DNA from: Prosopocoilus inquinatus
Lineage: Eukaryota > Arthropoda > Insecta > Coleoptera > Lucanidae
DNA: 64,000 nt
Direction of reading: 5' to 3'
Assembly: GCA_036172665.1 (NCBI GenBank)
Contig: CM069872.1
Location: forward strand, 49,586,101 to 49,650,100
Position numbers and translations under genes: made by a program. This document shows, piece by piece, positions 1 to 64,000 of this stretch (position 1 is its first letter; every line of letters begins with the position of its first letter). The notes under the pieces were generated by a model. That model was given only the letters and a program-made list of their open reading frames with translations, made no database searches and was not told where the DNA came from.

Positions 1-560
1 TATTAACGGTCGAATAAATAATAAGTAAGTTAATCTCTCCGTCGTACAAAAATGTAGCAATAAATTACGAATGTAAACAAATCGATAAACATAGACGATA
101 AAAGTTAACAGAAATGTACCTAATTTCAAAAAAAAAACGTAGATTAATGACAAAATGTGTTCTAATAAATAAACTGTGTTATTTTATGAAATAAAGCAAG
201 AGATGGAGGCACCAAGAAGAGATTTCTTTTAAAGGAGGCATAATAACATAAAGTTTGGAAACCGCTGGGCTAGACTATTGTAAAGAAAGCAGAGGTAATT
301 GATATTTACGGCGGGGCGGTAACTTTTGATCTTGCAAATACGCAAGAACAACACGGAAGAGGAAGCCACGCCCCTTTCGGTCATTTAAGTGATGTTCAGT
401 AAGACAATAACAGGCGAGGCAAGTAGATCACAAAAGTAGGTCACAAAGTTTACTACTGGGACCTTTATTATGAATGATTTCATTTTCTCCTTATTTTTCA
501 ACGAAAAGAAAACATGGCCTATTACAGTGCCAAGAAATCGTGAATGATTTTTATAAAAAC
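1..560. repeat. Dispersed repeat, copy A (partner at 26.86-27.58 kb)
   Basis: Two blocks match the region at 26.86-27.58 kb in the same order and orientation. The first is around positions 24-82 (TTAATCTCTCCGTCGTAC...). The second is around 310-450 (CGGTAACTTTTGATCTTGC, then a block with TTTCGG and CATTTA). Spacing between blocks differs. The type is unknown; a non-autonomous element is likely. Confidence 0.5.
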
Positions 561-819
561 CCCATTTTTATGTCGCTCTTGGTACGTTAGCAGCACATCA
601 AGATCAACGGATTGATTCTTTTTCACAAATGGCCACTCGAATAGAGGTAATAATTGTTCAATTCTTTTTTATTTAGAAACTAGGAAAACTAATCGTAAAA
701 TACAACAATTATAAAGCGTGATCGTGATCGATTGTGATCGAATATTTTTTAATCAAGCGACCGTTAATGGTAATCTGATACTCTTGTTCTTTTTAAGTCT
801 AATCATAGTAATCGTTGGA

Positions 820-1322
820 GAACGGATTCTGGTGCATGTGTCAGGTCGAAGGGAGCCGTCGGAGTTGACGATCACGCGCTTTCACGTTCTGCCTTGATGT
901 GAATGCTCAATCTTCAATTGATCGTAGTAATGAAGGGCGATATCGTGCTTTTAAATTTTTTAAATGTTATCTGTGAAGTCGTCTTTAATCATTAGAATTT
1001 TCAAGAAGAATGATTACAGAAAACTGTAGTTTGTCTACTTTTTTTTGCTTCCGATTGTACGTTGTTTAACGAAAGTCCGCAGAAATATATTTCGCACGAG
1101 GGCGTTTGGCTACTTGACGAAGTGTCAAGTATAAACTATGATTTCGGCCAAACTGTTACTTTTTAATATCTGATATCAAAACTGTGATACCGATATCACG
1201 ATATCGTCCATCATTAACTACGATCAATTGAAGATTCGCATCAAGGCAGAACGTGAAAGCGCGCGATCGTCAACCCCGACGACGGCTCCCTTCCACCTGA
1301 CACATGTACGAGAATCCGTTCA
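820..1322. repeat. Fold-back element with about 120-bp inverted arms
   Basis: The arm at about 820-945 (GGAGCCGTCGG, CACGTTCTGCCTTGATG, TCAATTGATCGTAGT) returns inverted at about 1195-1322. The 250-bp centre has no ORF. Terminal-inverted-repeat or fold-back type. The flanking stretch 1323-1808 shows nothing identifiable. Confidence 0.7.
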
Positions 1323-1808
1323 CTAGTAATCACACACAATATGAGAAATAGGTATACTTAGAACTGTGATGTCAAATTCAAAGTAGTGTCCGTCATTCAG
1401 ACTTACTCTGGTACTTATTTTGATTGTATTTTACACTACCCATTTTTAAATAATGACAGTGATTGTGACATTTTTGCATAACAGATAAATTAAATACGAA
1501 TACATCTCATAGAAACACACTTCCTCTTACAAAAGTGAATCAAACTACAACTCCTTGTTGAGTATAACAGGTAGGTACAGAGTCTTCTGGATAATAATGC
1601 AATATGCTGGATGTTAAAAAAAGGTTGTCGGATATTTTACTCAGATACGTTTGATAGCTAGATAACTAGAATGTTCATAATAACAGAATGTAACATCCTG
1701 CATAATCGCCCCATCATTATCCAAACGATCTACACAAATCTTTCTTTTACAAGTGTGCAATTACATAAAGTTATAGAATTAGAATAATATCAATAAACAA
1801 ATAAATTA

Positions 1809-4800
1809 TTATATTATGTCCGTTTCGGTCCTACTTATGTCACCATCAGTACAAGTGTCTATGCTGTTGTAACCGGATATTCTTGAGAGATACGATGTCG
1901 CTATCGTAGACTGAATACCTGCCGAATGGTAACAGGTGCCCTCGACGCATACCGGACATAAATTTGCAGAGAAGGTCCCGAGGAGTTTTCTGAAATTAAA
2001 CCAAAATGTCCTTGAATTTTAACGTCACCATTTAGAGAAATTGAATAATTGCAAACAAAATTATTATTATGAATGTCATAATTTAATTTAAAGGTTTCCG
2101 GAAATTGCTGGTTTGGGGCACGTTAATTAAACTGGTCATTGCAAGTATTGCACGTATAAATTGACATTTTCAGATAATAAGAAGAACAAGTTTCATAATT
2201 ACTCTGGTTCCATGTCTATTAAAAAAAAAAAAAAAAACGACTAAACGAACAGTTTCAATTCCTTCTGATACGATTATATGCAATGATCATGCGAACGCGA
2301 CATAATTATGACAATAATTTTTATAGAGCGTGCTTAAAATTTCCATAAACATGCCCAATTGAATTCGAAGTACGACGTATCTGGGTGAGAATCGCATTAT
2401 TCACGATCGTAATTCACGCACACGATTGAAGAGATGATAAGTATTTCTAATTAGTTAGTCCGGATATATGAGTGTACGAAGTTAAGCTCTCACCTATAGT
2501 GGTGATCCAAGTGGGCTTTTTCGATTCTTTTATCCTTGGCCCGTCTGTTTTGAAACCATATTTTTATTTGGGTCTCCGACAATCGCAGGGATTCGGCGAG
2601 TTCACACCTTCTGCCTCTGCTGATGTATTCTGATCTTTGGTACTCTATTTCTAACCGGAGCGTTTGCTCACTGCTGAACGTCGTTCTCTGTCTTCTTGGT
2701 CGACCTTCTTTACGACGCCTCCTGGCCACTAAAATCAAAAAATACAATAAGATAAAAACATAATTAAAAGAGCGAGCGCGTTAGTTGTTTTGAATTAAAT
2801 ACGATCCGCTGGTGCAACACTGCAAGTAAGTTCAAGAACTTGAATTTCCATTGTCAGCGTGGAATCCCCTCATTTGAAACAAGGTTAATTAAGCCTGCGT
2901 TGCAAAGAGCGAAGAGGATTTTGATCTGCAAGCAAAGCAAACGTCGGTAATTCATGTTGACAGTTTCCACAGCAATTAAGCCGGCGTTGCTGAATTTACT
3001 TGCGAAATGCTGACTAAACAATTTTGCCAATTTAAATCAGAAATACGCGTTTTGAATTTTGTGTTAAACCAAAAGTATAAAACGAATTTATAATACAATT
3101 TTCCAAACGTTTTACGAATTGCGACGCACTTTTTAATTTTATGACAAATATAAATATTGGAGTGATGATTATTATCTTGACTTTAAAATTTATAAATTTT
3201 CTTTCGTTTATCATCCTATTTTGCCTGACATTGGAGACTCTTTTATTTTAGTTGTGGTAACCACAAATAAAAATAATGTAATGTACAGGTATATATGTAT
3301 AATTAATTAATTTACTAAATTTTCTCAGTGCTATAATATTTCAAGTGCGGAGAGTATTAATTGAAGACAATTTGTCGTCCCGTCCGGACGACATCTGGTG
3401 TTAATCGGGGCTTCGCTCTTCCGTCAATCACAGCATGGCATATGACACACTCGTCTGAGGACCATTCGGAGGTTCGCACGAAACCCTCCTCTTCGATGAT
3501 CATCCGTGACGAATCAACCATAATTCCTAATTTTTGTGCTTCCTGTTTAGAGGAGTTCCCACTTTGCACGGTACGGTACTTACCCTGGGACAGGATCGCC
3601 GATGTAATTTATTAAGTTTACCTAACACGCGTGATTCAATTAGGTATCTGGCGGTTAATCATCGCATTTTCTCTCCATGAAACGTAAATTCGAATGAAGA
3701 TGATGTACAGTTGCGGTCCTTGAAAACTGCTACACTGAGAATTGACGTCACTGTCAGAAATTCGTAATTTCGTAATGTGCAAATCAAACCTTCATGATGT
3801 CAAAGATAAAATCATTACTTATGACCTATGTATGTTAATACAAGGACAAGCAAAATGACAAAGTTCAAACAGCGAAAAGAAACTTCTAAAACGCTTTTCG
3901 TCTGTATGGAATACGGCCTTCAACGAGAACAGAAGAACATTCCTAAAGACATGTACGAAATCGAATAAAAATCGAAAATTGTTCAATATACATATTCGTT
4001 CATTTTAATCATGAGAAGGTAATCAAGCAGGAAAGATGTTTTATTAATTCTTTCTGTCATTCGAAATAAAAATGCCTTTCCATTTTTTATTTTGATTTTT
4101 GAATATCGATAATCAAATCAAATCAAATCTGTTTATTTACCAAAAGATACAAGATGTATGTATGGTACGTTACAAAAGAAAACTAAAACTAAACTGGAAC
4201 TACAGTACACCTTCTAAGTATTCTTTTACACTATAGTATGATTTACTGAATAACAATAAGTTGCAAGGTCTTAAATTTTAAGATTGTTGGGGAAGTGGAG
4301 GTTTTGAATGACTGAAAATGCATTTCACTTGTAATATGTACATAATGCGTTCTACAACTTCCACGTTTAGAGTTGGCCGGGACTTGAAATAACAAGAAAC
4401 ATAATGTCTCTTCTACTTACTTATTACTTACACGTAAATAAACGGAAGTGAAAGATTTTTTAGTTAAAGAAAGTGGTACGTGGGCATTTTTTTTCCGAAA
4501 AATTGTTAAATTCGTAAATCCCCGCAGAGAAGATTATTAAGCTGGTTCCACACTGAGGCAATAACTAGGAACTTTTTGTTGATGTTTCGTGTATTTTAGA
4601 AAATTTGCCTCGTATTACCAAACGTTTCTTCAAGTTTTTTTTTTTTTCATTTGCTTATCTCCTCATCAGTATCTGTATCTGAACCTGACTGGACCTCTTC
4701 AGGTTTTACACTTAACTTGTTTCCTGTTTTTTTTTTGTGAGTATATAGCCATAGGCACTGAAGGACCTTATATTTTTATTTTATGCCAAGTATTTTTCCA

Positions 4801-7800
4801 ACACGCACATACGCCTATTTGCACGTATCTGCGACTGTCATTTATTAAAATGACGGTCAATTATTAAAATGTTTGTCACGTATAGTTCACAGGGTCGTTT
4901 TAAAATGACCAATCATTGTGACGTGACCGTCATTTTTATTGTGACCACTGTCATGACCGATGGAATTAAGGAATTTACATCACTATTCACATTAATTAAT
5001 GTTCAATACATCCTTCAGCGTTCTGGCGCCCTTTTTGTTGCGGCGCCCTCATGCCTTGCTTACCGTTGCCTTTCGCCGGCCCCGCTTGTTTCATTAAATG
5101 TTTTGAATCAATCTTTTGAGTTTCCCGCACATCGACAATTAAAAAAAAAATCACAACTGGGATTTTATAGATTCATCATTTTCCTTCTTCGTGTACACTA
5201 TCTAACAAATCAACTTGACAAGAAGAAAAACATTTCGAATATCGAAAAACCATTTTTTTACAAAAAAAAATCTGCTTGTCTTGAAACTCCGCAGACAATG
5301 CTTAATTTAAATTTTCGAAATTCTTACTTTCTTGTTGCAGAAATCAAAGCAACTTTTTTTTTTATTATTTATAATAATTGTAGTCGACTCTAGTCCCATG
5401 AAAATTGTAAGAAGTCTTGAAGGAGTCTTGTAAGGAATCTCTAAACGGACACTGTTATAATTGCTATAATTTGATAGCTACGTCAGCCGGAGACTTAAAA
5501 TTTGAAAGAAAGCTCAACGTTTCACTACTGTCATTCGAAAGCTTCGTCAGGAGTGGCCGTTTAAAGAGTTTAAAAACTATTTTCTTACAGTTTTTATTAT
5601 TGATTTTAGTCAAACAAAGGGTATTCTGAAAAAATTTTGCTATTTGAGTAACATCGGAAACCAAACACTTTTGTAAGCATTGTTTCTGAATTTCTTTGAC
5701 AAGCAATTTTTTTGTAAAAAAATCTCTTTGCGTAAAGTTGACATTTTGCTTCTTGTCAGTCACATTAATTAATGTTCAACACATTCTTCAGCGTTCTGGC
5801 GCGCCTTTTGTATCGGCGCACTCATGCCTTGCTTACCACCGCCTTTCGCCGGCCCCGCTAACTCCGGCCTTGTTTCATCAAATGTTTTGAATCAATCTTT
5901 TGAGTTTCCCGCACATCGACAATTTAAAAAAAGAATCTCAACTGGAATTTTATAGCAAACAATTCGGGTGTACAAAAATATGCAAAAAAATCTCTCCCAT
6001 CTACAGTCGTTTCTTCAAAAAACTGAAAATTCTTAGTTTCGCAGATGCGACTGTCAACTGTTTCTTTTAATGGACGCTACCTTAGATATTCTTACCGCGT
6101 GATGCAGAAATAAAATCCAAATACCACTACAAGGAACACAGTCTTTGTTTTAAAACAAAACAATACGTTACCACGAACTTTTGTTTTCAGAAAGCAACAC
6201 TTTTTTTATGTAGAGATACGTAAACACGCGCTACAATTTAATAAGGTTTGTTAATCTAATAATAGTTTCAGTTCTTAACGTTTAATGCAAGCATCCGCCT
6301 ATTGGATTTTTTTTATTTCAAAATATTTTGTTTTGAAACAAGTGTACCGCCATACATATTATGGTCGTATTCAGATTTTATTTTTGCATCACGTGATATG
6401 AATGAATGATATGAAGTTCAAGCGTCCACAAGAAAGAAAAAAAACAGTTGACAGTCTGCGAAACTGAGATTTTTCAGTTTTTTGAAGAAACGAATGCAGA
6501 TGGGAGAGATTTTTTTGCATACTTTTATAGACCCGAATTGTTTGCTATAAAATCCCAGTTGAGATTTTTTTTTAATTGTCGGTGTGCGGGAAATTCAAAA
6601 GATTGATTCAAAACATTTGATGAAACAAGACCGGTGTTAGCGGGGCCGGCGGAAGGCGGTGGTAAGCAAGGCAAGTGGGCGCCGATACAAAAGGGGCGCC
6701 AAAACACTGAATAATAATATTAATTAATGTGATTGACAAGAGCCAAAACTTAAACATTATGCAAAAAGAATTTTTTTTTACAAAAAAATTTGCTTGTCAA
6801 AGAACTTCAGAAACAATGCTGAAAAAATGTTTTTTTTTCAGAAGTTGCTCAAATAGTAAAATTTTTTTAAGAAAGCATTTTTTATGTAAAAATGAATAAT
6901 AATAAAAACTCCAAGAAGAAAATGTTTAAACTTTAAACGGACACTGTTAAAATTCGTCACTCCTGACGAAGCTTTCTAATGATAGTAGTGAAACGTTGAG
7001 CGTTCCTTCTTCTTACATTTTTCATGAGACTAGAGTCGACTGCAATTATTATAAATAATAAAAAAAACGTTGCTTTGATTTCTGCAACAAGAAAGTAAGA
7101 ATTTAGAAAATTTGAGATAGACTGTAGCTCAAAACTTAAATTTAAGCATTGTCTGTGGAGTTTCTTGACAAACAGATTTTCTTTTTGTAAAAAAAAATGG
7201 TTTTTCGACATTCGAAATATTTTTCTTCTTGTCAAATTGATCTGTTAGACAGTGTACACGAAGAAGGAAAAGAATGTTCATAAAAACGAAGATGATGCTA
7301 TAATATTCACTTTAGTTTCTGTGTAACTGAGGTTCCAAAATATTTACGAGTATTGCGACGAGATCTTTATAATTGGGAATCAAACAAATCCCTATTTCAG
7401 AGAATTAAGAAATAATGATGGTGCAATGCGTTTGGACTTTTGCTGGTGGGTGGAAGAACACCAGTCGGAAAATCTAAATGTTTATAAAAGCAATATTTTC
7501 TGATGAGTAAATTTTCAACGAATGGAACAATTTCGACATGAAATTGTTAGATAATGGTCAAGGGATGACAATCCAATTTCAAAAATGTTTTTATATGTTT
7601 TAAATATGACCCAAAATTTTTTGTTGTCCTCAGAGACGAAGCCAATATGTAAAATGATTAGGAAAATCAAACGCTTTGTCAACCCTCTACACTTATGTGC
7701 AGAGTTGACAAAGGTTGACAAGCGTTTGATTTTCTTTGTTTCCAACTGTGCATGGAGACCCTCATTAAATGGAAAATTATTTTTTTCGACAAGTTGGTTG

Positions 7801-10800
7801 TCCTGCCCATCCTACAAGGTGGCAAGAAAAGTTTTGCTGAACGAGCACTTTCCAAACAAGTGAACTGATCAGTATGGACCATGATTGGCTGGTTCAACGA
7901 ATTTAAATCCATCGGACTTTTTTTGTGGGGCACTGAAAACAATTGTTTATGCTAAGATAGTTGGAAAACAACTTTGCAAATGTTAAGAATGCTTACGAAG
8001 AATTTTTGCTGCGGGGCTGAAAAAACAGAGGGTTGCATTGTCGAATAAATTAATTGTAACTTTAATTTCTATTTTCAGAAAAACAGTATTTGATTTTTTT
8101 AAGGAAAATGAATGATTTTCGGACAAGCAAAAACATTTGAACATTTTTCGTTTTAAAATTGAAAATAATACAGTTTTTTCTCATTCTCATTTTCAGTCAA
8201 TCCATTTGGAGACCACTTTTGAAATGTTATTTTTATCTTTATTAAAACCGCAAGTGGAGAGAAATTATATACTAAAGAACTAAGTTTGTTTAAAACATAT
8301 TTTCTTGTAAACGATCTCAGTTTAAAAATCCACTCGATATTCCAATTTATAATCACCAAAATGTTTTGACCATCTCGTTTCTAAATTTGGCCATATCATC
8401 AAGAATATTACTAATTATTTGTATACAATTAGTAGGGAGAGACCATTTTTGAAGTTAAATGTTATTTATCAAAAATTATTTGTGCTTAACAATGTCACAA
8501 GATGTGATGATTATTACTCCCGCTCAAAGTAATTTCTGCGAATTGCAAATATTCCTTCACCCCTTTGCCTCCCACTCAATAGCGTTTCAAATGCATCGGA
8601 GCTTCGGAAGGAGAAAATAGTACAATCGGTGTAACAAGTGTCCAACACTAAGTGGACCGAATTCTTTTCCCTGGTGATGATAAATTTGTCAGTGAGAAAA
8701 ATGTTTGCAGTTTTATAATACGAGTAGGTACAGTCGTACTCCTCTAAAACGTACTTCCCGATGCAAACTTCACCCTTAAGACCCTTAAGGCTCACAAAAA
8801 TGTCAAATTGTAGCATAACTTTTAAGTTGCGCACGACTGGACCTGTTCGATGTAAAAAAAAATCTCAGGGTATGAATTCAAGTGGAATTTATTTATTTTT
8901 GAGAATAGGGGCGCCAATTATTGTTTTGCATGAGGGCACCAACTATGTTTCCTCTGGCCATGGGCGCTAGAGAATAATGTTGAAAGTTTTATGTTGAAGA
9001 TGACTTTAGATACTATTTTGCCAATAGTTTCTTGCCACGGTTATTTTGCTTGACTTTACAATGAAAAACCGACGATTTCCAAGCTATTTATAAGAACAAA
9101 TGACGTGAACAAATGTGACAAACGTGACAAATGAACAAGCGATATTTTTACAAGGAGAAAATCACGTCATTTGTTCTTATAAATAGCTTGGAAATCGTCG
9201 GTTTTTCATTGTAAAGTCAAAGTTATTTTGCTGTAAGAAACTATTTTGCCAATAGTTTCTTGCCACGGTTTTTTGCTTGACTTTACAATAAAAAACCGAC
9301 GATTTCCAAGCTATTTATAAGAACAAATGACGTGATTTTCTCCTTGTAAAAATATCGCTTGATAAAATGCACGCGTTACCTACTATACAATTTAGAGTGC
9401 GAAAATGATATTCTTGATTCTTCACCTCACTTTTCAGTCGAAACAAAAAGAACTTTAGCCACAGAAAACTTAATTTGATGACAGTACGTTCCGATCCTGC
9501 TTATATTCTTTGTAAATCCGATTTGTTTGTTTATATTACAATCATAGAGTCCTTTAAGCCGACAAGAAGCGGACGATACAATACGTAACGTGTACTTTCA
9601 GAGCGCAATTCTAAAGCCTTCTCGAAAGATTCGCGCGAATGAAAAATACATAAAACTCATATTACTACGTACTATTGATACAAAGCTTCGCGTAAGCGCA
9701 TTAAATCGGCGAAACTTCGCGCCATTTTGAACTAAGCACCGTCGAGCCGGCTAAAAAGCCATATACATACATACCGCGCCATTATTATTTGAATTCAATT
9801 AAAATTGCGTGAATAATTTGAAACACATGTTGTGGTGTTATAATTCAATTACGTATCTACATACCAAAAAAAAAAAAAACAACTTGTTAAAGGGAAATGA
9901 TTACATGTTGAACTAATAATGTCTGTTGCATGTTATTTGCATATTTAACAAGCTAATTGATAATTATAATTATATTGTACATTGTTGCGTCCTCGTAATT
10001 TTTTCTGCCTTGTGATATCCTTAGAAATCATTGTCTCCAGCGATTTTGTAGGGCAGATAAATTTAAAAGAAGGTGAAAAGACCGGGTCTTAATTAACTAG
10101 ATACTTTGATTATAATTACTATAAAAATTATTTTTATAGTATCATTACCATTTTTAAATACGAAAATCCACAACCAATAGATGGCTTCTTTAATAGGTAA
10201 AAAATAAGAACAGATAAAATAGCGACATCTTACTATCGCTTTTTGACCTGACATTGCAGTAGGATAGACAAATTGAAGCGGGATTTGCTCCTAATAAGTC
10301 CCCCATGCAAGGCGGCCATGCTTGCTGTCAAAGCATAATGAAAGCTTTTAGAAAAATTTTGTCCAAATCGTTTTTGATTGCAGTGAAAACCTCGAGCAGC
10401 CTCTGGACAGCTGTTTCAGCCCTGCTTGGGGCTTCTTCAGCAGAGACGTAGCTCGACATTCCCACTGCAGACCAAAAACGACTTGCCCAATTTATTCGCA
10501 ATTGCGATGTAAGAATGATGAACAGATAAAATAGCGACATCTTACTATCGCTTTTTGACCTGACATTGACATTGACATTGCAGTAGGATAGACAAATTGA
10601 AGCAATTCCCGCTTCAATTTGTCTATCCTACTGCAATGTCAGGTCAAAAAGCGATAGTAAGATGTCGCTATTTTATCTGTTCATCATTCTTACATCGCAA
10701 TTGCGAATAAATTGGGCAAGTCGTTTTTGGTCTGCAGTGGGAATGTCGAGCTACGTCTCTGCTGAAGAAGCCCCAAGCAGGGCTGAAACAGCTGTCCAGA

Positions 10801-13800
10801 GGCTGCTCGAGGTTTTCACTGCAATCAAAAACGATTTGCACAAAATTTTTGTAAAAAATAAGGTCACTGAATCACGTAAGCTACGCATACTAAGGTACAG
10901 CAATACGATGACAACGACAAGCGTCAAATAAAACCTTTTTTTTCCGCAGGACGTTCTTGGATGCCAAAGCTGAAAACTTCTTTTGATAGAAGAAATGTGA
11001 AGATCAACTTATGCTATTTTTAGTTTATCCAATGGCTCGGTCCATTTTGTATTTTCGAGTTTTGATTTATGAACTGTTAAATTTAAGACAGCACATGGGA
11101 AAAATGAGAATTGTAAAGATCTATTATATAAGGATCTAAAAAAAAAAAAACAGCACCAGTCAAATGAAATACTATTTCATGGGCAAATTTTGACATTTGG
11201 CAAACCGTTAAAAGGAACAATAATTCTCAAACTCACCTGAGATTGTTCTGATGAAAACTATTTTGATAAAATTCACGTATAATTTTGAATTTTATAGACT
11301 GTATACGATATCGACAAACCCTTTTTTTTTCGTCTGTCAGTGTGAATTGCCTTACCTCTGTCAGCAGAGCTAGCACGATTTAGCAATCAATCAATATTTT
11401 TTGTTAGTTTTATTATTTTGTGCAGGTTAATGCCAAAAGCGGAAATATTAGTTTTGGATATAACGTTTATGTATAACCTAGGGTAACCTAGATTTGATTG
11501 ACATTTAACATGTCGGAGAGAATTCGGAAGCACAACGTCAGATCCTACGGTCAGATCTGCCATTTCTCAAGCTCTGTATCATTTGCGAAATGGCATTATC
11601 AAATTCGACATCTCCACACAAACTGTCAGAAATCGATTGAAAGAAGAAGGAATGAATGCAAGGAGACCTGGAAAACATCCTCCATAACATCGTAGCTAAC
11701 AGTTTTTTCATCGGGTAAGAGAACGTAATGAAATGAAAAGGCCAAGAATAAGAGGGGGAATAGTTAATGTTGTGATTAGAATTGCAGGATTTTCCATTAT
11801 TTAAATTTCAATAAACATCTAATCTATAAAATATCCGATGACACCATGTTTTGTCTTTAAATGTCAACAACCCAAAGACCATTGAATTTAGGTAGAGTTG
11901 CGGCCTTTGAAAACTGATAGTCTTTGACAAACCTTATATGTTCTGGGGGTATAAATTGATCCTAAATCTGAAGTTTCTAAAAATCACTCAAATTACTCTT
12001 TGACAAATTGATGAAAACGATAGATGAAAGTTTGATTTACACATTATACTATTTCACATTCTTGAAGTTTATCTCAGTTCTCAGCGTACCAGGTTTCAAG
12101 ATCCGCCGTTGTACATAACATTATCTACTCTTAAAGGCGAGTCGAAATTAATTTTAAAATACAGTATGTTCCATTTACTAGGAAAAAAACACAACTTTGG
12201 CTTGGCACAACCGCATGGAACATCCTGTGTAAATTGTAACTAATTTTAAACCATGCATCTGTGTCATATGGAAGTAATGGCGAAACCAGCCTTTAAAAAT
12301 CTCCTTTAATAATCTATCTACCGAACATTGAGGGCTAGTTGTACCAAGGGAGTTCAAGGGAACATTCAATTGAACCAGGTTCAAAATAAACAAATTCGCA
12401 TAACATTTTAATGCAAGTAATGCATTTCTAAATAAAATTTGCGATTTTATTAACTTTGAACTTAGTTCAGTTGAGCGTCTCCTTGAACTCCCGTGGTGCA
12501 ACTGGCCCTCAGGGGTGCAAGCGTGGAGTCCGATCACTTCTTGGTGATGGCAAAATCAAAATGAACTGCAGGAAAAGAAAGAAAGCAAGTTTCAAGAAAT
12601 GAAATGTAGAAGAACTTGATAATGTGGAGATAAGGGGAAGGTTTGTGAAAAAAATTGAAAGAACACTGGATAAAACATTTTTGAGATTTATACGAAGATA
12701 AAAAAAGGAGAGTGAATAACGACGATGATATATTTGAAGTCAATGAGAAAGAATGAGAGAAAGAGAGAGAATGCTGTTGTAATTACCAAATATGTGCAGA
12801 ATTTTTAAAATACGGAGGTGAAAAACTACTTGAGGAAATTCAACACTTAGTACAGAGAATATGGAAGGAGAAAGAAATGCCAGAAGCAGAATGGAACACA
12901 ATATAGACACGCATATATCGTTCATCGACTTCAAGCAGGCATTTGATAATTCAAGATCTAACACACCAAAAAATTGTTAAAACTATTAGTTAAAATGACG
13001 CTAGAAGATACACAGGCAGCCGTAAAGATAAGACACAGTAAAAAGAGCATTTCCGAAATAAATGGGGGGTAAGGAAAGACGACGCCCCATCTGCATTATT
13101 ATTAATCACCTCTTTGGATCGTATAATAGCGCAAACAAAAGTCAACGGAACAACAATAAACAGTTTAGTGCAAATAGTTTCATACACAGATGATGTTGTA
13201 GCAATTGTAGTAAGAGATCTGAAGAGATTAGAAGAAACATTTAAAATAATAGAGGAAGAGGCAAGAAAAGGAAGTCGAGATCTAGAAATAAACGAAAGCA
13301 AAACTGAGTATATACTATTTAGGTACATTTGTGTAGAAGCAAGAAAACTGCCAGAATCTTGACAATTGAAAACTATAACTTCAAGGAAGACGAATCATTT
13401 AAATATCTCGGTGTCTTAAATAACAGAAGAAATGAAAAAAACTGACTTAAAATAAATAATCAACTTCTGAAAGAAAAAAGAATAACATGAAGATTTACAG
13501 AACAATCGTTAGACCAACGGAAATTATATGCAACGAAAAGGGTTAGATTGTCACAGAAGGAAGAACAACTAGAACAACTAAAAATATTTGAACGGAAGAC
13601 GGTAAGAAAATAATGGGTCCAAAAGAATCAATGAAGAAGAATTAAGACATGAAATTGAGAAGGTATTGGTAAGAACAATTGAAGCAAACAGGACACATTT
13701 TGAGGAGGAAACGAGAAGCACCGAGTAGAGTACTGGCCGAATGGACACCGGAACAAGCAAGAGCGAGACGGAAACCGAAAATTAAATGGAAGGAACAAGT

Positions 13801-14963
13801 AGAGCAAGACTTAAGGTTTATGGGCATAGATAACTGGAGAACACTAACCAATAACAGAAAAGATAGAGCAAGCAAAGGCACACCAGGCCACTACTACGAC
13901 GCTCAACTTAAATGATACTCTTGCATGCAAACCACACCCTTAAGAACATGCAGCGTAAGGGTTACGAAACTGTCAAATGTAATCATTTAAGATGAACGTC
14001 GTTGTACGTGACACATGAGGGATGATCCACCTCGAAAACAGGATCGTCGAGTTTACGATTAAACAGCTACATTTTTGTAAGGAAATGTTTAGCCTGTAAT
14101 ATACAGTGTGTCCATGGATTGACTTGACAAGACGAAAAACTTTTTTAGTATCAACTTTACGCAAAAAAGTTATTCTTTACGAAAAGCTCTGCTTCTCAAG
14201 GAACTTCAGAAACAGTGTTTATACTTAGGTTTTGAAACACAGTCCGCCTAAAAAAATCCAAATTGTCTTAATTTTATGTTGCAGAAATATGGATTTTAAG
14301 CAAAAATGTACGCTTTTATGAATTCTACTGTCTAAACAACTTGGAAAATCACACTTACACTATAGTTTGCTGACTAAAGGGTGTCTAAAATATTAAAATT
14401 TCTAAATTTATGGAAAGTATAAAACTTTATTGTTATTGGTTTATATTCGGTCTAAGAACATTCATCTTCTTCGAAAACTTCAGAAACCGTGCACAAGTTT
14501 GAATTTTGAAATGCAGAGTGCCTTAAAATTACATATTCTTGAAGGGTTTTCTATGATCCAGTTTAGTGCTAATAGTTTTTTCTTCGACCCCTTCACATCC
14601 GATACAGATCCGGTGTCAACGTTTTTTTTTTTTTAAAGCAATGGGAAACTTTTACTTTACTATTTTTTCAAAATCACAAGTGCTATGATTAAGATTAGAA
14701 AAATACTTACGGAAAGCTGAGAGACCCGCCGCAGCGGCAGCAGTAAAGTGCGCATCCGAAGAATGAGGAAAGAAGAACGGCAGGGGTGCCGCCGCCGCCG
14801 CCGCCGCCGCCAAAACCGGCACCGGTGTCACCACCGCCTGATTTTCCGAGTTCGTCACACTTTCGCACTGATTTTCACGTTTCGGTGATTCCAGGTGGCC
14901 GTATATCCGAGCGAAAAAGTCGCGCGGTGTCGATGGACAGTTGCTCTTCAGTTTCGTCTCCAT
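1809..14963 (-). CDS. ro: rough homeobox transcription factor (3 exons)
   Basis: CDS exons on the minus strand are 14711-14963, 2494-2728 and 1809-1989, giving 222 residues. The start ATG (14963) is preceded by a purine-rich context. Exon 1 encodes a conserved block [11 protein letters not shown] near residues 14-24 and two alanine runs, and ends in phase 1 at a GTAAGT donor. Exon 2 completes the codon after a TTTTAG acceptor and carries the homeodomain (about residues 95-154) with the helix-3 signature WFQNRR at homeodomain positions 48-53. It ends at a GTGAGA donor in phase 2. Exon 3 supplies a Cys-containing tail and a TAA stop. The [14 protein letters not shown] start and the AKDKRIEKA end of the homeodomain are recognisable from the Drosophila rough family, which patterns photoreceptors R2/R5 in the eye. 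Intron 1 is about 12 kb and full of mobile-element relics. Exon 3 rests on splice phase and an open frame rather than on a recognised domain. The rough assignment is firm. Confidence 0.9.
2494..2728 (-). CDS. ro: Homeobox-encoding exon 2 of rough
   Basis: This 235-nt exon holds the whole homeodomain. Conserved positions are visible: R5, F8, L16, W48, F49, N51 and R53. It enters in phase 1 (the C from exon 1 makes a Leu codon) and leaves in phase 2 at a strong GTGAGAG donor. Its acceptor is TTTTGATTTTAG. Confidence 0.95.
2729..4976. other. 5' part of the large rough intron as seen on the plus strand; no assignable gene
   Basis: This holds short open frames only, notably opposing frames around 3357-3615 with protein-like composition but no recognisable family. 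At about 4112-4135 there is an (AAATC)n-like run next to a sequence resembling a non-LTR retroelement 3' tail. Nothing else stands out. Confidence 0.4.
5505..5560 (-). ncRNA. Degenerate hammerhead-like motif (CUGACGA...GAAACGUU)
   Basis: On the minus strand CTGACGA (5544-5550) is followed about 20 nt later by GAAACGTTGAG (5513-5523). The stem II bases next to GAAA (AGT) no longer pair with the opposite GCT, so activity is doubtful. An inverted partner lies at 6955-7010. Confidence 0.4.
6955..7010 (+). ncRNA. Degenerate hammerhead-like motif, inverted partner
   Basis: CTGACGA (6963-6969) and GAAACGTTGAG (6990-7000) frame a weak stem II. This is the mirror copy of the motif at 5505-5560. Confidence 0.4.
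7270..7990 (+). pseudogene. Tc1/mariner-type transposase relic
   Basis: Broken reading frames retain pieces reminiscent of the DDE transposase core: an RLDFCWW-like helix followed by NIFSDE near 7430-7515, and FLWG near 7920. Frameshifts and stops separate the pieces. A perfect 17-nt palindromic duplication around 7665-7735 (ATCAAACGCTTTGTCAAC and its complement) lies in the middle. Nothing functional. Confidence 0.4.
8517..8834 (-). CDS. Unassigned coding-like segment (possible terminal exon)
   Basis: A minus-strand open frame of about 105 residues inside rough intron 1, ending in TAA. Composition is protein-like: alternating hydrophobic strands ([48 protein letters not shown]) with few low-complexity runs. 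The pattern resembles a beta-rich PH/PTB-type fold, but this is only an impression. A pyrimidine-rich acceptor (TTTACATCGAACAG) lies just upstream, so it could be a last exon entering with one borrowed base. No upstream exon was identified. Alternatives are a nested retrocopy or a fragment of a mobile-element ORF. Confidence 0.35.
9000..9365. repeat. Inverted and duplicated 90-bp block (three arms)
   Basis: A block containing TTTACAATGAAAAACCGACG and TATTTATAAGAACAAATGAC occurs at about 9030-9105, inverted at about 9155-9225, and direct again at about 9235-9360. The first two arms surround a small spacer. Confidence 0.75.
9366..10196. other. Intronic stretch, nothing identified
   Basis: AT-rich sequence in rough intron 1 without an ORF or a repeat structure I can support. 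Confidence 0.4.
10391..10456 (-). ncRNA. Type I hammerhead ribozyme (copy 1)
   Basis: In order on the minus strand: outer stem I CGAGC, inner stem I CUCUG, core CUGAAGA (10434-10440), stem II AGCCC/GGGCU with loop CAAGCA, GAAA (10414-10417), a very short stem III ACAG/CUGU with no loop, GUC cleavage triplet, then CAGAG and GCUCG closing stem I. Predicted cleavage is between 10406 and 10405. It is sense with respect to rough. Confidence 0.9.
10746..10810 (+). ncRNA. Type I hammerhead ribozyme (copy 2)
   Basis: Same architecture as copy 1 on the plus strand. The core CTGAAGA is at 10762-10768 and the predicted cleavage is after GUC at 10796/10797. It is antisense to rough. Confidence 0.9.
10863..11480. 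other. Intronic stretch, nothing identified
   Basis: AT-rich, no ORF or structured repeat. There are short homopolymer runs only. Confidence 0.4.
11490..11830 (+). pseudogene. Tc1-like transposase fragment
   Basis: Around 11610-11690 one frame reads [20 protein letters not shown], typical of the DNA-binding (HTH) region of Tc1-like transposases. Frame breaks surround it and no DDE domain follows. This is a decayed remnant inside rough intron 1. Confidence 0.6.
12700..13915 (+). pseudogene. Non-LTR retrotransposon (LINE) reverse-transcriptase relic
   Basis: Frameshifted pieces read in order on the plus strand: [10 protein letters not shown] near 12920-12950 (RT motif with catalytic Asp), [10 protein letters not shown] at about 13180-13220 (the YxDD motif with Thr at x) followed by [18 protein letters not shown] and NESKTEYI, then a C-terminal block [13 protein letters not shown] with [12 protein letters not shown] near 13690-13810. 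Stops and frame changes separate the pieces, so the copy is dead. It is jockey-like in flavour; the clade is uncertain. Confidence 0.75.
13916..14640. repeat. Partial copies of the 5-7 kb inverted-repeat family
   Basis: Around 14105-14225 the sequence shares the TTGACTTGACAAGACG, TTACGCAAAAAAGTT and GGAACTTCAGAAACAGTG style blocks seen at 5.2-5.7 and 6.75-7.2 kb. The rest is AT-rich without a gene. Confidence 0.45.
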
Positions 14964-15600
14964 TCCTTTCGTAGTTCCCAAAAAAAAAAACACTTCACGA
15001 GGATTCTCGGCGGAGCATGATCGCAACCGCACTCGGAAACGTCATCCTTCGGTTTTGACTATAAGTAAATATTAAATCTAAGCATAATGTGAATTGACCG
15101 TTTGGCGCGTGTTCGAGGGCGTTGCTTTGAGGGCGGGCCCGTTGTTGTCCAACCGATAGCTTCGATTTACACCCTCCACGGCCTTTAATCTCCTTAAGTA
15201 CCCAATATTGATAATTTGATACATATTAAATAACAATTAAATCCCAATAGTTGTATGTAAATTATAATTTGAACTATTATATGAGAAGATTACATTCTAT
15301 ATAATAAACAATGTATAGGCGTTCCAAAACAAACATTTAAATATTTATACAGTCGAAAACAAATTAAAAATCTCAATACACACGGTCCGCGAATTAATAA
15401 GATTTATATGATAAGCATAGGTAATGTTTTACGTGAATACAATCCGTTTGGAACACCCGGTATGTACTGAAATCAGAAAAATACGTGTCCGTCCTTTCGC
15501 CTTTCGCTTGATACTCCTGCTTGACATACATCTTGACATTTCGAAAATAATTTGGCAAATAGTTGGTTTCCAAACAACAACCCAATGGTCATCATAAATC
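14964..15600. promoter_or_regulatory. Upstream region of rough
   Basis: This holds the 5' UTR and likely promoter of rough (transcribed leftward). GC content rises at 15000-15180, including a GGGCGGGCCCG stretch. No TATA box or Inr can be placed with confidence. The remainder is AT-rich. Confidence 0.35.
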
Positions 15601-16569
15601 TCATTTCTTAACCGAAAACGAAATCTCCGTCTTCTTCAAAGGCCCAAATTTTTATCCATCGCCCCAAAAACAATACCCATTGGTGACATCGTAACTAACG
15701 TTGTATCCGCCCTTATCAAAGGTCCTTCCCACATTGCAGGAACTATTTACCAGGAAAAATTCTAGAAAGTACCAAACCCCCTAAACCAAATTGTACAAAA
15801 ACTGAATTTAAAGTCCTTAAAACCTGAAAACTAACCCAGACATAGTCATACTCTCTGCACACAGAGGAGGGAATGTCATTTTAGTTTTGGACCTCGTAGA
15901 AAAAGACCGGAAAATTAATAACCTATTAGACAACCCTGCCTACCGACTCTAAAGCTACTTTTCCTGCTTTGGATGTTTGGAGAATTGGGTATTTGAGGAT
16001 TGCTGTCGCTGATTTCACTTGACGAAAGTCAAGTCCAAGTTGGAAAAGCATCCACAAACCCGATACATCATTACGTGCTGTAGTCAACCCAATCAACTCA
16101 CCAACCTACGTGACTACAGAATTTTTTGACGTTACGAACTCCCTGAAATCCACAAACCCGATACGTCCTTACGTGCCGTAGTCAGCCCAATCAACTCACC
16201 AATTTATAAGGTCTTTAAATATCTAGCACACACCCTCAAACCATTTGCCAGGTGAAGTTGAAACCTTTACCTTCAGCTCCCAGCATTTCGTCCAAAAAAT
16301 TCTCGAGATGTCCTTAGACCCGGAGGACATTCTGGTCAGCTTTGATGTAGAATCAATCCTGTTCACCGAAGTCCCGATTCCCCAATACAATTCCAATCAT
16401 CCAGAAACTGTTCAGAGTCCATAACCAACCCAATTCCCTTATTTCCCTTAATAAAATTTTTTTTTTTTAACTTCAACTTATTTCATGTTCCGCGATCAAT
16501 ATGATACCATTATTTTTAAGTTGCTTTGTAATTAATCTGTTCTTAAAGAAACTGGTAAATATCTATATC

Positions 16570-16760
16570 TATTTAAATGCCTGAACGGTTCAGTGGTTCA
16601 AGGGACCGGCCTTGCAATCGTAAGGTCGTGGGTTTGCACAACGCTCGAGGTATTTCTCGAGGGTCATTACTCACGGTAGGTACCCTTCAGTGTTGGGGAT
16701 ACAACGTGAGTTTGCACCCGCCCGAGATATTTCTCGGGGGTCGTTGCTCACGGTAGGTAC
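16570..16760 (+). mobile_element. tRNA-derived SINE-like insertion
   Basis: TGGTTCAAGGGA (box A-like) is followed about 40 nt later by GTGGGTTTGCAC (box B-like) in a tRNA-shaped block, then by two related copies of a CGAGGTATTTCTCGAGGGTC block. Inserted in the Penelope relic. Confidence 0.45.
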
Positions 16761-17109
16761 AGTCTTGGGGATACAATTCGACGATGTTTCCCCTTCAACG
16801 GCGAGGAGGTTTAGAAGTAACAAAGCCATGGAACACTTTACATACACAAAAATACACTTCCACCCCTGAGGTCCTGCCAAGTCGATGACTTAGGACAAAC
16901 ACCACAGAAGAAAAAAAAACAAGTACAAACACAACCATGGGTTCTCCTGTCTCCCCAATAAGAGGAAACTTCTTTGTGGAGGCATTCAAACAACAAGTCC
17001 GCACTTCTTTTCCCCTTAATCCTTAAAAGTATTGGTCAGATACGTTGACGTTGCTTTTACAATTTGGCCACGTGGTAAGGAATACCTAAGCAACTTCTTT
17101 CAACACCTT

Positions 17110-17590
17110 AATACTAAGAATAATTATACCCGATAATTTTGCTACCCGGATACCCGTTACTGACACCCGGGTAGTTACCAGTTACCCAATAAGTACCGGG
17201 CACCCGACGACTACTTGGATATCCGATAAGTATGGAATAATAATTTGAGAAACTATGTTAGAAGTATTCTAAGTAATTGGTGCTCATTCGCTCGATCGAA
17301 ATGTAATGGACGTTACATCAGGCGAAATGAATGAAATCCACCCGGTTGTTGGTCACTTTACCTATGCCCGATTTCTTCACCTCCTGATAAATTTATCTGC
17401 CAGGCATTATCCTTGGAAACCGTTGTATCGATAATAGTTTCCGAGGATACTACCTGGCAGAAAAATTTATCCGTAGGTGAAGAAATCTGGCCCTAGTATT
17501 GCAAATCGAGTAATATCGGGTATCGGGTAAAGGGTATTCATAAAGGAGAACCGGGTAAGTTTAAATAAACGAGTACCCGGGTACCCCTTG
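17110..17590. repeat. Fold-back insert with ACCCGGGTA motifs
   Basis: It separates two pieces of the Penelope reverse transcriptase that are normally adjacent. Inverted blocks include TTATCCTTGGAAACCGTTG versus GATAATAGTTTCCGAGGATA and repeated TACCCGGGTA strings near both ends. Confidence 0.6.
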
Positions 17591-17749
17591 TCATCTCTAC
17601 TTAACACCCAACATCCTGAAACTTTGGAATACGAAAGCGATCGAGGGTCGCTTACCTTTCCTTGATATCTTAGTAAGCCGCCTCCCGAATGGTAGATTAG
17701 GTCACTGTCTAACGAATACCCTGTGCGCAAACCGACTAGGTTTTGAGTA

Positions 17750-18150
17750 AAAATTCGTTCATTGTAATGTCGTTCGTGAACGATCTTCGGCGCCGTAACA
17801 TTCGCCGTAATCTTTTCGAACGAAACGTCGGCGCCGTAACATTCCACTTTTATTTGTAACGCGCCGTCAACGTTTTCGAAATACTTTTTCCTCGCTGCGT
17901 AATGATTAATTTCAAATAAGTGCACATCTGAATCACATTACCGAAACACACTTTTAAAATACGTCATTTGTCAACCGACATTCTCGAAAAAAGTACGGTG
18001 CGGCGCTACGTCCAACGCGTTCGTTTCGTTCATCTCATTCACTGACTCAAAAGATTCGTTTGTTCGGAATTCACACTTAAAGAATGAATCTTTTTGGACC
18101 GTTCATAGTATTAATCGTTCAGAATGAACGATTCGTTCGTGAACGACATA
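17750..18150. repeat. Short element bounded by GTTCGTGAACGA repeats
   Basis: The palindrome TCGTTCGTGAACGA occurs at about 17770 and 18130, framing a GC-richer interior with duplicated GGCGCCGTAACATTC blocks. Inserted in the Penelope relic. Confidence 0.5.
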
Positions 18151-19204
18151 ACTCTAATACGGATCGTTGATGAATCTGAACGCACATTCTCATCATCGTC
18201 CTTTTCAAGAACAAACATTAGTCATTAATTCACTAGTTAGTCGCGTCTTTGCCCTATCAAGAGTCCTCGTCACTTCAAACCAATGATGCCAGATGGTTGT
18301 AAAAATTACGGTAGACGTCCGCGCCATCATACCTGGAGCTGTGGCAATCGATGGTCCACGCAACGTGTCAGCGTTAACGTGGCGCTTGGATTGGTGGGAG
18401 ACCAACCATTTTATCGGGCAGCACTCCTCCAGATTGAACTCAATCACGTGACAAAAGTCCCATTCAACAAGAACTACAACGAACGTGATGTCCAAAGTTC
18501 CATTTGCCGTCATCTCACCCTAACTCCACCGCGCCCTGAAGTGAAGTTGATACTCCACTAGTCGCTACCTTTCTTAAATCCAGACCATAACGAAACGAAT
18601 AGGCAAATCCTCAAACAACAAAACATCAAATCCATAATTTTTTTACCCATGACAAAAAGAAACTGGAAACCGGTCAAGAAATCCAGTTTTCCGACACAAA
18701 ATTCACGTTTCTTTGATCGTAAAATCTCTGCGCCTATAGAAATTTTCAAACACCCCACCAACCTACACCGTGATACTGGCTTTTACCTCCACAATACCCA
18801 GAGACATCTCGTTAACACACCAACAGACCAATCTCCGCTTACCGTTTCGCCCCTCTGCTCTCACCGACCACTATACTATCCTGTAAAGCATAAAAGTCGT
18901 AACTGACCTCACCGACCACTGTATTACCCTGTTAAGCGTAGAAGTCGTAACTGACAAAATTTATTACACCATCAAATCTGAATATTTTATTAAAAGTTGC
19001 ATTTACATTTACCAAAAGGTTGCAAGGCAGAAACAAATAAGCCAGAGCGTGCAGATCATATAGACGTCATAAGCCAAACCTGCAGACGTTAGGACGCCGC
19101 AAAAAAGGTGAAATGTGGATACGACTTCTATGCTTAACAGGGCAGTATGACGTAAATGCCACGACAACGGACATACCACCTACTGAGCCTCAACAACTAA
19201 CGAG

Positions 19205-19275
19205 AAGCCACGGCAGCCCTGAGGAAGTTCTTCTGCAACGAAGAACGAAACGTCGGCGGTAGCAGAAATCCGAAT
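19205..19275 (+). ncRNA. Hammerhead motif at the 3' end of the Penelope relic
   Basis: CUGAGGA (19219-19225), one unpaired A, a perfect 7-bp stem II GUUCUUC/GAAGAAC (19227-19233 with 19240-19246), GAAA (19247-19250), a 2-bp stem III AC/GU, then GUC (19252-19254). GCC before the core pairs with GGC after the cleavage site. The short stem III suggests action as a dimer, as described for Penelope-linked hammerheads. Confidence 0.7.
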
Positions 19276-19430
19276 GACGCGGTTCCAACCGGAAGCCAAT
19301 CCAGGTACCTCCTCTCAACAGCGGTTGCTGCATTCATCTTGAGGGAGCTCACGCGAGTCATGGGAACCGCCCGGAAAATCTACCGTAATCGAAGTTTTAA
19401 TTACTTACTTACTTAGATTTAATTAAGGGC

Positions 19431-20390
19431 GATATTGTGCTGCGACTTATTAATCTATTGTGCCCCCTTAAATGAGCTATAAGCTGCTGTGGTTGGCCCG
19501 CTCTTATAGCTCCCCATCCAATCTCGGAGCTTTAATAAATTGCAGTCACTGTGATGGTGTCAGAGAAGGTATGTCTTCTTGCAAGAGTTAATTTAGTTTT
19601 GATCCAAGATTACCACTACTATTTCATTTGAATACAAACTTTCCCAGTAGATAACAGCTGGACAGGAGTCTTTAAGAAAAGGTCTTATACTGTCTCTCTT
19701 TGTTCGTATGTGTTAAACTGGAGCAACTATGTTGGTAGCTCCTTCTAATTTGGAATATGCACTGCCCTTGCCCCCCTCTTATTCTTTAATGATAAAAAAT
19801 CGATTCATTGACCACCTCATCGTGATGTGAAAGTACAAAATTCATTTTAAATGATTTTATAGGCCTGTTTATTATTTTTCCTTGTAAATGAAGCTGTTGT
19901 CTAAGCGCCGTAATTACCAGTGCAATACTCGTATAAGTAAGTACGTTTATGTTCATGAAGCGTTTTCCACGGGAAAGTTTCAAGAACTGATTTTTCCACT
20001 TCCGTAAACATAAAATGTGTTTTCAAGGCTTTACGCGCCCAGCCAGCCGACGACAGCGAGATCCGGAGAATAAGTCCAACACAATATGAAATGTAAAATA
20101 TTATTATGATGAGATTACAACAGCACAGTTGAACAAATCCCAATGCTGCGCCATCAAACAGCAGTGGGGGTGAGACAAGACATGTGTTCCCCCTACTACC
20201 TAAAAGCTTGCATGATCGGCGATTATTTTAAATACGTATTTAAACTATTTTTGTTCTGTGTGTATTACATGTGTTTCAGATCTAATCTGCGGCCGCTTAA
20301 TTATCTGTTAGTTGCTTCGTCAATGGTTTTCATAAAATTACTGTGCTTTTCTCCTCATACACAATTATTTGTTTTGTTTTTTATTTTTAA
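19431..20390. other. Intergenic, nothing identified
   Basis: Short open frames only (for example 19901-20143 minus) with no family resemblance and no splice support. Confidence 0.4.
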
Positions 20391-22020
20391 TTTATTTCAT
20401 ACATAATTACCAAAAAAACCATGTGTAAATATTACAATAATATATCTTTGGCACTAAGTATGTCAGTTATCCTCTGTCCTGCAAAAAGAAAAAGTAATGT
20501 AAAGAAAATTAGAAAGCAGAGAAATATTTTTTGTTAAAATAAATCCAGCCTGAGTGCTTCTGGTCAACCACCACAGCCAACGCATTTGCGTTCATCAAAT
20601 GTAATGGGAATTCGTAAAATATGGTTTTTGATTTCTTTTTATAAGAGAACCTTATTCAGGGCCCTCGCGAGGCCAAAAGCCGCCCGCGTGCCACTTCCTT
20701 ATTTTGACGGCCTCTGATAAATTCTAGTTCGGGCATGCAAAAACGGTAAATGATCAAAATTATTTTAAAAATTGAAAGAAACAAGAAAATGGATAAACAG
20801 CAATTTTCAAAAATTTTTTCAGTTTTTCAACTTTTTCTAAACATTTTCCTTCACTTCTCTAAACATTCTCCTTCACTTTTCTAAACACTCTCCTTCACTT
20901 TTCTAAACATTCTCCTTCACTTTTCTAAACATTCTCCAACGATCAATGATCAAAATTATTTTAAAAATTAAAAGGAAAAAAATGGAAAAAGAAAAATTTT
21001 CAAAAATTTTTTCAGTTTTTCAACTTTTTCTAAACATTCTCCTTCACTTCCTTTTTTTATTTTTAATTTATTTCATACATAATTATCAAAGAAGTCATGT
21101 GTAAATATTACAATATAATATATTTGGCACTAGGTATGTCAGTTACCATCTGTCCTGCAAAAAGAAAAAGTAATGTAAAGAAAATTAGAAAGAAGAGAAA
21201 TATTTTTTGTTGAAATAAATCCAGCCTGAGTGCTTCTGGTCAACGACCACAGCCAACGCACGCATTTGAGTTTATCAAATGTAATGAAAATACGTAAAAA
21301 TTGGTTTTTAATTTCTTTTTACAAGAGAACCTTATTTAGGGCCCCCGTGAGGCGAAAAGCCTCCCGCGTGCCGCTTCTTATTTTGACGCCCTCTAACAAA
21401 TTCTAGTTCGGGCATGCAAAAACGATCAATGATCAAAATTATTTTAAAAATTAAAAGAAAAAAAAAGTTTTTCAACTTTTTCTAAACATTTTCCTTCACT
21501 TTTCTAAACATTCTCCTTCACTTCCTTTTTTTATTTTTTATTTATTTCGTACATAATTATCAAAAAACAAAAAAATCATGTGTAAATATTACAATAATAC
21601 ATTTTTGGCACTAGGTCTGTCAGTTGTCCTCTATCCTGCAAAAAGAAAAAGTAATGTAAAGAAAATTAGAAAGAAGGCATTTGCGTTCTCGAGAGACCAA
21701 AAGCCGCCCGCCTGCCACTCCTTATTTTGGCGCCCTCTATTAAATTCGAGTTCGAAGATGCAAAAACGGTCAATTATCAAAATTATTTGAATACAAAAAA
21801 ATTAAAAGAAACAAGAAAATGGAAAACGAAAAATTTTTAAGAATTTTAAACACTAGGAAAAAATTTTAAAGCTTTTAACTTTTTTTTAAACATTTTCCTT
21901 CGCTTTTCTAAACTTTTTCCTTCACTTTTCTAAACATTCTCCTTCACTTTTATAAACATTCTCCTTCACTTTTCTAAACATTCTCCTTCACTTTTTTCAA
22001 GTTCCGAGCCGCCGCGAGCC
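20391..22020. repeat. Three degenerate tandem copies plus a CTCCTTCACTTTTCTAAACAT minisatellite
   Basis: A block starting TTTATTTCATACATAATTA and including CATGTGTAAATATTACAAT and CCTGCAAAAAGAAAAAGTAA recurs at about 20395, 21065 and 21545. Each is followed by a run of the 21-22-bp unit (20840-20935, 21470-21510, 21890-21985). This is satellite-like. Confidence 0.75.
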
Positions 22021-22054
22021 TCCAGAGACGAACGGTCCAAACAGCGCGAAGCGC

Positions 22055-22265
22055 TTTCTTCTCATTTGACTAAGGAGGCCTCTGTTTAAGACTCCTCCTC
22101 CCCCCACCAGAATGCATTAATATTAATATTAAAAAAAAATTACAAAAGCAAAAGGAACTTAAATTTTCCTTTTGCTTTTGTGATTTTTTTTAATATTAAT
22201 ATTAATGCATTCTTGGGGGGGGGGGGGTCTTAACCAGAGGTCTCCTTAGTCAGATCAGAAGAAAG
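22055..22265. repeat. MITE-like palindrome
   Basis: Arms with CTAAGGAGGCCTC at 22070 and GAGGTCTCCTTAG at 22240 are inverted. The interior is a nearly perfect palindrome around AAAAGCAAAAGGAA. It includes a run of 12 or more G at 22215. Confidence 0.75.
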
Positions 22266-23039
22266 ATTTCTAAAAACTTAAAAAGTAAACTAAAATGTAA
22301 TTTGTTTTTTTTTTAATCAAACCGTAACAGCTCCCATAATTTGTTTTTTACGTAATAGAATTATTAAATACATTAATTTCTTTATGAAAATTTTTATCAC
22401 ATGAAAATCCACAAAACCTAAACTTTTCTACTTTTAATTGCCGCAGTTATTTTAGTCGACGTTTTGCCATGAGATTGACGGCTTTATCAAGACAATTCAA
22501 TAGCCCTGTGAAAAGTTTTTCCAAATAATTTTTACCAGATAAACTTTTTTTGGAGTAAAAAAAATAGCAAAACATGTCCAGTGGTCAACAGGCCAACTGC
22601 CGCCCCCTGATGGCGCCTGCGTGCACTGCACGCTTTACGCACATGGTTACGGGGACCCTCCTACCCTTACTAATTTTTTTCTTTTTTCTAAATGAAAAGA
22701 TTGCAAAATTTTAGGCAAATGATTTTAATTTTCATTGTTGAAGCAAATAAGCCGCAAAAAATGTGTAAATATTACGAAAACAGAACTATTAGCAGCTAAA
22801 CGATGAAGGCTAAGCAATCAAAAAATCCTGTCAAGTTATGCTTTTTTGAAATCTATCATCGCTTGTAGGGGTTTATTAATATTTTCAACACACATTTGGT
22901 TAAATGTGCAATCCTAGATGGCGTTGACACTTTTTTTTTATTTTTAAAATTTGTATCAATTTTGAACCGGGATATAGATTTTTTCGATGTGTGAATGCGT
23001 TTCGAATGAAAAGAAAATGAAAGATGAACGATGAATTAC

Positions 23040-23255
23040 CTTGCGGAAGAAATTAGATTAAAAGACATTGCAGATGCTTCTCGAAGATCGGCAAGGTGAA
23101 CCGATTCCACGTCAGACGCTGTCTTGGCGTCGTCCATAGCCATTCTGAAATATTTCTTCCACATCAGACGTTGCGTTCTCCGAGCTCGCTGGTTCTGGAT
23201 CGTTTCCGTGTACTGGCACGGGGTAGTAGGGAAAGTTTTTGGTACAACATCATCT
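23040..23255 (-). CDS. Unassigned internal exon, phase 2-2
   Basis: A 216-nt open segment lies between a clean acceptor (TTTTCATTTAG) and a donor (CAAG/GTAATT). It encodes about 71 residues including VVPKTFPTTPCQYTET, QRARRTQRLMWKKYFRMAM and LADLREASAMSFNLI. The balanced composition, the splice sites at both ends and the absence of repeats suggest a real coding exon. I do not recognise the family. No partner exon with matching phase was found on either side: the sequence below is repeat-rich, and the next gene above (PPP1R36-like) ends with its own stop at 26020. It could belong to a gene whose other exons lie in unrecognised stretches, or be a relic. Confidence 0.5.
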
Positions 23256-24120
23256 CTAAATGAAAATTTATTTACAAAAATAAAGAAAAGAAAATTCTTG
23301 CAGAATAAAGTCTGCGAGTCTAAACCCTAAGTTAAATCATTGCGTCAATCCAAAGGCTACATAGTAAGTATAATGCATTCTTTATTTATTTTATATCGCA
23401 GCAGGCTGTTGCCGTCCTGGTTACTTACAATGCCTGGTGGCAAGTTGCGCTGAGAAGTCAACAGCTGTCGCGAAGCTACTCCCTGAATGCGGTGGGGGTG
23501 AGTTAGATAGGACGATAAGGGCGCCAGGGAGCAACCTCAGCTGGTGAACGCACCATGGAACCGCTTCCCAAAATGCCATAGCGTGAGCTGATAAACGAAA
23601 ACTTCCAGGCGATTCACTAGCACTCGTACGTTCGAGGGAGGAGTTGAGGCCCAGCCAGCAAAACACCGTGACGTAATAAATAATAAATGTATTGGCGCAC
23701 GCCTATAACTTGGCAATAGTGCACGCTAGCCTCAATGGCCCAAAGCAAACTATACTCTTAAAAAAAAGAACAAGTAACGATTCAACAAATTAAGGCCCGG
23801 TTTCACCATCACAGTTTAACTTTAAACAACGCTTTATTGTGACGGAGAAACCAGGCCTAATACGTCAATTACCTTAACCAACAACTGAAATTGACCTCCA
23901 AAAAGTCGACGATAAATACTCTAAATTAGTACAAAAAGATAAATTAAATAAATAAATAATAAATGAAATAGATAGAAAAACATGCTGGTACGTTACTTAT
24001 GAATTGTGTTTTTGATTTTACCAATATCTTACTTGGATAGCTTAAAAAGGTACGACTGTCTCTGCTGATCGTTGATGCCTTTAGGTCGCCGACGGTCAAA
24101 ATAAAATATCAGGAGCTAGC
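23256..24120. other. Intergenic region with one short TTTCACCA-type palindrome
   Basis: At 23792-23862 GGCCCGGTTTCACCATCACA returns inverted as GACGGAGAAACCAGGCCT, a MITE-like element. The remaining sequence shows no supportable gene. Confidence 0.5.
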
Positions 24121-24199
24121 TCCTTACACGGGTAAACGTCGAACTTCAACACCGCTACCGCAGGCGCCACCGTCGGTGACCTTCAATGCAGGCCAAGTC

Positions 24200-24400
24200 T
24201 TCGAAAAATTGAGACAACCACAAAGCGAAATCTGCCTTACTTCCAAAATATCCACAGAGTATTCAGTCGAACACCCTACGGTGAACCGGATTCTGTTCGA
24301 AAAATTGAGACAACCACAAAGTGAAATCTGCCTTACTCCCAACAATCCACAGAGTATTTAGTCGTACACCCCACGGTGAAACGGATTATGTTCGAAAAAA
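24200..24400. repeat. Tandem duplication, unit about 96 bp
   Basis: TTCGAAAAATTGAGACAACC recurs at 24201 and 24297, with a third start at about 24392. The units share ATCTGCCTTACT, CCACAGAGTATT and CACGGTGAA-like blocks with some substitutions. Confidence 0.75.
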
Positions 24401-25009
24401 ACAAAGAAAGCATAAATAACCCCGGTTCCACGCAAAACAATCGTACCACGTACCTCAAGACTTCCCCAAATCTGGTCACTGTTTAAATCCACCTCAAAAG
24501 ACACGCAGAGCTTGTTCAATTTCAGCTAAACCTGCTTTATTGAATTATGTAACAAAATTTTACGCAAATTCTCACGAACAACAGAACGCGTGCTTGCTCC
24601 GTCGTGCCGGACGATAAAGTGAAATGTGGCCGAAGACGGTTGCCGGAACAAGGTGGGCCAATCGAAACTCAGGACGCGAAGGTGGTTAAACTACTCACTT
24701 AAAGAAAATGTTGCTAACTTAATAAAACAGGCACATGCAACACGCAGTCGCCGAAATGTAACTAAAGGTTAGCCCGTAACAACCCGTAAAACTCTAAATG
24801 AGAATGTGGTACTCACGCCTGCAACTAAATTTTGACAATGAATGTTAATATGTCGATTTAGATTGTAAGATAACTCCGAATTAGGGCACAGTTGCGTTTT
24901 TCTTTGTATTACGAGGTGTGTTCTTCTCGAAATTTAGGTAACTAACAATACCGCTTAATCTATCCGACTTGAATTGTCAAAATTGGCGTACGCTGAAACA
25001 CATTAAATT

Positions 25010-25150
25010 ATGACCGAGTTAAGTGAACGGTCAAATTGCACAAAATCGTCAAGTCAACGGTCCGACTAAACCCTCTAACCAATCACCAATTGAGAAAAGT
25101 GATCACGTGGTTTGGTCTGACCACTTCGACCGTTCACTTACCGCAGCCTA
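25010..25150. repeat. MITE-like palindrome, copy 1
   Basis: Inverted ends AAGTGAACGGTC and GACCGTTCACTT. A second copy at 37540-37680 shares the interior (GTCAACGGTCCGACTAAAC, TTTGGTCTGACCAC). Confidence 0.75.
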
Positions 25151-25370
25151 AATTTGACTGGACTTAACATGATAGCCAACTTACTAACTTAAAATCACGG
25201 CCGGCCTACTGCGATAACAAATAAGTAAAGAATAGATTATATTGTATGTTTAATTAGTAGAACAAAAATTCTTTTCAATCCTAGGTATCCACAGCTCGTT
25301 AAAGATTAAAAAGAATTTTTACATAATTTTTATCCGACAAAAATCGACTTTAATTATTAATAATAAGAAC

Positions 25371-25432
25371 TTACTTACTACTGCAATGTTAGGTCAAAAA
25401 GCGATAGTAAGATGTCGCTATTTTATATGTTC
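25371..25432 (+). mobile_element. Solo 62-bp end of the retrozyme family with target-site duplication
   Basis: This is only the terminal segment (CTGCAATGTTAGGTCAAAAA and the GCGATAGTAAGATGTCGC hairpin) ending TATATGTTC. It is flanked by AATAATAAGAAC at 25359-25370 and 25433-25444. It has no ribozyme. Confidence 0.75.
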
Positions 25433-25444
25433 AATAATAAGAAC

Positions 25445-26019
25445 GTTATCAATGTTTTAAAGGACACATAGACTTAAAGGTCCCTTTAGCCTATGCAAAG
25501 AGCACATCACATCTCTTTTGAAAAGTTGATAATACCGGACCCCGTGTCTGGGGGATCGTTTAACGGTTCTGTGGAGTGTGCCCCGCTGTTCCCGGCTTGA
25601 CTTTTCTCCGGCAAGCGTAAGTAGTCACGAGCAGGTAGTACGGCTGAGTACGAGCAGACCTGGTTTTCGACTCACACAGTACCAAAAACGCTTCCGTGCT
25701 ATTCCCGATTGACACCGCGACGGCTGTTGAGCGAAGGCCTCGCGGAAGCCATTTTTCTTGAAAGCAGTTTCAACTCCGGACTCTTCTTTCGACGTCGTAC
25801 TCCTGAGAGGAAGCGAATGCGGAGGCAACGAATTTAACTCCGTAAATATTTTCCCTTTGTAGATAAAACAATGGGAGTACGTATAAAGCTGAGCGTCCAA
25901 TAGGTCGGTGGAGCGGAGCGACGCGTACGAATTAGTTGCATAAGGTCTCATGACAAGACAAGACACTGTTACGAATTTGTTTTTCTTCTATTTACAAAAT
26001 GAAAATGATGAAAGACGAA
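25445..26019. other. Region downstream of the PPP1R36-like stop; nothing identified
   Basis: An open frame at 25625-25966 (minus) lacks splice support or a recognisable family. It could be 3' UTR or intergenic. Confidence 0.35.
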
Positions 26020-32231
<6,212 letters not shown>

Positions 32232-32604
32232 TTCACTTTACCTTTGCAATTTATTCCTGATTATTTAAAGCATAACTCATAAATTCATGACAATGAAAAT
32301 TGTGATTGATATCAAAGTTCAAAATATGACATTTCCAAAGCAACTTTGATAAAAAAACAAGTGGTATTATCCCTTTAGAATAGTGATTTTCGAGTTTAAT
32401 TTTATTTGCAGATACAATAATTGCAATTTAATTAATGTTAAGTTTAAGTGATTGTATTTGAAAAATTATTATTCTTTGTTTCTTTTCATAGACGAGATAT
32501 CGGGTTGTTGCGGAATCTCTACATAGTCGTCAACTATTAACGAACGACCCTTGTAATGCACAAAACTTCTCAAATTCAAACAGAAGCAAAACAAGCCAAA
32601 TTAT

Positions 32605-32715
32605 TACTAAGGCCCGGTTTCACCATTAGAGTTTAACTCCGTTTTATTCCTATAGAAACAATTATCTTTGCAATTGTTACCACGGGAATAAAACGAAGTT
32701 TAAAGTTAAACCACA
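32605..32715. repeat. MITE-like palindrome (GGCCCGGTTTCACCA type)
   Basis: AGTTTAACTCCGTTTTATTCC at 32628 returns inverted near 32690-32710 around an AACAATT...AATTGTT core. It lies between the divergent PPP1R36-like and LSM1 genes. The rest of that roughly 1-kb spacer (32232-33246) should hold both promoters, but no core motif can be fixed. Confidence 0.65.
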
Positions 32716-33246
32716 GATTACTACACAAATGCGAAGGCTGACGTTCCCGCCATTTCTCATGCCGCCATTGTTTTGGTGGTATATTAATCAGATAGTGTGA
32801 GATTACGAAACACAATCCACTGTTAATCTAATCATTTCACGGTATATTCATTACTATTTTTATTCATTGATCAAAATAGCAAATTGATGAAAGGGATATT
32901 AATGTATTAAAGCAACAATATGCAGCAGTTTTCCAACTTCGCACTTTATCAAATAGGGTCAACGTTAATGCCTTTGAAATTAAAACAGAAAAAGAACAGC
33001 TGATTATGGTTGGGTCAGAGAAGTCAGGTGTATTTCTATATCTCTGAATATAGCATTACACAGCGTAATGGGATGCGAGTTTAAAAGAAAAAATGATTTT
33101 AGTTGGTAACTAGAATTTTTATCTATCTGTTGGTTGGTATCATTGGTTTCATATTTGTCAATTTTGACATTCAAAACAAACTAACCTATGTTTTCGTGAA
33201 CTTTTAATATAAACACAAGTGTAAACAGAAATTCCGTGATAAAATA

Positions 33247-36200
33247 ATGAATAAACCCGAATTAGAAGGTACCGCACACTTATTAGACGAGTTAGACAGT
33301 AAGTATTGTTCTGTGAAATGCCTTTAAAAAAAATAAGTAATCCCATCTTTGCTGCAGAAAAATTAATGGTTTTACTAAGGGATGGAAGGACTTTGATAGG
33401 GTACTTGAGGAGCGTCGATCAATTCGCAAATCTCGTTCTGCACCGCACCATCGAAAGAATTCACGTCGGAAAAGATTATGGCGATATACCAAGGGGTGTG
33501 TTTATAGTTAGAGGTGAAAATGTTGTGCTGTTGGGAGAAATAGTAAGTTAGTAATTACTTAAGTTCAAATTCAGCAATAAAACTCGTCCTTTGCTACTAA
33601 ATTCTTTAATGAGGTGTTTGCAACACACAGTTCACTTCATTTTTAAAGTTAAAACTTAAACAGATAAAATAGCGACATCTTACTATCGCTTTTTGACCTG
33701 ACATTGCAGTAGGGTAGACAAATTGAAGCGGGATTTGCTCCTAATAAGTTCCCCATGCAAGGCGGCCATGCTTGCTGTCAAGGATAATGAAAATTTTAGA
33801 AAAATTTTGTGCAAATCGTTTTTGATTGCAGCGAGAACCTCGAGCAGCCTCTGGACAGCTGTTTCAGCCCTGCTTGGGGCTTCTTCAGCAGAGACGTAGC
33901 TCGACATTCCCGCTGCAAACAAAAACGACTTGCCCAATTTATTCGCATTTGCGATGTAAGAGTGATGAACAGATAAAATAGCGACATCTTACTATCGCTT
34001 TTTGACCTGACATTGCAGTAGGGTAGACAAATTGAAGCGGGATTTGCTCCTAATAAGTTCCCCATGCAAGGCGGCCATGCTTGCTGTCAAGGATAATGAA
34101 AATTTTAGAAAAATTTTGTGCAAATCGTTTTTGATTGCAGCGAGAACCTCGAGCAGCCTCTGGACAGCTGTTTCAGCCCTGCTTGGGGCTTCTTCAGCAG
34201 AGACGTAGCTCGACATTCCCGCTGCAAACAAAAACGACTTGCCCAATTTATTCGTACATTACTCTTACATCGCAAATGCGAATAAATTGGGCAAGTCGTT
34301 TTTGTTTGCAGCGGGAATGTCGAGCTACGTCTCTGCTGAAGAAGCCCCAAGCAGGGCTGAAACAGCTGTCCAGAGGCTGCTCGAGGTTCTCGCTGCAATC
34401 AAAAACGATTTGCACAAAATTTTTCTAAAATTTTCATTATCCTTGACAGCAAGCATGGCCGCCTTGCATGGGGAACTTATTAGGAGCAAATCCCGCTTCA
34501 ATTTGTCTACCCTACTGCAATGTCAGGTCAAAAAGCGATAGTAAGATGTCGCTATTTTATCTGTTCATCACTCTTACATCGCAAATGCGAATAAATTGGG
34601 CAAGTCGTTTTTGTTTGCAGCGGGAATGTCGAGCTACGTCTCTGCTGAAGAAGCCCCAAGCAGGGCTGAAACAGCTGTCCAGAGGCTGCTCGAGGTTCTC
34701 GCTGCAATCAAAAACGATTTGCACAAAATTTTTTTAAAACTTAAATGTGAACGGAAATATCAAACTAGAAAATGAGAAGTCATGAATCTAATTTAGCTAA
34801 ATTTACAAGTTTATTATGTTCATATAATATACCTCGCCTTTAATAAAAAAACTACCATAGAAAAGGTATGTTCAAAGCGTTCAGTAGTAAGCAAAAGTAA
34901 CTCATATTTTGAGTTAGGTATTTTTTGTTTTTAAGTTTATTAGGTGCTTTCTTTCACTCACAAAATCGTGATCCAAACGTGTTTTGATTCAAAAACAGAC
35001 AATGGGCGTGTTCAGCGGACGCACAGCTGCTGAGTTGCTTACTCAACAGTGGCTTGTGATTGGCTATTACCTTAATGTGAGCCAATCATAAACGATTGCT
35101 GAGTAAGCAACTCAGCCGCTGAGTGTCCCTCAACGCGCCCATTCTTTTCTTTGAATCTCTCAGTTTTTAAAACTGGTTTGGATTGAATTATGATTTTTTA
35201 CAAATGAACTGTCAATCAAAAATTCAAGTCAGATGTTTTGTTGCAACAACTACGAAGATCAGGTCCAAACTATTTGATACACGATTCAAACTTTACAGTA
35301 TCTGCTTATTTGCTTTTCCATGAAATCGACAAAATTTTTGTTGCCTCTGCAATAGAAAAAAAAAAACTGACAGGTCAGCTTGGTCAGTGGAGTACGTGAG
35401 CTACTTGCTTGCTGTAGACGCCACAAAGGGGACTGAAACAGTTGTCCAAGGAATGCTAGGGTACACCACTGCAATCCAAACTGACTTGCAACTAATTTAT
35501 TGTTAATTTTATTAATAATTTAATCAACGACATCCTACGATCGTTTTTTAACCTGACATTGCATTAGGATTGACCAATTGAAGCCAGTTTGCTACATAAT
35601 AAGTCATCCCATGCAAGGCGGTCATGCTTGCTGTCAAAGCTTCTACTGATAAAGCCCTAAATACGTCTGAAATAGCTGTACAGAGGCTGCACTGCAATCA
35701 GAAACGATTTGCAATAATTTTTGTTTGTTAATTTTATTAATTGAAAGTTATGTTAATTTCAATTGTTTCATTAATTTGGTGACGAAGGTCTTTGTGAAAT
35801 AGTCTGTCTTTTGTACGTTTTCTGGAATCTTCCATTCACGGTCCCTTTGTTATTAATTTAATTCTCAAGACCTCACAGTTTATAGAGCGCTTTTAAAAAT
35901 TCAAAATTAAATTAAACGTTTTCGGCACCTCTGTGACCACTAGGGGCAGTTGCACCCCCCCCCCCCCATTACTTGACATTTTCAATAAAGAAGATAAAGT
36001 TTATGTGTGATGCTGTACTGTTTCATTTACTTTATTTTGGAATTTAATTATGTAATAAAAAAAACTTGTCTGATTCTTCAATGTTTTGATTTTTTGAGGA
36101 AATTCATCGTGAGCTCGATTGTCTTTTGTTTTCTTTTTTCCTTTTTTTAGAACGCCTGTAAAGCACGTTTACACGAAAGGTTATTTTTCGCATTTTTGTC

Positions 36201-36721
36201 CAAGTTGTTCGCTTTTCCAAAAAAAAAAATCGGCAGTTATTCTGTTTTCTTAGGAGTAAAAAGAAAGTCAGCGATGACCGTTGATCATGTTCTGTATAAA
36301 CTTAACTTAAAAAAAAGTAATTTGTATTTTCTTGAAACCGTTAAAATAATTCTTTTTTTTTTTTCAAAATCTTAAGTGCTTCAAAAGTAAGAGAAAACTT
36401 AATGTAGACTAACAGTAAGGTAGATTTAAAATTTGTATTTTCAAGGTGATATTTGTAAATGTATCGAGTACAGTTAATTTTCTCTGTAATAGTTTTATTT
36501 GATAGTGCCAGTGAGTGAATTATTTGACTGATGGTATTATTTATAAGGATGCGGAAAAGGAAGCAGATCTGCCACTTAACGAAGTCAGCGTTGATGATAT
36601 ATTGGACGCGCAGAGAAAAGAACAAGAACTGAAGCAGGAACAGCAGAAATTATTAGCGAAGGCGTTAAAAGAAAGAGGACTTCATTTGATGGCGGACTTA
36701 ACGCACGACGACATGTATTAA
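33247..36721 (+). CDS. LSM1: LSM1, Sm-like subunit of the LSm1-7 mRNA-decay ring (3 exons)
   Basis: Exons 33247-33298, 33358-33542 and 36548-36721 join in phase (1, then 0) to give 136 residues, the usual LSM1 size. Exon 2 carries the Sm fold: Sm1 with [24 protein letters not shown] and Sm2 with the [11 protein letters not shown] block. Exon 3 gives the LSM1-specific charged C-terminal helix ending in Tyr. In the known family LSM1 forms a ring with LSm2-7 and Pat1, binds the 3' end of oligoadenylated mRNA and promotes decapping in the cytoplasm. Intron 1 is only 59 nt. Intron 2 is 3 kb and contains a double inverted array of hammerhead-bearing repeats. The exon 3 acceptor (TTTATAAG) has a poor pyrimidine tract. 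A polyadenylation signal follows 11 nt after the stop. Confidence 0.95.
33839..33904 (-). ncRNA. Type I hammerhead ribozyme (copy 3)
   Basis: All core elements as in copy 1. Predicted cleavage is between 33854 and 33853. It is antisense to LSM1. Confidence 0.9.
34148..34213 (-). ncRNA. Type I hammerhead ribozyme (copy 4)
   Basis: All core elements are intact. Predicted cleavage is between 34163 and 34162, 309 nt from copy 3. It is antisense to LSM1. Confidence 0.9.
34320..34384 (+). ncRNA. Type I hammerhead ribozyme (copy 5)
   Basis: All core elements are intact. Cleavage is predicted at 34370/34371. It is on the sense strand of LSM1 intron 2. Confidence 0.9.
34629..34693 (+). ncRNA. Type I hammerhead ribozyme (copy 6)
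   Basis: All core elements are intact. Cleavage is predicted at 34679/34680, so copies 5 and 6 would release a 309-nt monomer from a sense transcript. Confidence 0.9.
35004..35140. repeat. MITE-like palindrome (GGGCGTGTT type)
   Basis: GGGCGTGTTCAGCGG at the left and CTCAACGCGCCC at the right are inverted, with GCTGAGTTGCTTACTCA matched by TGAGTAAGCAACTCAGC and a TGATTGGCT/AGCCAATCA inner arm. It lies in LSM1 intron 2. Confidence 0.8.
35370..35730 (+). mobile_element. Two decayed copies of the hammerhead repeat
   Basis: At 35390-35475 the core reads CTGTAGA, and at 35640-35700 it reads CTGATAA followed by CTGAAATAGCTG. Both break invariant core bases. The flanks (CATGCAAGGCGGTCATGC and CAGAAACGATTTGCA) match the young units. 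It lies in LSM1 intron 2. Confidence 0.7.
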
Positions 36722-36731
36722 TAGTATTGCC

Positions 36732-36737
36732 AATAAA
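36732..36737 (+). terminator. LSM1 polyadenylation signal
   Basis: AATAAA lies 11 nt after the LSM1 stop codon. It would give a very short 3' UTR. Confidence 0.6.
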
Positions 36738-36959
36738 ATTTGTTTTTATATTATTGTTAACGATGATTTTATGAAACCTTCGTACTGAATGAGTTTCTGT
36801 GCTGGCCCGCATTTGAGATCAATCGATTTTGAAGTCGGGGTATTCTCCCACGTAGTGAAGCAGGCCTGTAGGAAGTGAGCGTTGAATAAATATCACTTTC
36901 ACTGGCACGAACAAGTAAGTTTGAATGTTTATTCGACTTGGCAATCAATGGGAAGTGTT

Positions 36960-37095
36960 TGAGGTCCAGTTTTACAAATGCGGCTCAACTTTGAGCTGAG
37001 GCTTAAACCATTAACAATGATTATTTCAACAATTGTTGTGAAGGATTTAAGCTTCGGCTCAAAGTTAAACCCTCATTGTAAAACTGGGCCTGAAT
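36960..37095. repeat. MITE-like palindrome between convergent LSM1 and RhoGAP genes
   Basis: GGTCCAGTTTTACAAATG returns inverted as CATTGTAAAACTGGGCC, with CGGCTCAACTTTGAGC mirrored near 37055. The core is AACAATGATTATTTCAACAATTGTT. Confidence 0.8.
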
Positions 37096-37506
37096 GACAA
37101 GGTTGAGGTTGGAAATCAAATACTTGTTCGTGCCAACGGCGATGACGTTTATAGGCGTTTACGAAAATTGGAGCGGTACATGGATCGGGGTAGACAAGTA
37201 AGATAGAACGAATGCGTTTAATGCAAGTAAGAGTGAGAGAATAGATTAACCGGTATCTGAGGTGTAAGATTTGTGGCAAAAGGAACGCAGCTAATAATTG
37301 AAAATACTTATTTTAAGCTACGTTTCCATGCATTCGTCGTGCGTCGTTCAGTCGTCAATTGTTATTGGTTCATTTTAAATATTTTTCGCAATCGCCAAGA
37401 GAGCGCAGCGCTGCACCAATAAAGAAATTGATGACGGATGCATGGAAACATGCCATTAGATAGTATCATATTATTTGGCATTTATTTAATTTAAATTGGA
37501 ATGCTC

Positions 37507-37785
37507 AGGGCCGATTTCATAATAGGACTTATAGAGGCCGCGTTAAGTGAGCGGTCAAATTGCACAGAATCGTTATGTCAACGGTCCGACTAAACTCTCT
37601 GACCAATCAGCAATTGTGAAAAGTCATCGCGTGATTTGGTCTGACCACGTCGACCGTTCACTTACCGCAGTCTAAATTTAAAGTCACTTTAACCTAAAAA
37701 AAAAAATGCATTTGTTTCCCTATTCTTAAAGTGACTTTAAATTAAAGCTTCCTTAAAGTCTGATTATGAAAATGGCCGTCAGTGC
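37507..37785. repeat. Nested MITE-like elements between LSM1 and RhoGAP
   Basis: An outer element starts GGGCCGATTTCATAATAG (37509) and ends CTGATTATGAAAATGGCC (37757-37774). It encloses the second copy of the AAGTGAACGGTC palindrome (about 37540-37680). A TTAAAGTCACTTTAA palindrome is repeated inside. Confidence 0.7.
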
Positions 37786-37922
37786 TACAAACTTTTAAGA
37801 AATCATAGTCACTTTAATTAATAATTTAATCGAATACATGCTACTTACCATCATTAACTATGAAATGGATATATTTGTTAACGAACGACCAGAAAAGTAA
37901 ACTATTAGACAGTTTTAAAATA

Positions 37923-37928
37923 TTTATT
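37923..37928 (-). terminator. Polyadenylation signal of the RhoGAP gene
   Basis: AATAAA on the minus strand, 51 nt downstream of the TGA/TAA-terminated last exon and facing the LSM1 3' end. Confidence 0.55.
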
Positions 37929-37978
37929 AAGATGTATAAAAACAGGAAATTCACCAAAACAACTTTTTCTACTCCTAA

Positions 37979-40900
37979 TCAAAAAGACGTTTCAAATACA
38001 ATAGGATGACCGTTTTCATCAAACTGCTTGGGTTTCAGCACTAGTTCCTTCTCGTCACCGTAATCTTGTACGTCACATTTCTCGGAAAAATCGGACTGGT
38101 TGCCGTTTAAATAGTGCAAAAGCGAGGCGTTCATCTTACTATCGCTCAGCCCTTTAAGATCGTCAGAACTGTAATCATCCGTGCGACTCGAGAAACTCAG
38201 ATCCACCGGCGATGCGGTCATAATACTGCGACTCCAGAGGTATTCCCTGAACGTGCTGGTTAGAAAATCATTCGCGGCGGCGCCAGCTTCTTCCGTTTCA
38301 TCGCAGCAGGCTGTGGCTTCGTTGCACAGCAATAAATTATTTTCGCTTTTTGATTTTTTTAAGTGCGGTTTAGACGGCACGTCGGAAGTTTCCACCGTTT
38401 CGACAATCAAATCAGACTTTTCCTCTATCAGACTATCCATTAAAACTGTTTGGTTGCTTAGCTTTGGTAAATTGTTTATGTTTGTACCTGAGACAACTAA
38501 TACTGGCTTACGACTTCTCGGCGTCATCATTGTTTCCTACAACACACAAACGGACAATTGCGGTGCTATCGCGTAATAGATGCTTACGTGTTAATTAAAA
38601 CCGTAGTTTCCATGATATCTGCATTATTTAAAAATTAATTATTACAGAAATAAAATATGTGGAACATTTTTTTACGTATGTTTGCCACTTGGTTCAATGC
38701 ATTCTGTTTGAAATCATCCAACTGCTCGAAAGACCGTAACGAGCATGCGCGTTAAACAAATTAATGTACATACGCAGTAAATAAAACGACACACGATTTG
38801 TTTACTGCGCATGCGCACGCTCGTGCAAGTGCAGTTTTTTGAGCAGTTGAAACAAAGCTATTATTATTATTATTATTATTTGAAGCACTTGAAGTTAACT
38901 CTCTTTAACTTTTCACTTACGTTGACAACAAACAATAAAGCGAACAGTACCAAATAACAAACCTGCATAGCACGACACATATTTTGCGTCGATTTAGTAA
39001 TTGGCGACATAGATCTGCGTTCCTGCCCGTTGGGACTAAAAATACTAGCCGAAAGGGTATGTACGGAAATGCAAGCGGGTGTGCTCGTCAGGTATGCACT
39101 GGGCATTCCGATGCTTATGTTGGGACTGAACACGTTAGTATTTTCCGTTTCGTTCTGTACCAACGCCTTGCACTTGCAATCCTCTGAACTGGACTCGGAC
39201 TTTTTGAACTTTTTTATGAACAGTTCGTCGTTACTTACGTCACCGTTGCTGGTGCTGCAACTAGTGCAAAACAAAATTCTCTTCGCCGTCACGCTTTGTT
39301 GCGGTGTCTGCAATAGTTGGAAAAAGCACAAGCACACATGTATAAGCCGCACAGTAAGTTAGGGTTAACACAAAAGCTACGTGCAAGGCAAGTTAAAGAT
39401 ATTAACGCATACATTAGTTAAGGGAATCACGTCATTAACACAATTATTTGAAATTGTGATTGTTCATAATACGATTTATTTTATTTTTCATTGTTTACGT
39501 TGATTCATTTCGTTATCAAAAAAATACAAAAAATTCATTTAATTGCCCTCGAATCTAAATTTTGCGGAAAAAATTGGCTTAAAGTTGAACAAAATTGAAG
39601 AGTAGGCCGAGAAGTGTAAATTTGGTTCTATTTGTCGATTGTCTATTTAACAAAAATAAAAATAAAAAATTCTGTCGCCTACTTACTATAAACTCACCTA
39701 CCGTCATCAAATAATTCCAAACTATTTCCGCCTATTCTAACAAATAGAGATCGGAATCACATATTTTGACGTCATCAGTGTTTTATTTTTATTTTGTAAT
39801 GCTTCTCGGAATAATTCTGCGGGGAGAGGAGCGCCCTCCGATTGGTTTGATTTTCATAATGGGGCAGCACAGGAACATCAAATCATCAAGCTTCAGCTTC
39901 AGTTTTGTAGAAAAAAAATTATATTTTGTTGTTAAAATTGTATTATCCAGAATTCACCTTTATTAATAATAATAAATTAAATTCAACCCATTGAAGACTT
40001 GTAAAAAAAAACATGATTAAAAAATAGCGAGATTATCAAATACAAAAGTAACGTTTTGTTTTTCAATTTATTTATTTTTTTGTTTTTTTTCAATTTATTT
40101 ATTGTCTTGTTTTCTTTTTTCAATTTTTTTGTTTGGTTTTTCGAACATAATAATCTTTTTTTTTATCGATTATCGAGAATCTCCGCAGCAGTTTTGAATT
40201 ATCAATCAATTTACCCCATCTTTGCTTATTTTCTATTTCTTTTCTTAAATTGTCTCTTTTCTTTCTTAAATACCTATACACTTATTACTACAGCTGTTTG
40301 TCGTAAAATGTACGATCGTCATTTGTTTTTATTTCTCTCCTTTTTTCGTTGGAGTTTTCCTCTTTTTTTTTAAATTTCTATTCCAGTTACACTTTTCCAA
40401 ACGACGAAAATGTTATTCTTTTTTGTTCTTACTTTATTTGTCATATATTTTTTTTCAAAAGTTAATAATTAAAAACATTATACAGTTTTCAAATCTTGCA
40501 ATCGTCTTTTGTTTTTGTTGATTTTGTATTACGATTGTGTTTTGTCTTTCTTTAATAATTAATTAATAATTAATAATCGTCGTGAATAGTTTAAACGATC
40601 GCTTTTTGGACTTGACTCTCGAGCTACGCTTCTACTGATGAAGCCCCAAATAGGGCTGAAACAGTTGTAGAGAGGCTACTCGAGGGATTCACCGCAATCA
40701 GAAACGATTTGCAACAAAATTTCGTAATAATTCCTTAGGAATTCCTTAGTCCTTAGGAATTTTTATTTTATTTTTTCTCCACCGTTAAAAAGTACTCGAT
40801 GATTTATTTTCATAAATTAAATAATTATAATTTCTTCAGATTGTGTTTCTCGTTTGTCAAACATATTTTCACTTTCTTCTTGTTTCTGTTTGTGTATCTT

Positions 40901-43900
40901 TTGAGTTTTATCGCTCACTGAATGTAGAAGGAAGAGAAATTTCATTTTAGTTTTCAAGATCACACACGATTCTGAAGACTGAAGATGAAATCGTTCATAG
41001 TACCAACTACTAAATATAATCATACGGTTGGCAGCATGCCAAACGCCACCTAATGATGACGTCAAAATATGTGATTCCGATTGCTGCTGATAAATCACTT
41101 TCACACTATGAAAGAACTAAGAAAGTCGTCTGTATTTTTTTGATATTTCCCGATTTTTTGAATTCAACTGTAAATGTGTATCGGGCAGTTTATGTTCATC
41201 GTGACCGTTGTTATGTTTATGCTACCATCCAAACACAAATCTATGCAATGCTACGAAATATTTCAAAGAAAGGCAATTTATGTGACATATTTCACTTGAA
41301 ACGTTTCGGCTTTACAACACTATCCTAAACCCGAACAACATTAAATGAAATTTAAGGCATAAATACCCGTAATCAACTACAAGTCAACATTAAAACAAAC
41401 CAGACTTAACCAATGGCGGATTCACAAATAATCAAATCATGTTCTCTAATATCATTGGCGTGAAGCGCCCAAAACAACATTAAAAACGCTTAGAGTTAAA
41501 TTCGCCATAAGACCGTAGCGCAATCAATCCCACCTGATTACCCTTCATCGGAGATTGTTCGTAGTCTCTCGCGCCGGACGTATGATGAAGACGTCCACAC
41601 CACAGCAGCTGCAATAGCGTCCTCGTAAAACGACATCGTAAAACGACGAAAAAGCGCCGTTCTTCCCAAACCAAGTCGTCAAAAGTGAATCAAAACAAGA
41701 AGCTCGCAGCCAAAAACGAGAAACTTGTACCCCAAATCAAACTGGTGTCCACAATAAGAATAAGAAGTCGTGCCCAAAATGAAAACTTATAACCAAAGCA
41801 AGAAACGTGTGCCCAAAATTAAAAATTGTTTGCAAAACAAGAAGTTTGTAACCAAAATGAAAAGCTTGTGGAGGAAGAGATCTCTTAACGAGCTTAATGA
41901 TCCTCCACCACCAAGTCAGACCCTACGAAACGTCGGGCGAACCTTTCACAAAGGTCCTCAGCAATAACCAAAGTGTGGACCGTCCGTCAGGACACTGAGA
42001 TGCTGCACGAATCAAAACCAACTTGACATAAGCAGGGACCAACGTGTAACTTTAAATCTGACGTAAGAGAACACCAATAACATCGAAAGCCAAGGACGAG
42101 ACTAATTGAGGTATTTAGGATCAAAACCTGAAATCTCCAAAGAGAATGCAACCTCTATAATATTTGTTTTGGTTATTATAAAAGTACATACTATTGATAC
42201 ATGGAATGGATTATGTTTTTTTAGAAAACATTGGTTAATGCTATCCACCGATCATTTTGGCGTACTTATACGGCAGATAGAAATAAAATAGTATTTTTAT
42301 GCAATTTGCAAGAACAATGAAGAGTGGAGATCCTATACGCCGGCTTCAATGAAAGTAACCGTCTAAATGATAGCTCGCAGAACCCTGTGATTCACATTAA
42401 CTGATCTAATAAAAATATAGAAAAACAGACGGCGGCGCCGGAAACTTTATGAGTATCTGAACGCAAGGTTGGTAAAACTGATATTGCATCTAGCAGGTTG
42501 CCTCGTTCCCATTTAATATGTAGTTTGAAATTTCCACCCCGCAAAAGTAACTCGTGACGTCACACGAAACTTCTGTCCGTCACAGTGAAGTAATTAGATT
42601 AAAAAAATTAAAAAAATTAAAAATGGAATCAATTCTATGGTCCTATTGATCAAATAACGAAAAAATCTCATTAATATGCCCAATGCAATGTATCACGTGA
42701 CGTGACGCAACGAGATACGCACCCTCTGTCCCCTCCGCTGATCAAGGCAACCTTCTAATACGTCCAGCTCTACTAACCTTGTCTGAACGCATGAAATAAA
42801 AATATCGCCACAAATCTCACGAGCCAGAAAAAAAAGATACGCTTGCAATCGTTTCAAGAGATGATGCAATCTTATGAAAAAAATAGAATCTCCGTACGAT
42901 ATTGTTTGTTTAAAACCACAAAGGAGTCCCGAGCCGAGGCCTCGAGAAGTTTGCACTAAATTCATTGCCGGAGTATTTCGAAACGAAAGCAAAATTAATC
43001 GTATAAAATAAAACGCGAAGAAGCGTGAGATTATTTGCAATTCGCCTAATTAGTCATTCCACTCCAGCGATGATGAAGCGATCATAAAAAAACTGCCTTT
43101 AATCGCAATTATGAACAGGCTTAACAGTAATACTAGAAAGAAAAATCACTTCATAATACAAGGCTTACTTGGCTAAGAATATTTTAGATCCATTTTTTTT
43201 TTTTTTTTTGGAACATGTAATGCTCGGAAAACTTTGAACATCTTTTTTTATTCAAAGTCTAAACTACAACATTGTAATCTTCTGTAAAATTCTTTACGAT
43301 CATCAAAAAAAATGACGTGCTTCCCCTCAACTTTTAGCGTAAGCAAGTGTTAAATTAATTTTAGTAAGATTACATTGTTTATTACTAAGTATAATAAATT
43401 CGAGACTTACATTTAACAATTCCTCACTCGTTGATCGACGCTGGGAAAATCCGGCTTTCTTAACACGTCGGACCAAACCTTTTTGGAAAATGCGCTTCTT
43501 TATGGACTCTCCGAAGCTCTTATTCTTTGGCATGCTGCTCTTTATCTCTTGCAAAGGTACACCGTGTCCGTTTTCTTTATTGAATTGCTTGACGAGCTTT
43601 TGCTTCTTTGACGATTCCGGTAGGCTCTGAATGTAAGCGTAAAGCTGCGCAAGCGCTGTTTCCGTTGGGTTCGCCTCGTTTTCTTTCGCCGTCCTTTCGT
43701 GATCCACAAAACTGAACACAGTGTGAGCTGCGAAATTATCACTAACCGACTCGTCAAAGTATCTCTGAGGAGATAGTTTTCTCCTCTCTCGTTCTGTAAA
43801 ATACGCTCTGATGTCGACGGCCAATTTGGTAGGAATTAAAAATAACTCCGACGATTTTTTTATCATGTACGACAGGATTCCCGATAGGGTTTGACAGTTC

Positions 43901-46900
43901 ACGTGAAGCACTTCGGGAGCTAACTTTCTCGGACAGAGCAAATGTGGTGTGTACAGCGTTGCCAGACTATCGGCTGACATTTTGTTCCGACTTTCGTAAG
44001 ATGCAGTCAGGTGCAGTAAATTTAGAACTTCTTTGAGTAACGCCCTGTTTTCCACGGGCAATAGTAAAAGAAGCAATTGAAGTGATTCTATCAGCCTTGA
44101 TTCTTGACGATTTTTTTCCCCAGATCCGTATAATTCTGAAAATAAAAATAGACTCATCGTGAACTATTCTCTATCGAGTATGTTAAACTTGAATAGATAA
44201 AACAGCGACACCCTACGATCGCTTTTTGATCTAACATTGCTGCTGGACGGTTTCACTGACGAAGCTATAAATCTAAAGCGAAACGTTGAGTGTGTTCCCA
44301 TCATATTTCTGTCCGATTCGAAATTAAAAAAACTTTGTACTTGCAATCAAAAACGATTTGCAACAAAATTTGTTAAAATTAAAGATCTGTTATGGTAACA
44401 ACCAATCATGAAGTTTTATGATTGGCTGTTACCATAGCAACAGGCCTTTAAATTGAACTTACCAATCATAAAGCTTTAGAAAAATTTTTGTGCAAATCGT
44501 TTTTGATTGCAGTGAGAACCTCGAGCAGCCTCTGGACAGCTGTTTCAGCCCTGCTTGGGGCTTCTTCAGCAGAAACGTAGCTCGACATTCCCACTGCAGA
44601 CCAAAAACGACTTGCCCAATTTATTCGCAAATGCGATGTAAGAATGATGAACATATAAAATAGCGACATCTTACTATCGCTTTTGCAATGTTAGGTCAAA
44701 AAGCGATAGTAAGATGTCGCTATTTTATATGTTCATAAAGCTTTAGGATTGGTTGTTACCATAGCAACAGGCCTTAAAATTTAACGTACTCGATACAAAA
44801 CAGCCTCCATTTACCCAAAAATTGGGTTGGGTTGAGGTAAATTCAGAATATCGCCAAATAATAATAATAGGAAAATAAGACCAATAAAATTAGATTAAAT
44901 CCAACGCAAATGAAAACAAAGACGGACAACAAAATAAAACAAGAGATGACGAACTGTGTATAAAATAAAGATAGAGGCGAATAATAAAAGGTAAAGAAGT
45001 CAATAAAAGAAATAAGGAAAGATCGTTGAAATTAAATAATAAAAATTAAAAAAAAAATTATGAAAGGGGAGGGTGGCGCAAGCGAAAAACTAAAAGTGAA
45101 CGAGAGTGTGAAACGCAAAATATTTAATAAAATGAAGGCACAGAAGATGATCAACAAATAAACAAAAATAGGAACAATAAAAATAAAAAATTCAAACGCA
45201 AAAATGAAAACGACGAAAACAATGACACGGAAATAATTAATAAAATAAAACTAATATGGTAAAATTAGATTAAATGCAAATGAAAACGAAAGACGAACAA
45301 CTAAACACACCAAAACAAATGACGGAACAACAAAACAAGAAAAAAAAAAACGATTAATATGTAATAAATACAAAAACAAAAAAGAAAAGGAAAACGAAAA
45401 TGAACTGCAGAGCGAAACAAAAAATAATCAACAAAATAAAACAAAAGACGATCAATAAATTTAAACAAAATCAAAATGTATATTTAAAAAAGAACACGAA
45501 GTGAGGAAAACAGCGGCGAACGTTGGAACGAAACAAAAAACACACAGTAAAACAAAAGGGGACCGACAAAGAAAATAGAAATTCGCCGATAAAATTGAAA
45601 TAGAAGTAAAAAAAATGACACTGATCGTCTTTTGTTTTATTTCGTTGATTATTTTTTTGTTTCGCTTTTGTTTTTCGTTTGTATTACCGACGGGAGATCG
45701 ATGAAAACAAAAAGAAAAACAGTCAATAATTACAAAAAGGAAAAGAAAATCGATTAAATTAAATAAAAATCAGAATAAACGAAGCACAAAAAGTGAATAG
45801 TTAGAATGGCACCGAAAATAATCAACAAATTACATAAAACAAAAGGCGATCAGTGAAGTTAAACAAAAACGAAGTGTTTATTTTAAAAAAACGGCAAACG
45901 CAAATAAGGAAAAAAAGTCGAACGTTGGTATAAAGAAAGAGATAAACAATAAAACAAAAGAAGACCGACAAAGAAAATGAAAATCCATCGATAAAATTGA
46001 AATAAAAGTCAAAATAAATGACACCGATCGTCTTTTGTTTTATTTCGTTGATTATTTTTTGTTTGAATCAACAAAATGAAACAAAAGGCGATCAGTGAAG
46101 TTAAATAAAGACGAAATATTTATTTAAAAAAAACGGCGACGCAATTAAAGAAAAAAAAAAATGCCGAACGTTGGTATAAAACAAAGGGAGACCAACAAAG
46201 AAAATGAAACTCGATTGATGAAATTGAAATTAAAGTAAAAAAAAAAATGATACCGATCGTCTTTTGTTTTATTTCGTTGATTATTTTTTGTTTCGCTCTG
46301 TTGTTCGCTTTTGTTTTTCGTTTGCATTACCGACGGGGGATCAAATAAAAAGAAAAAAAAACAGTCAATAAATATAAGAAAAGAAAATCGATCAAATAAA
46401 ATAATAATCTAAATAAAACAAAACGCGATCAGTGAAGTTAAATAAAGACGAAATATTTATTTTAAAAAAACGGCAAATACAAATAAGGTTGGTATAAAAC
46501 AAAAGAGGACTAACAAAGAAAATGAAAATTGATCGAAAAAAAAGATAGATTTAGCAAAATGACGGCGATTGCCTTTTGTTTCGTGTGGTGCGTGATATAA
46601 CTTTATTTATAAAAGGAAACCGTCTTTTTTATTTCGTTATTTTTTTGTTTGACTCTGCAATTCTTTTTTTATTTTTGGTTTGCATCATCGATAGAAAGGG
46701 GATCGATGAAATTAAACAAAAACAAAAGACGATTGATATAGAGTCAATGAAATTAAAAAAAAAACAAAAGAATTATAAAAGGAAGAGGCAAATACAGATG
46801 AGAAAAAAAAACTCAAAAGATTTATAAGAGAAACTCTTTTGTTTTATTGCGTTGATTATTTCTTTGTTTCATTTTGCGATTCGCTTTTTGTTTTTGGTTT

Positions 46901-48216
46901 GCATCATCAATAGAGAGAGCACCAATGAAATTAACAAAAAAAAAAGAATTATAAAAGCGGCAAATGCAATGAGAAAAGGAGAAACTCGACTGTCTTGTGT
47001 TTTATTGCGTTGATTATTTCTTTGTTTCACTCTGCAGTTCTCCTTTTTGTTTTTGGTTTGGGTTATCGATGAATGAAATTAAACAAAAACAGTTGATAGA
47101 TAAAATATATAAAAAAAAAACCGATCGTCGTTTGATTTATTCTGCTGATAATTTTTTTGACTTTACCAAGTGATACATATTCAGGCTCACTTGTTATCTA
47201 TGATCTGAAAATTTATGTCACTTTTGGCAAAACTGTAAGTCATATGGCGGCCAATGCTAAGTTCGAAAATTTTGGTATTTATTTAATTTATCGATTCCGA
47301 TTTTATGAAAAAAATAGAAATCCTAGAAGAGTGAACAAGCAGCGTGGACATCCTGTATTGAGTATTGCACAGTGGTTTATTAGAACTTTTTTCTTGTTTT
47401 GATCTCTACTATCACCTGTCAAAGTGTGCACAGGTTTTTTATTAACACCCTGTATAGACAATTTTGGTGTTGGCGGAAATCTCCTTAATTTGTATATCTT
47501 GAAATCTTAGCGTAATGTGAAAATTAGGAAAATCTGTGCATTAACCTGGATGGATTAAGAATGTCAAATCGTAAGCTGCACACTTACATCCAAAATAAAT
47601 TCGTTAGAATCACAAACCTGCAATTTGGCAATACACTGGATAATGTGCTTCCGTAAGTAAGGGCTCTGGCAGTTCAGCTAAAAATCCTTTCAAGATAGAT
47701 GCACAATCATGTACACTGTAAAGACCACTTTCTAAATTCAGAATAGACCCGTCATTTAATAAATTTCTTAATTCCTGTTGCCTATTTAAAGAACCTGTCC
47801 GTCGGAAAATACCTTCCACACAAATATCTGCAAAATATTTAAAATTACTGTAAGAGCACTTGTGCATATTTCTTTAAGGCATACTTTGTTCTTGTTCTAA
47901 AAATTTAATCAGCTGATAAACCTGACAGATTCCTTCTCGAGTTAAGGGGGCTCCATCCAGAATCCCACGACATTTCTTCTTGCTGCTGAACGGTGTGATG
48001 ACCCACTTCCTTATTCTTCCTTTCTCCGTTAAAGTATCGCTTCTAAGAACTCATTAAATTATACTTTTCGAAAATACATTTATCAATTACTTACTCGTCA
48101 GTGTTTAAATCAAGCACAAACGACAGATGCATACGAACCAAAATATGAAACTGATCGCAGTTTTCCTGTCGCAGTCTTTCCGCTAGTTCTTCGTCTGTGC
48201 TCTTGTTTAAACTCAT
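37979..48216 (-). CDS. ARHGAP19: ARHGAP19 / RhoGAP54D-like Rho GTPase-activating protein (6 exons)
   Basis: Minus-strand exons: 48095-48216, 47885-48042, 47618-47827, 43411-44135, 38963-39307 and 37979-38536. Phases 2, 1, 1, 0 and 0 all agree, for 705 residues. The RhoGAP domain spans exons 2-4: GAPLTREGICQVYQLIKFL in exon 2, then VEGIFRRTGS with the likely catalytic arginine finger (Arg102), the LLNDG and LLTEAHYPVY blocks in exon 3, and LLPVENRALLKEVLNLLH with the NKM...ATLYTPHLL block in exon 4. Exons 5-6 encode a Ser-rich, acidic tail with a basic TPRSRKP segment. Human ARHGAP19 inactivates RhoA during mitosis and cytokinesis; the same role here is inferred. Intron 3 (3.5 kb) and intron 4 (4.1 kb) are full of low-complexity and hammerhead repeats. 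The gene converges on LSM1. Confidence 0.88.
39980..40600. repeat. T-rich low-complexity block in RhoGAP intron 4
   Basis: TTTATTTATTTTTTTGTTTT-like runs with no coding support. The strand composition is skewed over several hundred bases. Confidence 0.6.
40619..40683 (+). ncRNA. Diverged hammerhead with canonical CUGAUGA core (copy 11)
   Basis: Core CTGATGA at 40635-40641, stem II AGCCC/GGGCT with loop CAAATA, GAAA, stem III ACAG/UUGU, and a GUA triplet with cleavage predicted at 40669/40670. The first stem I pair is now A/G, a mismatch; outer stem I UCGAG/CUCGA is kept. It is antisense to the RhoGAP gene. Confidence 0.75.
41690..41875. repeat. Degenerate repeat of about 30 bp
   Basis: Variants of AACAAGAAGCTTGTAACCAA recur six or so times with heavy divergence. 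No coding support in RhoGAP intron 4. Confidence 0.5.
44190..44375 (+). mobile_element. Old hybrid copy: retrozyme ends around a different hammerhead
   Basis: The left part (GATAAAACAGCGACACCCTA, GATCGCTTTTTGATC) and the right part (GCAATCAAAAACGATTTGCA, ACAAAATTTG) match the ends of the young family. The middle has CTGACGA (44256-44262), GCT...AGC and GAAACGTTGAG (44280-44290) as in the 5-7 kb family. It lies in RhoGAP intron 3, 100 bp from a young insertion. Confidence 0.65.
44480..44732 (-). mobile_element. Hammerhead retrozyme monomer in RhoGAP intron 3
   Basis: A single minus-oriented unit ends in a short inverted turn around the GCGATAGTAAGATGTCGC hairpin. It is flanked by TCATAAAGCTTTAG at 44466-44479 and 44733-44746. 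It split a TATGGTAACAACCAATCAT palindromic repeat whose halves lie at 44390-44465 and 44747-44775. Confidence 0.88.
44520..44585 (-). ncRNA. Type I hammerhead ribozyme (copy 7)
   Basis: Intact core. One stem I base differs, giving a U-G wobble in UUCUG/CAGAG. Cleavage is predicted between 44535 and 44534. It is on the sense strand of the RhoGAP pre-mRNA. Confidence 0.88.
44850..47160. repeat. A-rich / T-rich palindromic low-complexity tract in RhoGAP intron 3
   Basis: Blocks such as AAACAAAAGGCGATCAGTGA and their complements (GATCGTCTTTTGTTTTATTT, CGTTGATTATTTTTTGTTTC) alternate over 2.3 kb at about 200-bp spacing (45630, 46030, 46258, 46845, 46995). No gene. Confidence 0.7.
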
Positions 48217-50050
48217 TTTGGTTTCAGTATTAAAAGCTGCATGTACGAAGTGGCCAATGTTTAATAAACGAGAGAAGCTAATTACTGGATTTTAATACTT
48301 ACTTCATTTGCACGTGTACCATTTCTAATTTAAGGCGCTTACTTTTAAAACGGTCTCGTAAATATTATGGTAAATATAAATAAATGTCATCTTGTGTTCT
48401 CGTTTAGCTTGGAAGTGGTTAAAGCAACGTTAATAATTTGAAAAACAGGGCTGCCACAGTAAAATTGTTCTGTGAGTAAAATAACTTGAAGTCCCTAAAA
48501 TGAGCGCGTTCTTTGGCTCGGGCCCGTTCAGAAATGAAACGGAGCGCGCTCTGGGCGGGTATAATTCTTTCTCTCTCATGTAAATGATTTTGTGCATTCT
48601 CCTTTCCGTTTTAAACGCTCAAAGTGCTCTCCCTACACAATTTCTGATCGCGACCCTGCGTTTAGTTGATGGACAAACCATCGAAGTTTGACGAGGATAG
48701 TCGGACCATCTTTTAAACGGGAGAACATAACGAACACTTGTCGGAATTATCAGCCAAATTCATTGCTAATAGGCGTTTTGCGGTAATGCTAAAATTCTGC
48801 ACGATTCCATTGGTCCAATTTAAAATTATATATTTTGTTTAATTAAACCAGCCAATCAAGTATCTATCCCTTAACGCGGCGTTGAAAAATCGCCTAGCAA
48901 TGAATCAAGCTCACAAGGGTTTATGTCTATTGCCACAGTTTTAAACGCAATTATAATTCCCCCCAGGTCGCTGGGATGGCAGTGATGGCACTCTATTTAC
49001 AGTAATCTGTAATCCTTAGCATATTTTTAAGTTACCATGGTTACCTTTTTATTGATTTTGAAAAGTTTGGAATCGGTTGTCAGAAGCCAAAGTATTAATT
49101 CGATTTCTTCTTTAATTAAACGTTTAAATTTCGTTTGCGGCCATCCCAGGCGAACGAACAGGACAATGTGTGATAAACATAAGGTAAGAGAGAATGATAA
49201 GCGAAAAGTGCACTTTCTCGGCTATCACTGCCGCGAAAAACGATCCGAGCAAACGCAGTCGTAATTTATAGAAAGAAAATCACAAATTGTCCGTTTATAC
49301 TTCTGGAATAGCCCCAAACTAGTATCTTGGGCAAGAATGCAGCTCACTGTATTAGATTATTTAATTTCCTGAACAATACTTAAACCGTTAACGCAGAAAT
49401 ATTTTTAAATTACGCGCCTTTTTTTAATTTTAATTCCCCTCAGGCCGCATGAGGCGCGCATTTTGTTGCTCCACGTATACAACGTTGGCTTTGACAAGTA
49501 ATATATCTTTTATCTATGATCCAGCTTTATGTGCAGCAAACAGAGATGGGCCAGGGAATGAACCCGGTGCATTGAAAGCACCCACATGGGTGCATTCACC
49601 AGGGTGCATACAAAAATTTAAATTTCCCGCGCAAATCGAACGAGAAATAATCTTTTCTTGATGTTATTTAATTGCTTGCAGGTGGTTTACAGGTTTAATG
49701 TTTCATAGTGTATGGTGAATAGCTGAATAGTAAACTTTTAAGTTTAACCGGGAGCTTTGTAGCTTAAAATCTGAACAAAATGAGTAAGTTTTTGAAATCA
49801 ACGTTACAAAATAATTGTCTAGCGATAGTCCGTACAAAATATATTATATTTGGTGTCATTTTGAAGCACTTTTTATGTCTTATGTAAATGTAGGCATCCG
49901 GACAATGTAAGTGCTTTCCGTGATTCCACCGGTGCAAACGATTGCAATGAATGCCGCTTACATAAATATTGAACTGACGGAAATGATGTTAATTTATGGA
50001 AAATAAATAAAAATAAAAACAATACAATTCAAAAAATGTTTCTCTTTTGG
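48217..50050. other. Upstream region of the RhoGAP gene; nothing else identified
   Basis: The first few hundred bases should hold the RhoGAP promoter. No core element can be fixed. Short open frames only. Confidence 0.35.
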
Positions 50051-50054
50051 ATTT

Positions 50055-50290
50055 CTTAGGACTTCCAAATGCCACAGTTTTTTTTTGTGTTAGCAATTTT
50101 CAAACACCCTGTGTAAGTAAGTAGGAGTGCAAATACTTCCAGATGCCACAGTTTTTCTTTTGTACTAGCAAATTTCAAACACCCTGTATAAGTAAGTATG
50201 AGTGCAAAGACTTCCAGATGCCACAGTTTTTTTTTGTACTAGCAATTTTCAAACACCCTGTATAAGTAAGTAGGAGTGCAAAGGAGGTAA
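50055..50290. repeat. Minisatellite, three units of about 71-80 bp
   Basis: CTTCCAGATGCCACAGTTTT and TTTCAAACACCCTGTATAAG recur at about 50066, 50138 and 50211, each followed by a GTAAGTA run and GGAGTGCAAA. Confidence 0.85.
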
Positions 50291-52206
50291 AAGTCTAGAA
50301 AGAGCAAAGCAAACCTAAAATTAATCGGAAATTATAATATAGAATTTTCCGCTCGCTGCATCGATGTGCCCTGACATACACCATGGCCACCATGCAGCCT
50401 TTTTTCAATGAAATATTTAGTAAAGTTATATAAACGTGCCAGGATATTTTATGCATTAAAATATATTAACTGCCCTCTTAGTTTATTCTATCGATAAAGT
50501 TGGCCATATCCTGTATTATTAGTGCTGCTATCTTCAATCGAATAGTGCAATTTATAGGCTAATCGTGGTGTAATATTACAGATTCCTGCAGTCTTACAGA
50601 GAGCTGTTGCAATGGATGTCCTACAATGTCCTCTAATGGCTCAAAGATGGCAGCACTACCAGTGCATGAATAAATTAATTATATTTATTGTCATTTTAAC
50701 AGTTTTCTGAAGTAAAATCATTCCGTAGCGCTCCATAAATAACGGTTATTCGATTAGCGCTAGCGAACTTTTATTTTTCCAGTTTTTCAGTGAGAAAAAG
50801 CTATCTTTTCGGGACGGCAATTTAGGGGCTGATATCTCGGAAAGGGGGTGAGCTACAGAGGAACGGAGCCCGGTTTTGAATACGCCTCGTCGAGATCTAC
50901 GTAGGTGAATTTTTTCTCGATTTTAGGAGAAAGAAATATTTTCGGACCGAAAAAGTAGCAAGCCTATAGTCCATGAAAATTTAAGGATTTCTGCGGAAAA
51001 TAGATTTCGGCGAAAAAAAATGCTTTGATAGAGCTTGGGCAGACGAATCGAATGGTGCAAACCGCAAGTCTCTAGCTCGCGCCGTTTTCGAGAAAAAAAT
51101 TTAATTTTTCTGTGATCGACTCACATTAAATTTTTTTTTTTCGAGAATGGCTCTAGCTAGAGACTTGCGGTTTGCAGCATTCGATTCGTCTGCTCAAGCT
51201 CTATGAGAGAGATTTTTTTCGCGGTAATCTATTTTTCGTAGATATCCTGAAATTTTCATGGACTACTTACTTACTTTTTGGGCGAGAAAATATTTTTTTC
51301 TCTTAAAATCGCGAAAAAATTCACCCAGGTGGATCTCGACGAGCCGCATTCAAAACCGGATTCCGTTCCTCTATAGCTCACCCCCTTTCCGAGATATCCA
51401 CCCCTAAAATGCCGTCGTAGAAAAACGGTTTTTCTCAATGAAAAACTGTAAATGTAAAAGTTCGCTAGCCCTAATCGAATAATCGTTATTTATGGGGTTG
51501 TGCGGAATGATTTTAATTAATAAAATAGTTAATATAATAATAAATGTGTTTAATTTATTCATATATTCGTAGTGCTGCCATCTCTGATTCATCTAATGGA
51601 CTCCGTAGGTTATCCGAAGAAACAGGTCTCTGTAATACTACAGAAATCTATAAGTTTTACACACCGATTAACTTATAAAACGCACTACTCGCTCGAAGAT
51701 GGCAGCACCACCAATGCATGAATAAATTTAATTTATCGTTATTTTAACTGAACATATAAAATAGCGACATCTTACTATCGCTTTTTGACCTAACATTGCA
51801 GTAGGATAGACAAATTGAAGCGGGATTTGCTCCTAATGAGTCCCCCATGCAAGGCGGCCATGCTTGCTGTCAAAGCATAATGAAAGATTTTAGAAAAATT
51901 TTGTGCAAATCGTTTTTGATTGCAAGCAGGGCTGAAACAGCTGTCCAGAGGCTGCTCGAGGTTCTCACTGCAATCAAAAACGATTTGCACAAAATTTTTC
52001 TAAAATCTTTCATTATGCTTTGACAGCAAGCATGGCCGCCTTGCATGGGGGACTCATTAGGAGCAAATCCCGCTTCAATTTGTCTATCCTACTGCAATGT
52101 TAGGTCAAAAAGCGATAGTAAGATGTCGCTATTTTATATGTTCATCATTCTTACATCGCATTTGCGAATAAATTGGGCAAGTCGTTTTTGGTCTGCAGTG
52201 GGAATG

Positions 52207-52271
52207 TCGAGCTACGTTTCTGCTGAAGAAGCCCCAAGCAGGGCTGAAACAGCTGTCCAGAGGCTGCTCGA
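52207..52271 (+). ncRNA. Type I hammerhead ribozyme (copy 9)
   Basis: Intact core. The stem I variant UUCUG/CAGAG carries one wobble. Cleavage is predicted at 52257/52258. Confidence 0.88.
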
Positions 52272-52518
52272 GGTTCTCACTGCAATCAAAATCGATTTGC
52301 ACAAAATTTTTCTAAAATCTTTCATTATGCTTTGACAGCAAGCATGGCCGCCTTGCATGGGGGACTCATTAGGAGCAAATCCCGCTTCAATTTGTCTATC
52401 CTACTGCAATGTTAGGTCAAAAAGCGATAGTAAGATGTCGCTATTTTATATGTTCATCATTCTTACATCGCATTTGCGAATAAATTGGGCAAGTCGTTTT
52501 TGGTCTGCAGTGGGAATG

Positions 52519-52583
52519 TCGAGCTACGTTTCTGCTGAAGAAGCCCCAAGCAGGGCTGAAACAGCTGTCCAGAGGCTGCTCGA
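52519..52583 (+). ncRNA. Type I hammerhead ribozyme (copy 10)
   Basis: Intact core. Cleavage is predicted at 52569/52570, 312 nt from copy 9. Confidence 0.88.
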
Positions 52584-55500
52584 GGTTCTCACTGCAATCA
52601 AAAACGATTTGCACAAAATTTTTCTAAAAGTTATTTTAACTGTTTTATGCATTAAAACTGTCGCCTCTCACTGAATAAATAGCGATTATTCGATTGGAGC
52701 GAAACAGTTTTTACTATTGCAGTTTTCCATTGAGAAAATATTGTTTTTCCGCGATGGCATTTTAGGGGTCGATATCTCGGAAAGGGGGTGAGCTACAGAA
52801 GAACGGAGCCCGGTTTCGGATGCTCCTCGTCGAGCTTTAGGTAGGTGATTTTTTTGGTGATTTTAAGAGAAAGGATATTTTGGCCGAAAAAGCAATAAAA
52901 CCCATTAAAATTTGGGGACTTCTAAGAAAAACTGATCGAGACGAGAAAATCGTTTTTATAGAGCTTCAGCAGACGAATCGAATGGTGCAAACTGCAAGTC
53001 TCTGGCTCGCGCCATTTTCGAGAAAAAAATAGAATTTTATTGTCATCCACTAACATTAAAAATTTTTTTTTCTCGAAAACGGCGCTAACTAGAGACTTGT
53101 GGTTTGCAGTTTTCGATTCTTCTGCTCAAGCTCTATCAGACGGATTTTTTTCGCCGCGATCTCTTTTTCGTAGAAATCCTAAAATTTTCATGGACTATTA
53201 TAACCTTTCTACTTTTTCGGTGGAAAAATATTTTTTTCTCCTAAAATCGCGAAAAAATTCACGTAACTGGAGCTCGACGAGGCGCATCCAAAACCGGGCT
53301 CCGTTCCTCTGTAGCTCACCCCATTTCCGAGATATCGGCCCCTAAAGGGCCGTCGCAGTAAAATAGTTTTTTCTCAGTGAAAAATTTAAAAAATAATAAT
53401 CCGTCGGCCCCAGTCGAATAATAGTTATTTATAGAGCCAAACGGTATGGTTCTGTTTTATAAAACAGTTAAAATAACGATAAATTAAATTTATTCATGCA
53501 TTGGTGGTGCTGCCATCTTCGAGCGAGTAGTGCGATTTATAGGTTAATCGTTTTGTAGAATTTACAGATACCTGTAGTTTTACAGAGACCTGTTTCTTCT
53601 GATAACCTATGGAGTTCATTAGGAGAATCAAAGATGGCAGCACTACGAATACATGAATAAAATACATTCATTTATTATTATATTAACTGTTTTATTAATT
53701 AAAATCGTTCCGCATCGTCCCATAAATAACGATTATTCGATTAGGGCTAGCGAGCTTTTACTTTTCCAGTTTTTCATTGAGAAAAACCGTTTTTCTACGA
53801 CAGCATTTTAGTGGCCGATATCTTGGAAAGAGGGTGAGCTACAGAGGAACGGAGACCGGTTTTGAATGCGCCTCGTCGAGTTCTACGTGGGTGAATTTTT
53901 TCGCGATTTTAGGAGAAAGAAATATATTTTCACCGAAAAAGTAGTAAGGCTATATATAGTCCATGAAAATTTCAGAAAAATAGATTACCGGGAAAAAAAT
54001 CTCTGTCATAGAGCTTGAGCAGACGAATCGAATGGCGCAAACCGCAAGTCTCTAGCTAGAGCAATTTTCGAGAAATAAAATTCTTAAATATGTATCGATG
54101 ACAGAGAAATTAAATTTTTTTCTCGAAAACGGGACGAGCTAGAGACTTGCGGCTTGCACCATTCGATTCGTCTGCTCAAGCTCTATGAGGGCGATTTTTT
54201 TGGCGCCAATCTATTTTTCGTAGATATACTGAAATTTTCATGGACTATAGCCTTACTACTTTTTGGCCCAAAAAATATTTCTTTCTCCTAAAATCGCGAA
54301 AAAATTCACGTAACTGAAGCTCGACGAGGCGCATTCAAAACCGGGCTTCGTTCCTCTGTAGCTCACCAGATTTCTGAGATATCGGCCCCGAAAGGGCCGT
54401 CATAGAAAAACATTGTTTTCTAAGTGAAAAACTGAAAATGTAAATATCCGCTGGCGCCAATCGAATAATTTTTATTTATTGAGTGATAGGGCATGGTTTT
54501 AATGAATAAAACAGCTAAAATAACAATCAAAGCAATAAATATAATTAATTAATTCATTTATTACTGGTGCTGCCATCTTCGAGCGCATAGTGCAACTTAC
54601 AGGTCCTTGTTGGTGAAGAATTACAGATTCCTGCATAATTACAGAGACCTGTTTTCATGGATAACCTGTAGGTTCCACTGATGGCTCGAAGATGGCAGCA
54701 CTAGTAATATAAGAATGAATTAATTATATTTATTGCTCTGATTGTTATTTTAGCTGTTTCATTCATTATAATCATGCCCTATCACTCAATAAATTACGAT
54801 TATTCGATTGGCGCTAGCTGATTTTTAGTTTTCCGGTTTTTCAGTGAGAAAGAAATGTATTTCTGCGACCGCCCTTTCGGGGCCGATATCTCGGAAAGGG
54901 GGTGAGCTACAGAGTAACGGAGCCCGGTTTTGAATGCGCCTCGCCGAGATCTACGTAGGTGAATTTTTTCGCGATTTTAGGAGAAAAAGATATTTTCTGG
55001 GCCAAAAAGTAGTAAGGCAATGAAAATTTCAGGATATTTGCGAAAAATAGATTGGCGCGAAAAAATCTTTCTCATACAGCTTGAGCAGACGAATCGAAAG
55101 CTGCAAACCGCAAGTCTCTAGCTCGCGCCGTTTCCGAGAAAATAAAATTTGAAAATAGTGCAAAAAAATTAAATAAGAAAATTTAGATAATTTAGAAGTC
55201 AGAAAAAATCGGCGGGAATTTTTCTGCTCCTGATATATCATATTTGAGACCTCCTCGCGTTTATGTGATCCTGGTAGCAAGATTCAAAATTTACAGAAAA
55301 TCTTGCTGTCCCGGAAAATTGTGACAAAGTTTGCTGCGATTTTTGAATCTTGTTACCAGGATCACATAAACGCGAGGAGGTGTCGAACAGAGGGTTTCCG
55401 GAACAGAAAAGTTCCCGCCAATTTTTATTGCAGGCTAAATTTTCTGTAATTTTTGAATCTTGCTACCAGGATTACATAAACGCGAGGAGGTGTCGAATGT

Positions 55501-57289
55501 CGGGTGTTAGGAGCTGAAAAATTCCCGCCAATTTTTATTGCAGGCCAAATTTTTTGCGATTTTTGAATGTACCAGGAACATATTGGCATTAGCAACATAT
55601 TTGGATCTACCAGGAACAGGTGTCAAATATGATATATCAGGAGCAGAAAAATTCCCGCCGGTTTTTCCCGACTTCTAAATTATCTAAATTTTCTTATTGA
55701 ATTTTTTTGCACTTTTTTCAAATTTTATTTTCTCGGAAACGGCGCGAGCTAGGGAGTTGCGGTTTGTACCATTCGATTCGTCTGCTCAAGCTCTATGAGA
55801 GCGATTTTTTCGCGGCAATCTATTTTTCGCAAATATCCTGAAATTTTCATGGACTATAACCTTACTACTTTTTGGCGCAAAAAATATTTTCTTCTCCTAA
55901 AATCACGAAAAAATTCACCTACGTAGATCTCGACGAGATGCATTCAAAACCGGGCACCGTTCCTTTGTAGCTCACCCCCTTTCCGAGATATCGGCCACTA
56001 AAAGGCCGTCACAGAATAGCAGTATTTTCTCAGTGAAAAACCGGAAAAGTAAAATTCCGCTTGCGCCAATCGAATAACCGTTATTTATTAAGTGATACAG
56101 CACGGTTTTAATATTTAAAACAGCTAAAATAACAAGAAAAGCAATAAATGTAATTAATTCAATCTATATTACTAGTGTAGCCATCTTCGAGCCACCAGTG
56201 GAACCTAGAGGTAATCCATTTAAACGGGTCTCTGTTATTATACAGGAATCTGTAATTTTCCACCACCAATAACCCGTAAATCGCACTATTCGCTCGAAGA
56301 TGGCAGCACCAGTAATATTTGAATAAATTAAATACATTTATTGTTTTTATTGTTATTTTAACTGTTTGATATATTAAGAGCATGCCGTATCACTCGATAA
56401 AATACGATTATTCGATAGGCGCCAGCGGATTTTTACTTTTCCGGTTTTTCACTGAGAAAAAAATGTATTTCTGCGAGGGCCCTTTCGGGGCCCATATCTC
56501 GGAAAGGGGGTGAGCTACAGAGGAACGGAGCCCGGTTTTGAATGCGCCTCGCCGAGATCTACGTAGGTGAATTTTTTCACGATTTTAGGAGAAAGAAATA
56601 TTTTTTGGGCCAAAAAGTAGTAAGGCTATAGTCCATGAAAATTTCGGGATATCTACGAAAAATAGATTGCCGCGAAAAAAATCACCCTCATAGAGCTTGA
56701 GCGGACGAATCGAATGGTGCAAACCGCTGGTCTCTAGCTAGCGCCGTTTTCGAGAAAAAAATTTTCAAAAATATGTGTCGGTGGCAGAAAAATTCATTTC
56801 AGTCGAGAACAGGTTGAGATGATTTGCTTTTCACCCGATTAACTCAATTTCATGAAATTCAAAGACAAAAATCGCAATATCTTAACAGCGACGAAAATCG
56901 CAGAAAGTTTTGTGGTTAGTAAGAATTGGCGGGAATTTTTCGGCGCCGGACACCTCCTCGCGTTTATGTGATCCTGGTAGCAAGATTCAAAATTCGAGTA
57001 AAACTCTTTCAGAATTGTTTTAAAATCGGTTTCTAAAATTGGCGGGAATTATTCGGCGCCGGATACATTGCATCCGACACCTCTTCGCATTTATGTGATC
57101 CTGGTAGCAAGATTCAAAAACCGCAGAAAATTTGTCTGACAGTAAAAATTGGCAGAAATTTTTCCACGCCTGAAAGCGTCAACCAACAAAATGTAAGAAA
57201 AATCAATTAGATAAAAATAAGCAAAAGAGAAATACTAAAGTATAAAATGAATTTAAAAAAAAAAAGAAAAAAAAAGGAAGCACCATGAT

Positions 57290-57428
57290 ACTAAAGCCCG
57301 GTCTTTTCATCTCTGAGTAACTTTAATCGTTGATTTATTCCCGTAGTTACAATTGTAAGGACAATTGTTTCTGTAGAAATTAATCGACGGTTAAAGTTAC
57401 TCAGAGATGAAAAGACTGGGCTTAAGAT
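57290..57428. repeat. MITE-like palindrome (AAGCCCGGTCTTTTCATCTC type)
   Basis: AGCCCGGTCTTTTCATCTCT returns inverted as AGATGAAAAGACTGGGCTT. The inner arm TGAGTAACTTTAA is mirrored as TTAAAGTTACTCA around an ACAATTGTAAGGACAATTGT core. Confidence 0.9.
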
Positions 57429-57721
57429 GGACAAAAAAAAAATGAAAATCGATGAAAGTTTTTGCAAATAAAAACAAAGTCGCAGGAGACAAAAGAAAAC
57501 TGTAAAAAGGAGACCTCAGACGTGTCGTTATTCTTTAAATTTCGTCACTTTGTTCTTGTCGAAATCGTCTTAAGAAGCGCAAATTGGAACGGCCTTGATT
57601 AGCGCCAGTAGACCAAGGAATGTAAAGGAAGTAAGTAAGTAAATAAATAAATAAAACAAGATTCAAAACTTGCAAATTTTATTATTCATAAGCTGTGTAA
57701 AAATAAGCAGCATCTATACAC

Positions 57722-57727
57722 TTTATT
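57722..57727 (-). terminator. Polyadenylation signal of the low-complexity gene
   Basis: AATAAA on the minus strand, 77 nt after the TAG stop at 57805-57807. Confidence 0.55.
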
Positions 57728-57804
57728 TCTGATAATTGTAAGACACAAATTCCAACGTATCAAGATTGTTTGTTAATTTTAATGCAGAATGAATATTTAG
57801 AAGC

Positions 57805-60800
57805 CTACTTTTTGGTGCTACTAGTTTTTCTCTTCCGTCCTTTCTTTACTTCGGATTCATCTTTCACCTGCAACAACATCGCGCAAGCACGGCGTCAGAT
57901 TATTCTGAAAACTCAGGAGGAGCAAAGCTTTACCTCCTTGCCGGCGGCGCTATTACTTTCCTCGGGTATCTGCGGCAAGTCCGATTCCGTGCTAACCAAT
58001 CGTCTGCGAGCACTTTTACGTGAAACGACTGAATCTGAATCTGTGAATACAAAACACGAGAGGCAAGATGGAAACGTGGAAATGCATTTATTTATTTACC
58101 TGATGACATTTCCGGCGTGGCAGATTTTAATCTGGTCCTGGAGGATCTTCGTAAATCCGGCGAGTTTTCAGGATCAGTTTCAGTCGACAGCTTCTAAGGC
58201 AAATAAATTTAGCACAAGCACAATACAGTTTAAAGGCTGACCTGAACTCTTTTCCGGTCTGCTTTAACCGACGGTGAAGATGAACTTCTCAATTGACGAT
58301 CTGCAAAGTGCTTTATTTGAAGGCATGTTACAAGCTGAGGCTTTTTGATTGTAAGAAAATGAAAAACGAGAATATTACCACTGGACGCAACGCTTTCAGT
58401 GGAAAGTCTTCTTACACGGCCTTTTCTTTTCGGGCTTCCCATATCCGAGGCTGACGCAACAGTAGACACAACCGAAGAAGCAGAGTCTTGACTCTGCCTT
58501 CTTCTTCGCAACTTTCCACCGACTGATCCGTCAGTTACGCTGGACACGGACGAATTTTCCGTTGCCATTTCATCAACAACATCAATTTTGTCTGGCACAC
58601 GTAAACAAGTTAATGTTTCTCAATGAGGTGGGGACGTCAAAGTTATATTTACCTTCAAAAGTTGATTTTTCTAGGACTCTAAACGAACTGCTCGCTGCTT
58701 CCACCGTATCTTTGCTTCTTTCCAGCAAGCTCTTCTGACTTCGAGTTAGCCGCCTTGAAGTTGAATATTCTTCAAAAGGATCTCGCAAGAACTGCAAAGT
58801 TAATTAGAAATCTAAGATATTGTTATTTTCCATCAAAATGTTTGAGAAACAAAAGTTTTGTAACGCTTTCGATTGGCATGCATTGCGTGTACTGAGTATC
58901 TGAGTTCATCTCGTTTTAACCTTATGGAGTAAAATGAGATGAAAATATACTCCGTATGTACGCTGACTGTCTGAGTTCATCTCGTTTTAACCTCATGAAA
59001 TAAACTCAGATGAAAATATACTCCGTGTGTGCGCTGACTGTCTGAGTTCATCTCGTTTTAACCTCATGGAATAAACTGAGATGAAAATATACTCCGTGTG
59101 TGCGCTGAGTGTCTGAGTTCATCCAGTTTTAACTGTAAAAACCGTACGGACGGGGGTTGGAAAACCACTTTCCATCCTCTTTTGTCCCCAATTCTTTAAA
59201 ACAAAACCGTACAAATGGATTTCAATTTCTTTGTTCGAGCGTAAACTGGTTTAGTCAAAGAGCCAGAAATCGATTTTCTAATTTGTTCTCCACATTTGTT
59301 CGAATGGCGGTTTACCTATATTTTCAGGATTGTCGAAAATATCCCGTCCTTTTCAATCTCTTTGCTCTCCATGAACTTCACAAAATGGAAACTTTATTTA
59401 CGAAAATATCTCAAATAAAAAGATGCCCAAAATTGTAAATAACAATATATTAAGAAAACGTTAAAATTGGGTTTACAAACACTTTAGGAAATTTAAACAC
59501 AAAAATATATTAAACGAAATGCAAAAGAAAAGATTAAACAAAATGTGAAATTCAATTTACGATTTAGCAGAACTTTAATACAAAAAATAAAATAATCAAA
59601 ACGTGAACTTTCTATTAAAAAATACAATTCCGCAAATAAATTTAATTTTTACACGAACGATTTTTATTTAGATTCAAACTGAACGAAAATAAATTAGATT
59701 TAAATAAAATAAAACAAAAAGAAAAGGATTTTGGAGAGAGAAAGCAGACATTCGGTAAAAAAATCAAAACCAAAAAATAAAGCTTGCGTTAAAAAAAATT
59801 AAAAAAAAAAACTTTATGCGTAAAAAGAATTAATACTTCGACTCGCCAACGTTGACACAGTTTAAATTAAAAATAAAAAAATATTCCACATTATCAGAAA
59901 AAAAAAAAAAAAAACAAACACCCGTGAAGTATAACAACTTCTCGCGAAATTAAGTTCAAACTGATGAAATGAAAATATACTCCGTGTGTGCACTGACTGA
60001 GTTCATCTCGTTTTAACCTTATGGAATAAAACGTGATGAAAATATACTCCGTGTGTGCGCTGAGTGTCTTGAGTTCATCTCGCTTTAGGTTCAATTCTCA
60101 CGCGGCAGCGCGTCATTTTGGTTCCTATGATTTTACATGTAATTTTTTGACATAAAATGCTGCCGAGTGAGAATTGCTCCATTTCAAACCATGACAACAT
60201 TTCGGGGCAGCAAAATGACACGACGCGCTGTCGTGTGAGAATTGAGCCTTAACCTTGTGGAATAAATTGCGATAAAAATATACTCCGTGTGTGCACTGAC
60301 TGTCTGAGTTCATCTCGTTTTAACCTCACGAGACAAAATGAGATGAAAATATACTCCGTGTGTGCGCTGAGTGTCTGAGTTCATCTCGTTTTAGGCTCAA
60401 TTCTCACACGACAGCGCTTCGCATCGCGTCATTTTGGTTCCTATGATTTTTTGACATAAAATGCTGCCGAGTGAGAATGCTCCATTTCAAACCAAGACAA
60501 CGTTTTGGGGCAGCAAAATGACGCGACGCGCTGCCGTGTGAGAACTGAGCCTTATAACCTTATGGAATAAAATGAAATGAAAATATACTCCTTGTGTGCG
60601 CTGACTGTCTGAGTTGATCTCGTTTTAACCTCACGAAATAAAATGTGATGAAAATATATATCCGTGTGTGCGCTGAGTGTCTGAGTTCATCTCGCTTTAA
60701 CCTCATGAAATGAATGAGATCAAGATAATGCACATAGCGCATCCCAATCGAAAGCGTCATTAATTACAACTGAGTAACCAGGCAGCCGTTAGGGTATTTA

Positions 60801-63800
60801 TTTTCTGATGATTTAAAATATACTTACTCCTTGTTTATTCAGCTTCAATTTCTGTGCATCTCCGTCTTCGTTAATCGTTGGCATATTCTGTATCGATTTG
60901 GCCCTTCGGGTCCTTTTGCCCGCGACTATCGGCTGTGAATCACTGAAACCGGAAACAGAGGCAGCCCTGCGATTCCTCGAGGGCACGCTCGCAGGTACTT
61001 CCTCGTCAGGCTGCTTCACGTCCGAGGTGCTGCTGCTGCGTAAGCGTCTCTTTGGCTTTAATATGGCGCCGCTCTCTTTCTTTTTTTGACTCGGGACGTC
61101 TTCCACAGCGGCTTTCGTCGTCGGTGCTTCATCCACACTCGCGCTTCTTTTGCGGGGTTTTGGAGCTTGCGCTGAAGTAGAGGGCCTGGGTTCTAGGTCA
61201 AATGAAGAGACTCGCTTTCTCAACCTTGTTCCAAGTGATGGTTCTGAAATCGAATTGAAGGGGGGACAGTCAGTAAAATATTTTCGAGCCGCCCGGAAAG
61301 GAGTACCTGATTTTATATCCTCGTTCTTTTTTACTTCTGTGTTGCTTGCGTGATGTTGTGACTTAGTAATCGGTGGTGATAATGGCGTATCTGAAATTAC
61401 CATCGAAGTAATTTCCAATCTGGAATCATCGAGGATGTCGGTTTTATTTAATTCTGGGCCTTCCGGAACTGAAGCTAAGAAGTTAATTAAAATTTATTAT
61501 TAGCTTGTAGAGGTGTGCACGAAAACGTGGCTTCCAAGTTATTGTTTTAATGTTGTAGCGAGTACCTACCAGTCGCAGTTGTAGTTTTAATTTCATCTGA
61601 CGAATCAGTTTGAATTTTCACAGCCTTCTGCGGAGCTGAAATGTCTAAAATATCAACCCCTGTTATTTCCAGGGGATGTTTTTCGAATGACCGATCAAGA
61701 ATGTCGGTTTTATTCAGACCGTTTTTATTCGTACCACTTTCCAAGCTTTTAGATGCACCTGAATTGCTGATGATCGCTGAAAGGATTTGAAAATGAATTA
61801 GTTCCCAACTCCCCCCCAGCCCCTTCCGCCCCGTATTTACCTTGATTCTCTTGATTTTGTTCTAAATTAACATCGGTTGCTGAAAGGGGCGGGGGCACTT
61901 CAATATTCCCTTCTGGTTCTGATTCAGCAATCGTTTGAAGTTCAGTCTCCTCGTAATTTTCTGCATTTTTTTGAGCGTCACTTTCTGCATATTCAATTTT
62001 ATCTTCTGGTGATGTATTTGATTCAGTAATCTTTTGTGGTTCAATCAAAACATCGATTTCTGTATTATTTTGAAGCTCAGTCGCATTACCATCAACCATT
62101 ACAAACGGACCATCAAAACCTTCTTCGGTTACAAACCCTTCTTCTAGGTTTTTATTATCAGATTCTCGACTCTCACCTGATTCATCAGTGCTTGAGTTGC
62201 TCTCAATCTCAGATTGGAATTCACCTTCTTCATCATCAACATCGTCTTCCTCTTCACCTTCTTCGTCGTCCTCATAACTCACATAACTTCCTCTACTTTC
62301 GTAGCTTTGTTGAAGGCTGCCACTTTCGTCACTGTTGTCGGATATTTCGATGACATCGACGATTTCTACTTCACGTGCTGGCTCTGCCTCATCCGATTCA
62401 TTGATCCCTGCTACTTCTTCTTCTTCACCATCATCATCATCTGCAAATAAGCGTGTGTAAAAGCAACAAAAAAAAAATTACCAAAGGAAAACACTCACCA
62501 GGCTCGTCTAGGTTTTCGTCTTCTTGCTCCTCCACCAAGTAAACATTGTTTTCCAATGGATTCTCAGACGATTCAATGTTGTCAGTCTCGTTAATGTCCT
62601 CGTCGTCTTCCATTATTTCAAATCCCGGGTCTTCATCATCTTCACTTCTTGTTTTATGCTGCTGGTATACATTTTCGTTTTCCTCCTCCTCCTCTTCTAC
62701 TAAATAAACATTATTTTCCAACGGGTTTTCACTCAAACCGAACGTAACAGTTTGTTCACTGACGTCCACTTCGACTTCTGGTTCTAGTTCTTTATCATCT
62801 GCAGTCGTTATGGTTTCATTTGCTTCATTATGCTTGTCTTCTGCACTCGTTGTGATTGCATTTGGTTCATTATGCTTGCCATCGAGTGCTTCGGCAGTTT
62901 CATCTCGTTCATTAAACTCAGATTCCTCGACGCTGCCAATTAAATCATCACGCTTACCACTTGAAGACTCGCAAGATTCTAGCTGTTCCTGTTGTTGTTC
63001 ATTAGTATCTAGGCTAATTGGTAATGTTACGGAATTTGATTCTAAGGCTTCTTGCTGTTGATCCTGTTCGTTAGAGCCCGGGCTACTTGGCGGCAAAATT
63101 GATACTGCAGGCCGATCAGTATTCGAAATGAAATCATCACCTGGCTTCGAAGCTTCTTGTTCTTGGCTAACATCTAGGCTACTCGACAACGATGCAGGCC
63201 GATCGTAAACAAAAGAAGGAAGCCCCAATGAATGCGTCGATATGTTCAAGTCGCTGATGTCGGTGGTCGCCAGCGAGTCCTCATCGCTTGCCTCGAGCAT
63301 CTGCATCCTCGATGAATTCTGCACTTCCGTGTGGATATGCGAGGTCCTTTCAGAATCGGAGTCCTGGATCTTCACCGACAGGTCACTGACGTACTTGGAA
63401 AACTCCGCAATCATCGTCTTCAAGTCCGGAGAACCCTCTCGGTGTTCGACGTTCATGTGATGTTTCTCAACCGTGTGAGACGCAGTGAACGTGGTGCTCA
63501 AGGGAGACAACATGGTTGCGTACGCGTTGTTCTCCAAGACCTGTCTGCTTAGTGACTTGCGCCCCCTGAGCGCGCTGCTGGGGGTTCGGGGTTTACCAGG
63601 AGTTTTCTGCGGTGTGGATGAGTCTTCCTCGAAAAGTTTCTGAGAGGTAAGTCGGGTTCTAGATCGTGTTTGGATGCTATCCGGTGATGAAGTTGATGCT
63701 GATGTTGATGACTGACCTGAAAATGGCTTCTTTGTTTTGATGTTACACGAATTATGAAAGGGATTAAAACGATACCGCGATAGCTGCGCCTTGATCGAGG

Positions 63801-64000
63801 CGTCGGAGGGAACTTCTTTTTCTTTCCGGTTTCCAAGTTACTTTCAGAAGAGTCTTGCACCTCAAGGGGGGTGTCAACTAAATTCACAGACACATTATCG
63901 ATTAGGTTGATCGTAGAATCTTGATTGGTTTGATCGTCTTCAGGCTTCGCTTGTGTTACGTCGGGATTCTCCGCGTGTGTTGTTTCTAGTGACCTTGATT
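57805..64000 (-). CDS. Large acidic/basic low-complexity protein, 3' part (11 exons in window)
   Basis: Minus-strand exons: 63776 to beyond 64000, 62499-63716, 61841-62440, 61570-61776, 60828-61474, 58653-58791, 58379-58591, 58242-58300, 58100-58193, 57934-58040 and 57805-57867. Every junction is GT-AG and every phase agrees, giving about 1190 residues. The 5' end lies outside the window. The N-terminal half in view is Asp/Glu/Ser-rich with two copies of ENPLENNVYLVEE and two of LNKTDILD. The C-terminal half is Arg/Ser-rich, with repeated basophilic sites such as RRLST, RKRSAS, RRAAS, RRRLVST and RKRVSS. The end is a Lys-rich tail (KKGRKRKTSS). I see no globular domain, signal peptide or membrane segment. 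A nuclear or chromatin protein is plausible from composition only. Exon 60828-61474 contains a possible 63-nt in-frame intron (61246-61308). A polyadenylation signal follows the stop. Confidence 0.75.
60086..60250. repeat. MITE-like element inside the minisatellite, copy 1
   Basis: Ends AGGTTCAATTCTCACGCG and GTGTGAGAATTGAGCCTT are inverted, with inner arms GCAGCGCGTCATTTTGG and CAAAATGACACGACGCGCTG. Confidence 0.85.
60392..60555. repeat. MITE-like element inside the minisatellite, copy 2
   Basis: The same termini and interior as copy 1 (AGGCTCAATTCTCACACG ... GTGTGAGAACTGAGCCTT). It has an extra CTTCGCATCG insert in the left arm. Confidence 0.85.

Follow-up and report, generated by a model that had tools for sequence, protein, structure and literature searches.

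Inverted, two-ended insertions of a hammerhead-bearing repeat family in Prosopocoilus inquinatus, with a resident Penelope-like element as candidate helper

The enzyme and the route that return animal ribozyme circles to DNA are still a matter of proposal, as discussed in PMC7229834 and PMC7761336, and Penelope-like elements have been termed a strong candidate helper (Cervera 2020, PMC7229834). In the in vitro system reported by Frangieh 2024 (PMC11167929), the Penelope-like protein, once purified, cleaves AT-rich DNA on both strands, extends each of them and begins at two internal positions of the RNA; the ribozyme is dispensable for insertion. The genome of Prosopocoilus inquinatus holds both candidate partners, each young and in many copies, so that its insertions can be taken as outcomes of the reaction itself. 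Taken in this way, they yield precise predictions: there should be two start sites, each used on its own strand, the template should be circular, and the points of joining should be scattered. Our analysis indicates that the repeat family in question is probably a young retroelement that is non-autonomous and belongs with the metazoan (non-LTR) retrozymes, with a circle as template and a Penelope-like helper that primes on both strands. The class of metazoan retrozymes is already known; the new part is the insertion signature.

The ribozyme-bearing unit in the window

The window, i.e. the whole stretch of 64,000 nucleotides that was analysed, contains nine near-identical ribozymes with the shared core CTGAAGA-AGCCC-(6 nt)-GGGCT-GAAA, and a tenth, diverged one with its core at 40635 (+). 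All nine keep every invariant base of the type I hammerhead (CUGANGA, GAAA and NUH, with three helices open at stem I), in agreement with a preliminary description of this DNA, which had claimed multi-copy complete ribozymes and was also right about the 5-bp stem II, the loopless stem III ACAG/CUGU and the GUC site. The cores and one example are as follows.

10414 (-), 10762 (+), 33862 (-), 34171 (-), 34336 (+), 34645 (+), 44543 (-), 52223 (+), 52535 (+): the nine near-identical hammerhead cores
34322..34388 (+): example hammerhead, with positions taken from alignment columns
34322-34325/34379-34382 (+): distal stem I of the example
34331-34335/34371-34375 (+): proximal stem I
34343-34347/34354-34358 (+): stem II
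34362-34369 (+): stem III, with predicted cleavage after 34370

The loose pattern CTGANGAN{5,25}GAAA matches the window 22 times, where 4.6 matches are expected, and 0 of 100 shuffles reach that count. Across the sampled insertions the core is intact in 109 of 113 ribozyme-bearing units, and unit-private substitutions amount to ~0.1%, which upholds the earlier view of a young family of the metazoan-retrozyme kind. An Rfam scan, proposed as a check in the preliminary description, formally went against it, as nothing in the window lay at or above the cut-off and Hammerhead_1 was absent from the whole-window results at E<=5; on a 121-base stretch, however, Hammerhead_1 (RF00163) still ranked first among the families, with 25.8 bits (cut-off 34) and E=1.1e-4. 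As this family remains the top match of the motif, we attribute the sub-threshold score to the Rfam model. Elsewhere in the same genome, seven of the eight places listed with Rfam hammerhead matches exceed the cut-off. The bulk of the whole-window matches at E<=5 are microRNA families, which match inverted repeats and were set aside as palindrome artefacts.

The unit is 309 bp long, or 312 bp in one subfamily, with a G+C content of 44%. Its tandem period, as reported before, is 309 bp at 33659-34254 (100% matches) and 312 bp at 51923-52629 (99% matches). The earlier reading as tandem repeats holds insofar as tandem units exist, but the window copies are really inverted head-to-head pairs, and position 52642, where the earlier description ends the family, is the end of a 13-bp target duplication. 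That description lacks the inverted arms with their two fixed outer ends, as well as the target duplications and the scatter of the inner junctions. Stops occur at least twice per turn in all frames, yet frames of 110-114 aa traverse the unit in the window; the ORF with RT and GIY-YIG domains that marks Penelope-like elements is not found in the retrozyme, whose 309-bp unit is too short for it. In the following list, A-arms and B-arms are named after the sites of the unit at which they begin, site A near U170 and site B near U309, ~135 nt apart on the unit.

10197..10862: insertion 1, target duplication GTAAAAAATAAG at 10197-10208 and 10851-10862; B-arm (minus) from 10209, A-arm (plus) to 10850; hammerheads 10414-10440 (-) and 10762-10788 (+)
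33649..34745: insertion 2, target duplication TTAAAACTTAAA at 33649-33660 and 34734-34745, overlapping the element ends; B-arm of 1.9 units (minus), A-arm of 1.6 units (plus); hammerheads 33862 (-), 34171 (-), 34336 (+) and 34645 (+)
44467..44746: insertion 3, target duplication CATAAAGCTTTAG at 44467-44479 and 44734-44746; left A-arm (minus, from 44475), right B-arm to 44733; hammerhead 44543-44569 (-)
51738..52642: insertion 4 (312-bp subfamily), target duplication GTTATTTTAACTG at 51738-51750 and 52630-52642; B-arm of 174 nt without a whole ribozyme, A-arm of 2.3 units; hammerheads 52223-52249 (+) and 52535-52561 (+)
40619..40722 (+): diverged single copy, 84% to the unit, core 40635-40661 plus A-end; no B-arm seen
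44192..44380: old short copy, B-arm 44192-44240 (-), A-end 44342-44380 (+)
35388..35740: two old relatives, a family-2 ribozyme/A-end at ~35388-35517 and an old B/A copy at 35528-35722, the latter with the 17-bp repeat TTGTTAATTTTATTAAT
25378..25431 (+): B-end fragment, nothing else

Insertion anatomy across the genome

Forty-three clusters of the same genome were dissected (the listed cluster C1:7027986 was left out), and 39 of them have the B/A architecture, where one arm runs from site B and the inverted arm from site A. The other four comprise two old or partial clusters, one lacking its A-end, and one composite that contains a B/A insertion. Arms in inverted orientation, a tail confined to one of them and a target duplication, the features of a Penelope-type insertion, were likewise found in 39/43 clusters. 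Terminal repeats of 11-17 bp occur in 36 of the 43, and among 839 mispaired flanks used as control only 3.3% attain even a 9 bp repeat; these repeats have an A+T content of 85%, against 68% in the flanks. An A-run at the end was seen in one copy alone (L036).

The inner junctions, in turn, are scattered, and the arms meet either through short overlaps or with additional bases. The inner arm ends are uniform around the unit (Rayleigh p 0.73 and 0.37) and do not pile up at the ribozyme cut, with 2/60 lying within 3 nt of it against 1.4 expected. Both arms end within 30 nt of each other in 3/30 insertions, where shuffles give 1.3, and within 3 nt in 0/30; in window insertion 1 the arm stops are at most ~10 nt apart. 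The length that a linear ribozyme-cut monomer could supply is exceeded by 26 of 30 B-arms and by all 30 A-arms, and the longest single arm reaches 3.9 units. Folding of the retrozyme as a circle does not support a stem between sites A and B (pair-probability sums 0.02 and 0.05), and the A-B stretch folded by itself does close at the two sites.

As for the template, 70 substitutions from 36 simple clusters could be scored in both arms; 17 are present in all covering units, 52 in a single unit and 1 in some, and the loci L010 and L033 (one diverged unit) hold the partial one together with 30 of the single-unit ones. For example, 222T>C occurs in 8/8 units, 118A>G in 5/5 and 115C>T in 4/4. Eleven of the all-unit substitutions are markers of the 312-bp subfamily, from two window insertions of that subfamily, and outside those two the argument for one template consists of six substitutions, one each in six insertions; of these, 147A>G recurs in two of the six, and window insertion 4 has 222T>C as well. 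Altogether the anatomy agrees with a single monomer, most simply a circular RNA, having been copied onto each of the two target strands, and it independently favours an endless monomeric template. Alike units within one insertion could also arise from gene conversion or from RNA-to-RNA copying of the monomer.

A candidate helper and the rival explanations

The resident Penelope-like element encodes RT and GIY-YIG domains in an open frame of up to 788 aa, carries a minimal hammerhead, and is similarly young to the retrozyme. Its two outer ends are 39 nt apart, at sites that flank a stem-loop, and all 22 scored pairs have the two-end anatomy of one outer end per arm, with repeats of 11-16 bp; in four pairs variants are common to both arms. 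Since the retrozyme has this same two-end anatomy, the young resident element is likely to be its helper. A side-by-side reading of the ends and ribozymes of the two elements found no clear sequence likeness, ten related loci had no recognisable Penelope-like ORF next to them, and nine loci searched by tblastn with two Penelope-like proteins gave nothing convincing (best E 0.07). Moreover, no Penelope-like element with retrozyme-like ends was seen among frames of at least 80 aa in seven hammerhead loci inspected by eye, at 12 GIY-YIG loci checked for ribozyme cores and unit matches, or at the 3 inspected of 344 places with the end motif of a related family. The Penelope link made in the preliminary description is supported by the insertion anatomy and not by sequence.

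The same element, primed on both strands in the same way, might have copied a long linear multimer from an existing array instead of a circle. Multi-unit arrays do exist, as the arm of 3.9 units illustrates, unprocessed RNA is named as the dominant substrate of the Penelope-like in vitro system (PMC11167929), and three of the 30 retrozyme insertions have arm stops at most 30 nt apart. A linear multimer, however, should transmit single-unit changes, against which stand the counts of 17, 52 and 1 for substitutions in all, one and some units; a common 5' stop should be frequent, as in 11/22 Penelope-like pairs, whereas the 3/30 of the retrozyme is near chance; and the 5' end of the ribozyme lacks a pile-up. 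We consider the linear multimer rather unlikely. Fold-back self-priming, as proposed for rotifer Penelope elements (PMC3846280), in which priming on a single strand is followed by folding back of the cDNA, which then serves as its own template and yields inverted arms, would account for the mirrored arms of 11 of the 22 Penelope-like pairs (3 palindromes and 8 within 30 nt). But it predicts mirror images, while the inner ends of the retrozyme are mostly unrelated and its arms unequal in length (0/30 within 3 nt, 3/30 within 30 nt), and its outer ends differ, A on one arm and B on the other. Mirrored arms are rarer in the retrozyme than in the Penelope-like element, not absent, and this contrast of 11/22 with 3/30 within one genome is also relevant to the earlier idea of self-priming in Penelope elements. 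In the case of the retrozyme, self-priming is disfavoured and very improbable.

LINEs also generate inverted arms and target duplications of variable length, features that resemble those of the retrozyme, and LINE-type machinery with twin priming could be supposed to move the same element. Twin priming leaves one outer end fixed and the other random, whereas both outer ends are fixed here (39/43); a terminal A-run is confined to the single copy L036, and two fixed ends are the pattern of the Penelope-like element of this very genome, so that a LINE origin appears very improbable. An ordinary satellite or a DNA-level inverted duplication with a chance hammerhead-like motif would have in its favour the tandem period and the inverted repeats as such, and the window Rfam score below the cut-off. 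It is scarcely credible in view of copies that are dispersed over many contigs and have target duplications, and of ribozyme pairs that are kept and covary in 11 relatives, where 85.5% of cells are paired and 1/500 shuffles reached the covariation score (the Rfam model had a part in choosing the rows).

With a circular template and a Penelope-like helper, the route may be pictured as follows. The unit RNA, cut as a dimer by its own hammerheads, would close into a circle; the Penelope-like RT/GIY-YIG protein would cleave both strands of an AT-rich site; both DNA 3' ends would prime synthesis, one strand from site A and the other from site B; each cDNA would travel 0.2-3.9 units around the same RNA and end anywhere; and finally the two cDNA ends would be joined. 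On this proposal, which we put forward tentatively and judge about evenly balanced, every insertion would record a single small RNA circle that was reverse-transcribed directly, with the two broken strands of the target as primers, a dedicated start site for each of them, and the Penelope-like protein acting in trans; the process would be a rolling, two-ended target-primed reverse transcription.

Comparison with known systems

Small dimeric hammerheads of Penelope-like elements, reportedly treated by Lunse in 2017, have a very short or loopless stem III from which cleavage as a dimer is expected. The stem III of the retrozyme is loopless as well, whereas its stem I is long, against 3 bp in the resident Penelope-like element. 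Plant LTR retrozymes (PMC4918200) are likewise non-autonomous, with a hammerhead and a circular RNA intermediate, which for the present element is inferred, and they differ in their type III hammerhead, their LTRs and their 4-bp target duplication (per PMC7229834).

Closer are the metazoan non-LTR retrozymes as described in PMC7229834, with tandem units of ~170-400 nt (here 309/312), a type I hammerhead, a G+C content below 50% (here 44%), target duplications of more than 4 bp (here 11-17 bp) and a Penelope-like element within the same genome. Circular RNA has been demonstrated for them and is predicted for the present retrozyme. They are described there as tandem repeats, in a text without the word 'inverted', whereas the copies here stand head to head with two fixed ends.

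From Penelope-like elements the retrozyme differs by having no RT/EN ORF, by inner ends that are mostly unmatched, and by the spacing of its start sites, which are ~135 nt apart on the unit, compared with 39 nt for those of the resident element. With those described, Poseidon of Anolis (PMC11167929) and Penelope of Adineta vaga (PMC3846280, target duplications of 8-10 bp), it shares inverted arms, a tail on one arm, target duplications, AT-rich targets and type I hammerheads, and moreover, on the reading preferred here, the cutting and extension of both target strands and two internal RNA starts.

The retrozyme unit and its ribozyme

The CTGANGA-stem II-GAAA cores of the preliminary description are present in the window in nine near-identical ribozymes, to which a tenth, diverged one at window 40635 is added. 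In the Rfam check that it proposed, no match in the window exceeds the cut-off, but Hammerhead_1 is the top family on 34300-34420, where it scores 25.8 bits and the cut-off is 34. The genome (649.6 Mb, 173 contigs) has eight places listed by this model, all but one of them above the cut-off. One of the eight, L003, is a diverged member of the retrozyme family whose ribozyme is probably inactive because position 17 is G. When 11 ribozymes from the window and the Rfam-listed loci were aligned, 85.5% of the cells were paired as compared with 28.9-49.2% with the partners slid, and the covariation score was matched by 1 of 500 shuffles; since some rows were picked through the Rfam model, pairing and covariation give support to the ribozyme, not proof.

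The retrozyme unit U is 309 bp long with U1 set at CATCACTC, CUGANGA begins at U80, and the ribozyme cut falls after U114. The predicted fold of U is far more stable than shuffles (z -7.9 and -8.0) and extends stem I to more than 30 pairs; cleavage by the hammerhead would be dimeric. With 40 of 530 candidates scored, U has at least 175 DNA matches in its own genome, most of those listed being 97-100% identical, and 109 of 113 ribozyme-bearing units in the sampled insertions keep the core, which bears out the young multi-copy family claimed at the outset. Frames of 110-114 aa cross the unit and the ribozyme (window 10587-10931, 34209-34541 and 52336-52674). The unit lengths of 309 and 312 are both divisible by three, and in the 309-bp unit no frame has fewer than two stops per turn.

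Several other repeats share the window:

27613-27833: (TC)110 microsatellite
20833-21995: 22-bp minisatellite in several blocks
58892-60699: 71-bp tandem array

Moreover, retrozyme insertion 4 sits inside a repeat group at 50509-57162, spaced by about 1-1.6 kb in both orientations, 64-90% alike and with inverted arms up to 600 nt. Long inverted repeats at 9050-9360, where Rfam scores are those of unrelated microRNA precursors under their cut-offs, are probably a hairpin-forming or MITE-like element. Two minus-strand open frames, with a RhoGAP domain (43330-44163) and a protein phosphatase 1 inhibitor domain (28521-29078), are exons of host genes, the RhoGAP one having retrozyme copies nearby at 40.6 and 44.5 kb. 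The domain scan of three other window frames gave no domain.

Insertions with two fixed ends

The anatomy was scored in 43 distinct clusters from the window and the fetched loci, one cluster compiled from the genome DNA search being left out. In 39 of them the outer end of one arm is site B and that of the other, inverted arm is site A, with the RNA-3' sides of both facing outward. Site B falls at U309 in 32 of the 36 clusters with an end repeat of at least 11 bp, at U307-308 in three and, in one old copy, at U295; site A falls at U167-176 in 35 and, in one copy with an A-run, at U185. The four exceptions comprise L033:2715 and L043:2332, which are old or partial, L045, whose A-end is lost, and a composite at window 44192, which can be split into a B/A insertion with a duplication of 13 bp and an old copy. 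End repeats of 11-17 bp are found in 36 of the 43 clusters, as against repeats of at least 9 bp in 3.3% of 839 mispaired flanks, and their A+T content is 85% compared with 68% in the flanks.

The inner junctions, in contrast to these fixed ends, are spread across the unit in the 30 simple clusters: the arms overlap by 1-11 nt in 17, are flush in three, and are separated in ten by 2-151 extra nt unaligned to U, some of which are short unit sequence. Arm length ranges from 52 to 1220 nt (0.2-3.9 units). Insertions with identical flanks occur at C11:24332032-24332984 and C13:1112688-1113640, and likewise at L005 and L006; such pairs would be either segmental duplications or unmerged haplotypes. 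A related family that is older and carries a hammerhead of its own is marked by the end motif TGCAATCGAAACTNACTTGCAACTAATT, with 344 places in the genome; loci L001, L002, L004, L007 and L092-L094 belong to it. Its likeness to the retrozyme, in the seven loci compared, runs between the ribozyme and the A-end over about 75-107 bp.

The template of an insertion

Units of both arms allowed 70 substitutions to be scored across the 36 simple two-arm clusters. Of these, 17 occur in all covering units, one in some and 52 in one unit. The partial substitution and 30 of the single-unit ones are confined to L010 and L033, each with one clearly diverged unit; we interpret this as the element having inserted into an older copy. 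Eight insertions supply the 17 all-unit substitutions. Six of them contribute one apiece, namely 222T>C (8 of 8 units), 118A>G (5 of 5), 115C>T (4 of 4), 151G>A (3 of 3) and, in two separate insertions, 147A>G (3 of 3 each time). The other 11, from window insertions 1 and 4, are markers of the 312-bp subfamily and not independent; 222T>C is present in insertion 4 too. In addition, all covering units of L050, L052 and L053 carry 302T>C, which lies outside the 70 owing to an 8-nt margin. Substitutions held by all units of both arms show, at the level of sequence, that these units, made on opposite target strands, derive from one monomer. A linear multimer as template would instead be expected to hand on single-unit changes.

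As for the form of this monomer, a linear ribozyme-cut RNA would start at U115, and 2 of the 60 arms have their inner end 3 nt or less from that start (1.4 expected). The inner ends are uniform (Rayleigh p 0.73 for B-arms and 0.37 for A-arms), and a linear monomer would be too short for 26 of 30 B-arms and for every one of the 30 A-arms. The two arms stop within 3 nt of each other in none of 30 insertions and within 30 nt, turns counted, in three (L009, L034, L040); 1.3 are expected from shuffled arms, and three are reached by 15% of shuffles. Beyond the 30, arms are unmatched in L043, L047, L049 and L058, and those of window insertion 1 stop at U239 and U229. An RNA circle would offer no 5' end for cDNA to stop at, and a circular template would most simply account for the uniform ends, the over-long arms and the rare co-stopping, the last being a matter of degree as evidence.

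A candidate helper and known systems

The GIY-YIG model finds at least 150 places in the genome (150 of 2232 candidates scored), many as minus-plus pairs; the longest open frame among those listed has 788 aa. The frame of L066, carrying RT and GIY-YIG domains, belongs to a Penelope-like element. The hammerhead in the pLTR-like region of this element is minimal: stem I has 3 bp and stem III no loop. Twenty-three pairs chosen for short spacing were inspected and 22 scored, L087 being dropped as it is without the core. Each of the 22 has one arm that stops after CTCACTATTT, and the end of its partner lies about 39 nt beyond, on the GTGATTA side; the end repeats are 11-16 bp. Among 15 pairs, both-arm variants are seen in L072, L073 and L076, and a both-arm indel in L081. 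Divergence since insertion is alike in the two elements, with 29 unit-private substitutions in 29,641 bases for the retrozyme (33 clusters) and 6 differences in 12,000 bases for the Penelope-like element (the 15 pairs). Since it shares with the retrozyme the two-fixed-ends anatomy, the end repeats and a young age, this resident element is the best candidate for the helper. Against this, however, no likeness was seen between the end sequences of the two, and no Penelope-like ORF was found beside ten related loci (seven by eye, nine by tblastn).

Mirrored arms are far commoner in the Penelope-like element than in the retrozyme: three of 22 pairs are palindromic and eight more have arms stopping within 30 nt, thus 11 of 22 are mirrored or nearly so (L059-L091, the comparison in L059 being disturbed by an indel). 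There the template may be linear with a shared 5' end, or a fold-back step may operate; we take the contrast as pointing to an endless retrozyme template.

The retrozyme family is real and young, and its class, the metazoan retrozymes with a hammerhead, was rightly named beforehand and is already known. As for the insertion signature, in titles, abstracts and passages of the searched retrozyme and Penelope literature (including PMC7761336, PMC8490949, PMC12910113 and PMC11722881) no description was found of retrozyme insertions with a two-fixed-end inverted anatomy, and the word 'inverted' is absent from the text of PMC7229834. Passages on rotifer Penelope elements describe inverted pLTRs, a tail on one pLTR and 8-10 bp TSDs, and suggest self-priming (PMC3846280). 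Working with a purified Penelope-like protein, Frangieh 2024 (PMC11167929) report that it cuts both strands and extends them, favours AT-rich DNA and has two adjacent internal RNA start sites; insertion in vitro persisted with ribozyme mutants. Passages of PMC7229834, where metazoan retrozymes were defined and their circles demonstrated, name Penelope-like elements as a strong candidate helper of retrozymes.
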